A stretch of 64,000 bases of DNA, taken from the NCBI RefSeq assembly GCF_001050155.1, contig NZ_LFVY01000015.1:1-64000 (forward strand), in the 5' to 3' direction. Of the stretch, positions 1 through 64,000 are shown in pieces. The stretch comes from Nitratireductor soli (lineage in GTDB: Bacteria > Pseudomonadota > Alphaproteobacteria > Rhizobiales > Rhizobiaceae). The notes under the pieces are model-generated. The model was not told the origin of the DNA. It did not search any database and was given only the letters and a program-made list of their open reading frames with translations. The translations under genes were made by a program, and so were the position numbers. Position 1 is the first letter of the stretch; every line of letters begins with the position of its first letter.

Positions 1-3
1 TTG

Positions 4-108
4 CTCGGGTCAAGCCCGAGGATGACGAGAATTGAGGTTGTAAATTACCAAGCTAAACGATTGGCCCTGTCTTTTCATACGATTCGTCATCCTCGGGCTT
101 GACCCGAG
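4..108. repeat. Inverted-repeat pair (25-bp perfect arms) at the sqdC 3' end
   Basis: Positions 4-28 and 84-108 are perfect reverse complements (25 of 25 bases). Each arm contains its own shorter palindrome (CTCGGGTCAAGCCCGAG). The right arm is read through by sqdC and supplies its last residues and stop codon. The arms look like a REP-type element common in GC-rich alphaproteobacteria; that family assignment is an inference. Confidence 0.85.
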
Positions 109-1067
109 AATCCATGCCTGAGCGGTGAAGACACATCACCAGTGCCATGTAGCTGCATAACCGTTTGGTGAAGAAGCTCCATGCCGCCGGGCCGCCAGCC
201 GAGCGCCATCAGCCGGTCGGTTCTCATCACGTTGACGCTGCCTTGATCTGCGGCCTCCGGCAGCGGATTGCCGCAACCGGTCTGGTCGGCGACGATCGCC
301 AGGAGGTCGCGCCGGTCGAGCAGCATGTCCGAAACGTTGAACACGCGGTGCGTTACCGTATTGGGCGTTGCCGTACTGGGCGTTGCCGTATCGGTGGTGG
401 CCTCCAGCACCAGCCGCACAGCCGCGCCCAGATCGTCCCCATGCACCTCCGTGCCCGCGCGCGGCGCCACGGTGCGGCCGGCCAGATAGTCCTCGAACAA
501 TTCCGCCCATTTGTGCGGCCGGCCAGGACCAGCCGGTCCGTAGACGCCGGTCACCCGGAGGCTAATGCCGGCGAAGACCGCGTTCGAAAGCGCCGCCAAT
601 GCCTGCTCCGCCTCCAGCTTGACCGCGCCGTAAAGCGTATCGGGCCGGCATTCGTCTTGCTCGTCCAGCGTTTCGCCGGCTGGCCGGAGACCGTAGACGG
701 CGCGGCTCGACAGGAACACGGTGCGCGCGACGCCGGCGGCCCGCGCCGCACGAAACAGCGCGACGCTGCCGTCGAGATTGCGGCGGCGAAAACCCTCCGC
801 ATCCTGTCCCTCGCCGCCGCGGTATTTTCCAGGCACGTGGTCGAAAGCGGCATGGATGAAGAAATCGCCGCCCTCGAACAAGGCCGTCGAAGCCGCCTTG
901 GGTTCGAGGGTAATGGGAGCGAAAGCGACCGGCGCCGAGAAGAAACCGTCGAACGGCGGGGTGCGGCCCATCACCGTCACCCGATGCCCCGCCTCCAGCA
1001 GCGCCTCGACGATGAAGCGCCCGACAAGGCCTGTCCCGCCCGAGACGATGCTGTGTCGCGCGTTCAT
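87..1067 (-). CDS. sqdC: SqdC-like NAD-dependent epimerase/dehydratase (sulfolipid operon)
   Basis: A 326-residue short-chain dehydrogenase/epimerase-type protein. The N-terminal Rossmann motif GGTGLVG is at about residues 11-17, and the YGAVK tetrad motif is near residue 147. It overlaps sqdD by four bases (ATGA) and is third in the order sqdB-sqdD-sqdC, the arrangement established in Sinorhizobium meliloti for sulfoquinovosyl diacylglycerol synthesis, where SqdC is a reductase-like protein of unclear step. The last ten or so residues (RHGFSGQARG) and the stop are encoded by a palindromic repeat, so the native tail was probably replaced. A short Thr-Ala-Thr-Pro repeat near residues 225-238 comes from a small direct repeat in the DNA. 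The name rests mostly on operon context. Confidence 0.8.
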   Translation of the reverse strand: MNARHSIVSGGTGLVGRFIVEALLEAGHRVTVMGRTPPFDGFFSAPVAFAPITLEPKAASTALFEGGDFFIHAAFDHVPGKYRGGEGQDAEGFRRRNLDGSVALFRAARAAGVARTVFLSSRAVYGLRPAGETLDEQDECRPDTLYGAVKLEAEQALAALSNAVFAGISLRVTGVYGPAGPGRPHKWAELFEDYLAGRTVAPRAGTEVHGDDLGAAVRLVLEATTDTATPSTATPNTVTHRVFNVSDMLLDRRDLLAIVADQTGCGNPLPEAADQGSVNVMRTDRLMALGWRPGGMELLHQTVMQLHGTGDVSSPLRHGFSGQARG

Positions 1068-1873
1068 GGCGCCGGATTGTCCAGCGTGTCGGTATCCGGG
1101 ATCCCCTCTCCGTCATGATAGGCACGCCAGAGGTCGATCAGCGGTCGCAGTTCCCGCGCCTTGGGATGGTCCTTCTCCCATGGCTTCTCATACTGGTAGT
1201 GCACCAGATGGACCGACTTCCAGTCCCACAGCGCCGGCATGTTGAACCAGACATATTGCAGCATGTTGAAGAACACCGGCAGGCCGTGCCAGGCGGGAAA
1301 GAACTCCTGCAGGAAGGTCTGGTCGGTGCGCGGCCAGAAGGCGTCGGGCTTATCAAGCCTTTCCAGCATCTGGCGGAACGTCGCTTCGGACGGCTTGGCG
1401 ACGAACACGCCGGAATTCAGCCGGTGAAAATCGGCCAGGCTCTCATAGACATTGGGCGCGGCGGAAAACTCCGGATAGGAAAACAGCCGGTCGATGCTGC
1501 GCACCACCAGCGCGTCGGCATCGATGAACACCACCGTCTCGTAATCGGTCAGTTGCCACAGCCGCAGCTTGGCGAAATTGTCGAGCGGCGTGTGAAATGC
1601 CGGCTTGTTGCCCTTGGTGAAGGGCGCATTGGCGTGCAGCCGGGCGCGCTGATGCCGCGCGTTGAAGGCATTGGACGTCGGCAGAAGTTCGGCAGGCACC
1701 AGCCGCGCGCCGAGCGCCGACAGCGGCTCAAGCGCCGCCGCCGGCGCGCCGCCCGTGTGCAGCACGACGATATCGGCTGCGGTGCCGGTCCGTTTCAGCG
1801 AACGCACCAGTGCCAGCGCGCCCATGGCGTAGTCGGCATTGGTGACGAGCGTCACATAGGCGTTTGCGGACAT
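1064..1873 (-). CDS. sqdD: SqdD-like family 8 glycosyltransferase
   Basis: A 269-residue glycogenin-like GT8 glycosyltransferase. The N-terminal segment YVTLVTNADYAMGALALVRS is the family's nucleotide-binding start. The DxD metal/sugar-nucleotide motif lies in FIDADALVV (D118 and D120). In S. meliloti SqdD is the glycosyltransferase of the sulfolipid operon, thought to move sulfoquinovose from UDP-sulfoquinovose to diacylglycerol at the cytoplasmic membrane. The gene begins 12 bases after sqdB and overlaps sqdC by four bases, which indicates translational coupling. The function is assigned from family plus the three-gene order. Confidence 0.87.
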   Translation of the reverse strand: MSANAYVTLVTNADYAMGALALVRSLKRTGTAADIVVLHTGGAPAAALEPLSALGARLVPAELLPTSNAFNARHQRARLHANAPFTKGNKPAFHTPLDNFAKLRLWQLTDYETVVFIDADALVVRSIDRLFSYPEFSAAPNVYESLADFHRLNSGVFVAKPSEATFRQMLERLDKPDAFWPRTDQTFLQEFFPAWHGLPVFFNMLQYVWFNMPALWDWKSVHLVHYQYEKPWEKDHPKARELRPLIDLWRAYHDGEGIPDTDTLDNPAP

Positions 1874-1885
1874 GCGGGATGCAAC

Positions 1886-3106
1886 TCAGCCGACGCTCTT
1901 CAGCCGCTTGCCTTCCGGATCGCGTTCGATGGTCGGCGCGATGTCCTTGGTCCAGGCGGAAACCGCCGGGATGCGGCTGCGGTCGACGCGGTAGGCGAAC
2001 TTCTTCGCCACATCGACCACCTCGCCAAGCAATCCCTCTTCCAGCGTCGTCGGGTTGAGACCGAGCGCCAGGAATTTGTCGTTCCTGACCACCAGGTCGT
2101 TTTCGGCCGCTTCCTTGCGCGGATTGGGCAGGTAGGCGACCTTTGCGCCGCTCATGCGCGCCACCAGTTCGGCCAGATCCCGCACCCGGTGCGTTTCCGT
2201 CATCTGGTTGAAGATCTCCACCCGGTCGCCACGCTTCGGCGGGCTTTTCAGGGCCAGGTCGATGCAGCGCACCGAATCCTGGATGTGGATGAAGGCGCGG
2301 GTCTGACCGCCCGTGCCATGCACCGTCAGCGGATAGCCGATGGCCGCCTGGATCAGGAAGCGGTTGAGCACCGTGCCATAGTCGCCGTCATAGTCGAAGC
2401 GGTTGATCAGTTGCGGATGCAGCAGCGTTTCCCTGGTGTGCGTGCCCCAGACGATGCCTTGATGCAGGTCGGTGATGCGCACCCCGTCATTCTTGGCGTA
2501 GAACTGGAACAGGAGCTGATCCAGGCATTTGGTCATGTGGTAGATCGAGCCGGGATTGCTCGGATAGAGGATTTCCTGCGTCGCCGTTTCCCCGGCAAGC
2601 GTCTCGACGCCGACCGGCAGATAGCCTTCGGGGATCGCAGCACCCACCGAGGAATAGCCGTAGACGCCCATCGTGCCCAGGTGCACCAGATGCGCATCGA
2701 GGCCGATCTCGGTCATCGCGTTGAGCAGATTGTGCGTCGCATTGGTGTTGTTGTTGACCGTGTAGTTCTTGTGCCGATCGCTCTTCATCGAATAGGGCGC
2801 GGCGCGCTGCTCGGCGAAATGGACGATCGCGTCCGGCCGATGCTCGGCGAGCCAGGCCTTCAGCACGTCGTAATCGCGCGCCAGGTCGATCAGGTGAAAC
2901 CTGATGCGCCGGCCGGTTTCCTGATGCCAGATGCGCGTCCGCTCCTGGATGGAATCCATCGGCGTCAACGACTGCACGCCAAGCTCTGTGTCGATCCAGC
3001 GCCGGGACAGATTGTCGACGATGTGCACCTCGTGCCCGCCCGCCGACAGGTGGAGCGATGTCGGCCAGCCGACGAATCCATCGCCGCCAAGAACTGCAAT
3101 CTTCAT
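1886..3106 (-). CDS. sqdB: UDP-sulfoquinovose synthase
   Basis: A 406-residue extended short-chain dehydrogenase that makes UDP-sulfoquinovose from UDP-glucose and sulfite, the head-group donor for sulfolipid. The NAD-binding motif GGDGFVGW is at residues 7-14. The catalytic residues are visible as T145 (GTMGVYG) and Y189/K193 (YHMTK). Upstream in-frame codons exist, but the start at 3106 is chosen because GGAGG lies about 10 bases before it and the protein then begins directly with the Rossmann strand (MKIAVLGG). It is the first gene of sqdBDC. Sulfolipid often replaces phospholipid under phosphate limitation; no Pho box was recognised upstream. Confidence 0.95.
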   Translation of the reverse strand: MKIAVLGGDGFVGWPTSLHLSAGGHEVHIVDNLSRRWIDTELGVQSLTPMDSIQERTRIWHQETGRRIRFHLIDLARDYDVLKAWLAEHRPDAIVHFAEQRAAPYSMKSDRHKNYTVNNNTNATHNLLNAMTEIGLDAHLVHLGTMGVYGYSSVGAAIPEGYLPVGVETLAGETATQEILYPSNPGSIYHMTKCLDQLLFQFYAKNDGVRITDLHQGIVWGTHTRETLLHPQLINRFDYDGDYGTVLNRFLIQAAIGYPLTVHGTGGQTRAFIHIQDSVRCIDLALKSPPKRGDRVEIFNQMTETHRVRDLAELVARMSGAKVAYLPNPRKEAAENDLVVRNDKFLALGLNPTTLEEGLLGEVVDVAKKFAYRVDRSRIPAVSAWTKDIAPTIERDPEGKRLKSVG

Positions 3107-3227
3107 GGGTTTCTGCCTCCGATGTAACGTGCGCCTTGTCTGCGACAAACGGTCGAATCTCTTCAAGAAATACCCCTTAACAGAGATTTATGACAGTTAG
3201 TTCCGAAACGGTTCGGCACTGTTACGC

Positions 3228-3264
3228 GAAAGAGCCGGCTCCCGTGCGGAAGCCGGCTCCACTG
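3228..3264 (-). terminator. Hairpin downstream of the DUF1344 gene
   Basis: Read on the minus strand, two copies of AGCCGGCT form an 8-bp stem around a 10-base loop, followed by CTTTC. It lies just beyond the 3281 stop codon and probably terminates that gene. The T run is short. Confidence 0.55.
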
Positions 3265-3280
3265 CTGGAGAAAAGCGGGA

Positions 3281-3523
3281 CTACATTTGCGCTTCGACCG
3301 CTGTCACTTCATTGGTGGTGTCGTCGACGGTCAGCTTGACTTTGGCGCCTTCCGTCAGACTGGTAAGATCGACGCCGGCGCTCGCCGTGTAGACCGTGCC
3401 GTCATCAAGGGCGATCGTCTGTGTCGCCGGATCGACCGTCTGCACCGTGCCTTCGACTTCGGCGGCATAGGCCGCCAGCGTGAGGAAACCGGTCGCGGCG
3501 ATGGCTGCAAGGATGGTCTTCAT
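3281..3523 (-). CDS. DUF1344 family small secreted protein
   Basis: An 80-residue protein with an N-terminal signal peptide (about residues 1-21, ending AAYAAE). A short beta-rich mature part of the DUF1344 type follows (VEGTVQTVDPATQTIALDDG). The start is set by AAAGGAG about 8 bases before 3523; the longer in-frame extension reads into a dispersed repeat and is rejected. Function is unknown. Members are common small periplasmic proteins in rhizobia. It is monocistronic, with a hairpin downstream. Confidence 0.85.
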   Translation of the reverse strand: MKTILAAIAATGFLTLAAYAAEVEGTVQTVDPATQTIALDDGTVYTASAGVDLTSLTEGAKVKLTVDDTTNEVTAVEAQM

Positions 3524-3543
3524 CAAGTGAACTCCTTTGGCTT

Positions 3544-3648
3544 CAGAGCGCCATGCGTCCGTTCGGACGCATGAAGGACGCTCCACCTCTCTGTTTCTCC
3601 ACATTCATGCGGACGTCAGGTGATTTCACCCGACTGCAAAATGCTTCA
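3544..3648. repeat. Mosaic hairpin repeat, copy 1
   Basis: Three successive hairpins are visible: GCGTCC/GGACGC near 3556-3570, GCATTC/GCGG-type pairing near 3603-3612, and CAGGTG/CACC near 3617-3631, ending in CTGCAAAATGCTT. The layout matches copies near 4.97, 20.7, 30.4, 47.3, 57.7 and 62.5 kb. It lies directly upstream of the DUF1344 gene. Confidence 0.8.
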
Positions 3649-4138
3649 AGGACGCCGGTCCAGCACTCGGTTTAGGCTTGGGGGGCTGGAGAACCAGACC
3701 GGCAGGCAAAAAATAGGCCGCAATGCCCGCCGATCTCAAATCAAACAGGATGACCGCGACACACACGCACGACGCCGCAGCAATGCCGCATTTTGCCGTT
3801 CGGCCACGGACCGTGGCGGCAATGGGGCAGCGTGAGCGGCCAAAGGCGCAGACACCGCCCCGCAACGCCTGTGGCGCGAATGGGGCGGCGGCTGCAGCTT
3901 TGCCCAGATCGGCGCGCCGAGCGATCACGAAACATCGCTTGCGACGGGCGTGATGGACGATGGCGATAACTTCCGGTTACCGCCGGCCGCGCCACGTGAA
4001 GACGGGCCGGCGCGGGGGGATGCGCCGGCCCTGGGATGACCGCAACGGATGTGGGAGAGCGGGGAGCGGTCACCCGTCGAATGCTTCATGCGTCGTTCAA
4101 CGGCCTCCTTTCATTGACGATTGCGAGGAAGGCGAAGG
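3649..4138. other. Gene-poor interval
   Basis: About 490 bases with no convincing gene. Minus-strand frames at 3626-3928 and 3741-4073 stay open, but one runs into the mosaic repeat and neither has a recognisable domain or good ribosome-binding site. No RNA gene was recognised. Confidence 0.5.
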
Positions 4139-4471
4139 TTAGAGACGGCAGCGATGGCGGTATCCGTCGAAGCCGAGATAGCTGTCGCTGTACTCGCTGT
4201 AGGAGCGGTAGCGGGCATAGCAGCGCGCCACATGGCGCTCCCACGAATAGCCGCCGCCATAGACGGGAGCCGGTGCATAGGACGGGCCGTAGTAATGACG
4301 GCGGGAATCGGCGATCAGCCCGCCGACGATCAGCCCGCCGACACCGGCGATCGCCGCCGCCTCGCCCGGCGACAGACTGCCGGCACGGCTTTCGTTGATG
4401 GCGCCCGACAGCGCGGTGGCGGCGATGGTGGCGGCCAGAAGGCCGGTAGCGATGATGCGTTTGATGGTCAT
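4139..4471 (-). CDS. BA14K family protein
   Basis: A 110-residue secreted protein of the BA14K family, first described as a Brucella immunoreactive lectin-like protein. Residues 1-30 are a signal peptide. Residues 37-55 form a small, Gly-rich hydrophobic segment (AAIAGVGGLIVGGLIADSRR). The C-terminal family motif is C-ARYRSYSEYSDSYLGFDGYRHRC. The start at 4471 is fixed by GGAGG eight bases upstream. A second BA14K gene at 20027 has the same architecture. The role is unknown, probably at the envelope. Confidence 0.85.
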   Translation of the reverse strand: MTIKRIIATGLLAATIAATALSGAINESRAGSLSPGEAAAIAGVGGLIVGGLIADSRRHYYGPSYAPAPVYGGGYSWERHVARCYARYRSYSEYSDSYLGFDGYRHRCRL

Positions 4472-4734
4472 GTCATCCTCCTTGGCGATGAATGGCCGGC
4501 CCTTCCGGCCGCCCGATATCCATGGGTCGCGGCAGGTCGGACATTGGTTCACGCAAGGCGATGATTTTTTCTGCGAACCGCAAAAACGCCGCCAAATCCG
4601 CATGTTGCAAGGCTGCAACAAAGATTCGCCATAATGAAAAGCGGAAATAATCGTGCTACCGTGGCAATGCGAAGCGGCGATGGACGGCGGCACTAGGAGC
4701 ACGATCGCGCCTTCGCACGGCAGAGGAGGGCCGG

Positions 4735-4971
4735 ATGATGGCCAAGTCTCGAGTACCACATATCCGTACCGGCATTTACGACGCCGAGGAAATGACCGCG
4801 ATGCGCAATGCCATCGATGCGGTGTGCAGCGAACTGGGCGTCAGGCGTACCGACCGCAAGACCCGCGAGCGGGTCGCCGGCCATGTGATGCGCTCCTGGG
4901 CGGACGGACGGCGCATGCCGCTGAACCTGGTCCAGGCCGGTCTCGACGGCGTTACGCGGCTCGACGCATAA
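4735..4971 (+). CDS. Small conserved hypothetical protein
   Basis: A 78-residue, soluble, charged protein preceded by GAGGAGG about 7 bases before the first ATG; a second ATG follows immediately. The sequence is mostly helical, and its pattern (IYDAEEMTAMRNAIDAVCSELG, RTDRKTRERVAGHVMRSW) resembles small uncharacterised rhizobial proteins. No catalytic motif is visible. It runs divergent to the BA14K gene and ends in a mosaic repeat. Function unknown. Confidence 0.7.
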   Translation: MMAKSRVPHIRTGIYDAEEMTAMRNAIDAVCSELGVRRTDRKTRERVAGHVMRSWADGRRMPLNLVQAGLDGVTRLDA

Positions 4972-5088
4972 CGCTCAAACCTTTAGCATTTTGCCGTCAG
5001 GTGGTTTCACCTGACATCCGCATAAATGCGGAAAAACAAAGAGATAGAGCGTCCTTTATGCATCCGAATGGACGCATGGCGCTCTAGG
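4972..5088. repeat. Mosaic hairpin repeat, copy 2 (reverse orientation)
   Basis: It carries the same three hairpin modules as the 3.6-kb copy, in the opposite direction: CAGGTGGTTTCACCTG, CCGCATAAATGCGG, and the GCGTCC..GGACGC module ending GGCGCTCTAG. It fills the gap between two convergent small genes and may act as a bidirectional terminator. Confidence 0.82.
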
Positions 5089-5155
5089 CGGCACAAGGCC
5101 CGCCGCCTTGATGCACCCACCCGTTCAGGCCGGTGCACCAGAACGCCAGCGCGCC

Positions 5156-5377
5156 TCAGCGCTTCTGCCCGACCCGCCACGCCAGCAAGCCGAGAGCCGC
5201 CGCCAGCAGCCAGGGCAGCGCCGCGATCATCATGAATTCATCGTCGATGAAGTCGCTCAATTCTATCCCGCAGCCGGTCCGCGCGGCGTGGCCGCACATG
5301 GCCGAACTCAGTGCCGCCCAGACGGCGACCGGTGCGGCGAAGGCCAGGACGGCGAGGATGGCGAGGGTGATTTTCAT
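5156..5377 (-). CDS. Small membrane protein
   Basis: A 73-residue protein with two hydrophobic segments, about residues 3-24 and 48-66, the second followed by a positively charged end (RVGQKR). Two cysteines (C28, C36) lie between them. The predicted topology is a hairpin in the inner membrane. The ribosome-binding site is weak, so the start at 5377 rests on the membrane segment. No family was recognised. Confidence 0.5.
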   Translation of the reverse strand: MKITLAILAVLAFAAPVAVWAALSSAMCGHAARTGCGIELSDFIDDEFMMIAALPWLLAAALGLLAWRVGQKR

Positions 5378-5642
5378 CAACAATCCATTCGGTGGGTTCG
5401 GGGTCTGAAGCGTCCTCGTAACGCATTTCTTCCGCCGGGTGAAATCGCCGCTTGCCGCGCCCCGCAGCCTCCGGCCGGCCCTATTGCATTTGCACAACAC
5501 CGGCGAATGAAAACAATTTGTTTCAGGCAGAAACCTGGCGTTACTGTTTATTCGCCCCGCGAACGGGACTATCTTGCGGCCGATTTCCATCGATGATCGC
5601 ACCGGCAATCGCCACTGGCGGTCAATTGCGGGATTGCCGCCC

Positions 5643-6762
5643 ATGCCTTGCCGTCCACCCCGGCCCGCCCTCCTCGCAGCGGTGCTGACCGTTCTGTTGA
5701 CGCCCTGGCTGGCGCCGACGCCCGGCGCCGCGCAGGAGAGCCATGACATGAATGCCGTGTTCAGCCGGCAGCAGGCGCGCGCCATGGACAGCCAGGCGCG
5801 CCAGCTCTCGCTGGTGCGCGAGCGGCTGGCCAACCACGCGCCGCCTGCGGGCCGACGGCGGCAACACGGCGACGAGCCTGCTCAGGCTGCACGTGAAGGG
5901 CGCCGACGCGGCGCGCAGCACCGTGCTCGACACGCGCCGGGCGCTGGCGCCGCAAAAGCTGCGCCGCACCGACAGGCTGGCCGCTTGGGCGGCGGGCGAA
6001 GCGGTGCTGAGCGAGGCGCGCACCAACGACCCGCGCGCCTCGGCGCTGTCGAGCAAGGGCATCGCCTTCGGCGCCGACATGCGTCTGTCGCGGCGCCTGC
6101 TGATCGGCAATGCGGTGGGCCTCGCCTATGACCGCTCGCCGCTTTCGACCGACCTCACCTATGCGGCAGGCAGCCTGTCGAACACGTTTTACGGCACGTT
6201 CTTCGCCACACCCGACACCTATCTCGACGCAGCGCTGGGCGGCGCGCAGAGCGGCTTCGCCGGCTGGGCGGACGGTGGCTCCGGGCTGGCGAACGCCGCC
6301 GGCAGCCAGGTTTACGCCATGCTGCGCGCCAGCCGCCGGCTGGACCTTGACCTGCATCTGGGCCGGGTGACGCTGCGCGGCTACAGCCAGGGCACGGTGG
6401 CGCGGATGCGCTTCACCGGCGCAGCCCCCGACCGGCAGGCGCGCCGGGCGGAAATAGCGCTCGGGCTGGGCGGCGAGACGCAGCTTTCGACCCGGCGCGG
6501 ACGGCTGACGCCGCGCGCCGGGCTGGAATGGCGCATCGCCCGCGTGCGGCGCACGACGCCCGATCCTGACGTTGATCCGGAGCGGCCGGAGGCGGAAGCG
6601 ACACGCAGCATCAGCCAATCGGCGCGCATCGCCGCCACCGCCGGCTTCGACTGGGCGCTCAACCCGCGCGCCACGGTGAAGGCCGATTACGGCCTGTCGG
6701 CCGGCACGGAGACGTTTGCCCCGAAACAGACGGTCAAGGCGCGCTTCACGCTGCGTTTCTAG
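5643..6762 (+). pseudogene. Autotransporter-type outer-membrane beta-barrel protein, frameshifted
   Basis: The signal peptide and the first 65 or so residues are in one frame (MPCRPPRPALLAAVLTVLLT, then QARQLSLVRERLANHA). The rest lies one frame over from about 5845: a 300-residue barrel with alternating strands, ending in KARFTLRF with the C-terminal Phe typical of outer-membrane barrels. The switch lies between about 5831 and 5862, in a C/G-rich run with no obvious slippery heptamer. A single extra base would restore one frame, so this is either a recent pseudogene or a sequencing error. The barrel resembles the autotransporter domain at 52.4 kb. The stop codon abuts a repeat. Confidence 0.75.
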
Positions 6763-6892
6763 AGCATTTCCGCTTTTCTCCGAAACACGCAAATGCTCTA
6801 TCTCTTTGTTTTTACGCAATTCCGGACGGAAAACCGGTTCCCACTTTTCCTGGAATTGCTCCAGAGCGCCATGCGTCCATTCGGACGCCATC
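6760..6892. repeat. Dispersed rhizobial-type repeat with mosaic end, copy 3
   Basis: It begins TAGAGCATTTCCGC, inside the stop codon of the preceding gene, and carries the ATGCTCTATCTCTTTGTTTTTACGC core and a GGAATTGCTC block. It ends with the GCGTCC/GGACGC hairpin shared with the other mosaic copies. It looks like two repeat types joined. Confidence 0.75.
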
Positions 6893-6933
6893 GGACACGA
6901 CACAATGGTTTGCACCCCATTGCATTGACCCGG

Positions 6934-7124
6934 TGCGTGGTTCGACAAGCTCACCATGAGGGCGGTGTAGGGCTGCAAGCCCATCTGCCACGTCTCGAAA
7001 TCAGGCTCCCTGCCAACCAATCGCCCTCACCCTGCCAAGCTTAACCGCCCTCATCCTGCCAAGCTCAACCGCCCTCATCCTGCCAAGCTCAACCGCCCTC
7101 ATGGTGAGCTTGTCGAACCACGCA
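6934..7124. repeat. 33-bp perfect inverted repeat enclosing 24-bp tandem repeats
   Basis: Positions 6934-6966 and 7092-7124 are perfect 33-bp inverted repeats (core GGTTCGACAAGCTCACCATG). Between them, 7022-7093 holds three consecutive 24-bp units (CGCCCTCATCCTGCCAAGCT + CAAC); the first unit differs by two bases. There is no coding potential. Confidence 0.88.
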
Positions 7125-7258
7125 CAACGCCGTTGCCGCAAGATCGAAATTGGCATGCGTCGTGTACTGTGCACAGGTCACTCAAAATTCCCTATCTCCT
7201 GCTTGCACCGCATTTATGCGGTGCGAACTGGCCCAGCAATGGATGTTTCCGCGCCGGC

Positions 7259-7633
7259 TCAGCGTGGCCATGCCGGTTCGCCCATCACCATCTCGAAGCG
7301 CTCCACCTGGCAGACCCAGCCGATCATCAGCGCGGCGCAGGCGACGCGCAGCCGGTCGAGCGCCGCCTCGTCCCACAGGGGCAGGCAAGGCGCCGGGTCT
7401 TTTTCGCCGAACCCGCCGCAGCAATGGCCTGAACGGCGGCAGCGCTTGCCGGCGCAGCGCGGCGCCAGCGCCAGTTCATTGGCCAGAAAGCGGTACATCA
7501 CGACCATCTCGGCGCGCGACCAGGGCGGCGGCTCGATCGGCAGGGTGAGCGGGAAGGCGCTCTCCGGCAGCGAGCAGCGCGCCACGCCGAGCGCCCGCGC
7601 CATGTCTTCCAGAACCATTTTCTGCTGCTGCAT
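7259..7633 (-). CDS. Cysteine-containing conserved hypothetical protein
   Basis: A 124-residue soluble protein. The start at 7633 is supported by GGGAGAA about 7 bases upstream. It has a cluster CAGKRCRRSGHCCGG near residues 58-72 followed by a PC pair, a plausible metal or Fe-S site. Otherwise it is helical, with a C-terminal hydrophobic stretch. Proteins of this look occur as uncharacterised small rhizobial genes. No function is assigned. Confidence 0.65.
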   Translation of the reverse strand: MQQQKMVLEDMARALGVARCSLPESAFPLTLPIEPPPWSRAEMVVMYRFLANELALAPRCAGKRCRRSGHCCGGFGEKDPAPCLPLWDEAALDRLRVACAALMIGWVCQVERFEMVMGEPAWPR

Positions 7634-8389
7634 CGTCTTCTCCCTTGGTCGGGTTCCTGTCCGGCCGCGCGGCACGGTTTTTCGGCCAGCCGCCGGCAGC
7701 GCCACGCCCGCCGAACGCGTCTGGCCATTGTCGGTTCGGGAAGCGGGGCGCGTTGTCCGTGCCTCTCGAATGGATAATGCTGGCGCGCACCACGCGCCCC
7801 GCCGGCCGCTGTCCCCCGGTCGACCGGTCAAAGGGATGCAGGACGTTCCACCGGCGTGCCTCCGGTCCGCCGCTTGCGCGAATGGACCCTCGGCGCGCAG
7901 GAACCGTTTCACCGGCCCCTGTCCGCATGGCGAACAATCCCCACCCCCGCGGCTTCTCCGCATTCCGCGCCTGCCTGCCTTGCGGCACACCGGCACGAGA
8001 TTCCGGCCTGCTGCGGGCCCTCACAAGGCTCCGGGAACCGATCCCCGGAGCGGGAGGCTGCCGCCGCCCTCCCCGACCCCCGGTCCGGACCGGGTTCCCG
8101 CGAGGGCGATGGGGGGATTATGGGCGCGGTTGGAAGCGCGGGGACAAGAATGCGGGGGATTTTCTGGGCGGACGCGGGAAAAGGCAGGATTGGCAAGGGG
8201 TTGGCGTGGAGGAAGGGGGTTTTGGGGTGTGGGTTTGTCCTCGTTGGGTGTGGAGGAAGCAGCGTCTACCAGTATTCAGGCGCAGGGAATTTCGCTGCGG
8301 ATGCGTGGAGTGGCTGGAACGGGGGCCGGGAGGGGATTGGCGGCTTTTGAGCGAATGAGCAACCTGAATTGCCTTTCCTGCGGCTGAGA
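7634..8389. other. Gene-poor interval with a strand-composition switch
   Basis: About 750 bases in which long frames are open on both strands but none has a believable protein composition. From about 7900 to 8100 the plus strand is C-rich; from about 8100 to 8350 it becomes strongly G-rich (runs such as GGAAGGGGGTTTTGGGGTG). No RNA gene or repeat was recognised. Confidence 0.5.
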
Positions 8390-8626
8390 TCAAACGGCTG
8401 CTTGCAACCGCATTGCGGCCTTTCTGCCTAACTTGCCGCGACCCGAAACCAGCCATTCGAAAAGTACTTGGCTTTCGACTTCATCGAGGCCGATGGCAGA
8501 CCAGCGGATTTTGAGCAACCATCTCAGGAACCTGACATTTTCACTTCTACGTTCTTCGTATCCAGCCTCCGGCGAGGTAGAGCAACCGCCACACGATGTG
8601 AAGAACAGACGCCGACCGATTGACAA
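8390..8626 (-). CDS. Possible small hypothetical protein
   Basis: A 78-codon frame in a stretch that is lower in GC than its surroundings. The C-terminal half has reasonable composition (RWLLKIRWSAIGLDEVESQV), but there is no good ribosome-binding site and no recognised family. It sits beside the AIPR-like gene and could be a remnant from the same acquisition. Low confidence. Confidence 0.25.
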   Translation of the reverse strand: MSIGRRLFFTSCGGCSTSPEAGYEERRSENVRFLRWLLKIRWSAIGLDEVESQVLFEWLVSGRGKLGRKAAMRLQAAV

Positions 8627-8806
8627 AAACCGCAGCCTGCATCATGGTTACCGTGCCTCTGGATAGAGGCTGAGAAGAAGCCTGAGATGGTTTCGGCAAT
8701 CGTGCTGCTGAAAAGCAGCTAGTCAATCGGCGATGCCGGTTTCATTGGCGCATACACGTGCGCCCGATGGTCCGAGACCAGTCTCTTCTATGACGAAGGA
8801 CTGGAA

Positions 8807-10258
8807 ATGACTGAAACTCCCAAATTGATCGTTCGTTTCGCGCTGGTCGCGGAACAACCTAACTCGCGTGACGAAGAGCGGTTGAGCTCCGTCTCTAGCG
8901 AGAATTCGATAGCAGGCATCAAGCGCTACACGGGTTTCGTCCGGGGACGCGACCTCTTCAGCCTGTTCGATCACGTCTCTCTCGAAGCAAACCCCCGTGC
9001 AGCCAAGGTCGGGAGCGTGACCACCGCCATTCTGGAATCGCTGGAGACGACCCCCGAGCTTTTCCCTTTCAAGTCCAAGGGGATCTTGATCGGCACGTCC
9101 ACCTACGAGACATTGCAGCGCAACCGCTTTGAACTCGCATTCGAGGACCCCGCTTCCGAGGGCATCCTTGATGGTGGTCACAACATGCTGGCCATCGGCC
9201 TGCACATGCTCTCCGCAGTTGCCGAAGAGAGGGAAATTGCCCGCATCGCTCTATGGGAGGACATGAAGGAACTCTGGACCGAATACCGCAAGGAGCTTGA
9301 GAAGGAAAAGGAGAGCTTCGACTTCTTAGTGCCGGTTGAGCTTCTCGTGCCTTCCGACATTGAAGATGTGGGTGCCGTCCAGCAGTTTGAAATGTCAGTG
9401 CTGGAGATCTGCGCTGCTCGCAATAACAACGCCCAGCTAACGCAAGAAACTAAGTCGAACAAGCTAGGCTTCTACACCGAGATCAGGGACCGCCTAGATC
9501 CCAAGATTGCGGCCCGCGTCGAGTGGAAGAGCAATGAATGGGAGAGCAGCGAGGCGCGCCCGATCAAAGTTCGCGACCTCCTTGCCCTGTCGTGGATCCC
9601 GCTGAACAAGGCGAATGAGGCGCATCTGCTGCCGCTGGACATCAGCGTCACCCCGCAGAATATCTATCGCAACAAGGGGGAGTGTTCGAAGCAATTCGAT
9701 AAGCTCATGCGCCACCCTGGAGTCTCCGCGCCAATTGCAGGGGAAGGGCCGACGCACGATCTGCACAACGACACGGTGAAAGGCTGCTTCGATATCCTCG
9801 CGGATCTGCCGGCACTGTACGACCAAATCTACGAGGAATTCCCGGAAGCTTATAACTCGAATCACTATCGCTTCGGTTCGAGCACGATCGTAAAGATGTA
9901 TGACCCGGTCAAACGCGACACCGCCAAGGACAAAGCGTCGTATGTAGCGACACAGCCGATGACCCACTATCTCAACCGCCCGGTCAAATACCGCTATCCC
10001 GACGGCCTAATCATGCCGCTTGTTTACGGCCTAAAAGGCTTGATGGAGATCGAGGACAACCGCGTGGTGTGGGCCACGGAGCCGAGTGCCTTCCTCAAGA
10101 AGTATCTCAGCGATATCGCCGGCGCTTACCGCTTGGTGCTGGACATGGCGCGCTTCGACCCGCAGAAGCTCGCCAAGAACCAAGCCAGCCACGAGTTCGC
10201 CGTGGGCGAGTTCGAGAAGGCGTTGCTCAAGCATCGGGCGAAGAAGACAGCGGCCTAA
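8807..10258 (+). CDS. AIPR-like protein, possible phage-defence gene
   Basis: A 483-residue protein starting at an ATG with AAGGA about 8 bases upstream. Residues 84-131 read ELFPFKSKGILIGTSTYETL, then a strand, then GILDGGHNMLAIG. This parallels the AIPR core, where a 'NNGI' strand is followed by a 'NGGQQT' turn. Around residue 190 EICAARNNNAQLTQETKSNK matches the AIPR 'N-x-Q-x-x-v' segment. AIPR proteins are named for abortive infection phage resistance, and related DGQHR-type folds occur in DNA-modification defence. No partner gene is adjacent. Codon use is less GC-biased than its neighbours, consistent with acquisition. The family call is by motif only. Confidence 0.6.
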   Translation: MTETPKLIVRFALVAEQPNSRDEERLSSVSSENSIAGIKRYTGFVRGRDLFSLFDHVSLEANPRAAKVGSVTTAILESLETTPELFPFKSKGILIGTSTYETLQRNRFELAFEDPASEGILDGGHNMLAIGLHMLSAVAEEREIARIALWEDMKELWTEYRKELEKEKESFDFLVPVELLVPSDIEDVGAVQQFEMSVLEICAARNNNAQLTQETKSNKLGFYTEIRDRLDPKIAARVEWKSNEWESSEARPIKVRDLLALSWIPLNKANEAHLLPLDISVTPQNIYRNKGECSKQFDKLMRHPGVSAPIAGEGPTHDLHNDTVKGCFDILADLPALYDQIYEEFPEAYNSNHYRFGSSTIVKMYDPVKRDTAKDKASYVATQPMTHYLNRPVKYRYPDGLIMPLVYGLKGLMEIEDNRVVWATEPSAFLKKYLSDIAGAYRLVLDMARFDPQKLAKNQASHEFAVGEFEKALLKHRAKKTAA

Positions 10259-10265
10259 TTATCGT

Positions 10266-10306
10266 AAGAATGGCCGTCGAAAGCACGTCGGCGGCCATTC
10301 GCATGG
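10266..10306 (+). terminator. Hairpin after the AIPR-like gene
   Basis: GAATGGCCG and CGGCCATTC form a 9-bp stem about 10 bases after the stop codon, around a 15-base loop. There is no U-run, so intrinsic termination is uncertain. Confidence 0.4.
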
Positions 10307-10552
10307 ATCGCGTTGATCGACGCGTTTCTAAAACCTGCTCGGCGTTAAGGGCCGGAGACCGGACCATCGTTCTCGAATGGGCGAATGACTTCTTTGTGGA
10401 GCGCCCATCCTATCCCTGAACGGCCGCAATTGAGGCACGTTGAGGTTGAAGTTCTGCAGCCACCTAAAGGCAGCTTTCCCAGATCCGCTGCCCAGAAGCT
10501 GCCGGTCCGCAAACCACCCCATGTAGGTTATAGATCCGGGGCCGGATGGAAG

Positions 10553-11105
10553 GCAGCTTCGGGGATGACGGCGTAGTGCGGCGCGGAAAAGCGCAGCAAG
10601 CATGGGATCGCGATCCCACCCATCCAGGCCACCCCATCCAGCCCCTATCCCGTCATCCCGGCCGAGCGAAGCGAGAGCAGGGACCCATTGAGCGGCGCGG
10701 CCGGGGTCCGCAGAAGGCGCCGAGATGGAAGGGAGCGAAACGAGGGCCGGGCCGCGCTCGGCGCAGTCTGCCAATGGGTCCCGGATAGCCTGCGGCTTCC
10801 GGGATGACGACGTGGGGTGGCGCGGAGCAGCTTCGGGGATGACGACGTGGGGCAACGTAGAAAAGCGCAGCAAGCGTAGGATCGCGATCACCCCTACCCT
10901 TCATCCAGGCCATCCCCACCCTGTCATCCAGGCCATCCCCACCCCGTCATCCCGGCCGAGCGAAGCGAGAGCCGGGACCCATTGAGCGGCACGGCCGGGG
11001 TCCGCAGAAAGCGCCGGGATGGAAGGGAGCGAAACGAGGACCGGGCCGCGCCCCGCGCAGTCTGCCAATGGGTCCCGGATAGCCTGCGGCTTCCGGGATG
11101 ACGGC
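10553..11105. repeat. Tandem duplication of an approximately 275-bp noncoding unit
   Basis: Copy A runs from about 10553 to 10811 and copy B from about 10827 to 11105. Both begin GCAGCTTCGGGGATGACG and share GAAAAGCGCAGCAAGC, CGTCATCCCGGCCGAGCGAA, CCCATTGAGCGGC and CTTCCGGGATGACG. The 160-bp right-hand blocks (10650-10811, 10944-11105) are nearly identical and are themselves palindromic at their ends (CGTCATCCCGG / CCGGGATGACG). Copy B has an extra direct repeat of CATCCAGGCCATCCCCACC. No gene lies in 10307-11135. Confidence 0.85.
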
Positions 11106-11135
11106 GTTGTGTGCGGTGTTTGGGGGAAGCGCGGA

Positions 11136-11423
11136 TTACTGGTTCAGCGTTGAGTACAGGTCCCGCCATTGAGGATTGATCGCTTCGATCATCTCCAGTT
11201 TCCACTTGCGCCGCCAGCGCTTGATGCGTTTTTCATCGTCGATCGCGTCGCGGATGTCATGATAGTCGCGGTACCAGACCAGCATTTTCACCCTGTACTT
11301 CTCGGTAAAGCCACCAGTGATGCCTTCACGATGCTCCCAAACCCGCTGTTCGAGATCGCTTGTGACACCCGTGTAAAGCGTGCCGTTCTTGCGCGATGCG
11401 AGAATGTAGACATAACCGCCCAT
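11136..11423 (-). CDS. GIY-YIG nuclease superfamily protein (UPF0213-like)
   Basis: A 95-residue single-domain GIY-YIG protein. The motif appears as YVYIL at residues 4-8 and LYTGVTSDLEQR at 16-27, with the catalytic-type Arg in the latter, followed by a basic helix (EKRIKRWRRKWK). Such small proteins are frequent next to repeats in bacteria; the true substrate is unknown. The start at 11423 puts the beta-strand at the N-terminus; 11438 is an alternative five codons earlier. It follows immediately on the tandem duplication. Confidence 0.85.
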   Translation of the reverse strand: MGGYVYILASRKNGTLYTGVTSDLEQRVWEHREGITGGFTEKYRVKMLVWYRDYHDIRDAIDDEKRIKRWRRKWKLEMIEAINPQWRDLYSTLNQ

Positions 11424-11545
11424 CGCCGAATGATACACGCAAAGGTTGCCGGCGACAATCGCACGTCATCCCGACCGCAGGGAGAGCCGGCCTTCTTCCA
11501 ATAGATCCAGGCTCTCCCTACGAATATACCGGATGGCGGCGCCCC

Positions 11546-11899
11546 TCAAAGCTCCAGGAACGCCTCGAAGCCGCCATAGATCATGCGCTGGCCGTCGAAC
11601 ACCTGTTTCCACTCATCGCCCTGCAGGCGGGCGTCGGCCAGGACCCTGGCGACGATCGCGTCGCGGGCGGCGCGGTCCTCATAGACGATCCAGGAGAAGA
11701 TGACGGTCTCATCGTCCTTCGCCTGGACGGCGCGCGGGAAGGACGTCACCTCGCCATAGGGCACGTCGTCGGCGACCGCCTCCACATAGGCGAGCGCGCC
11801 GTGCTCCTTCCACACCCCGCCGGCCAGGCTGGCCATCTTCTTGTAGGTCTCCAGATTGGCTTTCGGGACGGCGACAATGAAACCATCGACATAGGACAT
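11546..11899 (-). CDS. DUF1428 family protein
   Basis: A 117-residue protein of the DUF1428 (YbaA-like) family, a dimeric alpha/beta-barrel fold of unknown function. The family's start MSYVDGFIVAVPKANLETY is intact, as is the conserved WKEHGALAYVEAVADD region. The start at 11899 has GGGAG about 7 bases upstream; longer in-frame extensions lack a site. It is monocistronic, with a repeat-like remnant near 12005-12055 upstream. Confidence 0.88.
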   Translation of the reverse strand: MSYVDGFIVAVPKANLETYKKMASLAGGVWKEHGALAYVEAVADDVPYGEVTSFPRAVQAKDDETVIFSWIVYEDRAARDAIVARVLADARLQGDEWKQVFDGQRMIYGGFEAFLEL

Positions 11900-12059
11900 G
11901 GGAAACTCCCTGGGGTTGTGTGACAGCCGAAGGACGAAGAATGCCGGCGCGATCCGACACCGGCGAGAGAAATTTTTGCGCCCGCAGCGGCAGCCGGCAC
12001 CTTCGTGCATCCCGTCAATGGGTTCCGGTGCCTGCGGGCCCGGGATGACGGCGGAAAGG

Positions 12060-14903
<2,844 letters not shown>

Positions 14904-14990
14904 GAGCCGAATATGGAATCGCGCGCGGCAAATGGAAAGGGGTGCGCCGTCACGAATCCGCCGCGCCATGCCCATGCTGACATAAGGCTG

Positions 14991-15521
14991 TCAGGAGGGC
15001 GGGCAGTCCCGCATGGCGGCGCCGATCACCTCGGCCGCCCCGGCAAGCGAGAAACGGGCGAAGGTTTCGAACGGCGAATCGGTTTCGGCGTTCGGCTCGG
15101 GCGTCACATCGAACGACAGGGTCAGGCGCCGGCCCCGCTGCATCTCGTCGAGCAGCCCCGGGTCGAGATCGGCCAGGTAGCCCTCCGCCTCCGTCCCCTG
15201 CCCCGTCAGCACCACCGCATCGTCGGAACCGGCCGCGGCCAGCGGAAAATAATGGCCGTCCACCTCCGCCTCGATCCGATGCGGCTGGTAGAAATAATCG
15301 GCCTCGACGCCGCCATCGCCCCCACCCGCAACCGGCAGGACCGGGCCGCCCGAGGCATAGACCAGAAGGTTGAACGGCGCGCCGCATTCGATCACCAGCC
15401 GGGTGATGTTGCTGTTGCCGTCGTCGGGCGTCGCCATGGCGATGCCGTTTTCCAGACGCCATTCGGCGCGCGCCGGCAGGCAGGCGCAAGCAAAAGCGAG
15501 AAGGGCAAGGACGGCACGCAT
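14991..15521 (-). CDS. Secreted hypothetical protein
   Basis: A 176-residue protein with a clear signal peptide (MRAVLALLAFACACLPARAE, cleavage after about residue 19). The mature part is acidic and beta-rich, with two cysteines (one near ECGAPF, one near the C-terminal RDCPPS) that could form a disulfide in the periplasm. A TTG six codons earlier is possible, but the ATG gives a standard signal peptide. It lies between uvrB and the SixA-like gene on the same strand. No family was recognised. Confidence 0.7.
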   Translation of the reverse strand: MRAVLALLAFACACLPARAEWRLENGIAMATPDDGNSNITRLVIECGAPFNLLVYASGGPVLPVAGGGDGGVEADYFYQPHRIEAEVDGHYFPLAAAGSDDAVVLTGQGTEAEGYLADLDPGLLDEMQRGRRLTLSFDVTPEPNAETDSPFETFARFSLAGAAEVIGAAMRDCPPS

Positions 15522-15593
15522 GATACGGAGCTTATCCAATTTCCCGGCGAAGGTGGAGACGCAATCCTCCAGAAAGCAGAATCAGCGAGACGC

Positions 15594-16112
15594 TCAGGGA
15601 AAATCCTTCGGCCGCAGGAAATGCGCCAGCCGCGCGGCGCCGAAGCCGAGGCCCTGCCACGGGCCGTCCAGCGTGAACCGGGCGAGTGCCCCGCTGGGGA
15701 ATTTCTTGCTCATCCGGTCGAGCGCGCCGTCATCGGAACCGGGGCCGGCGAGCGCGGCGGCCAACCCTTCGAGCCCGGGATTGTGGCCGACCAGAAGCAG
15801 GCGCTCCGCCGCCGGCGGAGCCTTGCGGACCGCCGCCAGAAGCCGCTCGGCAGACGCCATGTAGAGCTCCGCGTCGAAGGCGGCCGTATCGGCCTCGACG
15901 CCGAGCTCGGCGGCGACAAGCCGCCAGGTCTGCTGCGCCCGGCGCGCCGACGAAACCAGCATATGATCGGGACGCCAGCCGCGCGCGGCAATCTCGCGCC
16001 CCATCAGCGGCGCGGCGCGCCGGCCGCGCGGCGCCAAGGGCCGCTCGAAATCGCCAAGCGACGGATCGTCCCAACTCGATTTCGCATGGCGCAGCAGAAT
16101 CAGTTCTCTCAT
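15594..16112 (-). CDS. SixA-like histidine phosphatase
   Basis: A 172-residue histidine-phosphatase-superfamily protein. The RHG-type motif LRHAKSSW is at residues 7-14 (phospho-acceptor His8), the second Arg is in VSSARRAQQT, and the second catalytic His is in LLVGHNPGLEG near residue 109. This short form matches SixA-type phosphohistidine phosphatases; whether it acts on an HPt domain or a small molecule cannot be told. GAGGAGAT precedes the ATG by about six bases. Confidence 0.85.
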   Translation of the reverse strand: MRELILLRHAKSSWDDPSLGDFERPLAPRGRRAAPLMGREIAARGWRPDHMLVSSARRAQQTWRLVAAELGVEADTAAFDAELYMASAERLLAAVRKAPPAAERLLLVGHNPGLEGLAAALAGPGSDDGALDRMSKKFPSGALARFTLDGPWQGLGFGAARLAHFLRPKDFP

Positions 16113-16134
16113 GCGTCATCTCCTCTAGGGTCAG

Positions 16135-16204
16135 GACCTATTAATCTGGTGGGGCGATTTTTCCCAACAGATGGGGACCATCTGTTGGGATCGCACCACT
16201 AGGA
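16135..16204. repeat. Two-hairpin element, right half (copy A)
   Basis: CTGGTGGGGCGATTTTTCCC followed by the hairpin CCCAACAGATGG/CCATCTGTTGGG and ATCGCACCACTAG. This is the right half of the 122-bp element seen whole at 31526. Its stem carries C:G where other copies have T:A, changed on both arms. Confidence 0.85.
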
Positions 16205-16277
16205 CCCGGCCGGAACGCCATTGCAGCCAACATGCAGAAGCAGCCGCGCCAACCGCCGGGGAGCCGGTCGCCCATAG

Positions 16278-16321
16278 TTTTACCCGGGTATATTGACAGA
16301 AATATTATACCCGGGTAAAAA
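16278..16321 (+). promoter_or_regulatory. Twin palindromic operator around a promoter for the DUF2239 gene
   Basis: TTTTACCCGGGTATA (16278-16292) and its exact reverse complement (16306-16320) flank TTGACA at 16293-16298, with TAAAAA at 16316-16321 after a 17-bp spacer. Each arm holds the palindrome TACCCGGGTA, and the two centres are 27 bp apart. A dimeric repressor binding both would cover the -35 and -10 boxes. The cognate regulator is not identified in this window. Confidence 0.8.
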
Positions 16322-16345
16322 GTGGAAAATTCCCTGGAGACGACC

Positions 16346-16963
16346 ATGACCACCACCTACACCGCCTTTCACGGCAAAAAATGCCTGGCCAGCGGACCGG
16401 CGGCCGAGGTGGCACTGGCCGCCCGGGCCGTCCTCGACATGCATCCGGCAGCCGACCTGTTCATCTTCGACGACGCGACGGGACGGCAGACCGATTTCAA
16501 CCTGACCGGCAGCAAGGCCGAAATGGCGGCCAGGCTGGCGCCCGCGCCCCGAAAGCCCCAGGCGCCGCGCACGCCGGGCCGCCCCAAACTGGGCGTGGTG
16601 GCGCGCGAAGTGACGCTGCTGCCGCGCCAATGGGACTGGCTGGGCAGCCAGCCGGGCGGCGCATCGGCGACCCTGCGCCGGCTGGTGGATGCGGCCCGCA
16701 ACGCCGGCGCGCCGCGCGAACGCACCCGCCAGGCGCAGGCGGCGGCCGACCGTTTCATGATGGCGATGCTGGGCGACCAGCCGGGCTATGAGGAAGCGGC
16801 GCGCGCGCTCTACGCGGGCGACGCCAAGGCGTTCCGCGGCCGCATCGCCGCCTGGCCGGCCGATCTCAAGGCCCATGTGGAGCGGCTGGCGGCGCCCGCC
16901 TTCGGCGATGCCGCTATGCCTGGTGGTCTGACCGAAACAGATGGTCCCCATCTGTTTCGATAA
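16346..16963 (+). CDS. DUF2239 family protein
   Basis: A 205-residue protein of the DUF2239 family. It begins MTTTYTAFHGKKCLASGP with GGAG about 8 bases upstream; an in-frame GTG eight codons earlier is less likely. Features include a beta-rich N-terminal part (LFIFDDATGRQTDFNLTG), an Ala/Pro linker, GRPKLGVVAREVTLLPRQW, and a C-terminal helical domain. The last 13 residues (GGLTETDGPHLFR) and the stop come from an adjacent hairpin repeat, so the native end has been altered. Function is unknown. The strong twin operator upstream indicates tight control. Confidence 0.85.
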   Translation: MTTTYTAFHGKKCLASGPAAEVALAARAVLDMHPAADLFIFDDATGRQTDFNLTGSKAEMAARLAPAPRKPQAPRTPGRPKLGVVAREVTLLPRQWDWLGSQPGGASATLRRLVDAARNAGAPRERTRQAQAAADRFMMAMLGDQPGYEEAARALYAGDAKAFRGRIAAWPADLKAHVERLAAPAFGDAAMPGGLTETDGPHLFR

Positions 16964-17000
16964 GTCAGCCCACAAGCTATTGATCCGGTGGGGCGATTTA
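16921..17000. repeat. Two-hairpin element, left half (copy B)
   Basis: GGTGGTCTGACCGAAACAGA begins the left hairpin (CGAAACAGATGG/CCATCTGTTTCG). The linker ATAAGTCAGCCCACAAGCTA follows, then TTGATCCGGTGGGGCGATTT, where the copy stops. It overlaps the 3' end of the DUF2239 gene and supplies its stop codon. Confidence 0.88.
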
Positions 17001-17032
17001 GGGGCGCGAAGGAACGCGACTGTAGAACCAGG

Positions 17033-17575
17033 CTAAGGCGCGACCGGCAATGCCTTGAACATGATGGTCGTCGCATCGAGGCGGCCATCGAAGGGATCGC
17101 GGCAATAGCCGGGGATGACGCCGGCCGTTGCGAAACCGAGCGCCGCATAGAGCGGTTCCGCCTTGTCGCCGCTGCGCGTGTCGAGCGTGATCAGGCTGCG
17201 CCCGAGCGCCAGGCTGTGCGCCTCGAGCGCCGCCATCAGCGCCCGGCCGATGCCGCGACGGCGACAGGCCGGGTCGACCAGCAGCTTGGCGGCCTCGGCC
17301 CGGTGCGGCTGGTTGGGCGGCGTATCGGTGACGAGCTGCACCGACCCGACGAGCCGCCCGCCCTGCCAGGCAACCAGCAGAATCCGGCCGCCCGCGCCAA
17401 GCGGCGGCAGCACCTTGCCGCGCCAAAAGGCTTCCGCCTCCGCCAGGGAGAACGGCAGCACGAAGCCGATGCTGGCCCCATCATGCACGCAGGCATGCAG
17501 GAGCGAGGCCAGATCCGCCAGGTGACGCCCGGCTTCTTCGGCCGAAAGCACGGCGATGGTCAGTTCGTCCTTCAT
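17033..17575 (-). CDS. GNAT family N-acetyltransferase
   Basis: A 180-residue GNAT acetyltransferase. The acetyl-CoA-binding motif A is visible as VDPACRRRGIGRALMAALE near residues 100-118, preceded by the strand RILLVAWQGGRLVGSVQL. A C-terminal segment PLYAALGFATAGVIPGY is typical of motif B. It starts six bases after the XRE-cupin regulator stops, so the two form an operon. The substrate is unknown; the pairing suggests the regulator responds to it. Confidence 0.88.
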   Translation of the reverse strand: MKDELTIAVLSAEEAGRHLADLASLLHACVHDGASIGFVLPFSLAEAEAFWRGKVLPPLGAGGRILLVAWQGGRLVGSVQLVTDTPPNQPHRAEAAKLLVDPACRRRGIGRALMAALEAHSLALGRSLITLDTRSGDKAEPLYAALGFATAGVIPGYCRDPFDGRLDATTIMFKALPVAP

Positions 17576-17581
17576 GACCCC

Positions 17582-18151
17582 TCACAGGATAAAGAGAAGA
17601 TAGCGTGCCGCGACCGTGGCGGGCGTCGAGAAGACGCTCGGGCCGCGCAACTGGTAACGCAGGCAATCACCGGGCTGGAGACGGTGGTCCCGCCCATCGA
17701 CGCCGACGGTGAGTTCGCCCTCGGCGAGAAGGAGATGATGCTCCAGCCCGCTTCTGGGCGGCGCGTCATAGGCGATGCGCGTGCCCGGACCAAGCGTACA
17801 CTCCACCACCTCGCCGCCCAGCGCCCGCGACGGCGGCGAGACGAGGCGACGGTGGAAATCATGCTGCGGATCGACCCAAACGGCCTGCGCGTCGCGGGCG
17901 ACGCGCGGGGCAAAATCATCCTCGACCAGATACATCAGCCGCGAGACGGTGATGCCATAGGCGGCGCACAGCCTGCCTAAGACGCTGGCCGTCGGACTGA
18001 CCTCGGCGTTTTCCAGCCGCGACAGGGTGGCCCGGCTGACATTGCTGCGCTCGGCGAGCGCATCGAGCGACCAGCCCCGCTCGCCACGCAGGGCGCGCAG
18101 CCGCTGGGCGATGCGGTTGTCGAACGCGGATTGGGTGGGGATTGTTTCCAT
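17582..18151 (-). CDS. XRE family regulator with C-terminal cupin domain
   Basis: A 189-residue transcription factor. Residues about 12-66 form an HTH_3 DNA-binding domain (RLRALRGERGWSLDALAERS, SRATLSRLENAEVSP), and residues about 115-185 form a cupin (PGTRIAYDAPPRSGLEHHLL, ELTVGVDGRDHRLQPGDCL). This architecture typically senses a small ligand. The start at 18151 has only a weak GGGATAA upstream. It is first in a two-gene operon with the GNAT protein and probably autoregulatory (inference). Confidence 0.87.
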   Translation of the reverse strand: METIPTQSAFDNRIAQRLRALRGERGWSLDALAERSNVSRATLSRLENAEVSPTASVLGRLCAAYGITVSRLMYLVEDDFAPRVARDAQAVWVDPQHDFHRRLVSPPSRALGGEVVECTLGPGTRIAYDAPPRSGLEHHLLLAEGELTVGVDGRDHRLQPGDCLRYQLRGPSVFSTPATVAARYLLFIL

Positions 18152-18236
18152 ATATGAGAAATTATCCCGAAAAAGATCGCAGCGCAAGCGACCTGGCTGA
18201 CTGTCCTGATTGGAGCCCGGAAGGCTTTTGTCTCTG

Positions 18237-18422
18237 GTGTTGCCCGTCATCCCCGGCGAGACGATCCTGCTCATTGTCCGACCGGACGCGGCCCTGATCC
18301 AGCGCATGCGGCAGGCCTTTGCCAAAGGGCGGACGCGCAAGGCCTGTATCGGCTGCGAATGGGCAGCGCTGTGCACATCGGTCGCGCGCGAGGGTTACCG
18401 GCGGACGCGGCTTGCCGGATAA
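18237..18422 (+). CDS. Small cysteine-motif hypothetical protein
   Basis: About 61 residues, divergent from the XRE-cupin gene. The conserved-looking core is GETILLIVRPDAALIQRMRQ, then ACIGCEWAALC with three cysteines (CxxC..C), a possible metal site. There is no ATG. GTG at 18237 is chosen because GGAAGG lies 12 bases upstream; TTG at 18228 or 18210 are alternatives. Similar short proteins are seen in other rhizobia, but no function is known to me. Confidence 0.5.
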   Translation: MLPVIPGETILLIVRPDAALIQRMRQAFAKGRTRKACIGCEWAALCTSVAREGYRRTRLAG

Positions 18423-18622
18423 CGGCATAGCAACGCGCGGCTGACATCTTGTGTCGCACCCCCATTTATGTAATTAATCCCGCGCGCTCGGGTGATTGCA
18501 GACCTGGAGACTGGAAGCGTTTGGATGGACGACCCCTTTCCCCGACCTTGTTAAACTCTCGACGACCGTGAACCTGCGCACGTTGCGCAGACGCGACTTC
18601 TCAAAGGGAATAGGAGTTTCCC

Positions 18623-18835
18623 ATGGCCCAGACCGGCACCGTTAAATTCTTCAATGAAACCAAAGGCTTCGGCTTCATTACGCCGGATGATGGCGCGAAG
18701 GACGTGTTCGTCCACATCTCCGCCCTCGAAGCCTCCGGCATCAGGACCCTCGCCGATGGCCAGAAGGTCAGCTTCGAGACCGAGCCGGACCGCATGGGCA
18801 AGGGCCCGAAGGCCGTTAATCTGTCGCTGGCCTGA
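18623..18835 (+). CDS. Cold-shock protein, CspA family
   Basis: A 70-residue single cold-shock domain that binds single-stranded RNA/DNA. RNP1 (KGFGFI) is at residues 14-19 and RNP2 (VFVHIS) near 30-35. AGGAG lies about 6 bases before the ATG. The approximately 200 bases upstream hold a likely long 5' leader, as in many csp genes, including GTGCGCACGTTGCGCAG-type self-complementarity near 18570-18590. A close paralogue is 0.5 kb downstream. Confidence 0.95.
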
Positions 18836-19331
18836 TCCTTCAGCCTGATACAGAGATCTATTGTCGGCGTGGCGGTCTTCCGCCGCGCCTTTTCTTTGCC
18901 TGCAGTGTTCCCCATCGGCGATGAACTTCGCCACCCGTCCTATTCATAAAAGTTTCGCTTGCCCGTCTCTGAAAAATCGGGGAAGCTTCACTCTGTTCGG
19001 GCATTTGCCGGCCCGGAGACTGGAATAGCATGCCCTGGTTGAGGAATTTCTGGGTTGAGAAATTTCTGGAAAGGCCCTCCGGGAAGTCGCGCCGATGCTT
19101 ATGGAGAAAACATGCCTGTGGGACCGTGTCCCGCACCCCATGTCCCAGTGGTCTGACCGAAACAGATGGGCACCATCTGTTGGGATCGCACCACCAGACC
19201 ATGCCGAGCAGATGAGGCACGAAGCTGACTGTTTCTTCTCCCCCAGTAAACGACCGATGACGCCATGGGCCGAAACCCGGCAAGAGGTTTGCCCGCAGAG
19301 ACCAGCATGAAGGGAGAAAGGACTCCTTCCT
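18836..19331. other. Interval between the two csp genes
   Basis: About 500 bases without a supported gene. It contains a chimeric hairpin element (19141-19203). The remainder has open minus-strand frames that merely run through repeats. The last 30 bases supply the ribosome-binding site of the second csp gene. Confidence 0.5.
19141..19203. repeat. Two-hairpin element, chimeric single-hairpin copy (copy C)
   Basis: The left side is AGTGGTCTGACCGAAACAGA from hairpin 1; the right side is CCATCTGTTGGGATCGCACC from hairpin 2. The linker is missing, so the copy looks like recombination between the two homologous stems. The outer stem bases (GAA versus GGG) no longer pair fully. Confidence 0.8.
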
Positions 19332-19547
19332 ATGTCGCAGAGTGGTATCGTAAAGTTCTTCAATCAGGCCAAGGGGTTCGGGTTCATCACCCCGGATGCC
19401 GGCGGAGCCGATGTATTCGTTCACATCTCAGCCGTTCAGGCCTCCGGCCTGCCCGGCCTTGAAGACGGGCAGAAAGTGAGTTTCGAGACCGAGCCGGACA
19501 AGCGCGGCAAGGGACCGAAGGCCGTCAACCTGGCGGTTTCGCACTAA
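19332..19547 (+). CDS. Cold-shock protein, CspA family (second copy)
   Basis: A 71-residue cold-shock domain protein about 70% identical to the neighbour at 18623, with RNP1 KGFGFI and RNP2 VFVHIS intact. It differs mainly in residues 8-26 and at the C-terminus (AVSH). The ribosome-binding site (AAGGA) precedes the ATG. The stop codon TAA runs directly into a repeat that starts GAGCATTTTGCGG. The pair is a local duplication whose copies may differ in temperature or growth-phase control. Confidence 0.94.
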
Positions 19548-20026
19548 GAGCATTTTGCGGCCAAATGGACTCGTTTGGCATCGCTGAATGCGGTGGACAC
19601 AACTGAACAGGGCATTGTGAGTGAACCTGTGCTCACGAAAAATGCCCTGGTCCTTTGGCTGGAGCGTCACAAGCAGGGCGCTCCGGCAAGGCGGCGGCGA
19701 GAGCAACCGACGGGAACCGGCCCACAAGGCGCCGGCTTGTTTTCCGTGCGCTCGTGCAGGGCGCAGCGACGCTCCGTTCGCCGCAGTCTTTTCCGGTCGT
19801 CGCCCTGCATTGCGGCCTTGATTGCGGCCTTGGCATCCGATGGCATGACGGGCGAAAGCGGCGAAGCCGCGCCGCTTTGCGCACACGGCCGGTTACAACG
19901 CGAATCCATCGGTGAATGCCCTGTGGAGCCTTGTTCAGCTGGCATTCAGATGCGTTTGCCTATTTCCCCTAGCAAAGCTGCCGCCCCTCCCCGACACCCG
20001 GCAGCGCTTGACGAAGAGGTAACCCG
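19548..20026. other. Gene-poor interval upstream of the BA14K gene
   Basis: About 480 bases. It begins with a mosaic-repeat fragment (AAGAGCATTTTGCGGCCAAA). The rest has open frames on both strands without domain signals. The final 20 bases carry GAAGAGGTAA, the BA14K ribosome-binding site. Confidence 0.45.
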
Positions 20027-20473
20027 ATGAAGAGCATCCTGAAGACGAGCATTCTTTCCCTGGCCGTGGCGGCGATGACGCTCAGCGCCGTTTCAACGGC
20101 GAGCGCCGACCGCTGGCACAGGCATCACAGAAGCAATGGCGACGCGGTGGCCGCCGGTGTTCTCGGCCTGGCGGCGGGCGCCATCGTTGGCGGCCTGCTG
20201 TCGGACTCGCGCCGCAACGATCGCGTCTACATCGATCCGCCACGCCGCTATTACCCGGTCGAACGCGATTACTATCCGGTAGAGCGCGACTACTATCCGG
20301 CGGAGCAACGCTACAACAGGCCATACGCTCAGCCGACCTATTACCGCAGCACATTGGAGCCATGGTCGCGCGAGTGGTACCGCTATTGCTCGACGCGCTA
20401 TCGCAGCTTCGACGCGCGCAGCGGCACCTTCATGGGTTACGACGGCCGCCGGCATTTCTGCCAGCCGAACTGA
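20027..20473 (+). CDS. BA14K family protein with YYPVERD repeats
   Basis: A 148-residue secreted protein. Residues 1-27 are a signal peptide ending STASA. A Gly/Ala hydrophobic segment (AAGVLGLAAGAIVGGLL) follows, then three tandem copies of YYPVERD/YYPAEQR near residues 75-97. The BA14K C-terminal motif is C-STRYRSFDARSGTFMGYDGRRHFC. It is longer than the 110-residue BA14K protein at 4139 because of the Tyr/Pro repeat. An intrinsic terminator follows. Exported, function unknown. Confidence 0.88.
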   Translation: MKSILKTSILSLAVAAMTLSAVSTASADRWHRHHRSNGDAVAAGVLGLAAGAIVGGLLSDSRRNDRVYIDPPRRYYPVERDYYPVERDYYPAEQRYNRPYAQPTYYRSTLEPWSREWYRYCSTRYRSFDARSGTFMGYDGRRHFCQPN

Positions 20474-20531
20474 GGCCGACCGGGCGAAAGCGAACGGCAC
20501 GATTCCGGGAAAACCGGGCCGGAACCAGAAA

Positions 20532-20572
20532 AGAGAGCCGCGCATTGGCCAGGATGCGCGGCTCTTTGAAGA
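20532..20572 (+). terminator. Intrinsic terminator after BA14K
   Basis: AGAGCCGCGCAT and ATGCGCGGCTCT pair in a 12-bp perfect stem with an 8-base loop, followed by TTTG. It is the first strong hairpin after the 20473 stop. Confidence 0.8.
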
Positions 20573-20656
20573 ATGAAGACTGGTTGAAAAATGAAGACTG
20601 GGCCGAAATCCCAGTCTTTCCCTTGTCAAATCTGTCAGCAATGATCGTTTACGCCA

Positions 20657-20816
20657 GAGAGCCATGCGCCCATTCGGGCGCTACACATTCGGGCGCTACA
20701 CAAGGGCGCTACACAAGGGCGCTACACAAGGGCACTCCATTTCTTTGATTTCCGCACTTATGCACGTTCCGCATTTATGCACGTCAAGTGTTTCCACCTG
20801 ACCGCAAAAACGGCAA
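20657..20816. repeat. Mosaic hairpin repeat, copy 4, with internal tandem repeats
   Basis: It begins AGAGCCATGCGCCCATTCGG. About 20668-20737 repeats the 13- to 14-base unit GGGCGCTACACAA about five times. It continues with ATTTCTTTGATTTCCGCA and a degenerate hairpin (TATGCACG twice), then CAAGTGTTTCCACCTGACCG. The first module has expanded by slippage. Confidence 0.75.
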
Positions 20817-21087
20817 AGAACACGCAACGCAAAACAGGGGTAATTTCGTGCACGGAGACAAAACTCCCCGCGAAACGCAACCCGTTGCACTTGCCAAGGC
20901 AATCACTGTCACGCGTGACGCAACGCTGACCGTCCGCAACGGCATCATGACACGATGTAACCGATACGATATCGAGGCAATGCCCCCGCAGCAATCGGGC
21001 TCACGCCAGAATCCACAACTTATTGGCGAATGAAGCGGAAGATTGCACGGAAGATCGCTCGCCGTCCGGCTCCCGCTTGACTCACGA
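20817..21087. other. Interval upstream of the ArsR operon
   Basis: About 270 bases with lower GC and no supported gene. An open plus-strand frame of 81 codons beginning at 20788 has no ribosome-binding site or domain. Confidence 0.4.
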
Positions 21088-21130
21088 ATAACTCTCCGGT
21101 TATTGAACAGATTAATAACCAGAGAGTTAT
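21088..21130 (+). promoter_or_regulatory. 17-bp inverted-repeat operator of the ArsR-type regulator
   Basis: ATAACTCTCCGGTTATT (21088-21104) and AATAACCAGAGAGTTAT (21114-21130) are reverse complements with one mismatch, separated by nine bases, and end eight bases before the regulator's start codon. The position and symmetry suit autorepression by the ArsR-family dimer encoded just downstream. Confidence 0.82.
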
Positions 21131-21137
21131 CGATTTC

Positions 21138-21461
21138 ATGCCAGAGCCCCATCATGTCCTCTTCAAGACACTCGCCGACCCGACGCGACGGGCGATCTTC
21201 GAGCGGCTGTGCCGCGACGGAGACACGACCGTCGCGGCCTTGACCGCCAGGGCCGGGGTCTCGCAGCCCGCCGTGTCAAAACATCTGGCGATCCTGAAAC
21301 GGGCCGGGCTCGTACGTGACCGCCAGGAAGGACGCCAAACGCACTATAGCGCCGAGCTCGATGCCCTGGCCCCGCTGGTCGACTGGACGAACCGGATGAA
21401 CGGCTTCTGGCAAAACCGGTTCGATGACCTTGAAGACCTGCTGAAAAGGATGGACCAATGA
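21138..21461 (+). CDS. ArsR family transcriptional regulator
   Basis: A 107-residue winged-helix regulator. The start MPEPHHVLFKTLADPTRRAI and recognition helix region VSQPAVSKHLAILKRAGLV are typical of the ArsR subgroup that is paired with SRPBCC proteins. No metal-binding CxC motif is present, so it probably responds to something other than metal. It overlaps the next gene by four bases (ATGA). A strong inverted repeat lies immediately upstream. Confidence 0.92.
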   Translation: MPEPHHVLFKTLADPTRRAIFERLCRDGDTTVAALTARAGVSQPAVSKHLAILKRAGLVRDRQEGRQTHYSAELDALAPLVDWTNRMNGFWQNRFDDLEDLLKRMDQ

Positions 21462-21868
21462 ACGATGCCGCGCCCGAAACGCTTTCCGTCGTCGTCGAGC
21501 GGGAAATGCCCCACCCGCCGGAAAAGATCTGGCGTGCGCTCACGCAACCACACCTGATCGAGGAGTGGCTCATGAAGAATGCGTTCAGACCCGTTATGGA
21601 CCATCGTTTCAATCTGACAGCCGACTGGGGCAGCGTCGATTGCAAGGTCCAGGCAGTCGAACCGAACAGGGCGCTGTCCTACAGCTGGGACACCAAGGAC
21701 CTCAGAAGCGTCGTCACCTGGACCCTCACGCCGACCGGCACGGGAACGCTCCTGCGCATGGAGCAGGAAGGCTTTCGATCGGACCAGCAGCCCTATTACC
21801 GGGGCGCCCAGGCCGGATGGCCGCGCTTTTTCGCCAACCTGGAAGAGGTTCTTGCGCGGATCGACTGA
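21458..21868 (+). CDS. SRPBCC/AHSA1 family protein
   Basis: A 136-residue START-like (activator of Hsp90 ATPase homologue 1-like) protein. It opens with SVVVEREMPHPPEKIWRALT and keeps the family features HLIEEWLM, a central beta-sheet (TWTLTPTGTGTLLRMEQEGF) and a C-terminal helix (FFANLEEVLARID). This fold binds hydrophobic ligands. It is translationally coupled to the ArsR regulator, a very common pair, but the ligand is not known. Confidence 0.9.
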   Translation: MNDAAPETLSVVVEREMPHPPEKIWRALTQPHLIEEWLMKNAFRPVMDHRFNLTADWGSVDCKVQAVEPNRALSYSWDTKDLRSVVTWTLTPTGTGTLLRMEQEGFRSDQQPYYRGAQAGWPRFFANLEEVLARID

Positions 21869-21952
21869 CGGCCGCGTGGGAACCACCATCGGGCCGCCCC
21901 GGCGGCCCGCCTCAACACGATTGCAAGCCCGACCACGAAGGAGGAACAACCA

Positions 21953-22174
21953 TTGGACTTGAGCAAATGGGTGCGGCAGATTCACCGCTGGCTTTCCATA
22001 GCGTTTACGGCGGTCGTCGCCTTCATCTTCATCATGCTCGGGATGGGAAGGGAGCCGGCCGAATGGGTGTATTTCACGCCGTTGCTGCCGCTCGCCCTGC
22101 TCCTCTTCACGGGCCTGTACATGTTCGTGCTACCCTATGCAGCCAACTGGCGCAGCGGGCGGGCCGACGGGTAG
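21953..22174 (+). CDS. Small two-segment membrane protein with TTG start
   Basis: A 73-residue protein with hydrophobic segments at about residues 13-31 and 41-62. The segment before the first is basic (KWVRQIHRW) and the C-terminus is charged. The start is TTG at 21953, supported by AAGGAGG centred about 11 bases upstream; there is no ATG in a suitable place. It sits in the ArsR operon between the SRPBCC and DUF1801 genes. No family was recognised with certainty. Confidence 0.75.
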   Translation: MDLSKWVRQIHRWLSIAFTAVVAFIFIMLGMGREPAEWVYFTPLLPLALLLFTGLYMFVLPYAANWRSGRADG

Positions 22175-22185
22175 GAGCGAAGGCG

Positions 22186-22653
22186 ATGGCCGTGAATGCA
22201 TCCGGCAAGCCAAAGAAGACGGGAGCGATGACGGGCACGGCGGCCGACGCCAAGCCGGTCCTGCTTTCAGGCGGCAACCCGCAGATCGCCAAGGCCTATG
22301 GCGACGCCCCCGTGCAGGCTTATATCGCGGCCATGCCGGGCTGGAAGAGCGATCTCGGGCGGCGCCTCGACGCGCGCATCGAGGAAGCCGTCCCCAACGT
22401 GCACAAGGCGGTCAAATGGAACTCGCCATTCTATGGGATCGAGGGCCAGGGATGGTTTCTCAGCCTTCACTGCTTCACCAGATACGTCAAGGTGGCCTTC
22501 TTCCGCGGCACCTCGCTGCGCCCCGTTCCCCCCGGAGAATCGAGGACAAAGGAGACGCGCTACCTCAACATCCATGAGGAGGACCGGCTCGACGAGGCAC
22601 TGTTCGCCGACTGGGTGAAACAGGCCAGCCGATTGCCGGGCGAGCGGATGTGA
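22186..22653 (+). CDS. DUF1801 domain protein
   Basis: A 155-residue protein of the DUF1801 (YdhG-like) family. It has a variable Lys/Ala-rich N-terminus, then VQAYIAAMPGWKSDLGRRLD, the conserved KWNSPFYGIEGQGWFLSLHC core, and a KVAFFRGTSL strand. The start at 22186 follows GGAGCGAAGG. It lies in the ArsR operon, 12 bases after the membrane protein. Function is unknown; the fold is an iron-chaperone (frataxin-like) type in some members, which cannot be judged here. Confidence 0.85.
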   Translation: MAVNASGKPKKTGAMTGTAADAKPVLLSGGNPQIAKAYGDAPVQAYIAAMPGWKSDLGRRLDARIEEAVPNVHKAVKWNSPFYGIEGQGWFLSLHCFTRYVKVAFFRGTSLRPVPPGESRTKETRYLNIHEEDRLDEALFADWVKQASRLPGERM

Positions 22654-22697
22654 GCGGCGGGCGGACGACGACAATCACCAACAGGACGACGACCGAC

Positions 22698-23111
22698 ATG
22701 GACAGCAGGAAGAACGGCGCAAACGGCGAGGAAGCTTCCCCCGCCGAACGGATCGACGCGCGGATCGCCGAACTGGGCGACTGGCGGGGCGCGAAGCTTG
22801 CCCGGCTGCGGGCGCTTATCAAGGAAGCCGACCCCGAAATGGCCGAGGAATGGAAATGGCGGGGGGTTCCGGTGTGGTCGCATGCCGGCATCATCTGCAC
22901 CGGCGAGACTTACAAGGCCGTGGTGAAGCTGACCTTCGCCAAGGGCGCCGCGCTGGCGGACCCCGCGGGCCTGTTCAACGCCAGCCTCGACGGCAACACC
23001 AGGCGGGCCATCGATTTCCGTGAGGAGGACGCGATCGACGAAACCGCGTTCAAGACGCTCATTCGCGCCGCCGTGGCGCTGAACCTGGCGCAGCAGGCGG
23101 GGAGAGGGTAA
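22698..23111 (+). CDS. DUF1801 domain protein (second)
   Basis: A 137-residue DUF1801 protein. The core EEWKWRGVPVWSHAGIICTG and YKAVVKLTFAKGAAL match the family, and IDARIAELGDWRGAKLARLR precedes it. An in-frame GTG at 22650 would add 16 Thr-rich residues and overlap the upstream stop by four bases. The ATG at 22698 is preferred because the family-like region starts there, but the ribosome-binding site is weak for both. It is the last gene of the ArsR operon and only distantly similar to the preceding DUF1801. Confidence 0.82.
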   Translation: MDSRKNGANGEEASPAERIDARIAELGDWRGAKLARLRALIKEADPEMAEEWKWRGVPVWSHAGIICTGETYKAVVKLTFAKGAALADPAGLFNASLDGNTRRAIDFREEDAIDETAFKTLIRAAVALNLAQQAGRG

Positions 23112-23147
23112 GGGTGAGGGGCGAGCACCGGAGGAACCCGCGATCCC

Positions 23148-23789
23148 CTAAACCAGAAACGGATTGCCGCGACGCTCGTCGCCGAAGCGTCCGCCCAGCC
23201 CGTGGCCGCACAGGAACTCGACATCGTCGCCGAGCGGCAGCAGCTTTTCCTTGATCGAACGGATCAGCGCGTCGTGATCCCCGCCCGGCAGATCCGTGCG
23301 CCCGACAGAGCCGCTGAACAGCACATCGCCGACATGCGCGAAACGCGCCGCGCGGTTGAAGAAAACCACATGGCCCGGCGCATGGCCGGGGCAATGCAGC
23401 ACCTCGAAGACGTGATCGCCGAAGGAAACGGTCTCGCCCTCGGCGAGAAAGCGGTCCGGCGTGACGTTGCGCACCCCGTCGGTGAGACCGAACATGCGCG
23501 CCTGGGTCTCGAGATTGTCGAGCAGTTCGCGGTCGGCCTCGTGCGGACCGATCAGGCTGACCTCGAGCGCTTCCTTGAGCTCCATCGCTCCGCCGGCATG
23601 GTCGATATGCCCATGGGTCAGCCAGATCGCCTCGATGGTGATGCCGTTATCCTCGATGGCGGCGCGAATACGGTCCACCTCGCCGCCGGGATCGACCACC
23701 ACGCCGCGCTTCTCGCTGTCATCGAACAGGATGGCGCAATTCTGCTGGAACGGCGTTACCGGAATGATGCCGACGCGCAACGCGCCCAT
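23148..23789 (-). CDS. MBL-fold metallo-hydrolase
   Basis: A 213-residue metallo-beta-lactamase-fold hydrolase of the glyoxalase II-like group (YcbL type). The dinuclear metal motif THGHIDH is at residues 58-64. A further His is in HCPGHAPGHVVF, Asp in HVGDVLFSGSVGRTDL, and the last His in FLCGHG. The substrate is not determinable; hydrolysis of a thioester or similar ester is usual. GGGAGAAG lies about 7 bases before the ATG. Monocistronic. Confidence 0.92.
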   Translation of the reverse strand: MGALRVGIIPVTPFQQNCAILFDDSEKRGVVVDPGGEVDRIRAAIEDNGITIEAIWLTHGHIDHAGGAMELKEALEVSLIGPHEADRELLDNLETQARMFGLTDGVRNVTPDRFLAEGETVSFGDHVFEVLHCPGHAPGHVVFFNRAARFAHVGDVLFSGSVGRTDLPGGDHDALIRSIKEKLLPLGDDVEFLCGHGLGGRFGDERRGNPFLV

Positions 23790-23889
23790 GAGCTTCTCCC
23801 TGACAGAACACACGACGACTGAACACACGAGGACCGAATGCCCGGCAACCAAGCATGCCGACACCCCACCAAACGGCCTGACCGTGACG

Positions 23890-23930
23890 AAAAACAAGAA
23901 ACGGGCGGCTTGCGGCCGCCCGTTTCTAAG
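23890..23930 (-). terminator. Intrinsic terminator of the Gly-rich protein gene
   Basis: On the minus strand AAACGGGCGGC and GCCGCCCGTTT form an 11-bp stem with a 5-base loop, followed by CTTGTTTTTCG. It is 17 bases past the stop at 23947. Confidence 0.88.
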
Positions 23931-23946
23931 AAACTCTACAGGCGTC

Positions 23947-24225
23947 TCAGCTTTTATTGCCCATCGCGCCCATGACGGCGCCGACGACACCCGTCAGAAC
24001 ACCACCACCAACGACACCGCCGATGGCATCGCCAAGCAGCCCGCTCATAGCACCGGCATCACCACCCATGCCGGAAAGAAGAGCGCCACCGCCGACACCG
24101 CCGATGATGCCTGCCAATATCTTAGCACCATGGCCCATTGCGGCCTTTTTCACTACGGCGCCGACTGCCTCGCCACCGATAATGCCTGTTACCGCCTGAA
24201 CGATAATGGGGAGAAGTGCTTCCAT
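23947..24225 (-). CDS. Glycine-rich small hydrophobic protein
   Basis: A 92-residue protein, almost entirely Gly, Ala, Val and Met after residue 8. Glycine-zipper patterns (AVGAVV, IGGVGGGALLSGMGGDAG, AIGGVVGGGVLTGVVGAVMG) suggest association with membranes. The start at 24225 is supported by GAGGGA about 8 bases upstream. No signal-peptidase site is obvious. An intrinsic terminator follows. Small proteins of this kind are common and uncharacterised in rhizobia. Confidence 0.75.
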   Translation of the reverse strand: MEALLPIIVQAVTGIIGGEAVGAVVKKAAMGHGAKILAGIIGGVGGGALLSGMGGDAGAMSGLLGDAIGGVVGGGVLTGVVGAVMGAMGNKS

Positions 24226-24343
24226 GTCTGGTCCCTCATTCAACGCCGGCCTCCGGGGACCGGCGCACACATGAAAGCGCGAATTCGACCAAAGTCAAAT
24301 ACGAGACTGTGAATAGTCTAACCTAGAGGAAGAAGAAGGAAGA

Positions 24344-25237
24344 CTATTGCGCGGCGGCTCGCAGCCCCGGACGCACCTCGTTTGCATAGTCGTTCATCAG
24401 CAAACGCGTGATTTCGCCCACTTCGAAGCGGTATGGACCGACTTCCGAGACCGGTGTGACCTCGGCGGCGGTGCCGCACAGGAAGCACTGTTCGAAGCCC
24501 GTCAGTTCGTCGGGCATGATCGCCCGCTCGACCACTTCGATGCCGCGCCGGCGCGCCAGAGCGATCACCGTGCGCCGGGTGATTCCATCCAGGAAGCAGT
24601 CCGGCGTCGGCGTGTGGATCACGCCATCCTTGACGAAGAAGATGTTGGCGCCGGTGGCTTCGGCCACCTGGCCGCGCCAGTCGAGCATCATCGCATCGGC
24701 ATAGCCTTTCGCCTCCGCCGCGTGCTTCGACAGGGTGCATATCATGTACAGGCCAGCCGCCTTCGACTTGGACGGCGCGGTGCGCGGGTCGGGCCGGCAA
24801 TACTCGGCCATGTCGAGACGGATGCCCTTCAACCGCTGTTCGGGATCGAAATAGCTCGGCCACTGCCAGATGGCGATGGCGAGGTTGATGCGGTTGTTCT
24901 GCGCCGAAACGCCCATCATCTCGCTGCCGCGCCAGGCGATCGGCCGCACATAGGCATCGACAAAGCCCTGCTTGGCCAGAAGCGTACGGCAGGCCCCGTT
25001 GATCTCCTCGACCGACCAGGGAATGCGGAAACCGAGGATGCGGGCCGATTCGTGCAGCCGCTCCGTATGCTCGTTGAGCTTGAAGATCTCGCCGTCATAG
25101 GCGCGCTCGCCCTCGAACACGGCGCTGGCGTAATGCAGGCCGTGCGTCAGCACGTGAATCTTGGCGTCCGCCCATTTGACGAATTCGCCATTGAGCCAGA
25201 TAAAGCCCTCGAGCTGATCAAAAGGAACCGCTGCCAT
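24344..25237 (-). CDS. ilvE: Branched-chain amino acid aminotransferase
   Basis: A 297-residue PLP-dependent fold-type IV aminotransferase, interconverting Leu, Ile and Val with their 2-oxoacids. Family features include FEGERAYDGEIFKLNEHTER, the phosphate-binding and lysine region SKSKAAGLYMICTLSKHAA (Schiff-base Lys in this block), VAEATGANIFFVKDG, and LCGTAAEVTPV. The start at 25237 (MAAVPFDQLEGFIWLNGEFV) has GGAGAGG upstream; the eight-codon longer form is not favoured. Monocistronic, and divergent from the MarR gene across a repeat cluster. Confidence 0.93.
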   Translation of the reverse strand: MAAVPFDQLEGFIWLNGEFVKWADAKIHVLTHGLHYASAVFEGERAYDGEIFKLNEHTERLHESARILGFRIPWSVEEINGACRTLLAKQGFVDAYVRPIAWRGSEMMGVSAQNNRINLAIAIWQWPSYFDPEQRLKGIRLDMAEYCRPDPRTAPSKSKAAGLYMICTLSKHAAEAKGYADAMMLDWRGQVAEATGANIFFVKDGVIHTPTPDCFLDGITRRTVIALARRRGIEVVERAIMPDELTGFEQCFLCGTAAEVTPVSEVGPYRFEVGEITRLLMNDYANEVRPGLRAAAQ

Positions 25238-25326
25238 GTCACCTCTCCTGCCGGCGCCCACCGCTCGGGGCCCGGACGAAACCTGAAATGCCGCCCGCTG
25301 CGGACGACGCCTTCAATCAATCAGCC

Positions 25327-25374
25327 TGGTGGTGCGATCCTGACAGATGGGTACCATCTGTTTCGGTCAGACCA
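25327..25374. repeat. Two-hairpin element, chimeric copy (copy D)
   Basis: GGTGGTGCGATCCTGACAGA, from the hairpin-2 side, is joined through CCATCTGTTTCGGTCAGACC, from the hairpin-1 side, with no linker. The order is the reverse of copy C at 19141. Confidence 0.82.
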
Positions 25375-25376
25375 CT

Positions 25377-25493
25377 CGTGGTGCGATCCTAACAGATGGT
25401 ACCCATCTGTTAGGAAAAATCGCCCCACCAGATCAACAGCTTGTGGGCTGACTTATCGAAACAGATGGTACCCATCTGTTTCGGTCAGACCAC
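25377..25493. repeat. Two-hairpin element, full-length, reverse orientation (copy E)
   Basis: GTGGTGCGATCCTAACAGAT begins hairpin 2. The reversed linker AAAAATCGCCCCACCAGATC follows, then GCTTGTGGGCTGACTTATCG and hairpin 1, ending TTTCGGTCAGACCAC. Both loops read GGTACC, making the hairpins fully self-complementary. Confidence 0.88.
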
Positions 25494-25604
25494 CCGGCGC
25501 AACGGGAAGATTTTGAAGGATGTTCCCAAAAAACGCCTTCAGGAAACCTTTTTGTTCGCGCCAGGCCGAAAACATTGTCAAAAATTATCAATGTGCCGAA
25601 AATA

Positions 25605-25621
25605 TGTCAATAAGGCTGACA
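25605..25621. promoter_or_regulatory. Inverted repeat upstream of the MarR gene
   Basis: TGTCA and TGACA surround seven bases, 43 bases before the MarR start, in an AT-rich stretch (25570-25630) unlike the surrounding DNA. It is a possible regulator-binding site; the spacing is inferred only from symmetry. Confidence 0.4.
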
Positions 25622-25663
25622 TAAATTCTTCGCCATTCGAGACGAAACCGATTACAAGCAGCC

Positions 25664-26170
25664 ATGAGCCACAAAGACGCCCCGCCGATCAAAGCCCCGC
25701 TGACGCTGAAGGACGGCGTCGACTTCGCCATCATCGAGCATCTGTTCTTCGCCTATCGCGACTTCACCTCGGACCCGGACGCCATCCTGGCCGAATACGG
25801 CTTCGGCCGCGCGCATCACCGGGTGCTGCATTTCGTCAATCGCCGGCCCGGCCTGACGGTGGCCGAGTTGCTCGATGTCCTGCGCATCACCAAGCAGAGC
25901 CTGGCGCGCGTTCTCAAGCAACTGATCGACGACGAATACATCGTCCAGGTGCAGGGCCCGCGCGACCGCCGCCAGCGCGAGCTGTACCCGACGCAGAAGG
26001 GACGCGACCTGGCGCTGGCGCTGGCCCTGCCACAGTCCCGCCGCATCCGTGCGGCACTTGAAGAGGCGCAGCTTGCCGACAGTGCCGTGGTCGAGCGCTT
26101 CTTGCGCGCCATGGTCGATCCCGAGTTGCGCGCCCAGATGGACAAACTGCCCAATGGACGCTCGCAATAA
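25664..26170 (+). CDS. MarR family regulator (PetP-like)
   Basis: A 168-residue winged-helix MarR protein. The DNA-binding core reads LTVAELLDVLRITKQSLARV and the wing VQVQGPRDRRQRELYPT. A MarR gene immediately followed by an OmpR-type response regulator is the petP-petR arrangement described in Rhodobacter capsulatus, where both affect cytochrome bc1 expression; in this genome petABC is 30 kb away. The orthology is an inference from order and family only. The ligand is unknown. Confidence 0.85.
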   Translation: MSHKDAPPIKAPLTLKDGVDFAIIEHLFFAYRDFTSDPDAILAEYGFGRAHHRVLHFVNRRPGLTVAELLDVLRITKQSLARVLKQLIDDEYIVQVQGPRDRRQRELYPTQKGRDLALALALPQSRRIRAALEEAQLADSAVVERFLRAMVDPELRAQMDKLPNGRSQ

Positions 26171-26217
26171 CAAGGCGCTATCATTAGGGGAGCATCGCAG
26201 CCGTGGAGACCATGACC

Positions 26218-26940
26218 ATGAGCGAGACCGGCAGTGAGGGCAAGGAGGCCGCCATCCTCAGCGATGACGCGCCGCATCTGCTCGTCGTCGATGACGACAC
26301 GCGCATTCGTAGCCTTCTCAACCGCTTCCTGCGCGAGAACGGCTTTCGCGTCACCATTGCCGGCAATGCCGCCGAGGCGCGGCGCAAGCTGAACGGGCTG
26401 GACTTCGACCTGGCAATCCTCGACGTGATGATGCCTGGCGAGGACGGCGTCGCCCTGACGCGCGCCCTGCGCGCCGACAAGGACATGCCGATCCTGATGC
26501 TGACGGCGCTTTCGGAAACTGAAAGCCGCGTTGTCGGCCTGGAAGCCGGCGCCGACGATTACCTGCCCAAGCCCTTCGACCCGCGCGAGCTGGTGCTGCG
26601 CATCAACAACATACTGCGCCGCAGCGGCCCGCAGACCTCGCTGAAGGTGGAACAGGTGGTGTTCGGCCCCTATGCGTTCCAGATTTCGCGCCGCGAGTTG
26701 AAGCACACCGGCAAGCTGGTCAAGCTGACCGACCGCGAACGCGAGATCATGGTGATCTTCGCCGAACGCGCCGGCGAGACCGTGCCGCGCCATGAACTGG
26801 TCGGCGAGGATTCGGAAGTCGGCGAACGCACCATCGACGTGCAGATCAACCGCCTGCGCCGCAAGATCGAGCGCGACCCGTCAAACCCGGTCTATCTGCA
26901 GACCGTGCGCGGCATCGGCTATCGGCTGAGCGTCGAATAG
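26218..26940 (+). CDS. OmpR-family response regulator (PetR-like)
   Basis: A 240-residue two-component regulator. Its receiver domain has the acidic pair D25-D27, phosphoacceptor Asp69 in LAILDVMMP, and the Lys in YLPKPFDP. The winged-helix effector domain spans about residues 140-238 (LTDREREIMVIFAERAGETV, RTIDVQINRLRRKIE). ATG at 26218 is chosen because GGAG lies 10 bases upstream; ATG 26212 and GTG 26203 are alternatives. It follows the MarR gene by 47 bases. Its likely partner kinase is at 27614, separated by one convergent gene. Confidence 0.92.
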   Translation: MSETGSEGKEAAILSDDAPHLLVVDDDTRIRSLLNRFLRENGFRVTIAGNAAEARRKLNGLDFDLAILDVMMPGEDGVALTRALRADKDMPILMLTALSETESRVVGLEAGADDYLPKPFDPRELVLRINNILRRSGPQTSLKVEQVVFGPYAFQISRRELKHTGKLVKLTDREREIMVIFAERAGETVPRHELVGEDSEVGERTIDVQINRLRRKIERDPSNPVYLQTVRGIGYRLSVE

Positions 26941-26949
26941 GCTCCCGGC

Positions 26950-27294
26950 CTATATCTCCAACGCCTGATAGTTGGCGATGTCCGCCTTGATGCCGAGGCG
27001 ATCGATCATTTCGCGGGGATTGAAGCCGATGCCCGCATGCAGCGCCGCGACCGCCGCCGACGCACGCTCCATCGCGGCAACGCTTTCCCATTCGACCATC
27101 GTCACGAAATTGAAGGCGCCCGGCCCCGAGGCCTGTTCGAGGATCACATCCTGGACGAAGCCCTGCTGCTGGCGCAGCGTCGCATGGGTCGTGGCGACGC
27201 GTTCGAGAAACGCGCCGCGCGCCGCGGGCGGAACGACGAATTTATCGACGCGATAGTGGGGTGAAGACGGCTGCGGGCTTTCGGCTGACGACAT
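26950..27294 (-). CDS. Antibiotic biosynthesis monooxygenase-like protein
   Basis: A 114-residue dimeric alpha/beta-barrel protein of the ABM superfamily. The N-terminal strand YRVDKFVVPPAARGAFLERV and the FNFVTMVEWESVAAMERASA segment are typical. ABM proteins range from heme-degrading or quinol monooxygenases to proteins with no activity; no catalytic residue can be fixed here. The start at 27294 has TGGAG about 8 bases upstream. It is convergent with the response regulator, with only nine bases between the stop codons. Confidence 0.82.
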   Translation of the reverse strand: MSSAESPQPSSPHYRVDKFVVPPAARGAFLERVATTHATLRQQQGFVQDVILEQASGPGAFNFVTMVEWESVAAMERASAAVAALHAGIGFNPREMIDRLGIKADIANYQALEI

Positions 27295-27504
27295 CTGATC
27301 TGCTCCATTGGTCGCAAACATGCAGGTGCTGCATGGCGTTTTGTAATCCGAGTATCGGACCTCAACCATGGTTGAGGTCAAGAGGTGAATGCCGTGTTTC
27401 GCATCATCGAGACGCGGCGTTGGTCCGGCGCACCGGAGGCAGCCTGCGGGCAAATCAAGTTTGCCCGGAAAGCCGGTTTCCACTTGCCAAATCAATGCCT
27501 GGTG

Positions 27505-27571
27505 GTCTGGTGGGGCGATTTTTCCTAACAGATGGGTAGCATCTGTTAGGATCGCACCACTAGGATCGGCG
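27505..27571. repeat. Two-hairpin element, right half (copy F)
   Basis: CTGGTGGGGCGATTTTTCCT, then hairpin CCTAACAGATGG/CCATCTGTTAGG interrupted by a GTAG loop (one arm reads GCATCTG), then ATCGCACCACTAGGATC. It lies just upstream of the histidine-kinase gene. Confidence 0.85.
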
Positions 27572-27613
27572 GTGGAACAGGCCACTGAAACGGGGCGCCG
27601 AAACACAGGCGGA

Positions 27614-29026
27614 ATGGCTGATTTGCAAGAGACTTCGCAGGACAGGTTGACGCCGCTGATGCGCGCCCGGCGCGTCGTGGCCGCGACGCGCCGGCCATGG
27701 CGGCGCTTCTGGCGCGTCGTTTCGCGCTACATGCCGAAGCGGCTGTACGCCCGCTCGCTGATCATCGTCATCGCCCCGATGCTGCTCCTGCAATCGGTCA
27801 TCGCCTTCACCTTCATGGAGCGCCATTGGCAGACGGTGACGCAGCGCCTCAGCCAGGCGGTGACGCGCGACATCGCCGCCATCATCGACATGATCGAGAC
27901 CTATCCCGACGACAACGGCTATGCGCAGGTGATCCGCATCGCCCAGGAAAGGCTGGCGCTGAAGATCGACCTGCTGCCGCCCGACCCCCTGCCCGCGCCC
28001 GGCCCGAAGCCGTTTTTCTCGATCCTCGACCAGACGCTGAGCGAGGAGATCACCAAGCAGATCAACCGCCCCTTCTGGCTCGACACGGTGGGCAATTCGA
28101 ACATCGTCGAGATCCGCATCCAGATGGAGAACCGGGTGCTGCGCGTGTTTGCCCGGCGCAGCCAGGCCTACGCCTCCAACACGCACATCTTCCTGTTGTG
28201 GATGGTCGGCACCTCGCTGGTGCTGATCGCCATCTCGGTCGCCTTCCTGCGCAACCAGATCCGGCCAATCCTGCAACTGGCCGAGGCGGCCGACAGCTTT
28301 GGCAAGGGCCGCCCGACGCCGAGCGATTTCCGCCCGCGCGGCGCCGAGGAGGTGCGGCGCGCCGGCAGCGCCTTCCTCGTGATGCGCGAGCGCATCGAGC
28401 GGCAGATCGAGCAGCGCACGGCGATGCTGACCGGCGTCAGCCACGATCTGCGCACCATTCTGACCCGCTTCAAGCTGCAACTGGCGCTGGCCCATTCGAA
28501 GGACGACATCGAGGCGCTGGACCAGGACATCGAGGACATGCGCTCGATGCTGGAAGGCTACCTGGCCTTCGCCCGCGGCGATGCGGCCGAGGATCCCGGC
28601 GCCTTCAACCTGGCCTCCTTCTTCGACCGCGTGACGGAGGAGGCCGGCCTGCGCGACAGCACGCTGAAGACCGCCATCGCCGGCGACCCGGTCCTGCATG
28701 TGCGCCCCAACGCCTTCGGCCGGCTCCTGAACAACGTCGTCGGCAACGCCTTCCGCTATGCGACCCATGTGGAGATCGTCGCGCGCAACGCCGGCGGCAC
28801 GCTGACCATCACCGTCGACGATGACGGCCCCGGCATCCCGCCCGACATGCGCGAGGACGTGTTCAAGCCCTTCGTGCGGCTCGACGAGGCGCGCAACCAG
28901 GACGAAAGCGGCACCGGGCTCGGCCTGTCCATCGCCCGCGACATCGCCCGCGGCCATGGCGGCGACGTGACGCTGGAGGAGAGCCCGCTGGGCGGCCTGC
29001 GGGCGGTGATACGGGTGCCGTCCTAG
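27614..29026 (+). CDS. EnvZ-like sensor histidine kinase
   Basis: A 470-residue membrane kinase. TM1 spans about residues 48-68 and TM2 about 192-212, with a periplasmic loop of about 120 residues between them. A HAMP linker follows, then the HisKA phospho-acceptor His277 in TGVSHDLRTILTRFK, with the N box LLNNVVGNAFRYA and the G boxes DDGPGIPPD and GTGLGLSIA. The usual H-box Pro (RTPL) is Ile here. It probably phosphorylates the OmpR-type regulator at 26218, although an unrelated convergent gene and a hairpin element separate them. The ATG is at 27614; no strong ribosome-binding site is seen. Confidence 0.92.
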   Translation: MADLQETSQDRLTPLMRARRVVAATRRPWRRFWRVVSRYMPKRLYARSLIIVIAPMLLLQSVIAFTFMERHWQTVTQRLSQAVTRDIAAIIDMIETYPDDNGYAQVIRIAQERLALKIDLLPPDPLPAPGPKPFFSILDQTLSEEITKQINRPFWLDTVGNSNIVEIRIQMENRVLRVFARRSQAYASNTHIFLLWMVGTSLVLIAISVAFLRNQIRPILQLAEAADSFGKGRPTPSDFRPRGAEEVRRAGSAFLVMRERIERQIEQRTAMLTGVSHDLRTILTRFKLQLALAHSKDDIEALDQDIEDMRSMLEGYLAFARGDAAEDPGAFNLASFFDRVTEEAGLRDSTLKTAIAGDPVLHVRPNAFGRLLNNVVGNAFRYATHVEIVARNAGGTLTITVDDDGPGIPPDMREDVFKPFVRLDEARNQDESGTGLGLSIARDIARGHGGDVTLEESPLGGLRAVIRVPS

Positions 29027-29059
29027 GGCGTTTCCAGCACGCTATCTCCTCGACGGCCC

Positions 29060-29311
29060 TCAGCGCAGCGCCGGGCGTGGCGGGTGGTCGAGTTCGAAGA
29101 CGAGGGTCTGGCCGCCATCGGCGGCGACCCGGATGCGGCGGGCGCGGATGATGAAGATGACGGGTTCTCCGGCTCCGGCAAGCTCGACGAAATCGCCCTT
29201 TCGCGCCCATTGGCCGATGGCGAGCGCGGCGAGCCTGTCGCCGAGGCCGGCTGTGTCCGCCTTGCGCCGGGCGCTGGCGGTCAGTTCGATCACGGTCTTC
29301 ATCATGCTCAT
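29060..29311 (-). CDS. Small conserved hypothetical protein
   Basis: An 83-residue protein, start MSMMKTVIELTASARRKADT, with GGAGG about 10 bases upstream. The composition is natural, with a beta-rich C-terminal half (KGDFVELAGAGEPVIFIIRA, RRIRVAADGGQTLVFEL). It is convergent with the histidine kinase. No family was recognised. Confidence 0.65.
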   Translation of the reverse strand: MSMMKTVIELTASARRKADTAGLGDRLAALAIGQWARKGDFVELAGAGEPVIFIIRARRIRVAADGGQTLVFELDHPPRPALR

Positions 29312-29485
29312 CAGGGGCGGCCTCCTGCTGGTTTTCAGGAAAATAATCCCGGCATAACGGCAAGCCGGCCAGCGGAATCGGTTCAACCGGCGCCCATTCC
29401 GGATTAGCCTTTCGTCGTAGACGCTGAGTCGCGATCCGGCTGCGTTGGTGAGTTTTGCCCGATCGCCTTGAAGAAGGAAGAGGCA

Positions 29486-29980
29486 ATGACCTCCCGTTAC
29501 GCAAAAATCGTCATGACACTGGCCCTGGCGGCCTTTGCCTTCATGGTCACCTTCAACAACATCACCGACTACGGATCGAACTTCGAGTTCGTCAAACACG
29601 TGTTCAGCATGGACACGACCTTCCCCGGCAACAAGGCCATGTACCGCGCCATCGAAACACCGACGCTGTGGCATGCGGGCTATTGGCTGATCATCGCCGG
29701 CGAGGGCCTGACCTTCATTCTGCTGTTGATCGGCGGCTTGCAGATGCTCGGCGCGCGTGCGCAGCCGGCCGCGGCCTTCCAGGCGGCCAAGAAATGGACC
29801 ATTGCCGGTGCGGCGGTCGGCTTTCTCGTCTGGTTCTTCGGCTTCATGGTCGTCGGCGGAGAATGGTTCCTGATGTGGCAGTCGGACACGTGGAACGGCC
29901 AGGACGCGGCCTTCAAATTCTACATGGCCATTCTCGGCGTGCTGATCTTCGTCAACCAGCCGGACCGCGAGATCGGCTGA
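29486..29980 (+). CDS. DUF2165 family membrane protein
   Basis: A 164-residue integral membrane protein of the DUF2165 family. Four hydrophobic segments lie at about residues 8-26, 66-86, 104-124 and 142-158, with the conserved FNNITDYGSNFEFVKHVFSM loop after TM1. The start at 29486 is preceded by GGAAGAGG. It is followed six bases later by the GFA-like gene and probably cotranscribed. Function is unknown. Confidence 0.9.
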   Translation: MTSRYAKIVMTLALAAFAFMVTFNNITDYGSNFEFVKHVFSMDTTFPGNKAMYRAIETPTLWHAGYWLIIAGEGLTFILLLIGGLQMLGARAQPAAAFQAAKKWTIAGAAVGFLVWFFGFMVVGGEWFLMWQSDTWNGQDAAFKFYMAILGVLIFVNQPDREIG

Positions 29981-29986
29981 CGAACG

Positions 29987-30340
29987 ATGTTCGAGGCGAC
30001 ATGCCATTGCGGGGCCGTGCGGATGAAAATCGCCGCTCAGCCCCCTTGGCTGACCCTGTGCAATTGCTCGCTCTGCCGCCGTCTGGGAGCGCTTTGGCTG
30101 CATTGCCATCCGGCGGAGGTGGAGTTCACCGCCGGCGCGGACGCGACGAAAGCCTATCTGCAGGGCGACCGGACGCTCGAAATGCACCATTGCACGACGT
30201 GCGGCTGCACAACGCATTGGAGCCCGGTGGGGAACGGCGACCGCATGGCGGTCAATGCGCGGCTGATCGACCCCGAAGCGATCGCCGGCCTGCGCGTGCG
30301 CCATTTGGACGGGGCGGAGACATTCGCCTATCTGGACTGA
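29987..30340 (+). CDS. GFA/CENP-V family zinc-binding protein
   Basis: A 117-residue protein of the GFA (glutathione-dependent formaldehyde-activating enzyme-like) fold. Zinc ligands are visible as CHCGAV (C6, C8), CNCSLCRR (C25, C27, C30) and CTTCGC (about C69, C72, C74). The core fold is complete for the family. True formaldehyde activity is rare in the family, so the substrate is unassigned. It ends in a mosaic repeat shared with the convergent beta-lactamase. Confidence 0.9.
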   Translation: MFEATCHCGAVRMKIAAQPPWLTLCNCSLCRRLGALWLHCHPAEVEFTAGADATKAYLQGDRTLEMHHCTTCGCTTHWSPVGNGDRMAVNARLIDPEAIAGLRVRHLDGAETFAYLD

Positions 30341-30387
30341 GACGGACCCGGCCGCACGCGGCAGCCGGGTCTCGCCGGTCTCAGGCT

Positions 30388-30492
30388 ACAGCGCCGCGCG
30401 TCTTATCAGACGCGCAAAGGACGCTCTATCTTCTTGTTTTTCCGCATTGATGCGGACGTCAGGTGATTCCACCTGGCAGCTCAAATGCTACA
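30388..30492. repeat. Mosaic hairpin repeat, copy 5
   Basis: ACAGCGCCGCGCGTC/GACGCGC first hairpin, then AAGGACGCTCTATCTTCTTG, CCGCATTGATGCGG, and CAGGTGATTCCACCTG, ending AAATGCTACAG. It sits between two convergent genes, and its right end contains the beta-lactamase stop codon. Confidence 0.85.
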
Positions 30493-31396
30493 GCGTCTCG
30501 GCGAGCGTGCGGCCGATCTCGGCGATGGCGGCGTTGCGCTGGTCCATCGGCTGCTTGCACTCGGCGATGTAGATCGCCGCGATCACCGGCTGCCGCGCCG
30601 GCGGCCAGATGACGGCGACGATGCCGCGCGACCCGTGCCCGCCGGCGCCGGTCCTGTCGGCGATGCGCCAATCGCCGGGCAGCCCGGCCCGCAACAGGGG
30701 CCGGCTGACCTTGTTGTCGATGAGCCAGGTTTCGAACTGCCGCCGCGAGGCGGACGCCAGCACGTCGCCGAAGACGAGCGTCCGCAGGCTGGCGGCGATC
30801 GCCTCCGGCGTCGTGGTGTCGCGCGGGTCTCCGGGCGTCGCCGTGGTGAGCCCCGGCTCCTTGCGGTCGAGCCGCGAGACGCCGTCGCCGATCGAGCGCA
30901 TGAATCGCGTCCAGCCCTGCGGCCCGCCCAGACTGTCGACGAGCAGATTGGCGGCGGTGTTGTCGCTCATGGTCGAGGCGGCCTCGCACAGCTCGAACAG
31001 CTTCATCGGACGGCCGCCGACGCGCTTTTCAGTGACCGGCGAATAGTTGACGAGGTCGCTCTTGCGGATGGCGATCTCGCGCTCCAGCGTCTCCTCCCCC
31101 GCATCGACACGGGCGAGCACCGCGGCGCAGGCGAAAGCCTTGAACGTGCTGTTCATCGGAAACCGTTCGTCGGCCCGCTGCAGCCAGCGCCGCCCGGTGT
31201 GCGTGTCGGTGATCGAGGCGCCAAGCCGGGCGCCGAGCCGTTTCTCCATCTCGACCAGCTTGCGGGCCAGCGCGTCGTCCGCTCCGGGAGCGGCGGCCGC
31301 CCAATTGGGGGAGAGGGTCGCGGCGAGCGTTGCCGCGGTGGCAAGGCAAAAGCCGCGCCGGGTGATATCGGCTTGTATGAATTTTTCCACAATCAT
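30488..31396 (-). CDS. Class A beta-lactamase
   Basis: A 302-residue serine beta-lactamase, exported to the periplasm. The N-terminus carries a twin-arginine-type signal (ITRRGFCLATAATLAA). Active-site motifs are STFK at residues 83-86 (Ser70/Lys73 by class A numbering), SDN at 144-146, Glu180 (E166) in KEPGLTTA, and RTG at 248-250 in place of the usual KTG. The residue at the Asn170 position appears to be Thr. An 18-bp tandem duplication at 31394-31429 duplicates the ribosome-binding site and start, so translation may also begin at 31414 or 31435, adding MAILKD units. No ampR-type regulator is adjacent. Confidence 0.92.
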   Translation of the reverse strand: MIVEKFIQADITRRGFCLATAATLAATLSPNWAAAAPGADDALARKLVEMEKRLGARLGASITDTHTGRRWLQRADERFPMNSTFKAFACAAVLARVDAGEETLEREIAIRKSDLVNYSPVTEKRVGGRPMKLFELCEAASTMSDNTAANLLVDSLGGPQGWTRFMRSIGDGVSRLDRKEPGLTTATPGDPRDTTTPEAIAASLRTLVFGDVLASASRRQFETWLIDNKVSRPLLRAGLPGDWRIADRTGAGGHGSRGIVAVIWPPARQPVIAAIYIAECKQPMDQRNAAIAEIGRTLAETL

Positions 31397-31429
31397 GTCC
31401 TTCAAAATGGCCATGTCCTTCAAAATGGC
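31394..31429. repeat. 18-bp tandem duplication at the beta-lactamase start
   Basis: CATGTCCTTCAAAATGGC occurs twice in a row. On the coding strand each unit reads GCCATTTTGAAGGACATG, so it contains a GAAGGA ribosome-binding site and an in-frame ATG. Confidence 0.92.
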
Positions 31430-31525
31430 AAACACCGGATCGCGCCAAAACAGACGCGTGCTCCAACGTCCCTCAGGCTTGGGCGTTTTTTGTGTTCGCC
31501 TGCGATTCCGCCGAAAAAACGACGC

Positions 31526-31647
31526 CTAGTGGTCTGACCGAAACAGATGGTCCCCATCTGTTTCGATAAGTCAGCCCACAAGCTATTGATCTGGTGGGGC
31601 GATTTTTCCTAACAGATGGGTACCATCTGTTAGGATCGCACCACTAG
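31526..31647. repeat. Two-hairpin element, full-length forward copy (copy G)
   Basis: A complete 122-bp copy. The terminal inverted repeat is CTAGTGGT ... ACCACTAG. Hairpin 1 is CGAAACAGATGG/CCATCTGTTTCG, the linker is ATAAGTCAGCCCACAAGCTA then TTGATCTGGTGGGGCGATTT, and hairpin 2 is CCTAACAGATGG/CCATCTGTTAGG. No reading frame is conserved across copies. It lies between the beta-lactamase start and the DUF2269-like gene. Confidence 0.92.
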
Positions 31648-31675
31648 GGCTTTTCGCCCGCACGCGACGCGGCGA

Positions 31676-32146
31676 TCAGAAGACCGGCCGGGCGAGCATC
31701 AGCCAGACGATCGCCAGAACGGCGACGAAGGCGGGAAAGCCGCAGGCGAACCAGATGTGGTAGAGCCGGAAATAGCGCGCCGGCAGCGGCGTCCGCGCGG
31801 CAGCGGCATGGCGGGCCAGGTCGCGCAATTGCATCTGGATCCAGACGACGGGAAGCCAGAACAACCCCACCACCACATACAGCGCCAGCGACAGGAGGAG
31901 CCAGCCCTCGGTCCAGCTCCAGCCGAGCCGGGCGGCCAGCCACAGGCCGGTGAGCGGCTGGAGGACGACCGCCGTGGCGGTGAACAGGACATCGGCAACC
32001 ACCACGGTGCCGGCGACATGGGCGACCAGCGCCGCATCGCGCGTGCGGTGCGCCATCACCATGAAGAAGGCGATGCCCGCCCCCGTGCCGAGCAGGACGC
32101 AGGCACCGAGTACATGCAGCCAGCGAAGCGCCAGGTCGAGCAGCAT
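31676..32146 (-). CDS. DUF2269-like integral membrane protein
   Basis: A 156-residue protein with four hydrophobic segments (about residues 4-28, 45-70, 80-103, 130-152). The opening LRWLHVLGACVLLGTGAGIA is typical of DUF2269 proteins. The start codon overlaps the stop of the upstream NAD(P)-binding/DoxX-like gene (TGATG), showing coupling. The function is unknown; the pairing with a DoxX-like fusion is recurrent in proteobacteria. Confidence 0.85.
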   Translation of the reverse strand: MLLDLALRWLHVLGACVLLGTGAGIAFFMVMAHRTRDAALVAHVAGTVVVADVLFTATAVVLQPLTGLWLAARLGWSWTEGWLLLSLALYVVVGLFWLPVVWIQMQLRDLARHAAAARTPLPARYFRLYHIWFACGFPAFVAVLAIVWLMLARPVF

Positions 32147-33447
32147 CAGCGTTCTTCCAGGAGAAGGGACAGAACCCAGGCAAGCACGAGGCCCGGCAAA
32201 ACCTTGACGTAAGGACCAAGCGGGTCGAGCCACAAATGCGGCAGGAACAGCGTGCCGGCCAACACGTAAAACAACGAAACGGCCATCATGCCGTAGCAGG
32301 CGCGCCGCGCCAGCGGGCGACACAGGACCGCCGCCCCGAGCGCCAGGTCGACGAGCGATCCGCCGATGACCGCGCCGGCGGCGAGCGATGGCGCAAAACC
32401 GGCCGCCGTAAGCAGCGCCACCGCCTGGTCAGCCCGCGCCAGACCGACCGCGCCGGACAGGAGCCAGAACGCGGCGAGTGCAACGACCATCAGCGGCAGC
32501 GCCTGAAACAGCCTGCCGAACCAGCGTTCCTGGATCGTTGCGGGGAGAGCTGCCAGCGTTTCGCGCAGCGGGCGAATGGGGTGGCCCGTGGCCGCTGCGA
32601 ACGCGGCGGGATTGCCCAGAATCCCATCCTCGATCACCCGCAGCGCCGTCGAGCGCAGGGGCGAACGCCAACCGAGCCAGGCCAAGAGGTCGGCAACGCG
32701 GGCAACGCCGAGGCCCGCCCAGCGCGGCAAGGCAAGGACGGCGCGCGGCGGCGGATAGCCGAGCCAGCGACGGAAGGCCAGCACGACGTCACGCAGCGTG
32801 CCGGGCTCGGCCTCGACCAGATCGATATCCTGCCGGGCCGGGACCTCCGGCGAAACCGCGCCGGCGACAAATCCGGCCAGCTCGTCCATCGACACCGTGC
32901 CGACGCGCGCCTTGGCGTGGACGATCGGCAAAACCAGTGGAAAGGCCGCCAGCATGCGCAGCAGCGCGGTGCCGCCATAGGCATTGGCGGCGATGACGAG
33001 CGCCGGCTTCAGGACGAGCCAGTCGAGACCGCTTGCTCGCAATGCGGCATCCGCCATTCCCTTGGTACGCAGAAACTCGGTGGCCGCCGATGGCACAGCA
33101 CCCGGCGCCGAAACCTGGATGAAGCGGCGGGTGCCAGCCTGTTCGCAAGCGGCGAACAGCGCCACCATCGCATCATGCTGTAATGGTTGCAGCCGATCGC
33201 GCCCACCCGTTTGCAGCGCGCCCGAGCAATTGACCACGGCATCGATGCCTGCCAGATGGGGAAGCCAGTCGGAGGGGGAAAGAAGCGCCGCGATGTCGGC
33301 GCCAATCCAGCGGCAATCGGGCGCCTGCCTGAGGCCGATATCCGCCCGGCGACCGAGACCGGTGACCGCGTGCCCATCGACCACGAGGCGGCGCATCACC
33401 GATTGTCCGATGAAGCCATAGCCACCGAGGACGAGCACCCGCACCAT
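32146..33447 (-). CDS. NAD(P)-binding protein fused to a DoxX-like membrane domain
   Basis: A 433-residue two-part protein. Residues 1-290 are an atypical short-chain dehydrogenase/NmrA-like Rossmann domain with GGYGFIG at residues 8-14; the catalytic Tyr motif is not obvious. Residues about 310-430 have four membrane segments of the DoxX-like type (FQALPLMVVALAAFWLLSGA and following). Such fusions may link a redox cofactor to a membrane electron carrier, but this is unproven. Cotranscribed with the DUF2269-like gene. Confidence 0.87.
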   Translation of the reverse strand: MVRVLVLGGYGFIGQSVMRRLVVDGHAVTGLGRRADIGLRQAPDCRWIGADIAALLSPSDWLPHLAGIDAVVNCSGALQTGGRDRLQPLQHDAMVALFAACEQAGTRRFIQVSAPGAVPSAATEFLRTKGMADAALRASGLDWLVLKPALVIAANAYGGTALLRMLAAFPLVLPIVHAKARVGTVSMDELAGFVAGAVSPEVPARQDIDLVEAEPGTLRDVVLAFRRWLGYPPPRAVLALPRWAGLGVARVADLLAWLGWRSPLRSTALRVIEDGILGNPAAFAAATGHPIRPLRETLAALPATIQERWFGRLFQALPLMVVALAAFWLLSGAVGLARADQAVALLTAAGFAPSLAAGAVIGGSLVDLALGAAVLCRPLARRACYGMMAVSLFYVLAGTLFLPHLWLDPLGPYVKVLPGLVLAWVLSLLLEER

Positions 33448-33497
33448 ATCGACCTCACATCGGGTTGATGCTTCAATATGCCCGCGACGCCTGCGCG

Positions 33498-33851
33498 TTA
33501 GTGCAAGCGGCTGCCGTTGGGCACGGGTTTGTCGGACGTGGCAAGGACGATGGCGCCGGCTTCGTCGGAGAAGCCCAGCGTCAGCACTTCCGACATGAAC
33601 TTGCCGATCTGCCGCGGCGGGAAATTGACGACCGCCGCCACCTGCCGCCCGACCAGTTCTTCAGGCGCGTAATGCGCGGTGATCTGCGCCGAGGATTTCT
33701 TGACGCCGATCTCCGGGCCGAAATCGATCTTCAGCTTGATCGCCGGCTTGCGCGCTTCCGGATAGGGTTCCGCCTCGACGACCGTGCCGACGCGGATATC
33801 CACCTTGAGGAAATCGTCGAAGCCGATCTCCGCGCTCTTGTCCGACGCCAT
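33498..33851 (-). CDS. CsaA-like tRNA-binding domain protein
   Basis: A 117-residue protein made of one tRNA-binding OB-fold domain. [20 protein letters not shown] opens it, [20 protein letters not shown] is the family's signature, and [16 protein letters not shown] ends it. Members are described as export-related chaperones (CsaA) or tRNA-binding proteins; the biological role is unsettled. It starts eight bases after the YbjN gene stops. Confidence 0.9.
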
Positions 33852-33859
33852 CGAACGCC

Positions 33860-34360
33860 TCAGGCGTTGCCGTAGGTCTCGAACAGCACGCTGTTCAGCG
33901 CTTCCTGCGCCGTGCTGCCCGACCAGATGACGTATTGGAAAGCCTGGTAGTAGCATTCGCAGGCTTCCAGCGCGCTGTTGAGCATGGTTTCCACCTGCAG
34001 ACCCGTCGGCTCGACACCGCCGGCCAGCACCAGCGCCTGGCGGAACATCACCACGTTCTCGCGCTCCCACAGGTCGAAATGGCCGAACAGCATCTGCTCG
34101 TTGATGAGCGACAGGAGCCGCATCACTTCCAGCGTGCGCTTCTCGGGGACCTTCAGATCAAAGGCGCAGGCCACGTGCAGCGCCTCGAATTCCTCCATCC
34201 AAGAAAAGGAGACGTTGTAGTCGGTCCATGTGCCGGCCACGGCAATGGCGATCTCATCATCGCTGTTGCGCTCAAAGCTCCAGTCATTGGTGTGAGCGAC
34301 ATGCTCGATGACATCGACGGGATGTGCATCGCGGGTCATGTCGAGTTCAAGAAGGCTCAT
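33860..34360 (-). CDS. YbjN domain-containing protein
   Basis: A 166-residue protein of the YbjN family, a fold related to type III secretion chaperones. The region [20 protein letters not shown] and the helix [20 protein letters not shown] are characteristic. Alphaproteobacterial members are conserved but uncharacterised; E. coli YbjN affects motility and stress phenotypes. It is first in a pair with the CsaA-like gene. Confidence 0.88.
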
Positions 34361-34692
34361 TTATCTGCTTTCCCGTATCACGGAGCGCCGCAGCACTCCT
34401 CAAGTATCCACGGCGGGGAGGATCCCCGCGAGACGTTTCAGGTCAGAAACACTGTGTGGAGCGACAACGACAACGCATGGAACTCTATGGGCCCGCCCCT
34501 GCCCGACCGCATGACCATTTCGAATCACGCTGTAAATTCAGTGTATTGATGCAGAGTCGCGTGACCAGAGCTTTTTTCGCCCGGCCGGATTTGCGTGTGG
34601 ATAGATCACCCGCGCAATGTTTGTGCCCGGCCCGTAAGCGATTCACGGATAACGACTTTTCGACGCCATACACAGGCGCCGGTAACGAAAAA
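34361..34692. other. Intergenic interval
   Basis: About 330 bases with somewhat lower GC and no supported gene. It contains the promoter region of the YbjN gene and the sequence following ubiK. A small CGGGGAGGATCCCCG hairpin is near 34413. Nothing else was recognised. Confidence 0.45.
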
Positions 34693-35007
34693 TTATTTTT
34701 TCGTCCGGCCGGCGGAAGCGGGTTTCGAATCGCCGCCAGCGCGCTTTTGCGGCGTCTTTGCCGCAAGCTGCGCTTCGAGCGCCTCCACGCGGGCTGTGAG
34801 CGCGGCGTTTTCCTCCCGCGCCTTGAGCGCGATGTCGCGCAAGGCTTCAAAGTCTTCGCGCTGCACCAGGTCCATGGAATTGATCAGGCGCTCGGCCTGT
34901 GCCTGGAACGCCGTTTCCACTTCGCGACGCACACCCTGGGCGGCACCCGCCGCATCGGTCATGAGCTTGGCGAACTCGTCGAGGATTCGGTTGCTTCCGT
35001 TGGTCAT
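34693..35007 (-). CDS. ubiK: UbiK/BMFP family accessory factor
   Basis: A 104-residue protein with two amphipathic helices (about residues 5-45 and 48-85) ending in a coiled coil (ENAALTARVEALEAQLAAK) and a Lys-rich tail. The opening RILDEFAKLMTDAAGAAQG matches the BMFP/YqiC family, which includes UbiK, an assembly factor for ubiquinone biosynthesis in E. coli, and the Brucella membrane-fusogenic protein. The ubiquinone role is inferred from the family. Confidence 0.85.
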   Translation of the reverse strand: MTNGSNRILDEFAKLMTDAAGAAQGVRREVETAFQAQAERLINSMDLVQREDFEALRDIALKAREENAALTARVEALEAQLAAKTPQKRAGGDSKPASAGRTKK

Positions 35008-35094
35008 GGCTCGTCTCTCGCGTTGCAGAACCTGACGTAGTGGCGGGGCGCGGCGAATGCAAGACTGATCCGGCCTCAGGGCGCCATGCCAGCG

Positions 35095-35147
35095 GGGGAA
35101 AGAACTTGGTCCGCAGGGGAAAGAACGTGGCCCGCAGGGGAAAGATC
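35095..35147. repeat. 21-bp tandem repeat
   Basis: GGGGAAAGAACTTGGTCCGC + A is followed by a second copy with two differences and a partial third (GGGGAAAGATC). The third copy overlaps the stop codon of the DUF2182 gene. Twenty-one bases would preserve reading frame. Confidence 0.8.
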
Positions 35148-35994
35148 AGACCATCTGGCCGCCCAGAACCCACAATCCGGCTGCCACCAGGGCCGCGCCC
35201 GCCAGCCGCGAGACCGGCCAGCCGGCCGGCAGAACCTTCTCGGCCAGGACAAAGATCGCGATTGCCGCGATCCACAGCACGTTCATCACCCCGCCGACGA
35301 ACAGCAGCGCCATCAGCGCCCAGCAGCAGCCGATGCAATAAAACCCGTGCCGCAGGCCGATGGCCAGCGCGCCGGCCGGATCGCGGCGGAAGCCGCCGTG
35401 ACGCTGGATGAAGGCGAGCGGCGCCTGGCACTGCCTGAGGCAGGCCTCCTTCAGCGGCGTCCACTGGAACAGGCCGGCAGCAACCAGCACCAGCCCGCTG
35501 AAGGCGGCGCTGGCGCTGGCCATCATCGGCGTCAGGAGCAGGCCCCGCACCAGCGCCCACTGGCCGATTGTCGCCAGCAGCGAGAACCCGACCCAGGCGA
35601 GAAGATAGCCGCCGGCGAAGAAGCCGGTGGCGGCGAAGGGCCGGCCATCGGCCGCCGCCTGGCGGCCGACGCGCGCGTAAAGCAGGATCATGGGAGCCGC
35701 CGACGGGGTCATCATGCCGACCATCATCACCGCCCACATGACCAGCATGAAGGTGAAATCGGCGCCGGTCCATGGACGCAGCGCCATGGCGATCATGCCG
35801 CCCGCCGATCCGCCTGCGCCGTCCATGCCGGGCATCGCCATCCCCGGCATGGGTGCTTCCAACATGGGCATGCCGGCCATTTCCTGGACGAGCCAGAGGA
35901 TGTAGACCCAGGCGAAAACGGTGAGCGCGGCCAGCGCCGCGCCAACCACCAGCCGGTCGCGCCGCAAGGTCGTTTCAAGCGCCGAACTGGCCAT
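35146..35994 (-). CDS. DUF2182 family integral membrane protein
   Basis: A 282-residue multi-spanning protein of the DUF2182 family (predicted metal-binding membrane protein). A Met-rich loop (EMAGMPMLEAPMPGMAMPGM) near residues 38-57 looks like a soft-metal (copper-type) binding site. MWAVMMVGMMTPSAAPMILL and the cysteine-containing GFYCIGCCWALMALLFVGG follow. It starts six bases after the DUF1326 gene stops. The two families occur together widely; a metal-handling role is inference. Confidence 0.9.
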   Translation of the reverse strand: MASSALETTLRRDRLVVGAALAALTVFAWVYILWLVQEMAGMPMLEAPMPGMAMPGMDGAGGSAGGMIAMALRPWTGADFTFMLVMWAVMMVGMMTPSAAPMILLYARVGRQAAADGRPFAATGFFAGGYLLAWVGFSLLATIGQWALVRGLLLTPMMASASAAFSGLVLVAAGLFQWTPLKEACLRQCQAPLAFIQRHGGFRRDPAGALAIGLRHGFYCIGCCWALMALLFVGGVMNVLWIAAIAIFVLAEKVLPAGWPVSRLAGAALVAAGLWVLGGQMV

Positions 35995-36000
35995 GGCGGG

Positions 36001-36636
36001 TCAGTGGACGACGCCGCTGCCGGTCATGTGGATGGCGGAGAAATGGGCATGCGAATCCTGGATGGACAGCGCCAACGGCCCTTTCGTCTCCGCCCAGCCA
36101 CGCCCGACCTCGCAGGTGTCGTACTCGAAACCGTGCGGCAGGTTGATGCGCGCGCGATGCGGCTCGCCGGAAACAGGATTCTTGATCGGCTCGCCGTGCG
36201 CGTCGATCCAGCCTGGAACCTTCAGATGCGCGGTGCGTCCGTCGACATCGATGCCGATGTCGATTGGCGCGAAAACCGGGTCGTAGACCTTCTCGAACGT
36301 GGTCGAGAAGACCTGGAAGAAGGTCGCGCCGGGTTCCGTGTCCATGCCGGTCATGATGCGCAGCATGGCCTCGCGTTGCGCTTCGTCGGCACGCTCGTCG
36401 ACGATCGGCACGACATGGCCATGGCCCTCGTGGATGGCGCCCGGCCAGGAGACGATGAGCGCCATGTTGAGCCCGTCGAGCTTGACACCGCCATGATGGC
36501 CTTCGGTGATGTGCACCACGCCGACGGCATGGCAATTCCCCTGGGTTGGACGTGAATTGAACTGGCATGGGCAGCCATAGGCGCAATTGCAGTGTATGAA
36601 TTCGCGGCCCTTGATGAGCCATTCGGTGCCGGCCAT
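36001..36636 (-). CDS. DUF1326 family protein
   Basis: A 211-residue protein whose N-terminus carries the cysteine motif HCNCAYGCPCQFNSRP (C17, C19, C23, C25) and, later, GNCHAVGVVHI. The start at 36636 is supported by GGAGG about 7 bases upstream, removing a 17-residue extension. It forms an operon with the DUF2182 membrane protein. The Cys/His-rich character of both suggests metal binding (inference). No enzymatic activity is known. Confidence 0.88.
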   Translation of the reverse strand: MAGTEWLIKGREFIHCNCAYGCPCQFNSRPTQGNCHAVGVVHITEGHHGGVKLDGLNMALIVSWPGAIHEGHGHVVPIVDERADEAQREAMLRIMTGMDTEPGATFFQVFSTTFEKVYDPVFAPIDIGIDVDGRTAHLKVPGWIDAHGEPIKNPVSGEPHRARINLPHGFEYDTCEVGRGWAETKGPLALSIQDSHAHFSAIHMTGSGVVH

Positions 36637-36857
36637 TTTTTCCTCCCGGGTTGCTGAACTCCATTGCTCGATGTGAAAGATGGGCACGCTGGCCCAGGAT
36701 TGAATTCTACCGGCATGGCCCTCGGGTAGCGACTAGACAGAAAGCCTTACGGGCTTCTCCAGTTTAAGGCCCCCGGCGGCGCGCCCGTCCTTCGCCTTGA
36801 CCTTGCCCGATTGCCCGGCCTATCTCGATGCGAATTCATGCCCACCGGGAGGCGCTC

Positions 36858-37712
36858 TTGACCGACCTACTGACCGCATCGTTTGCCGCCCTTGCCTTCC
36901 CGAACATCGACCCCGTCGCCGTGCGGCTCGGCCCGCTGGCCATCCATTGGTACGGGCTGGGCTATGTCATCGGCATTCTCGGCGGCTGGTGGTATGCGCG
37001 CCGGCTGGTCGGCAATCAGCGCCTGTGGGCCGGCGGCAGGCCGCCGATGACGGCCCAGGACCTCGACGATTTCGTCCTGTGGGCGGCGGTCGGCATCGTC
37101 GCGGGTGGGCGCATCGGCTACATCCTGTTCTACGACCTGCCACGCTACCTGGCCAACCCGCTCGACATTCTCGCGGTCTGGCAGGGCGGCATGTCTTTCC
37201 ACGGCGGACTGCTCGGCGTGACGCTGGCGATGCTCTTCTTCGCCATGCGCCGCGGCATCAACCCGTGGAGCCTGTTCGACACGATCGCCCCCGTGGTGCC
37301 GATCGGCCTCGGCCTGGTGCGGATGGCCAATTTCATCAATTCGGAACTGTGGGGGCGCGTCACCGACGTGCCATGGGCCTTCGTCTTCCCCAATGGCGGG
37401 CCCGAGCCGCGCCATCCGAGCCAGCTCTACGAGGCGGCGCTGGAGGGGCTGGTGCTGTTCGTCGTTCTCCGGCTGCTCACCCATTGGGCGCTGCGCCTGA
37501 AGATGCCGGGCTTCGTCGCCGGCGCCTTCATCTGCGGCTACGGCCTGTCGCGCATTCTCGTCGAATTCTTCCGCGAACCGGACGCGCATCTCGGCTATCT
37601 CGCCGGCGGCTGGCTGACCATGGGCATGGTGCTGTCGACGCCGATGGTGCTGATCGGCGTCTGGGCGATGCTGCGCGCCGCCCGCAAGGCGACACCGGCG
37701 GCAGCCGAATGA
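36858..37712 (+). CDS. lgt: Prolipoprotein diacylglyceryl transferase
   Basis: A 284-residue inner-membrane enzyme that moves diacylglycerol from phosphatidylglycerol to the lipobox cysteine of prolipoproteins. The signature segment [18 protein letters not shown] is at residues 150-167. [11 protein letters not shown] near residue 30 and MSFHGGLLG near 112 are further conserved blocks. The start is taken as TTG at 36858 because GGGAGG lies 6 bases upstream; the ATG at 36828, ten codons earlier, has no ribosome-binding site. It is first of a four-gene run with the MidA-like gene, pgeF and the M24 gene. Confidence 0.93.
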
Positions 37713-37718
37713 TCGTGA

Positions 37719-38825
37719 ATGAATGACGGGACGTCGATGACGAGGCTTGGCGAGCGCATCGCCGCGCTGATCGCGGCAACCGGGCCGATCGGCATCGCCG
37801 ACTATATGGCACTGTGCCTGTTCGACCCGGAAGAGGGTTATTACACGACCCGCGAGCCGTTCGGCACGGCCGGCGACTTCACCACGGCCCCGGAGATCAG
37901 CCAGATGTTCGGCGAGTTGTGCGCCGTGTGGCTGCACGCGGCGTGGCAAGCCGGCGGCGCGCCGGAGCGGCCGCTGATCGCCGAGATCGGTCCCGGACGC
38001 GGCACGCTGATGAAGGACATGCTGCGCACGCTGGCAAGGCTCGACACCCTTTTGTCCGCCGAGGCGCGCGTCTTCATGATCGAGACCAGTCCCCGGCTGA
38101 CACAGGTACAGAAGGCGACGCTGGCCGGCGCGCCGGTCGCGCCGGACTGGGTTTCGGCGGTTGGCGATCTTCCCGACGGGCCGCTGTTCATCATCGGCAA
38201 TGAACTGTTCGATGCCGTGCCGATCCGCCAGTATGTGAAGACGGCGACCGGCTGGCGCGAACGCGTCGTCGGACTTGACGGCGAGGCTCGCCTCGCCTTC
38301 CTGGCCGGGCCGGGAGCTCCCGATCCCGCCCTTTTGCCGCCGGATGCACCAGGAGCGCCGGAGGGCGCCATCGCCGAGATCGCACCGGCGCGCACGGCGC
38401 TGATGCAGGAGATCGCCACCCGCATCGCGCGGCGCGGCGGCGCCGGGCTGTTCATCGATTACGGTTACGCCAAGCCGGCAACCGGCGACACGCTGCAGGC
38501 CATGCGCGGCCACGCCTATGCCGACATCCTGGCCGAGCCGGGCCAGGCGGACCTGACCGCGCATGTGGATTTTTCGGCGCTTTCCGATGCCGCGCGGGAC
38601 CAGGGCCTTGCCGCGCATCTCCTGACCCAGGGCGACTTCCTGCTTGGGCTTGGGCTCCTGCAACGCGCCGGCCGCCTGGGCGCCGGCAAGGACGCCGCCG
38701 AGCAGGACGCCATCGGCGCGGCAGTCGAGCGGCTGGCCGGACCGCAGGCGATGGGCACCCTGTTCAAAGTTCTGGCGATTGCCCCTTCCACAGCAACGGT
38801 CCCGCCATTTTCTACTTCGGATTGA
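37719..38825 (+). CDS. MidA/NDUFAF7-like SAM-dependent methyltransferase
   Basis: A 368-residue protein of the family that includes mitochondrial NDUFAF7, which methylates an arginine of complex I subunit NDUFS2. Conserved blocks are ADYMALCLFDPEEGYYTTR, FTTAPEISQMFGELCAVWL, the SAM-binding IAEIGPGRGTLMKDML, and FIIGNELFDAVPIRQYV. It lies six bases after lgt and 59 bases before pgeF. By homology it may methylate bacterial complex I, but the substrate is unproven. A second ATG six codons in is possible. Confidence 0.92.
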   Translation: MNDGTSMTRLGERIAALIAATGPIGIADYMALCLFDPEEGYYTTREPFGTAGDFTTAPEISQMFGELCAVWLHAAWQAGGAPERPLIAEIGPGRGTLMKDMLRTLARLDTLLSAEARVFMIETSPRLTQVQKATLAGAPVAPDWVSAVGDLPDGPLFIIGNELFDAVPIRQYVKTATGWRERVVGLDGEARLAFLAGPGAPDPALLPPDAPGAPEGAIAEIAPARTALMQEIATRIARRGGAGLFIDYGYAKPATGDTLQAMRGHAYADILAEPGQADLTAHVDFSALSDAARDQGLAAHLLTQGDFLLGLGLLQRAGRLGAGKDAAEQDAIGAAVERLAGPQAMGTLFKVLAIAPSTATVPPFSTSD

Positions 38826-38884
38826 CTTGGCCCCGCCCCTGCCCCACCATCCGCGCCGCGTGAGGACAGTGAAAAAGGCGGCGC

Positions 38885-39679
38885 ATGCTTGACAGAACGA
38901 GGCCGGAACCCCTGCGGTCGCCGCTTTTGGACCGTGCCCGGGACCAGGGTGTGCGGCACGGCTTTTTCACGCGCCAGGGTGGCGTCTCGCAAGGCCTGTA
39001 CCAGGGTCTGAATGTCGGGCTCGGCTCCGGCGACGACCGCGCGGCGGTGCTGGAAAACCGCCGCCGCGTTGCCGGCTGGCTGGGCGTCGCGCCGCACAAC
39101 CTGTTGACCGTGCACCAGGTGCATTCGCCGGACGTGGTGACCGTCGACGGACCGCTCGGCGCGCAGCGCCCGCAGGCCGACGCGCTGGTGACCGACCGCC
39201 CCGGCCTGGCGCTTGGCGCGCTGGCCGCCGATTGCGGGCCGGTGTTGTTCGCCGACGCCGAGGCGCGCGTCGTCGCCGCCGCCCACGCCGGCTGGAAGGG
39301 TGCGCTGACGGGGATTCTGGAAAACACCATCATCGCCATGGAAAGCCTGGGCGCCGAGCGGGGACGCATCACCGCCGTGCTTGGTCCATCCATCAGCCAG
39401 GACAATTACGAGGTCGGGCCGGAGTTCATCGAGCGCTTCATCGCCGCCGACCCGCGCAACGAAAACTGGTTCCGCCCCTCGGATACGGCGGGGCACGCGC
39501 TGTTCGACCTCAACGGCTACACCGTTGCCCGGCTGACCGCAGCCGGCGTGACGGCGGCGGCGCTCGGCCGCTGCACCTATGCGGAAGAAGACCGGTTCTA
39601 TTCCTACCGCCGCGCCACCCATCGCGGCGAGGCCGATTACGGACGTCAGATTTCAGCGATTGTCTTGGAGAACACTTGA
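38885..39679 (+). CDS. pgeF: Peptidoglycan editing factor / multicopper-type purine nucleoside phosphorylase
   Basis: A 264-residue YfiH/DUF152 (laccase-domain) protein. The metal-site residues appear in LLTVHQVHSPDVVTVDGP (His), ALAADCGPVLFAD (Cys), and VVAAAHAGWKGAL (His). Members have been reported both as adenosine-processing enzymes and, in E. coli (PgeF), as a factor ensuring correct peptidoglycan composition. The stop overlaps the start of the next gene (TGATG). Confidence 0.92.
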   Translation: MLDRTRPEPLRSPLLDRARDQGVRHGFFTRQGGVSQGLYQGLNVGLGSGDDRAAVLENRRRVAGWLGVAPHNLLTVHQVHSPDVVTVDGPLGAQRPQADALVTDRPGLALGALAADCGPVLFADAEARVVAAAHAGWKGALTGILENTIIAMESLGAERGRITAVLGPSISQDNYEVGPEFIERFIAADPRNENWFRPSDTAGHALFDLNGYTVARLTAAGVTAAALGRCTYAEEDRFYSYRRATHRGEADYGRQISAIVLENT

Positions 39680-40830
39680 TGGCCCTTCATTTCGACCGTT
39701 CAGAGTTCGATGCCAGGCGCGATCGTCTTGTGATCGAGATGGCCGACCGCAAGCTGGATGCGATGCTGCTGTTCGCCCAGGAGAGCATGTATTGGCTGAC
39801 CGGCTACGACACGTTCGGCTACTGTTTTTTCCAGTGCCTGGTGGTCAAGGCCGACGGCTCGATGGTGCTTCTGACGCGCTCGGCCGATCTGCGCCAGGCG
39901 CGGCACACCTCGACCATCGACAACATCGTGCTGTGGACCGACCGCCACGACGCCAACCCGGCCGTCGACCTGCGCAACCTTTTGAACGACCTGGACCTGC
40001 TTGGCGCGCGCATCGGCGTCGAATACGACACGCACGGCCTGACCGGCCGCAACACCCGCCTGCTCGACGAGCAGTTGCAGACCTTCGGCAAGATCGAGGA
40101 CGCGTCGAACCTCGTCAGCCGGCTGCGCCTGTTCAAGAGCGAGGCCGAGATCGACAAGGCAAGGCAGGCGGCGAAGCTTGGCGACGAAGCGCTCGACGCG
40201 GCCCTGCCGCTGATCAAGCAGGGCGGCGACGAGGCGAAGATCCTGGCGGCCATGCAGGGCGCCGTGTTTGCCGGCGGCGGCGACTATCCGGCAAACGAGT
40301 TCATCATCGGCTCGGGCGAGGACGCCCTTCTGTGCCGCTACAAGGCGGGGCGGCGCAAGCTCAACAAGAACGACCAGATCACGCTCGAATGGGCCGGCGT
40401 CTACCATCATTACCACGCGGCGATGATGCAGACCGTGCTGACCGGCAAGGTGTCGAAGCGGCACCAGGAACTGTTCGACGCCGCGCGCGACGCGCTGGGC
40501 GCGGTGCAGAAGGTGATGGTGTCGGGCAACAATTTCGGCGATGTCTTCGACGCCCATGCCCGCGTGATGGAGGCGCACGGCCTGACCAAGCACCGGCTGA
40601 ACGCCTGCGGCTACTCGCTCGGCGCGCGTTTCTCGCCCTCCTGGATGGACCCGCAGATGTTTTACGCCGGCAATGCCGAGCCGATCGCTCCCGGCATGAC
40701 GCTGTTTGCCCATATGATCATCATGGATTCGGATTCCGGCAGCGCCATGTGTCTCGGCCGCACCTATCTGACGACCGACGGCGAACCCGAGGCATTGTCA
40801 CGGCACGGGCTGGACCTGATAACGCGCTAG
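39679..40830 (+). CDS. M24 family Xaa-Pro peptidase homologue
   Basis: A 383-residue protein with a creatinase-type N-terminal domain (residues 1-150) and a pita-bread M24 domain. In canonical M24 enzymes the metal site is D, D, H, E, E; here the segment that should carry both Asp reads QITLEWAGVYHHYHAAMMQT, with Glu-Trp and His in their places. That pattern resembles ectoine-hydrolase/creatinase-like members that do not need metal. Peptidase activity is therefore doubtful. The start overlaps the pgeF stop by one base. Confidence 0.87.
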   Translation: MALHFDRSEFDARRDRLVIEMADRKLDAMLLFAQESMYWLTGYDTFGYCFFQCLVVKADGSMVLLTRSADLRQARHTSTIDNIVLWTDRHDANPAVDLRNLLNDLDLLGARIGVEYDTHGLTGRNTRLLDEQLQTFGKIEDASNLVSRLRLFKSEAEIDKARQAAKLGDEALDAALPLIKQGGDEAKILAAMQGAVFAGGGDYPANEFIIGSGEDALLCRYKAGRRKLNKNDQITLEWAGVYHHYHAAMMQTVLTGKVSKRHQELFDAARDALGAVQKVMVSGNNFGDVFDAHARVMEAHGLTKHRLNACGYSLGARFSPSWMDPQMFYAGNAEPIAPGMTLFAHMIIMDSDSGSAMCLGRTYLTTDGEPEALSRHGLDLITR

Positions 40831-40863
40831 GCGCAAGCAAGAACGGGCAGGAGCAGCAGGGCG

Positions 40864-41463
40864 ATGGAGGAGAACGCAGGCCGCAGGGGAACGCTTGGAA
40901 GGGGAACGCTTGGACTGGTGTTTGCGGCGGCGCTTCTGGCCGGTTGCAACACGGCCTCGGTGCTCGACGTGAATTCCGGGCCGACGCCGGAAACAGGCCT
41001 ACCCGGCGGCGCGCCGACGGAACCGGCGACCGCTCCCGCGCTGGCGCCGAGCAGCGAGACAGGGGCCGGGAACGCGCCCTTGCAGGCGGCGATCGCCACC
41101 AATGAACGTGTCCAGTTCGCTCCGGTCATCGGCGCCACCGCCGAAGCCGTGCCCGCCCTGTCAAGCCGTCTCGAGGCGCGCGCCCGCCAGACCGGCATCG
41201 CCATCGTCCAGCAGGGCGGCAGCGCCTCGCTGGTGATGAAGGGCTACTTCTCGGCCATCGCCGACGGCGGCAAGACGACCGTGATCTATGTCTGGGACGT
41301 GCTCGACCCGTCCGGCAACAGGCTGCACCGCATCCAGGGCCAGCAGGTCGCGCCCAGCGGCAATGGCGACGGCTGGTCGTCGGTCACGCCGGCGACCATG
41401 GAAGCGGTCGCCGATTCGACGATCAGCCAGCTGGCCACCTGGCTGGCACAGCGAAAGAGCTGA
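40864..41463 (+). CDS. Putative lipoprotein
   Basis: A 199-residue protein with a lipobox LLAGC (Cys28) after a basic, hydrophobic start, so it should be lipidated by Lgt. A Pro/Thr-rich linker covers residues 35-65. The C-terminal domain (residues 75-199) is alpha/beta, with VMKGYFSAIADGGKTTVIYV and WDVLDPSGNRLHRIQGQQV. A 13-base direct repeat near the start gives GTLGRGTLG, so the true N-terminus may vary. Conserved in rhizobia without known function. Confidence 0.82.
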   Translation: MEENAGRRGTLGRGTLGLVFAAALLAGCNTASVLDVNSGPTPETGLPGGAPTEPATAPALAPSSETGAGNAPLQAAIATNERVQFAPVIGATAEAVPALSSRLEARARQTGIAIVQQGGSASLVMKGYFSAIADGGKTTVIYVWDVLDPSGNRLHRIQGQQVAPSGNGDGWSSVTPATMEAVADSTISQLATWLAQRKS

Positions 41464-41489
41464 CCAGCCAGCGGCCGATGAAATCGATT

Positions 41490-42092
41490 TCATGACACCC
41501 ATGAAACGCACACGGTTGCGTAGCCAAGGGAGCGCAGGAGGCTCGCGCAACGGCTGAAATGCGTGCCGGTGGTTGCCACGTCGTCAACCAGCAACACCAG
41601 CCCGTCACCAGGCTGCCGAATGTCGCATTCCGCCTCGAAACGAATGCTCTGCTTGGGATGGCTGGACTGTGACCGCCGCCCGTTGATGCTGCCGCGAAGA
41701 AAGTTTCGGTAGGTCGCGCCCAGCTCGGCGGCGGCGAAATGGGCGATGATCGCGGCGAAATTGACGGTGCGCCCCGAACTGCCGGCCGGAACGGGCACGA
41801 CGAACCGATAGTTGCCGCCATTGGTGATCTTCTGCGCCAGGCTGGCGATCTGGCCGCCAATAATCGCGGCCGATGCTTCTTCAGGAGAACGTTTCAGGTT
41901 CCGCAAGCTGGCGATCTGAATTTCCTTGGCATCCTTGCGCCAACTGCGGCAGGAGAAGAAACTCGTTCCGCCTCTCTCCTTGTGCGATACTCGCTTGATT
42001 AAAGTGCTGTCGAGAAAAAGAAAATTCGGATTAACTGAAAGATCATATTCCTTCACAAGTGAACTAAATTCTCCCTGCAGATAATTACCCAT
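41490..42092 (-). CDS. Phosphoribosyltransferase-fold protein (ComF-like), atypical
   Basis: A 200-residue protein. The PRPP-binding loop is GLVLLVDDVATTGTHFSRCA near residues 168-187; an upstream strand VVPVPAGSSGR fits the fold. The N-terminal 90 residues (including CRSWRKDAKEIQIASLRNLK) match nothing I recognise. The start at 42092 is set by AGGGGG seven bases upstream. Composition is distinctly less GC-rich than the neighbours, and the 300 bases before it are AT-rich, so it looks acquired. It is divergent from prs, whose product makes PRPP, but a functional link is only suggestive. Confidence 0.7.
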   Translation of the reverse strand: MGNYLQGEFSSLVKEYDLSVNPNFLFLDSTLIKRVSHKERGGTSFFSCRSWRKDAKEIQIASLRNLKRSPEEASAAIIGGQIASLAQKITNGGNYRFVVPVPAGSSGRTVNFAAIIAHFAAAELGATYRNFLRGSINGRRSQSSHPKQSIRFEAECDIRQPGDGLVLLVDDVATTGTHFSRCASLLRSLGYATVCVSWVS

Positions 42093-42394
42093 AACCACCC
42101 CCTGAACACTGTAAATTCAGTTCCAGCCCCATACCCAAATGAACAATAATGACATTAATAAAACTGTGTCAATATGACGCGTCACAATCGACAACTTGCG
42201 CGTTTCTTTGTGCTTCCCCATGATTTTATCAAAACCCATAATCTTGAAGAAAAATGAGGAGTTCCAGATAGAAAAAGCCTAATTCTCGGAAATTTCACAC
42301 CGAGAATGCGTATTTTTTCCCGCAACAGCTTGCAATCAGGACCCACGCCGTTAAAAGCGCGGTCAAGCGTCAAGGCGTTCTCCGAGGACATTCC
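42093..42394. other. AT-rich divergent intergenic region before prs
   Basis: About 300 bases between the phosphoribosyltransferase-like gene and prs, clearly more AT-rich than the rest of the window. It contains one inverted repeat (42282-42307) close to prs. No gene or RNA was recognised. Confidence 0.55.
42282..42307. promoter_or_regulatory. Inverted repeat in the prs leader
   Basis: ATTCTCGG and CCGAGAAT surround a 10-base AT-rich spacer about 90 bases before the prs start. It could be an operator or an RNA hairpin. In other bacteria prs can be under PurR-type control, but this sequence is not the E. coli PurR box. Confidence 0.5.
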
Positions 42395-43327
<933 letters not shown>

Positions 43328-43342
43328 GCAGCAGAAACCACA

Positions 43343-43372
43343 AAAAAGCCGGCGGATGGCCGGCTTTTCTGA
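43343..43372 (+). terminator. Intrinsic terminator of prs
   Basis: AAAAGCCGGC and GCCGGCTTTT pair around a short GGATG loop, preceded by A residues and followed by TTCTG. It is bidirectional in form and also lies just past the stop of the convergent FMN reductase gene. Confidence 0.85.
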
Positions 43373-43392
43373 TTCAAGACGCGAATGACGTA

Positions 43393-43953
43393 TCAGGCGG
43401 CAACCTTGTCCGCCGCCACACCGACCCAGCCGGTGAACCGGTCGATGAAACCGGCAAGGAATTTTTCCGTATCGGCGTCGGCCACCGCGTCATTGCCGTC
43501 GAACAGGCCTTCCTTGAACTGCAGGAACACCTCCGGCTGCCCCATCAAAGTGGCGCCGAGGCTGATCATGATGGTGCGCAGATGCATCTGCGCCGTGGCC
43601 GTGCCGATGACGCCGGGGCTGCTTCCGACGATGGCGGCGGGCTTGCCCGCCCAGTCATTGTCGCCATAGGGGCGCGACACCCAGTCGACGGCGTTCTTCA
43701 GGAGCGCCGGGATCGAGCGGTTGTATTCGGGCGTGACGAACAGGACGCCGTCGGCGTCGGCAACCTTCGCCTTCAGCGCACCCACCGCCGCCGGTGGATT
43801 GGCGAGCTCGTCATCATTGTACATGGGCAGCGCGGCCAGATCGGCATAGTCGAATTCCAGCCTGCCTGCGGCCAGCTTCTCGAGCGCGCGCGCGAATTTC
43901 AGATTGACCGACTCCTTGCGGTTGGAGCCGACCAGAACGACAATTTTCTTCAT
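43393..43953 (-). CDS. NADPH-dependent FMN reductase family protein
   Basis: A 186-residue flavodoxin-fold reductase. The FMN phosphate-binding start is KKIVVLVGSNRKESVNLKFA; the TPEYNRSIPALLKNAVDWVS signature and PAAIVGSSPGVIGTATAQMH loop are intact. Such enzymes reduce flavin, quinones, azo compounds or chromate. AGAGGA lies about 7 bases before 43953. It is divergent from an HxlR regulator across about 100 bases, a common arrangement for redox-stress control. Confidence 0.9.
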   Translation of the reverse strand: MKKIVVLVGSNRKESVNLKFARALEKLAAGRLEFDYADLAALPMYNDDELANPPAAVGALKAKVADADGVLFVTPEYNRSIPALLKNAVDWVSRPYGDNDWAGKPAAIVGSSPGVIGTATAQMHLRTIMISLGATLMGQPEVFLQFKEGLFDGNDAVADADTEKFLAGFIDRFTGWVGVAADKVAA

Positions 43954-43988
43954 ATCAAATCCTCTTGCCAGCGGGTTCAAATTCCCGG

Positions 43989-44007
43989 TGGTATCCGTTG
44001 GTAACCG
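43989..44007. promoter_or_regulatory. Direct repeat between the reductase and HxlR genes
   Basis: TGGTATCCG and TGGTAACCG start exactly 10 bases apart, one helical turn, in the divergent promoter region. It is a candidate site for the HxlR protein encoded 46 bases downstream. Confidence 0.5.
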
Positions 44008-44052
44008 CACCTATATCTGACACAGGAACAAACCAGACAAGAAGGCACCTAT

Positions 44053-44475
44053 ATGAAACCGCGTCACGGCCACATCTCGGACGGCTGCCGGCCGATCAGC
44101 GAAGTGCTTTCGCTGATCGGCAACAAATGGACGTCCCTCATCATCACCCGCCTGATCGAGGGACCGATGCGCTTCAACGAATTGAAGCGCCAGGTCCACG
44201 GCATCTCGCAAAAAGTGCTGACGGCATCGCTGCGCGCGCTGGAGCGGGACGGCTTCGTCGAGCGGACAGAGCACCCGACCGTACCGCCCAGCGTCGAATA
44301 CCGGCTGACGCCGTTCGGCCGGGAACTCGCCGAGCCGCTTCTGACGCTGACCCGCTTCGCGGCGATCAACGGCGAACGGATGGAGGCGGCCCGCGCAGCC
44401 TATGACGAAGGCCACGACACGCCGCCGCCGGGCACTGAGCCAAGGCGCAAGCCGCTCGGGCTACGCCTGAACTGA
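44053..44475 (+). CDS. HxlR family transcriptional regulator
   Basis: A 140-residue winged-helix regulator. The conserved start CRPISEVLSLIGNKWTSLII has Cys12 at the usual redox-sensing position (as in QorR/YodB types). FNELKRQVHGISQKVLTASL is the recognition region, and ERTEHPTVPPSVEYRLTPFG is the wing. It is divergent from the FMN-reductase gene and likely controls it. Redox sensing is inferred from the single N-terminal Cys. Confidence 0.92.
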   Translation: MKPRHGHISDGCRPISEVLSLIGNKWTSLIITRLIEGPMRFNELKRQVHGISQKVLTASLRALERDGFVERTEHPTVPPSVEYRLTPFGRELAEPLLTLTRFAAINGERMEAARAAYDEGHDTPPPGTEPRRKPLGLRLN

Positions 44476-44548
44476 CGTTTTCCGCCGATGCCCCGCGCGG
44501 CGCGCGCGGACGCGCGCCATCACCACGCGGCTGCGCCTGGTCCCCGGC

Positions 44549-44618
44549 TTGCGCAGCGCCGTTGCATCGGCTATAGACCCGCCGTCCGCGTAGACACCCT
44601 TGGAGGCACCGCGGACGG
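44549..44618 (+). promoter_or_regulatory. Promoter and leader hairpin before rplY
   Basis: TTGCGC (44549-44554), a 17-bp spacer and TATAGA (44572-44577) form a plausible sigma-70 promoter. Directly downstream CCGTCCGCG (44582-44590) and CGCGGACGG (44610-44618) form a 9-bp stem with a 19-base loop at the 5' end of the predicted RNA, a candidate for autogenous control. Confidence 0.5.
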
Positions 44619-44744
44619 AAGTTTGCCCGACATGGCGGTAACGCCGGGCGATGTTTCGGCATCGGAACCCGGCTTTTTCCCATGCGGCGGCTTTCTCGTT
44701 TCCGGGCTTGCCCGGGAGCGCTCCAGAACATGAAAGGACAGGCC

Positions 44745-45401
44745 ATGAGCCATCAGACATACGAGCTGAAGGCCGAGGCGCGCGAACGGGTCGGTAAGGG
44801 GTCCGCCCGGGCTATTCGGCGCAACGGCAAGATTCCCGCCGTCATCTACGGCGACAACCAGGCCCCCCTGGCGATCACGCTGCCCTACAAGGAAGTGTTT
44901 CTCAAGATTCACGCCGGCGGCTTCAAGACCACCATCGCGACGATCGACCTCGACGGCAAGAAGATCCAGGTCCTGCCGAAGGACTATCAGCTCGAGCCCG
45001 TGCGCGACTTCCTGATGCATGTGGACTTCCTGCGCATCGGCAAGGGCACGGTCGTGACCGTGAACGTTCCGGTTCACTTCACCAATGAAGAGGCTTCGCC
45101 CGGCATCAAGCGCGGCGGCGTGCTCAACATCGTCCGCCACGACGTCGAGTTCACCTGCCCGGCAACGTCGATCCCGGATTTCATCGAGGTCGACCTGACC
45201 GGCATGGACATCGGCGATTCCGTGCACATCTCCGCCATCACGCTGCCGGAAGGCGTGACGCCGACCATCACCGACCGCGACTTCACCATCGCCACGGTTG
45301 CAGCGCCTGCCGGCCTGAAGTCGGAAGAGTCCGGCGCTGCCGACACCGAGGCCGAAGAAGAAGCCGAGGCGGAAGAGAAGGAGGGCGAGGGCGAGGCGTA
45401 G
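44745..45401 (+). CDS. rplY: 50S ribosomal protein L25/general stress protein Ctc
   Basis: A 218-residue long-form bL25. The N-terminal 5S-rRNA-binding domain spans residues 1-92 ([20 protein letters not shown]). The C-terminal TL5/CTC beta domain follows, then an acidic tail ([17 protein letters not shown]). AAAGGA precedes the ATG at 44745; the ATG 15 bases earlier is less well placed. It starts the rplY-pth-ychF run. Confidence 0.95.
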
Positions 45402-45425
45402 TCCTCCCCTTCCCCGCGGAACCTC

Positions 45426-46160
45426 ATGCTGCTCATTGCAGGGCTCGGCAATCCCGGCCAGCAATATGCGGGACACCGGCACAATGTCGGCTTCATGGCG
45501 GCGGATGCGATATCCCGCCGCCATTCCTTTGCGCCATGGGCGAAGAAATTCAGCGCCCTGGTCGCCGAGGGGCGCATCGGCGGCGAGAAGGTTCTGCTGA
45601 TCAAGCCGCAGACCTTCATGAACCTGTCCGGCCAGGCGATCGGCGAAGCCATGCGCTTCTACAAGATCGACGTCGCCGACCTCATCGTCCTCTACGACGA
45701 ATTGGACCTGGCGCCGGGCAAATTGCGCATCAAGACCGGCGGCGGCTCGGGCGGCCACAACGGCATCAAGTCGATCGATGCCCATTGCGGCAAGGCGTAT
45801 CGCCGCGTGCGCATCGGCATCGGCCATCCGGGCGACAAGGCGCGCGTCACCGGCCATGTGCTGGGCGACTTCGCCAAGGCGGACCGGGATTGGCTCGAGC
45901 CCATGCTCGACGCCCTGGCCGACAACATCGCCATGCTGGCGGAAGGCGACGAGGCGGGTTTCATGAACCGCGTCAGCCTGGCGGTGAAGGGCATCAACGC
46001 GGGCACCGCGTCGGGACTGGCCGCCCAGAAGTCTGCGGAAAAGCCGGCGAAAAAACAGAGCCACATCCGCCAGGCGCGCCAGGCGGGGCCGGCAGCTCCC
46101 CTCCCCGAAAGCGGCCCGATGGCCGCCATGCTCAAAAAACTCTTCGGCAAGAAGGAATAG
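45426..46160 (+). CDS. pth: Peptidyl-tRNA hydrolase
   Basis: A 244-residue Pth that frees tRNA from prematurely released peptidyl-tRNA. Catalytic His lies in GHRHNVGFM (residues 17-25), with [29 protein letters not shown] and HNGIKSI conserved. Residues beyond about 190 form a Lys/Ala-rich extension of about 50 residues, common in rhizobia. Upstream rplY and downstream ychF are on the same strand with gaps of 24 and 3 bases. Confidence 0.95.
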
Positions 46161-46163
46161 GAA

Positions 46164-47267
46164 ATGGGTTTCAAATGCGGCATCGTCGGTCTGCCCAATG
46201 TCGGCAAATCGACGCTTTTCAACGCGCTCACCAGGACGGCCGCCGCCCAGGCCGCCAACTATCCCTTCTGCACCATCGAGCCGAACACCGGCGAGGTGGC
46301 CGTGCCCGACCCGCGCCTGAAGAAGATTTCCGGCATCACCAAGTCGAAGGAGATCATCCCGACGCGCATCTCCTTCGTCGATATCGCCGGCCTGGTGCGC
46401 GGCGCCTCGAAGGGCGAAGGGCTGGGCAACCAGTTCCTCGCCAACATCCGCGAGGTGGACGCCATCGTCCACGTGCTGCGCTGCTTCGAGGATGACGACA
46501 TCACCCATGTCGAGGGCCGCATCGACCCGGTGGCCGACGCCGAGACGGTGGAGACCGAGCTGATGCTCTCCGACCTCGATAGCCTCGAGCGCCGCACCAC
46601 GCAGATGCAGAAGCGCGCCTCCGGCAAGGACAAGGAAGCGATGACGCTCCTGCCGATGATGGAGCAGGCGCTGGCGCTGCTGCAGGAGGGCAAGCCGGTC
46701 CGCCTGCTGCTCGACGGCATCGCGGCGGAAGATTTGAAGATCCTGCGCGGCCTGAACCTCTTGACCTCCAAGCCGGTGCTCTATGTCTGCAACGTCGCCG
46801 AGGGGGACGCCGCCGAAGGCAACGAACACAGCCGGGCGGTGGCGGCCATGGCCGACAGCCAGGGCGCCGGCAGCGTCGTCATCTCGGCGGCGATCGAGGC
46901 CGAGGTGGCGCAGCTTCCCGACGCGGAGGCCGCCGAGTATCTGGAAGCGATGGGGCTGGAGGAACCCGGCCTCGACCGGCTGATCCGCGCCGGCTACGAA
47001 TTGCTCGACCTGATCACCTTCTTCACCTCCGGCCCGAAGGAAACCCGCGCCTGGACCGTTTACAAGGGCGCCAAGGCGCCGCAGGCGGCCGGCGTCATCC
47101 ACACGGATTTCGAGCGCGGCTTCATCCGCGCCCAGACCATCGCCTACGAGGATTTCATCGCGCTGGGCGGCGAAGTGCCGGCCCGCGAGGCCGGCAAGGC
47201 ACGCGACGAAGGCAAGGAATATGTGGTGACCGACGGCGACGTGATGCTGTTCAAGTTCAACACGTAG
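46164..47267 (+). CDS. ychF: Redox-regulated ATPase YchF
   Basis: A 367-residue Obg-related P-loop protein that prefers ATP. G1 GLPNVGKST is at residues 9-17, G3 appears as DIAGLVRGASKGEGLGNQFL, and a C-terminal TGS domain covers about residues 280-367 (LITFFTSGPKETRAWTVYKG). Members bind ribosomes and respond to oxidative stress. It is the third gene of the rplY-pth-ychF run. The stop TAG forms the first bases of a mosaic repeat. Confidence 0.96.
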   Translation: MGFKCGIVGLPNVGKSTLFNALTRTAAAQAANYPFCTIEPNTGEVAVPDPRLKKISGITKSKEIIPTRISFVDIAGLVRGASKGEGLGNQFLANIREVDAIVHVLRCFEDDDITHVEGRIDPVADAETVETELMLSDLDSLERRTTQMQKRASGKDKEAMTLLPMMEQALALLQEGKPVRLLLDGIAAEDLKILRGLNLLTSKPVLYVCNVAEGDAAEGNEHSRAVAAMADSQGAGSVVISAAIEAEVAQLPDAEAAEYLEAMGLEEPGLDRLIRAGYELLDLITFFTSGPKETRAWTVYKGAKAPQAAGVIHTDFERGFIRAQTIAYEDFIALGGEVPAREAGKARDEGKEYVVTDGDVMLFKFNT

Positions 47268-47374
47268 AGCGCCGTGCGTCCATTCGGACGCTACACAAGG
47301 ACGCTCTAACTCTTTGAATCTACGCATCGGCCGCTCACAGTCAGACCATGTCAGCTGACTGCAAAATGCCTTAT
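47265..47374. repeat. Mosaic hairpin repeat, copy 6
   Basis: TAGAGCGCCGTGCGTCCATT begins the GCGTCC/GGACGC module, followed by CTCTTTGAATCTACGCA, a diverged middle, and CAGCTGACTGCAAAATGC. It fills the gap between two convergent genes and contains the ychF stop codon. Confidence 0.82.
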
Positions 47375-48708
47375 GGGGCGAGATGGTCGGCGACCGCCTG
47401 GTATGCTGGCAGCGATGTGGGGTCGTTGGCGGCGTTGCCGGCCTGCGGGTTCGATGCGAACCGGGCTATGACCATGCGTGCAGCCGGGTCGATGTAGATC
47501 GACTGGCCATGTACGCCACGCGCCGTGAACGCGCCGTTCGCATTGTGCGACACCCACCACATGCCGCGATAGCTCCATCCCTTGAGCAGGCCGTAGCCGG
47601 CCTTCTCGAAGGCGGCCTTGTCACCGCCGGCGCGAATGCGATCCACCGCCGCCTTCGGCACAAGGCGCTGGCCGTTGATCACACCGTCATCGAGCAGCAA
47701 CTGGCCGATCCGTGCCATGTCGCGAAGCCCAGCGTTCAGGCCACCGCCTGCAAACGGCGTGCCGAGGGAATCGACCGTGAAATACCCGTCCTGCTCTGCG
47801 TCCATCCGGCTCCAGATGCGCTCGGACAACAGATCAGCGACCGATTTTCCGGTGACGCGGGCGATCATCCAGCCAAGGGCGTCGGTGTTGATCGTCTTGT
47901 AGGCGAAGGCGTCACCATGCGCGCCTTCCTTGCGGACCGTCTGCAAATACTCGAAATAGCCACGCGGCCCCTGATAGTCGGCTGGCTTGGGCAACGGGTT
48001 GCCGGCAGCGCCATATTGCCAGACCTCAGCGTCGGGGTCGGCGTAATCCTCGCTGTATTTGAGCCCGGTCGTCATCTCCAGAACCTGCCGGACGGTGGCG
48101 TCGCCGAAGGCGCTGTCGGCCAGTTCGGGAACGATGCTCGACACCAGCGCCGTCTCGTCGAGCACTCCTTCGGCCACCAACACCTCGCCAAGCAACCCGG
48201 TCAGCGACTTGGTCACCGACATCGCTCCATGCTGGCCCGCCTCGTCGAGACAGCCGAGATAGCGCTCATAGACCACGACGCCGTCATGCAGGATAACGAT
48301 GCCGTCCGTGTAGTTGGCGGCCAGCGACTGCTCCCACGTCATCGGCGTGTCGCCGCCCAGCGGCAGGAAGGTGAGCGCGTCGATCCCATCGTCGATCCGG
48401 CGCGGCAACGGCACCGACGCGCCGAGCCCGCGGCTGACACCGACCGTCGGCATGAGCTGGCGGAAATGGCAGACGGTCCAGCGCAGTTTCGGAAAGCTGA
48501 AATAATCGGGATCGGAGAAACGGATGATCTTGTCGGCGGGCGGCGGCGCGCCGACCATCCATTCGAGCTTGACCGGGTCGGATTCTTCGGCGGTCATCGG
48601 CTTCTCCTGGGCGAGCGAAGCAGCCGGCGCGGCAAGGCCGGCGGCGAACCACAACGCCGTGGCGATGCCGCGCGACAGCGGGCCGGTTTCAGAAATTGAC
48701 GACGACAT
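47371..48708 (-). CDS. Serine hydrolase of the beta-lactamase/class C family
   Basis: A 445-residue penicillin-binding-protein-like hydrolase. A signal peptide spans about residues 1-34 (ending ASLAQ). The catalytic SxxK is SVTKSLTG near residue 168, the YxN-type motif appears as YSEDYAD, and the C-terminal HxG equivalent is HGQSIYI. It resembles secreted esterases or 6-aminohexanoate-dimer hydrolases rather than true AmpC. The start at 48708 has GGAGG nine bases upstream; it overlaps the upstream barrel gene by 20 bases, so the two are coupled. Substrate unknown. Confidence 0.85.
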   Translation of the reverse strand: MSSSISETGPLSRGIATALWFAAGLAAPAASLAQEKPMTAEESDPVKLEWMVGAPPPADKIIRFSDPDYFSFPKLRWTVCHFRQLMPTVGVSRGLGASVPLPRRIDDGIDALTFLPLGGDTPMTWEQSLAANYTDGIVILHDGVVVYERYLGCLDEAGQHGAMSVTKSLTGLLGEVLVAEGVLDETALVSSIVPELADSAFGDATVRQVLEMTTGLKYSEDYADPDAEVWQYGAAGNPLPKPADYQGPRGYFEYLQTVRKEGAHGDAFAYKTINTDALGWMIARVTGKSVADLLSERIWSRMDAEQDGYFTVDSLGTPFAGGGLNAGLRDMARIGQLLLDDGVINGQRLVPKAAVDRIRAGGDKAAFEKAGYGLLKGWSYRGMWWVSHNANGAFTARGVHGQSIYIDPAARMVIARFASNPQAGNAANDPTSLPAYQAVADHLAP

Positions 48709-50128
48709 TGGCAAAGCCTCCAATCCAGGTTGGCGCGGCGGAATTGACGACGGAATCGATGCCCGCGCCGGGAAACGAGACGCTGGCGCCGACGGTCAGG
48801 AAGGTATGCGGATTGAGAACCCGGTTGTACTCGAGGAAGATGTCGTCTGACAGGTGATGGCTGGTGACGCCCGCCACGGGACTGGGAATGCCACCATCGA
48901 TCTCGACGCGCGTACCCTGGCCGAATTGGATCGGGCTGCGCAGCTCGTTGGCGCGGATATGCGCATAGCGCAGGGTCAGTGTGTCGCGCTCGGTCGGGGT
49001 CACGCGCAGGCTTGCCTGAAAAGCATTGACGTTGGAGTTGATAAACACCATCGACGATTTCGAGCCGGTCGACCATGAGCTGGGACTGCCCTCGTAGAAC
49101 AGCGGATCGAAACGCTCGAGCCGGCTGGTGAAGGGATCATCGCCGGAAAAGGTCTGGTAGGCCAGGGCCAGCGTCGGCGACCAGGGTAGGTCGGCGAAGA
49201 CATAGCCGACATGGACGCGCCCAGCCCACGCGGCAAGATCGATGCGGCTGTTCCACTCATAGGCGAATTCGCCGCCGGCGAAGAGATTTTCCATCGTGCC
49301 GGGGAACGGCTTGCCGATGGCATAGAGATTGATGAAGTTCAGCCCGTCGCGGCCGCCGGGCAGGATGCCGGGTGGGCCGATACCGCCGGCGGCCGCTTGC
49401 GCGTAGGGAGACGATGATTCCAGTACATGGCCGACCGTGACACCGGCAAAGCTGCCGGGCGCCCAGTCGTAGCGCAGTTCCGCGCCCACCAGCGTGGTGC
49501 CGCTGCTGCTGTCGGGCAATTCGTTGGGACTGAGATAGAACAGCGCGGCCTTGAAGTCCTGAAAGGCGAAGCGACCGATGGCGGCTGTCTTCCACGCCTT
49601 GCGGGGGCCGAATTTCAGCGCACCGCGCTCGAACCCGCTATTGCCGCCATTGGCGATCAGCATGCCCGTACCGGCCTTGAACTCGCGCGGCCCGAAGGAC
49701 ACGTCGAACGACGGTACCGCGTCCCGGCCGTAGCGCAGGCCGAGATAGCCTTCCTCAAGCGTGATGCGGCCGGTATTGCCATTGTCGTAGGCGTCGATGC
49801 CGAGCGTGCCCGAGATGACGACGGAACCCTTGCCATACAGGATGACGCCACCATCGAACGCGTTGGTGAAGCTGATGCCGGGCTTCAGATAGCCCTCCAG
49901 CCATTGCTTGTCGGCATCATATCCGGTCGAGGGCGCAAACATGTCGGCGAAGTTCCAGAACATGTTTCCTTCGGCCACCGCGTTCAGGCCGGCCTGGAGA
50001 TGCGCGCGGAACGCCAGGCCTTCACGGTCGTAGAGCAGCATCGGATCGCCGGCGGTTGCCGGGATGGCCGCCAGGAGAGGCGCTGCAAGGGTCGTCAGTT
50101 TGATGATCGTCCGGACTTTCCCGCTCAT
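48689..50128 (-). CDS. Outer-membrane beta-barrel protein, alginate-export-like
   Basis: A 479-residue protein with a signal peptide (residues 1-26, ending PATAG), then many amphipathic strands, ending in FANVVVNF with a C-terminal Phe. Strand patterns such as LEEGYLGLRYGRDAVPSFDV and DTLTLRYAHIRANELRS resemble the alginate-export (AlgE-type) porin family. The cargo is unknown. GAGGGTGG precedes the ATG. The serine hydrolase downstream overlaps by 20 bases; together they could import and cleave an ester- or amide-linked substrate (inference). Confidence 0.8.
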   Translation of the reverse strand: MSGKVRTIIKLTTLAAPLLAAIPATAGDPMLLYDREGLAFRAHLQAGLNAVAEGNMFWNFADMFAPSTGYDADKQWLEGYLKPGISFTNAFDGGVILYGKGSVVISGTLGIDAYDNGNTGRITLEEGYLGLRYGRDAVPSFDVSFGPREFKAGTGMLIANGGNSGFERGALKFGPRKAWKTAAIGRFAFQDFKAALFYLSPNELPDSSSGTTLVGAELRYDWAPGSFAGVTVGHVLESSSPYAQAAAGGIGPPGILPGGRDGLNFINLYAIGKPFPGTMENLFAGGEFAYEWNSRIDLAAWAGRVHVGYVFADLPWSPTLALAYQTFSGDDPFTSRLERFDPLFYEGSPSSWSTGSKSSMVFINSNVNAFQASLRVTPTERDTLTLRYAHIRANELRSPIQFGQGTRVEIDGGIPSPVAGVTSHHLSDDIFLEYNRVLNPHTFLTVGASVSFPGAGIDSVVNSAAPTWIGGFANVVVNF

Positions 50129-50309
50129 CCACCCTCGCTTGCGGCCGCCCTCGCTTGCAGCATTGAATCGTCATACTGGTCCAGATCGTGGACCGGGTCT
50201 AGCACGCGGACATTACAAACGCGCCCCCCAAGCACCACGGCGGCCGCGGGCTTGACGCCGCGCGTGCAAGGTCCGAAACCTTGTCCGCAGTCAAATCCGA
50301 GGGTTCGCC

Positions 50310-51278
50310 ATGATCAAAGCCTACATCGTCGACAATGAGCGCTTGCGGCCCGTGGACGACATCGCCGCGCAGGGGGACGCGGTGGTCTGGGCCGATCTCC
50401 TGTCGCCCACGGCCGAGGAGAAGAAGGCCATAGAGGACTGGCTGGGCGTCGCGGTGCCAACCCGCGAGGAGATGGAGGAGATCGAGATTTCGAGCCGCCT
50501 CTACACGGAGAACGACGCCTATTTCATGACCGCCACCCTGCCGGCCCAGACCGACGGCGACCGGCCGGACATGTCGCCCGTCGCCTTCGTCCTGGCGCGT
50601 GGCAGGCTGGTGACGGTGCGCTTCCACGAACCGCGCGCCTTCCAGACCTTTCCGCAGCGCGCAGAAAAGGCCGCCCTCGGCTGCACCACGGGCGAGACGG
50701 TGCTGATCAATCTGCTCGAGGTCATCGTCGACCGGCTGGCCGACATATTGGAGCGCGCCGGACGCGAGATCGTCGAGATCGCGCATGGCATCTTCCACCC
50801 GGCCGAGACCAAGGCCTCGAAGCGGGATGTCGGCTTCCAGATCATCTTGCGCAAGATCGGCCGCAAGGAGCATCTTCTGTCGAACATCCAGGACAGCCTG
50901 CTGACGCTGCAGCGCCTGTCGGGCTTCCTCGGCGCCATTCCCATCAAGGGCGGCAAGGACAGCCGTGCGCGGATCAAGACCCTGGCGCGCGACGTCGCCT
51001 CGCTGTCCGATCACGCCGCCGGCCTGTCGCAGAAGATCAACTTCCTGCTCGACGCGACACTGGGCATGATCAACATCGAGCAGAGCGCCATCATCAAGAT
51101 CTTCTCGGTGGTGGCGGTGGTGTTCCTGCCGCCGACGCTGGTCGCCTCCATCTACGGCATGAATTTCGACCTGATGCCGGAGCTGAAATGGGATTTCGGA
51201 TACCCGCTGGCACTGGTCATCATGGTGCTGTCGGCTGTCCTGCCCTTCCTGTATTTCAAGCGGCGCGGCTGGCTCTAG
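50310..51278 (+). CDS. corA: CorA-family magnesium/cobalt transporter
   Basis: A 322-residue inner-membrane divalent-cation channel. The large cytoplasmic N-terminal domain includes the long stalk helix (about residues 150-255). TM1 ends in the selectivity motif YGMNF near residue 285, and TM2 is PLALVIMVLSAVLPFLYF, ending with the basic KRRGWL. Both length and motif are standard. No Mg-sensing leader was recognised in the 180 bases upstream. Confidence 0.95.
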   Translation: MIKAYIVDNERLRPVDDIAAQGDAVVWADLLSPTAEEKKAIEDWLGVAVPTREEMEEIEISSRLYTENDAYFMTATLPAQTDGDRPDMSPVAFVLARGRLVTVRFHEPRAFQTFPQRAEKAALGCTTGETVLINLLEVIVDRLADILERAGREIVEIAHGIFHPAETKASKRDVGFQIILRKIGRKEHLLSNIQDSLLTLQRLSGFLGAIPIKGGKDSRARIKTLARDVASLSDHAAGLSQKINFLLDATLGMINIEQSAIIKIFSVVAVVFLPPTLVASIYGMNFDLMPELKWDFGYPLALVIMVLSAVLPFLYFKRRGWL

Positions 51279-51350
51279 AAGTTCTCGCCCCTGTCCTTGC
51301 AGAAGGCCGATCTTCCCGCCATAAGGTTCAAGCTTGAACAGGAAGTCGCC

Positions 51351-51818
51351 ATGACAGAGAAGAAATGGGCATACGAGGACCTGGCCGAGGGGGCCACCAT
51401 CCCGTTCGGCCCGAAGACCGTCAGCGCCGAGGAAATCATCACCTTCGCCCGCCAATTCGATCCCCAGCCGATGCATCTCGACGAGGCGGCCGGCAAGGCG
51501 AGCCTGCTGGGCGGCCTCTCCGCCTCCGGCTGGCACAGCAGCGCCATCTTCATGCGCATGCTGTATGACGCGCTGCTGGCCGACTCGACCTCGCAGGGCT
51601 CGCCCGGCATCACGGAATCGCGCTGGAAACGCCCGGTTCTGGCCGGCGACACATTGTCCGGCGCGACCACGGTGATCGCCCGCCGCACGCTCAGATCGCG
51701 CCCCGGCATCGGGTTGGTGACGTTGCGCCATCTGGTGGTCAACCAGCGCGGCGAGACGGTGATGGAAATCGAAAACCCGATCATGTTCGGCATGCGCAGC
51801 CGGGGAGACGCCGCATGA
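51351..51818 (+). CDS. MaoC-like hot-dog-fold dehydratase
   Basis: A 155-residue MaoC-family protein. FARQFDPQPMHLDEAAGKAS carries the Asp/His hydratase-2 pair (DPQPMH), and GGLSASGWHSSAIFMRM follows. Members hydrate enoyl-CoA or related thioesters. The start is ATG 51351, with AGGAAG upstream. It overlaps the next MaoC gene by four bases; paired small MaoC proteins may form a heterodimer. Substrate unknown. Confidence 0.9.
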   Translation: MTEKKWAYEDLAEGATIPFGPKTVSAEEIITFARQFDPQPMHLDEAAGKASLLGGLSASGWHSSAIFMRMLYDALLADSTSQGSPGITESRWKRPVLAGDTLSGATTVIARRTLRSRPGIGLVTLRHLVVNQRGETVMEIENPIMFGMRSRGDAA

Positions 51819-52285
51819 GCCTCGACGCCTATCTGCGCATCGGCGAGACGATCACGCTCGGCACGCACCGTTTCACCGCCGAGGAAATCAAGGCGTTTGC
51901 CCGCGCCTACGACCCGCAGCCCTTTCACACCGACGAGGAAGCGGCCCGCCACAGCGTTTTCGGCCGCCTGTGCGCCTCGGGCTGGCACAGCTGCGCCATG
52001 TGGATGAAGTACAATCTCGAGGGCATGGATCGAAATGACGGCCCTGCCTGGCAAGGCCCGGGACCGCAACCCGAATTCGGCCCCTCGCCCGGCTTCTCCA
52101 ACCTGAAATGGCTGAAGCCGGTCTATGCCGGCGACACGATCACCTTTACAAGGCGCGCCGTCGAACACCGGGCGCTGGCCACGCGCCCCGGCTGGCGCCT
52201 CCTCAGCCTGAGGGCGGAAGCCTTCAACGGCGACGGCGAGAGAGTGCTGGAATTCGACAATGCGGTGCTGGTGAAGGTGGAGTGA
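51815..52285 (+). CDS. MaoC-like hot-dog-fold dehydratase (second)
   Basis: A 156-residue paralogue of the preceding protein, with the hydratase motif YDPQPFHTDEEAARHSVFGR and CASGWHSCAMWMKY. The two share layout throughout but only moderate identity, so the duplication is old. The start codon overlaps the upstream stop (ATGA). They probably act together on a CoA thioester. Confidence 0.9.
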   Translation: MSLDAYLRIGETITLGTHRFTAEEIKAFARAYDPQPFHTDEEAARHSVFGRLCASGWHSCAMWMKYNLEGMDRNDGPAWQGPGPQPEFGPSPGFSNLKWLKPVYAGDTITFTRRAVEHRALATRPGWRLLSLRAEAFNGDGERVLEFDNAVLVKVE

Positions 52286-52395
52286 ACGCCGACCGGCGTG
52301 CAGCAGCGGCGGCTCGGGCAGATCCCGAACCGCGATGCTCTCGCAGGAGACCTCATCGGAGATGGGAAAGCCGCGATCAACCTGCTTCCATCCCC

Positions 52396-54390
52396 TCAGA
52401 ACTTGACCGAAAGCCCAAGCTGTACGCCGTGCCGGTTGGCGTTGTCGCGGAAGGAGCCGGTGTAACCGATCGACGCGGTGAGGCCGCGCTGCCGATCCTC
52501 GAATTTGAGGGCCGCGCCGACGCCGAAGATGTCGCGACCGAGCACCGTGGTCGAAGCCTCCATCTCGCGGCCGAGAAGCGCGGTTTTCACAATGTGGTCG
52601 TTCGTGCCCAGCGCACGCGCATAGGAGAGTTCGAGTTCCGGCGACACGGTCCACGATCCGGCGGAAAACGAGCGCGAGAATCGCACGCCGGGGCCCACCT
52701 GCGCTGCCGCCATACGGCCCGAATGCTGCTCGTAACCGAGGACCTCGAGCCCGCTCTCCAAGGCCCCGCGATAAGACTGCGCGGCGCCGGTGAAGCGACC
52801 GAACAGCGCCATCCCGGCAAAGCCGAGATCGACGTCCCGCCCCGCTTCCGCGCTGGCGAAGACACCCCATGCGTCGGTCGCTGATTGCGCCGCGGGATTG
52901 CCAAGCTCCAACACCGTGCCAGCCAGGCCGGGGATGGTGCGTCGCGTGTGCTTCTGGCGGAAATGGCTGACGCCGGCTGCCCCCCTCGCATACCAGGCAC
53001 CGCTGCGCCAGTCGCCATAGCCGAAGGCGTGAAGGCCATTGGCCCGGGCGGTGTTGGCCGTACCGCCCTCGCCGGTCGAGCCACGGGTGTAGGCAAGGCC
53101 GAGGCCTGCCGTCAGCCCCTCGCGCTCCAGGAGGTCGACGCCGGCGGCAAACGCCCGGCTGCGTGCTATCGTCTGCGGCAGGCCGGCGGAGGCAGCGATC
53201 CGCGCCGCTGCGAGATCGCCTGCCGTCCATAGCTGTTTCAGTCGCGCGGCGCGCGTCAGCGGCCCAAAGGGCAGCCGCGACACCTGTTCCATGGAGAGCT
53301 GGCGGTTGAAGGCAGCGCCGGCATAAATGGAGCGGCCGCGCGGCGCGATCGTGTCGACCGCATTGCCGAGATCGAGCCGGCCCCAGCCGAAAACCGCGTC
53401 AATCCCCGGATCGCCCAGATCGACCGCCGTGTGCAGGATCAGCTTGCGCAGGTCGCGCATATCGGCGTCGCGGAAAATCTCGCGGGTCACGGCGAGTGCG
53501 CCGGTGACGTGCGGCGCGGCGAAGGAGGTGCCAAGAGTTCGTTGGTAGCCGCCGCCCGGCGCGGTGGTTTCAATGAAGTTGGGGCCTACGTATTCGCCCT
53601 CGACGTTCTCTCCGTCACCGCCCGGCGCAGCCAGGCACCAGCGCGCGGACACACCGCATTCTGCCGGATAGCTTGCCAGGCTGTTCGGCGTTCCCAGCGC
53701 GACCACATTCAGCCAGCTGTTTTCCAGTTCGGGAAAAAGAAGGGGCAACCCTTCAAACACCGTCGTACCTTCCTGGCGGTCATTGCTGGCCGCGAACACG
53801 GATACACCGCCGTCGGCGCTCATCTCCCGCATTGCCTGAAGTGTTTTGGGGTAGGCTTGTTCCACATCCTCGGGGGAGAGATCCAAAATGGAGTACGGCA
53901 AGCCCCATGAATTGTTGATCACCGAGATCTGCTGGGAATGCAGAAACGCGTAAGCTTCGCTGATGGGGCGATCGTCAATATCCTCGTAGGCCACCGCCGT
54001 GATGCGGGCATTGTATGCAATGCCCATGAGCCCGGCCCCGTCCCGACCAGCTGCGATGATCCCGCTCACCCCGGTACCATGCCCTTCAGAATCGCCGGTA
54101 ACGGGTCCCCCACCAATTGCGGTATCATAGGAAAATCCACTGAGCCGACCCTTGAACTCCGGGTGTTCCGGGTCGATGCCGCTATCCAGCACACCGACAT
54201 TCACCCCCTTGCCGGTAAACCCGGCATCGTGCGCCTTTTGGGCATTGATCGCCGACAACCCCCAATTGAAATCCGCCTCGGAATCGCCGGTGTTGCCGCG
54301 CAGGGGCTCCGCGCCTGACGGATTGGATTGGGCACAAAGCCCGAACAAGAGCGCGAGGGCGCTGGTCCAAGTAAATTTTTGAACAGTCAT
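52396..54390 (-). CDS. Subtilisin-like serine protease autotransporter
   Basis: A 664-residue type V secreted protease. A signal peptide ends near residue 27. The S8 catalytic triad is visible: Asp in VGVLDSGIDPEHPEF, His in GDSEGHGTGVSGI, and Ser in GTSFAAPHVTGAL. A short linker is followed by an autotransporter beta-barrel (about residues 380-664) ending GVQLGLSVKF with the terminal Phe. The start is ATG 54390; a TTG four codons earlier is unlikely. The upstream 100 bases are very AT-rich. It is shorter than many serine-protease autotransporters but appears complete. Confidence 0.92.
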   Translation of the reverse strand: MTVQKFTWTSALALLFGLCAQSNPSGAEPLRGNTGDSEADFNWGLSAINAQKAHDAGFTGKGVNVGVLDSGIDPEHPEFKGRLSGFSYDTAIGGGPVTGDSEGHGTGVSGIIAAGRDGAGLMGIAYNARITAVAYEDIDDRPISEAYAFLHSQQISVINNSWGLPYSILDLSPEDVEQAYPKTLQAMREMSADGGVSVFAASNDRQEGTTVFEGLPLLFPELENSWLNVVALGTPNSLASYPAECGVSARWCLAAPGGDGENVEGEYVGPNFIETTAPGGGYQRTLGTSFAAPHVTGALAVTREIFRDADMRDLRKLILHTAVDLGDPGIDAVFGWGRLDLGNAVDTIAPRGRSIYAGAAFNRQLSMEQVSRLPFGPLTRAARLKQLWTAGDLAAARIAASAGLPQTIARSRAFAAGVDLLEREGLTAGLGLAYTRGSTGEGGTANTARANGLHAFGYGDWRSGAWYARGAAGVSHFRQKHTRRTIPGLAGTVLELGNPAAQSATDAWGVFASAEAGRDVDLGFAGMALFGRFTGAAQSYRGALESGLEVLGYEQHSGRMAAAQVGPGVRFSRSFSAGSWTVSPELELSYARALGTNDHIVKTALLGREMEASTTVLGRDIFGVGAALKFEDRQRGLTASIGYTGSFRDNANRHGVQLGLSVKF

Positions 54391-54865
54391 ACAAGTAAAC
54401 AAAACAGTATCCTATAATAAATTAAAAAGTATATAAATAAAATTACAGTATTCTCACATTTATAAGATGACAAGGGCATTTACGCATTTTGACTACTATA
54501 ACCAAAAGGCGTTTCACCTGACATCCAAGCATGGGCAGAGAAAAGGAAGAGGCTGGCCTCAATCGTCGTTGAAAGCGGTTGGCATGCATGCACCGGAATT
54601 CGACAGCGGTGTCTGGCATTGGGGAGACGGCGCCGGTGAAGGCAGGGTAACGCCGGGCCGCGCTTCAATCGCGAACCGCCGATGCCGCCCCTCACCTGCC
54701 TGCCGGCATCCTCTCCCCGTAAACGGGGAGAGGAAGGATTGCCGCGATCTCCGCAGCCATGATTGGCGAAACCGACAGGGACAGCCATCTTCTCTCCGTT
54801 TACGGGGAGAAGTGCCCTGCAGGGCGGTGTGGGGCGGCGCTGCAGTTGGAGGATGTCTGCGCGTC
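54391..54865. other. AT-rich promoter region and palindromic repeats
   Basis: The first 100 bases (54391-54490) are strongly AT-rich, unusual in this genome, and form the upstream region of the protease autotransporter. The remainder is GC-rich and carries the palindromic element pair at 54657-54830. No gene was recognised. Confidence 0.6.
54657..54830. repeat. Palindromic repeat pair with CTCTCCCCGT hairpins
   Basis: CCTCTCCCCGTAAACGGGGA + GAGG (54710-54733) and CTTCTCTCCGTTTACGGGGA + GAAG (54789-54812) are two hairpins about 80 bases apart, each flanked by CTGCCGGCAT- or GCCCTGCAGGGC-type sequence. The same element type is inside uvrB at 12.36 kb. Confidence 0.82.
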
Positions 54866-55417
54866 TCAATCGCCCTCGAAGGCGATCAGCGTGTGGACGT
54901 CGACGCCGAGCGCCTCGAGCTTGGCGCGGCCGCCGAGATCGGGCAGGTCGATGACGAAGCAGGCGGCGACGATCTCGGCGCCCATCCGGGTGAGCAGCTT
55001 CACCGCGCCCTCGGCCGTGCCGCCAGTGGCGATCAGGTCGTCGACCAGGATCACCTTCTCGCCCGGCTTCACGGCGTCCCGGTGCATCTCCATCTCGTCG
55101 AGCCCGTACTCCAGGCTGTAGGCGACGCGCACCGTGTCGTGCGGCAGCTTGCCCTTCTTGCGGATCGGGATGAAGCCGGAGGAGAGCTGGTGGGCAATGG
55201 CCCCGCCGAGGATGAAACCGCGCGCCTCGATGCCGGCGATCTTGTCGATCTTCGCCCCGGCATAAGGATGCACCAGCTCGTCCACGGCGCGCCGAAAAGC
55301 GCGCGCATTGCCCAGAAGCGTGGTGATGTCACGAAACAATATGCCGGGCTTCGGATAGTCCGGAATGGTGCGGATCGCCGAAAGAAGCGTGTCCTGAAGT
55401 GTCTGTGAAGCTGCCAT
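54866..55417 (-). CDS. apt: Adenine phosphoribosyltransferase
   Basis: A 183-residue purine-salvage enzyme: adenine plus PRPP gives AMP. Conserved parts are [20 protein letters not shown], the [16 protein letters not shown] loop, and the PRPP motif [20 protein letters not shown]. The length is standard. It lies downstream of petC on the same strand but is separated from it by a strong terminator. It uses PRPP made by Prs (42.4 kb). Confidence 0.96.
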
Positions 55418-55461
55418 GTGCCCTGCCCCGGTTCACCCGTTTGTGCCGCGTTGCGGCGCAA

Positions 55462-55492
55462 AAGAAAAGGGCGCTTCGACAGCGCCCTTGCC
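55462..55492 (-). terminator. Intrinsic terminator of petABC
   Basis: On the minus strand AAGGGCGCT and AGCGCCCTT form a 9-bp stem around GTCGA, followed by TTCTTTTG. It is 27 bases past the petC stop. Confidence 0.88.
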
Positions 55493-55516
55493 TGTTTCCA
55501 TTTGACGGCGATGCGC

Positions 55517-56341
55517 TCAGTGCGCTTCCGACCAGATCTTGCGCTTGGTCAGATACATCAGGCCGGCGAACAGGACGAGGAAGATCATCACCGTGAAGCC
55601 GGTTGCCTTGCGCGCCTCCAGGTGCGGCTCGGCCGCCCACATGAGGAACGCCGACACGTCGCGGGCATACTGGTCGACCGTTTCAGGCGTGCCGTCCTCG
55701 TAGGTCACCTGGCCATCGGAGATCGGGTCGGCCATGGCGAGCGAGGCCGAACCGAGGAAGTAAGGGTTGTAGTGCGTGCCCTCGGGAATCTCATGCTCGC
55801 CCGGATCCTCGCCATAGCCCGTCAGCAGCGCATGGATGTAGTCCGGGCCAGCCTCGGCATACTGCGTGAAGACGTCGAAGACGAAGGTCGGGAAACCACG
55901 CTCGACCGCGCGCGCCTTGGCGATCAGCGAGAAGTCGGGCGGCGCTGCGCCGTTGTTGGACGCGGCCGCCTGCTCGGGATTGGCGAAGGGCGCCGGGAAC
56001 TTGTCGGAAGGCTTGGCGGCGCGCATGAACATGTCGCCCGCTTCGTCCGGGCCGTCCTGCACTTCGTATTCCGATGCGATCGCCTTCACCTGGGCCTCGG
56101 AATAGCCGAGATCCTCGAGGTTGCGGAAAGCCACCAGGTTGAGCGAATGGCAGGCTGCGCAGACTTCGCGGTAGATCTTGAAACCGCGCTGCAACTGGCC
56201 CTTGTCATAGGTGCCGAACGGGCCGGCGAACGACCAATCCTGCTCGACCGGCTTCTTGATCGGATACTCTGCGGCGTTGGCGGCCGTGACAGCGGCCAGG
56301 CCGAGGCCGAGCGCGGCCAGTCCGTTGAGGACGTTCTTCAT
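55517..56341 (-). CDS. petC: Cytochrome c1
   Basis: A 274-residue heme protein of the bc1 complex, passing electrons from the Rieske protein to cytochrome c. A signal peptide ends near ANAAE (residue 24). The heme motif is CAACH at residues 61-65. A C-terminal membrane anchor spans FTVMIFLVLFAGLMYL. The start at 56341 has AAAGGA upstream; ATG 56362 is seven codons earlier. In some alphaproteobacteria cytochromes b and c1 are made as one polypeptide; here they are separate genes. Confidence 0.95.
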   Translation of the reverse strand: MKNVLNGLAALGLGLAAVTAANAAEYPIKKPVEQDWSFAGPFGTYDKGQLQRGFKIYREVCAACHSLNLVAFRNLEDLGYSEAQVKAIASEYEVQDGPDEAGDMFMRAAKPSDKFPAPFANPEQAAASNNGAAPPDFSLIAKARAVERGFPTFVFDVFTQYAEAGPDYIHALLTGYGEDPGEHEIPEGTHYNPYFLGSASLAMADPISDGQVTYEDGTPETVDQYARDVSAFLMWAAEPHLEARKATGFTVMIFLVLFAGLMYLTKRKIWSEAH

Positions 56342-56370
56342 GGCGAAAATCCTTTTGCCCATTCTCTCGC

Positions 56371-57660
56371 TCAGCCCTTTGCCTGATCGGTGGCCGTTGC
56401 GGCCGCCACGGACGATTTCTTCTCCAGCACGGCTTCCGTGATCGAATTGGGAAGCTTGCGCGGGGTCTCGATCAGGCCGAGGACCGGCATGATGACGAGG
56501 AAGAAGACGAAGTAGTAGAGCGTCGCCGCCTGGGCCATGGCCACATAGGTGCCTTCCGCCGGGCGCGAGCCGAGCCAGCCGAGGAAGATTGCATTGAGGA
56601 CGAACAGCCAGAAGAACAGCTTGAACCAGGGCCGGTAGACCGCCGAGCGGACCTTCGACGTGTCGAGCCAGGGCACGACGAACAGGACGGCGATGGCGCC
56701 GAACATGGCCAGCACGCCACCGAGCTTCGAATCGATCGGCCCGATGTTGAAGGTGATGGCGCGCAGGATGGCGTAGAATGGCAGGAAATACCATTCGGGC
56801 ACGATGTGCGCCGGTGTCTTCAACGCATCGGCCTCGATGTAGTTGTCCGGATGGCCGAGGAAGTTCGGAATGTAGAAGACGAAATAGGCGAACACGGCCA
56901 GGAACACGACCATGGCGAAGGCGTCCTTCACCGTCGCGTAAGGCGTGAAGGCGACCGTGTCGGTCTTCTGCTTCACCTCGATGCCGGTCGGGTTGGTCTG
57001 GCCCACCACGTGCAGCGCCCACACGTGCAGGACGACGACGCCGGCGATCATGAAGGGCAGCAGATAGTGCAGCGAGAAGAAGCGGTTCAGCGTCGGATTG
57101 TCGACGGCGAAGCCGCCGAGCAGGAGCTGCTGGATCCACTCGCCGACCAGCGGGATGGCGGTGAAGAAGCCGGTGATGACGGTCGCGCCCCAGAAGCTCA
57201 TCTGGCCCCAGGGAAGCACGTAGCCCATGAAGGCGGTCGCCATCATCAGGAGATAGATGATGCAGCCGAGGATCCACAGCAGTTCGCGCGGCGCCTTGTA
57301 GGAACCGTAATAGAGACCGCGGAAGATGTGCACGTAGACGGCGACGAAGAACATCGACGCGCCGTTCGAATGCAGGTAGCGCAGGAGCCAGCCGGAGTTG
57401 ACGTCGCGCATGATCTTCTCGACCGAGTTGAACGCAACCTCGGTGCTGGCCGCGTAATGCATCGCCAGCACGATGCCGGTGAGGATCTGCGCCACCAGCA
57501 TGATCGAAAGAATGCCGCCGAACGTGTAGGCATAGTTCAGATTGCGCGGCACCGGATAGGCCACGAAGGAATCATAGACCAGACGCGGAAGCGGCAGGCG
57601 CGCATCCATCCAGCGGCCGAAGCCGCTCTTGGGCGTGTAGGTCGAATGTCCAGCGCTCAT
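56371..57660 (-). CDS. petB: Cytochrome b of the bc1 complex
   Basis: A 429-residue, eight-helix membrane subunit holding hemes bL and bH and the quinol/quinone sites. The heme His pairs are seen in [20 protein letters not shown] and in the [20 protein letters not shown] region, and the Qo-site PEW is in [16 protein letters not shown]. The C-terminus has a short Lys/Ala extension. It lies between petA and petC; a mosaic repeat separates it from petA. Confidence 0.97.
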
Positions 57661-57684
57661 AGAAAATCCCCTCTCGCCAGGACT

Positions 57685-57786
57685 GGATCAGTTCATCGTT
57701 TCACGAAATCGACGAACTGATCCGACTCATTCTTTTCCGCGTTTCCGCGGATGTCGGATGTTTCCATCCGACTGCAAATGCTCTAG
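57685..57786. repeat. Mosaic hairpin repeat, copy 7, inside petABC
   Basis: The first module differs: TCAGTTCATCGTTTCACGAA pairs with TCGACGAACTGA. Modules 2 and 3 are conserved (CCGCGTTTCCGCGG and CGGATGTTTCCATCCG), ending CTGCAAATGCTCTA. The petA stop codon lies in the final CTA. Confidence 0.85.
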
Positions 57787-58346
57787 CCGATCTCGATGAC
57801 CGTATCGGACGTGAATGCAAAGGTCGGCACGGCCAGGTTCTCCGGCGCCGGGCCTTTGCGGATGCGGCCGGCCGTGTCGTAGTGCGAACCGTGGCACGGG
57901 CAGAACCAGCCGCCGAAATCGCCGGCCTGGCCGAGCGGGACGCAGCCCAGATGGGTGCAGACGCCGACCATCACCAGCCAGTTCTCCTTGCCTTCGCCAG
58001 CCGAACGATCGGTATCGGTGGCCGGTGCATCGGCAGGAATGTTGGCGTTGCGGGCGACAGGGTCCTTGAGGTCTTCCAGCGGAACGGCCTTGGCCTCCTC
58101 GATCTCCTTCTCCGTGCGATTACGGACGAAGACCGGGCGGCCGCGCCATTTGACCGTCAGCGACATGCCCGGCTCGACGCCGGAGACATCCACCTGGATC
58201 GACGCCAGTGCGCGGGTGGAGGCATCCGGCCGCATCTGGTCGATGAACGGCCAGGCAACGCCAGCGGCGCCAACGGCCCCGGCCACGCCTGTCGCGACGT
58301 AGAGAAAATCACGCCTAGTATGTTCGGTCGAATCGGTAGCGCTCAC
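57783..58346 (-). CDS. petA: Ubiquinol-cytochrome c reductase Rieske iron-sulfur subunit
   Basis: A 187-residue [2Fe-2S] protein. A twin-arginine signal-anchor [11 protein letters not shown] is at residues 10-20 with a membrane helix to about 36. Cluster ligands are C130 and H132 (CTHLGC) and C149 and H152 (CPCHGSHYD), with C135/C151 forming the disulfide. It is the first gene of petABC. A mosaic repeat occupies the gap to petB, which may separate or stabilise the messages. Confidence 0.97.
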
Positions 58347-58628
58347 GGGACTGCGATCCTTTCACCTCAGTTCGGCCGGTCAGGAAGCCTCATTGCACGT
58401 CAAACCCAGGCAATCCGCTGCCCATGGCAACAAATACCCGGCCCTGCTCCGGCATTTTTCGATGGTTTCTATGCGCCATGCCGACGCTTGTCCAGACGCG
58501 CAAACTAAGACAGGGCAGATTGTCGCGGGCAAAACACAACGAATAAAGATGAGTAGTTTAGTCCTATTATCTCCTCGCTCGGCCCGCAAGCCTCGCGGCA
58601 GCCATGCGCGGTCATTCTGATGCGGGCC

Positions 58629-59384
58629 TCACACGGCGGCGGTCGCCTCGAAGGTGAACACGGCGGCGTCCTCATCCGGCAGGCAGCCATGCCGATAGTC
58701 GCCGGAAACGACGATGTTCGAAAAGCCGGCCTCCCGCAGCGCCAGTTCGAACTCCAGGAGACCCCAGAAGCGGAGATGGAACAGTTCGAGCGCGCTGGCA
58801 ACGAGCGTCCCGCCGCGCCAATGCTCGTAGCGCAGCTGGGACAGCGTGGTCTGGCGCGCAAAGCTGCGCGCGACACGATCCTCGCGCAGGGTCAGGACAT
58901 CCTCCCCGGCCTGCCATTGCCGGACGGCGCCGGGCGCATCCGTCAGGCTGGACAGTGGATCGAGATCGACGATCAACCGGCCCGCCGGCAGCAGCGCATC
59001 GTGGAAACGGCGCAGCACGGCGCGCGCTGATTCGGGCTCGGTCAGAAGCTGGAACGATCCGGCCGGAACGATCACCGCCGCGAAGCGCTCGGCGTAGGAG
59101 AACGTTTCGAAGCGCTGGAGATCGATGGGTGCGGGCAGGCCGCGCGCAACGCACGCTTCCCGGCAAAGGGCGATCATTTCCGGCGATGCATCGAAGCCGC
59201 GCATGTCGAGACCTGCCTCCAGCAGCGGGATGAGAACCCGGCCATTGCCGGCGGCCGGCTCGAGAATGGGGCCGCCGCAGCCCTTGAGCCGCTGGCGGTA
59301 GAACGCGATGTCGCCGAAGGAGCGGCCGATCGGCTTGTCCAGATGATAGACCCAGGCGGCCAGCGTGCCGTAGCGGTTTTCCAT
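58629..59384 (-). CDS. Class I SAM-dependent methyltransferase
   Basis: A 251-residue methyltransferase. The SAM-binding motif I reads ILEPAAGNGRVLIPLLEAGL near residues 40-59, motif II LDMRGFDASPEMIALCREAC follows, and GRLIVDLDPL is motif IV. The start (MENRYGTLAAWVYHLDKPIG) is chosen at the first good ATG; longer frames lack homology-like sequence. The substrate cannot be inferred. It is upstream of petA on the same strand but about 280 bases away. Confidence 0.88.
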   Translation of the reverse strand: MENRYGTLAAWVYHLDKPIGRSFGDIAFYRQRLKGCGGPILEPAAGNGRVLIPLLEAGLDMRGFDASPEMIALCREACVARGLPAPIDLQRFETFSYAERFAAVIVPAGSFQLLTEPESARAVLRRFHDALLPAGRLIVDLDPLSSLTDAPGAVRQWQAGEDVLTLREDRVARSFARQTTLSQLRYEHWRGGTLVASALELFHLRFWGLLEFELALREAGFSNIVVSGDYRHGCLPDEDAAVFTFEATAAV

Positions 59385-59505
59385 GATTTGGCCTCTCACA
59401 CGCGACAGGCACGGCCTGCGCAAACCTGGCGGAAGTGCCATCGCGCCGACCAAAGGGCAAGCCGGTCACGCCGGGGAAAGGAGTGATCCACGCGGCCACG
59501 CGGCC

Positions 59506-59823
59506 TCAGCGCGCGCCGAGCCGCGCCAGCACCCGGCGCGGAATGCCAAGGTCGCAGATCACCGCCTCATGGCCGCGAAAGCCGCACAGTTCGCGCTGGA
59601 TGAAATAGCCGTGCACCGCGTCCGCCGCTGCCTGGAGCAGGCGGTGCGCCCGCTCGGCGTCCGTCCCGTCATCCTGCGCCAGCCGCAGCAGCGCCGCCTC
59701 GGCGCGGCGGCCGGCATGACCGAGCGAGGACGCCTGTTCGGCGAGGATCTCCTGCTGCAGCACCGTGTCGCCGCTGATGGGATGCGGGACCAGGCCAGTG
59801 ATCGTGTTCGGCAGTTTCAGCAT
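59506..59823 (-). CDS. DUF6665-like small protein
   Basis: A 105-residue helical protein. The conserved-looking core is DTVLQQEILAEQASSLGHAG, RRAEAALLRL and a C-terminal VICDLGIPRRVLARLGAR. The pattern resembles the DUF6665 group of alphaproteobacterial proteins with no known role. It lies 121 bases upstream of the methyltransferase gene on the same strand. Confidence 0.6.
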   Translation of the reverse strand: MLKLPNTITGLVPHPISGDTVLQQEILAEQASSLGHAGRRAEAALLRLAQDDGTDAERAHRLLQAAADAVHGYFIQRELCGFRGHEAVICDLGIPRRVLARLGAR

Positions 59824-59920
59824 CGCACCTCGCCGCGCATCCGGCGTCTCGACAAGCGGTTCAACGGCGCATATTTTGCCGCCTCAGGCAGCGTTCATCA
59901 ACCCGCAAGGCACGATCGCC

Positions 59921-60553
59921 ATGACGTTCATCGAACTCGCAACCTTCACAGTCGTCGCAGCCCTCCTGGTGATGTCACCGGGACCGAACGGCGTGCTGAT
60001 CGCCAAGACCGTGCCGACCTCCGGCAAGGCGGCGGGCTTCGCCAACATCGCCGGCTTCTTCGCCGCCTTCTATGTGCATGGCGCGCTGTCGATCCTCGGC
60101 ATCTCGATCATCCTGGTGCAGTCGGCCAACGCCTTCTTCGTCGTCAAGATGTTGGGTGCTGCCTATCTCTGCTACATCGGCGCCAAGGCCTTGTGGCAGG
60201 CCTGGAAGGGCGCACCGGTGGCACCGGCGGTCGCCCCGGCCAAGCGCCGCCGGACGCTGGCCAAGGCGGCAATGGAAGGCTTCCTCACCAACGCGCTGAA
60301 CCCAAAGGTGTCGATGTTCTACCTGGCGGCGTTTCCGCAATTCATCCCGGTCAATGCCGATGCCACGCTGTGGGCCTTCCTGCTGGTCGTCATCCACTCG
60401 CTGTTGAACATCGTCTGGTTCTCGAGCCTGGTGCTCGTGTTCTCGACATTGAAGTCGTTCGGCAGCCGCGCCAGCGTCCAGCGCTGGCTGAAGGCGACGA
60501 CCGGCGCGGTGTTCATCGGCTTCGGGCTGAAACTGGCGACAATGCGGCCCTGA
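59921..60553 (+). CDS. LysE/RhtB family exporter
   Basis: A 210-residue six-helix efflux protein of the LysE superfamily. The start MTFIELATFTVVAALLVMSP and the SPGPNGVLIAKTV signature are typical; NALNPKVSMFYLAAFPQFI near residue 128 is the second signature. It probably exports an amino acid or related metabolite. Its last 41 bases overlap the 3' end of the convergent EamA gene. Confidence 0.9.
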   Translation: MTFIELATFTVVAALLVMSPGPNGVLIAKTVPTSGKAAGFANIAGFFAAFYVHGALSILGISIILVQSANAFFVVKMLGAAYLCYIGAKALWQAWKGAPVAPAVAPAKRRRTLAKAAMEGFLTNALNPKVSMFYLAAFPQFIPVNADATLWAFLLVVIHSLLNIVWFSSLVLVFSTLKSFGSRASVQRWLKATTGAVFIGFGLKLATMRP

Positions 60554-61412
60554 CGGTCGCTTTCTTTCTTGCAACCGTCAGCACCAGGCCCAGAAGAACG
60601 AGGCAGGCGGCGACGACGCGCAGGAAGCCGAATTCCTCGCCCAGAACCAGCGCCGACGAGCTCATGCCGAAGATCGGCACCAGCAGCGAAAACGGCGCCA
60701 CCTGGCCGGCACCATAGGTGCGGATCAGCTTGCCCCATGCGGCAAAGCCGAAGATGGTCGCGCCGAAGGCGATGTAGACGACCGTGCCGACACCCAGCCA
60801 GTCGAGATTGACCATTGCCGCCTGTTGCCGGTCCCAGCCTTCCACCAGAAGCGACAGGAAGAACAGCGGGATGGGCGGGATCAGGCTCGCATGCACCATC
60901 AGGTGAAGCATGTCGACCTGCCCGGCCTTCTTCATGATCAGGTTCGACACCGCCCAGGAAAACGCCCCGCCGATGGCCAGCGTCAGGCCGAGCGCAGTGA
61001 CTCGGCCATCGACGGTCAAGGCGATCAGGCCGATGCCGCAGAAAGCCACGACGGTGCCGAGAAGCTGGAGCGCTCCGGGCCGCTCGCCGAGAAAGACGGC
61101 GGCCAGGATGATGGTGAAGAATGCCTGCACCTGCATGACCAGCGATGCGAGGCCTGCCGACAGGCCGACATCCATGGCCATGAAGAGCAGGGTGAACTGG
61201 ATGATGCCGAGAAAGACGCCGACACCGAGCACGTAATGCCGCGCCACTTTCGGCCGCGGCAGGATGAAGGCGAGCGGCACTGCCGCCACGACAAAGCGCA
61301 GCGCCGAGAACAGGATCGGCGGGAAACTGCCGAGACCGACCTCGATAACCACGAAGTTGAAGCCCCAGACCGCCGCCACCAGCAGCGCCAGGAGAAAATG
61401 TGGCAATCGCAT
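60513..61412 (-). CDS. EamA/DMT family transporter
   Basis: A 299-residue ten-helix drug/metabolite transporter with two EamA repeats (about residues 8-135 and 150-285). Typical blocks are LVAAVWGFNFVVIEVGLGSF, AAVFLGERPGALQLLGTVVA and FGMSSSALVLGEEFGFLRVV. GGGGAAA precedes the ATG at 61412. The substrate is unknown. It is convergent with, and overlaps, the LysE gene at the 3' end. Confidence 0.9.
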   Translation of the reverse strand: MRLPHFLLALLVAAVWGFNFVVIEVGLGSFPPILFSALRFVVAAVPLAFILPRPKVARHYVLGVGVFLGIIQFTLLFMAMDVGLSAGLASLVMQVQAFFTIILAAVFLGERPGALQLLGTVVAFCGIGLIALTVDGRVTALGLTLAIGGAFSWAVSNLIMKKAGQVDMLHLMVHASLIPPIPLFFLSLLVEGWDRQQAAMVNLDWLGVGTVVYIAFGATIFGFAAWGKLIRTYGAGQVAPFSLLVPIFGMSSSALVLGEEFGFLRVVAACLVLLGLVLTVARKKATVRAALSPVSARSR

Positions 61413-61532
61413 CGGCGTTTCCCCGCTCAACCGCCACTCGCGATGGCGCGCCATGGAACCGCGAATGCCGGCAATTCTCAAATCAAAAGGACAGGCCGCA
61501 AAGATCAGCGAAACTGAAGAGTTGGCCGCCGC

Positions 61533-62447
61533 CTATGGCCACTTCACCTCGGGCGGCAGGCTGGAGAGGATGGACTCCACATTGCCGCCGGTCTTCAGGC
61601 CGAAGATCGTGCCGCGATCGTAGAGCAGGTTGAACTCCACATAGCGGCCGCGCCGCACCAATTGCTCCTCGCGGTCGGCTTCCGTCCAGTTGGTGTTGAA
61701 GTTCTTGCGCACCAGATGCGGGTAGACGATGGCGAAGGCGCGGCCCACATCGCGGGTGAAGTCGAAATCCGCCTGCCAGCCACCCTTTTCCTCCGGGCTC
61801 TTCAGCCAATCGTAGAAGATGCCGCCGACGCCGCGTGCCTCGTCGCGGTGCGGCAGATAGAAATACGTGTCGCACCAGGCCTTGTATTTGTCGTAGTCGA
61901 CGATGGCGGCATGCCGGTCGCAGACGAATTTCATCGCCTGATGGAAGGCCTGCGTGTCGGCATCCTCCTGGGTGCGCCGCCGCTCGAGCACCGGCGTCAG
62001 ATCGGCGCCGCCGCCGAACCATTGCCTTGTCGTCACCACCATGCGGGTGTTCATGTGAACGGCCGGCACATGCGGGTTCTGCGGATGGGCGATCAGCGAG
62101 ATGCCCGACGCCCAGAACCGTGGATCTTCATCGGCGCCGGGAATCTGCGTGCGGAAATCCGGCGAAAATTCGCCATGCACCGTCGAGACGTGAATGCCCA
62201 CTTTTTCAAAGACGCGGCCGTGCATGACCGACATCACACCGCCGCCGCCGGCCCCCTCCTCGCGCAGCCAGGGCGTCTGCTCGAAGCGGCCCGGCATGCG
62301 CGTCGACAGCGGTCCGGCCAACTCGTCCTCCAGCGCTTCGAAGGCGACGCACAACCGGTCGCGCAATTCCTCGAACCAGGCCCTGGCGGCGGTCTTCTTG
62401 TCTTCCACGCCCTCGGGCAAGCCGGCCGGGATATCTGGTTTCTGCAT
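61533..62447 (-). CDS. hemF: Oxygen-dependent coproporphyrinogen III oxidase
   Basis: A 304-residue enzyme that oxidatively decarboxylates coproporphyrinogen III to protoporphyrinogen IX in heme synthesis. The family's signature segments are intact: [51 protein letters not shown] and [26 protein letters not shown] lies about 8 bases before 62447; longer in-frame extensions read through a repeat. Heme from this pathway serves the nearby cytochrome genes. Confidence 0.96.
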
Positions 62448-62479
62448 CTTTTTTCCTTTTGGACCTCCAAAGGCGCCGC

Positions 62480-62584
62480 TAGACCGGTTCAGCGTTTCAT
62501 AGAAACGCTGAACCGGTCTATCTCTTGGTTTTTCCGCATTTGTGCGGACGTCAGGTGATTCCACCTGACTGCAAAATACTCTAA
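62480..62584. repeat. Mosaic hairpin repeat, copy 8
   Basis: The first module is AGACCGGTTCAGCGTTTCAT pairing with AGAAACGCTGAACCGGTCT, a different sequence from the other copies. Then CTATCTCTTGGTTTTTCCGC, CCGCATTTGTGCGG and CAGGTGATTCCACCTG follow, ending TGCAAAATACTCTAA. It lies upstream of hemF. Confidence 0.87.
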
Positions 62585-62670
62585 GACGCGCCCGCGCAGC
62601 CCGACAAATGACTCGCAATTTCCAAGCGTGTTGCCTAATCTTCTTATCGGACGGGTCAAGGAGTTCTTTC

Positions 62671-62928
62671 GTGCGTGTGCCCGCAAAACCTCCGCTTGAA
62701 GGGCTGAAGCGCAGTATCGACAAGCACCGCGCCAAGGCAAGCCGCTTGCCGCGCGACGGATTCTTGCGGGAGACCTTCGCCCTGCCGCGCGCCCAGGCCC
62801 GCGCCAAGGCCCGCGAATGGCTGGACCGCTGGCCCAAACAAGCCTACTGGACCGAAATCGAGAGCTGGTGCGAACGCCCCGGCGACATGATCGAATTCAC
62901 CATGCGCCGCCTGCCCAGCGCCGACTGA
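62671..62928 (+). CDS. Small basic conserved hypothetical protein, GTG start
   Basis: An 85-residue, Lys/Arg-rich, soluble protein. The start is GTG at 62671: AAGGAG lies 7 bases upstream, and the frame has no suitable ATG. Sequence blocks [20 protein letters not shown] and [20 protein letters not shown] continue to a C-terminal [20 protein letters not shown]. This resembles a conserved rhizobial protein without assigned function. Divergent from hemF. Confidence 0.75.
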
Positions 62929-63124
62929 CGCTCCCCCTTCGATTGCCGCGCGTGACGCGCCAGCCGCCATCCGCTCAAAGTTGCGTGATCGGCAACCAGG
63001 CAAATTTGAAGAAGTCTTGACTTGTAGCCTGCCGGGTTCCGGCTATCTTGCCGCCGTTGGGATAAAAGCGGGCCGTGTACCGCCCGTAAATATATAATTT
63101 TTATAGGAATTTTAGGAGACCTTC

Positions 63125-63625
63125 ATGTTTTCAACCCGCTCTCTAGGTGCGGCGATCATCCTTGCGGCAACGCTTGCAACCGCGCACGCCGACACGCTTC
63201 CCACCACCACTTACCTGCCACTGGACAAGGCGGTGGAAGCCGCCAGGGCGGCGGTTGAGGCGTGTGCGCAGAAGGGGTTCGCGGTGAGCGCTGCAGTCGT
63301 TGGACGCGATGGCGAAACCACGGCGCTGCTGCGCGGCAATGGTGCTGGCCCCCACACCGCCGGATCGGCCACAGGCAAGGCCTTCACCTCGGCCTCGATG
63401 GGACGTCCTTCCGGCCAACTGGCGCAAGCCATCGCCGACAATCCGCAACTGGCGGGGCTGCGTGACATGGACCGGCGCCTCGTCATTCTGGGCGGAGGCG
63501 CGCCCGTGCGCTTTGACGACGTGCTGGTTGCCGGCATCGGCGTCGGCGGCGCACCTTCCGGCACGATCGACGCCGAATGCGCCGTCGCCGGTCTGCAGGC
63601 AATCGGCGCCGCGATTCCGAACTGA
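63125..63625 (+). CDS. GlcG/HbpS-type heme-binding family protein, secreted
   Basis: A 166-residue exported protein. The signal peptide ends near ATAHA-D (residue 22), and the remainder is one GlcG/HbpS domain (LPLDKAVEAARAAVEACAQK, KGFAVSAAVVGRDGETTALL, and a C-terminal VLVAGIGVGGAPSGTIDAEC). Some members bind heme; others act in unrelated pathways. TTAGGAGA precedes the ATG. The mature protein would be periplasmic. Confidence 0.88.
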   Translation: MFSTRSLGAAIILAATLATAHADTLPTTTYLPLDKAVEAARAAVEACAQKGFAVSAAVVGRDGETTALLRGNGAGPHTAGSATGKAFTSASMGRPSGQLAQAIADNPQLAGLRDMDRRLVILGGGAPVRFDDVLVAGIGVGGAPSGTIDAECAVAGLQAIGAAIPN

Positions 63626-63662
63626 AGCATCGTCTCGACAAGGCACACAATGCTGTAGTGGA

Positions 63663-63702
63663 GCAATGCCGCAGGTGACTCCACCTGGCGGCATTGCCAT
63701 TT
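63663..63702. terminator. Palindrome between two convergent genes
   Basis: GCAATGCCGC and GCGGCATTGC enclose AGGTGACTCCACCT, itself a hairpin. It stands between the GlcG-type gene and trmL and could terminate both. The inner AGGTG..CACCT resembles module 3 of the mosaic repeat. Confidence 0.65.
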
Positions 63703-63726
63703 TGCAGGCTCGTCTCGGCGACGCGC

Positions 63727-64000
63727 CTATCGTGTCTGCCGCAGCGCCTCGCCGGCGGCCATGGCGGCGCTCATTGCCAGGTTCAGGCTGCGCGTGCCCT
63801 CCTTCATGGCGATCAGAAGCCGTGCGTCGGCGGCTTGATGCACATCCTCCGGCACGCCGGCCGTTTCACGACCGAACAGCAGGATGTCGTCCTCGCGATA
63901 GACGAATGCCGTATAGACCGTCTCTGCCCGCGTGGAGAACAGGAGAAGGCGCCGGCCCTCGCCATGCCGCCACGCCTCGAACCTCTCCCAGGACGCATGA
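63727..64000 (-). CDS. trmL: tRNA (cytidine(34)-2'-O)-methyltransferase, partial
   Basis: The C-terminal 90 residues of a SPOUT-fold tRNA/rRNA methyltransferase; the N-terminal part lies beyond the window. The knot motifs are visible: ILLFGRETAGVPEDVHQAAD (motif 2) and LIAMKEGTRSLNLAMSAAMA (motif 3), ending EALRQTR. These match TrmL, which 2'-O-methylates the wobble base of leucine tRNAs. Confidence 0.88.
   Translation of the reverse strand, partial: HASWERFEAWRHGEGRRLLLFSTRAETVYTAFVYREDDILLFGRETAGVPEDVHQAADARLLIAMKEGTRSLNLAMSAAMAAGEALRQTR

Follow-up and report, generated by a model that had tools for sequence, protein, structure and literature searches.

A 114-bp MITE-like element of Nitratireductor soli that probably inserts at CTAG and exchanges halves with other repeat families

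The hairpin-rich repeat described here, family A, is probably a CTAG-inserting 114-bp MITE that is mobilised in trans, has its arms converted, decays, and swaps halves with other CTAG families. In the window, the 64,000-nucleotide stretch of Nitratireductor soli DNA analysed, copies were found at all seven places named by a sequence-only reading: two full-length, two short one-hairpin, and three partial or hybrid. Their AACAGATGG hairpins, linker and CTAGTGGT/ACCACTAG ends match that description.

16125..16202, + strand, hybrid: CTAG, E end GGTCAGGACCTATTAAT, complete A right half, CTAG (16199-16202)
16920..17000 (end approximate), + strand, partial: left half, linker and start of right half
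19145..19197, + strand, short form, between two cold-shock genes, with a CCAG 4-mer at each end
25326..25378, - strand, short form: left outer arm and right outer arm, one hairpin
25375..25496, - strand, full copy, 137.9 bits; CTCG (25375-25378) in common with the adjoining short copy
27499..27563, + strand, deletion derivative: outer CTGGTGGT joined directly to the right half's inner CTGGTGGGG
31526..31647, + strand, full copy, 147.9 bits with the covariance model: CTAG 31526-31529, TGGT...ACCA 31530-31643, CTAG 31644-31647; inner order left hairpin, linker CTATTGAT, right hairpin

TGGT...ACCA constitutes the element proper; its ends are imperfect terminal inverted repeats (TGGTCTGACCGAAACAGATGG versus TGGTGCGATCCTAACAGATGG), as looked for in a MITE. 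Each half is a quasi-palindrome of ~57 bp, and the linker joining the halves carries GATC in 14 aligned copies or is a variant lacking GANTC. The lowest-energy fold of the + strand was two-hairpin in 43 of 70 copies, a cloverleaf in 17 and another form in 10. A cloverleaf (four-way junction) was predicted for the 31526 copy, but was rejected as the working fold, being preferred only in those 17 copies and showing no covariation in its two special stems.

The CTAG that flanks the element is a target duplication and lies outside the element proper. It had been read as the element's terminal motif; the motif is indeed present, but empty sites assign it to the target. An empty-allele search covered nine sites, of which four gave no spanning match and one (L038) read ambiguously. 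At L039, five of five relatives read CTAG where the host genome has the insert, and at L042, four of five read TTC-CTAG-AAT, the fifth, ZSWI3, holding only a remnant (L169). CTAG is thus single and uninterrupted in relatives at these two sites; two others are less clean, with CTAG in two of three relatives at L030 and in the one relative at L028, at 67% identity only. The ends of the copies were also compared, with tandem-array copies dropped. Equal 4-mers flanked 24 of 67 full copies against 15.5 expected (0 of 5000 permutations), and 5 of 25 against 2.1 expected where both ends were non-CTAG (P 0.035); for short forms alone (14 of 15 used) equality was not significant (4/14, 2.5 expected). 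Hairpins occurred in the flanks of 8 of 71 copies, compared with about 1.2 by exchanged flanks, an excess that includes one flank that is another A copy (L098) and one that is element E (L088); two of 73 copies (L123, L056) were skipped.

Two window sites could be aligned with relatives, and both inserts were missing there (25375-25496 in six of six relatives, 19145-19197 in four of four), at flank divergence too high for the duplication to be read. The short copy 25326-25378 and the full copy beside it are arranged head to tail; in 27499-27563 the left half is gone between two similar words; and in the hybrid, the E end and the A right half meet at the linker. The hybrid starts at 16125, earlier put at 16135. 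The partial copy 16920-17000 provides the stop and last codons of a DUF2239 gene (16346-16963). Hairpin-mediated deletion would account for such short forms, single halves and remnants.

The family had been described as confined to 16-32 kb, which is true of the window only: scans with a covariance model and the core hairpin found copies genome-wide. The core hairpin ACAGATG-N3-8-CATCTGT matched 85 places in the genome and its reversed control none. The covariance model gave at least 47 near-complete copies and at least 16 weaker places (counting the 25326 short form and two hybrids), hand counts of distinct places that are lower bounds because 150 of 1371 first-look candidates were scored. 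A pattern scan found 15 short forms in the genome. Among ten Nitratireductor genomes, ZSWI3 had 102 two-strand matches, N. pacificus 5 and G061 1; four of the ten, two of them rich, carry the family, and six gave no match. At L040 and L074, what resembled a single insertion common to two species has repeat C as its common flank. Copies also occur in Hoeflea, Xaviernesmea and one Rhodospirillaceae bin. A search of 61 genomes with stricter filters returned one weak match outside the host genome, and plasmid, phage and viral collections returned none. A literature search by text words, not sequence letters, found no such element in these genera. The suggestion of a MITE-like element is supported by the scatter of copies over the genome, their near-inverted ends, the CTAG duplicated relative to empty sites, and matches in four of ten genomes of the genus.

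As a 114-bp non-autonomous element, TGGT...ACCA would enter CTAG with duplication of the 4 bp, its mobility probably being supplied in trans by a DDE transposase whose cut is staggered by 4 bp. It is very improbable that A is instead a dimer of REP palindromes resembling a REPIN, with a RAYT (Y1/HUH) driving its transposition through single-stranded hairpins. The two inverted quasi-palindromic halves and 4-nt end motif of A would suit such a dimer, and GTAG/CGTC REPs are known with dimers and complementary stem changes, but the halves of ~57 bp exceed the 20-40 bp stated for REPs (excerpts of PMC3733652). The genome had no Y1_Tnp match, where 5 of 14 control genomes were positive, and the CTAG duplication at empty sites also tells against this reading. 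Y1 transposition is not known to give a target duplication such as CTAG.

Searches for Y1, IS1182 and rve transposases yielded none that carries A's own ends. IS1182 was considered because some members target palindromes (excerpts of PMC5678879); none of ten genomes scored over the cut-off. The rve transposases gave nine loci, five over the cut-off, and at no locus did a pair of A or B ends lie at CTAG. One CTAG-TGTCCGGG stands beside a broken rve gene (L228). The IS5 family is the best lead for a transposase that may move A, since the E end of the window hybrid resembles the CTAG-flanked ends of IS5-family elements in congeners. Like A, these elements (NF033580 type) have CTAG on both sides, and their end GGTCAGGACCCATTGAT is close to the E end and the left end of the 16125 hybrid; they differ in being ~0.84 kb long with a transposase, whereas A's own ends are TGGTCTGACC and TGGTGCGATCC. 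Judged by eye, TGGTCTGACC loosely resembles the IS end GGTCAGGACC. Plasmid relatives of the congener elements are annotated as ISKpn12 family. The single IS5-type gene seen in the host genome (L215) belongs to a different IS5 model and has no E-like ends.

Families B, C and E adjoin A copies via one common CTAG. Six of 23 full B copies adjoin A with exactly 4 bp in common, 23 being a hand count, as the 49 R2 matches include reverse-strand doubles, hybrids and A copies. In three B-left/A-right hybrids the halves are exchanged at the linker. GANTC is found in the B linker in 16 of 24 copies (3 without; 5 linkers unread) and at the hairpin tip of C in three of four rows; family B had no match in the plasmid set. 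A bulge of 3-4 nt was seen on the linker-side arm in both A and B. Family A would belong to a set of CTAG-ended families that insert into one another's CTAG and trade halves at the common linker. It is rather improbable that they form a CTAG-targeting superfamily of differing sequences and common architecture, moved by a transposase of the IS5 family for which the folded or palindromic form of the halves counts more than their letters, with stems drifting by template switching and halves swapped at the linker. That architecture would comprise two quasi-palindromic halves, a TATTGA-type linker and CTAG targets, along with the 3-4-nt bulge of A and B.

The changes in both stem arms are real and more varied than first described. 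Three of 73 copies were duplicate sequences, and among the 70 distinct ones the base of the right hairpin is fully matched in 53. It takes six forms: CCCAAC/GTTGGG (25), CCTGAC/GTCAGG (13), CCTAAC/GTTAGG (9), CCAGAC/GTCTGG (4), CCCGAC/GTCGGG (1) and CGAAAC/GTTTCG (1); the other 17 copies have a mismatch or a G-T. Double-change cells numbered 66 in the right inner hairpin and 18 in the left, and paired changes exceeded shuffled and slid controls. In L011, L046 and L121 the right half forms a perfect hairpin, with arms of 21-22 bp and no 4-nt bulge.

The sequence-only reading had attributed the paired changes to selection or conversion and had allowed for a structured RNA. Conversion of the arms appears to fit better than RNA selection, because whole arms have been made uniform and a one-sided bulge lost, the outcome expected of DNA template switching. 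Repeated rounds of intra-strand template switching or of hairpin conversion would make the quasi-palindromic arms alike and so produce the observed paired stem changes, a process read from its end products. That A is an sRNA or cis-acting transcript element selected for its fold is most unlikely. Its very stable fold (z about -11.9) and the excess of paired changes over controls speak for such an RNA; against it, both strands fold almost alike, an Rfam scan of the window at gathering scores came back empty, six of ten congeners gave no match, and whole-arm conversion removed the bulge. Moreover, double changes in the cloverleaf stems fall on target bases (six cells, stem A), apart from one cell in stem D.

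It is possible, though on balance unlikely, that the paired changes chiefly reflect differences inherited with subfamilies, a small number of old masters having been amplified with little or no present conversion. Hairpin types do vary by genome: CCCAAC occurs in 16 of 17 ZSWI3 copies and CCAG(A/G)C in five of seven Hoeflea copies, samples that are biased because most were found by the left-hairpin pattern. Against this stand the many combinations of left and right hairpin types, mismatched intermediates, and the private change present in both arms of L121. Some of the paired changes could stem from old subfamilies that transposition has spread.

Several known repeats share features with A. 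Excerpts of PMC2229807 and PMC10969869 describe CIR (Caulobacter CcrM-associated intergenic repeats) as likewise alphaproteobacterial, ~110 bp long, with two long inverted-repeat arms, a linker and 5'-TA-3' termini; CIR have GANTC at or near the arm tip, whereas A has none there and carries GATC in the linker, and the CIR target duplication is marked '?' in a table of PMC2229807, where A has CTAG. RIME (Rhizobium-specific intergenic mosaic elements) are, like A, rhizobial intergenic mosaic repeats (excerpts of PMC2245857, PMC2573895). Family C matches a repeat that occurs at 29 places on S. meliloti 1021 pSymB and that no record annotates, and we infer that C may be RIME; A, unlike C, matched nothing in the plasmid set. 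By description only, Bru-RS1/2 of Brucella resemble A as palindromic intergenic repeats of ~103-105 bp, and serve as insertion sites for IS711, which duplicates TA at YTAR (excerpts of PMC3163539, PMC2267715). GTAG/CGTC REPs and REPINs share palindromic dimers and complementary stem changes with A, and differ in their shorter units and partly RAYT-linked mobility (excerpts of PMC3733652, PMC3116915). In template-switch correction of quasi-palindromes, both stem arms change together as in A (excerpts of PMC8794818, PMC8604942, PMC7202029); that is a process, whereas A is an element.

Family A offers a natural set for telling RNA selection from DNA template switching as the cause of paired changes, a distinction that matters wherever covariation counts as proof of functional RNA. 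For alphaproteobacterial two-arm repeats, including CIR, whose target duplication is listed as unknown in the review PMC2229807, the analysis supplies CTAG as target word, sites seen empty in relatives, and a family in which the transposase may lie. The exchange of halves between families may be the sense of 'mosaic' in RIME.

All copies of family A, the hairpin-rich repeat TGGT...ACCA, that a sequence-only reading had listed in the window are present; three of them are partial or hybrid and the others are as follows.

31526-31647, full-length copy
25375-25496, full-length copy
19145-19197, short one-hairpin form
25326-25378, short one-hairpin form

The family is found throughout the genome, a 5.1 Mb draft, which refutes the claim of that reading that it is confined to 16-32 kb. 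Its core hairpin occurs at 85 places genome-wide, versus 0 for the reversed control pattern. A genome scan with a covariance model built on 14 copies, as had been proposed, gave 47 near-complete copies (≥86 bits) and 16 weaker places, counted by us as distinct places; both are lower bounds because scoring covered 150 of 1371 first-look candidates. The short-form pattern hit 18 places, 3 of them within full copies, leaving 15 short copies. A head-to-tail array of four copies with a period of 117 lies at G000:C58:61647-62118 (L049), its neighbouring copies having one 4-bp word in common (CTGG where read); an array of two with a shorter spacer occurs in Nitratireductor sp. ZSWI3 (L098).

Two-strand matches to the model numbered 104 in this genome, 102 in ZSWI3, 5 in N. 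pacificus and 1 in a further genome (G061), that is, in 4 of 10 genomes of the genus, the remaining six giving 0. In a family-level draw 2 of 61 genomes matched, one of them weakly. The exact left-hairpin pattern was found in at least 29 stretches of the species collection, a lower bound biased toward copies with that hairpin, the hosts being Nitratireductor (ZSWI3, N. pacificus), three Hoeflea bins, Xaviernesmea rhizosphaerae and a Rhodospirillaceae bin. No match to family A came from the collections of plasmids, phages and viruses.

Several copies in the window lie in or beside genes. One copy provides the final codons of a DUF2239 gene, including its stop (16920-16963). A short copy separates tandem cold-shock genes (18623-18835 and 19332-19547) that are 73% alike over 209 nt. 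The first start codon of a beta-lactamase-family reading frame (30488-31435, minus strand) lies ~90 bp from the full copy at 31526.

To look for empty sites, the two flanks of each of nine copies were joined and compared with five congeners. At locus L039, all five relatives carry an uninterrupted CTAG where this genome reads CTAA-TGGT...ACCA-CTAG. CTAG was likewise found in 4 of 5 relatives at L042, where the fifth (ZSWI3, L169) retains a short, internally deleted remnant, in 2 of 3 at L030, and in one distant relative at L028; L038 gave no clean reading, and at the remaining four sites nothing matched across the junction. These single CTAGs show that CTAG is the target and its duplication, and that what moves is the 114-bp element TGGT...ACCA. 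The target-site duplication that had been proposed as a check is thus present at empty sites, and the guess of a MITE is upheld. The end 4-mers of the copies were equal in 24/67 cases versus 15.5 for permuted ends, a value reached in 0/5000 permutations; where both ends were unlike CTAG, 5/25 were equal against 2.1 expected (P 0.035), and short forms alone gave 4/14 against 2.5, which is not significant. Copies between inverted repeats (run ≥5) numbered 8/71 versus ~1.2 expected from exchanged flanks, the flanks of at least two of the eight being repeats themselves (L088, L098); at L087 the run is 13. Terminator-like flanking inverted repeats surround copies of A or of a second repeat, family B, at L087, L095, L122, L185 and L187.

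Each A half consists of an inner hairpin and an outer stem, with a ~4-nt bulge on the linker side only. The copy at 31526 has a predicted cloverleaf on both strands (z -11.9); among 70 distinct copies, 43 have the two-hairpin form as their minimum fold, 17 have the cloverleaf and 10 have neither. On a sequence-only alignment, double-change cells numbered 66 in the right and 18 in the left inner hairpins, but hardly any fell in the cloverleaf stems (6, at target bases, and 1). In agreement with this, 18 copies from several genomes gave 22 such cells versus 9.0 when shuffled and 5-8 when slid. The right hairpin base occurs in six fully matched forms, together accounting for 53/70 copies, and the Rhodospirillaceae copy L097 has a matched set of its own. 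In most copies the left loop is TNC and the right loop GNA; a few copies have them swapped.

The paired changes had been attributed to selection or conversion on the folded form. Published work reports that template switching in quasi-palindromes corrects base pairing and produces compensatory changes of several bases in a single step (PMC8794818; PMC8604942; PMC7202029); such switching would make the arms of the A halves alike. The right halves of L011, L046 and L121 are perfect hairpins with 21-22 bp arms across 47 bp, the linker-side bulge gone, and in L121 both arms carry a change absent from other copies. The paired changes fit arm conversion at the DNA level better than a function as RNA, which favours the conversion half of the attribution. 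The bulge is likewise gone in a Hoeflea left half (L093). Since hairpin types differ from genome to genome, inherited old subfamilies may account for part of the pattern, beside arm conversion.

A hybrid in the window offers a lead to a transposase, and its end recurs, inverted, at both termini of a ~262 bp element in ZSWI3, element E.

Window 16125-16202, hybrid of CTAG-GGTCAGGACCTATTAAT and an A right half
L055 1235-1504, element E, ZSWI3
L088 4168-4437, element E, ZSWI3

Element E adjoins an A copy via a common CTAG in ZSWI3, and is also present on plasmids of two other Nitratireductor. Congeners encode an IS5-family transposase (NF033580 above cut-off; DDE_Tnp_1), flanked by G(G/C)TCAGGACCCATTGAT-like ends with CTAG on both sides (L223, L221). 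The genus thus contains IS5 elements that target CTAG; their ends are E-like, and element E looks like their MITE. The ends of A itself match IS5 ends only loosely, and A would be moved in trans by a DDE transposase, perhaps of the IS5 family. The best lead toward the proposed transposase with matching ends is the hybrid's E end, which resembles the congener IS5 ends; searches for Y1, IS1182 and rve transposases as the mover gave nothing. Another end, CTAG-GTTCTGTACCCATAAATGG, lies near IS5-like transposase matches in ZSWI3 and N. pacificus (L216 ~2130, L217 ~1065).

Family B (133 bp, CTAG-TGCAAC...GGGGCAGGACA-CTAG) has an A-like architecture with linker-side bulges AAA and CTTG; its five-sequence alignment holds 8 double-change cells versus 2.3 shuffled and 0 when slid. 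Two-strand matches to its own model numbered 49 in this genome, 23 of them full-length by our count, 8 in ZSWI3 and 0 in eight other congeners. In six of these 23, the overlap with an A copy is precisely the common 4 bp. Three hybrids join a B left half to an A right half in the linker, and would form by recombination or switching there.

C12:297775, B-left/A-right hybrid, this genome
C33:241729, B-left/A-right hybrid, this genome
G066:C21:35442, B-left/A-right hybrid, ZSWI3

Adjacency via a common CTAG, hybrids and deletion derivatives were all directly observed. Another repeat, D (AGCATTTTGCAGTCAGGTGGAATCACCTGAC...), adjoins A copies at CTA(G/T) (L123, L129, L237, L240); at L023 an A left half passes into D-like sequence at the linker, and at L136 a C-type hairpin comes immediately after such a half, which may be another mosaic.

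Family C (115 bp) adjoins A copies at L040, L074 and L152 and carries GANTC at the hairpin tip in 3/4 rows. Matches to it occur in 302 plasmid records, of which 146 are from Sinorhizobium and 136 from Rhizobium; pSymB of S. meliloti 1021 carries it at 29 places, and no annotation naming it was found in matching records. The linkers are AAGCTATTGATC in A, AAATTATTGAATC in B and AACTTATTGAAAG in C. From descriptions of RIME and CIR, family C is taken to belong to the RIME/CIR class, and family A to be a relative of that class by architecture. Family A is a MITE family spread across the genome and belongs to the two-arm palindromic type of Alphaproteobacteria.
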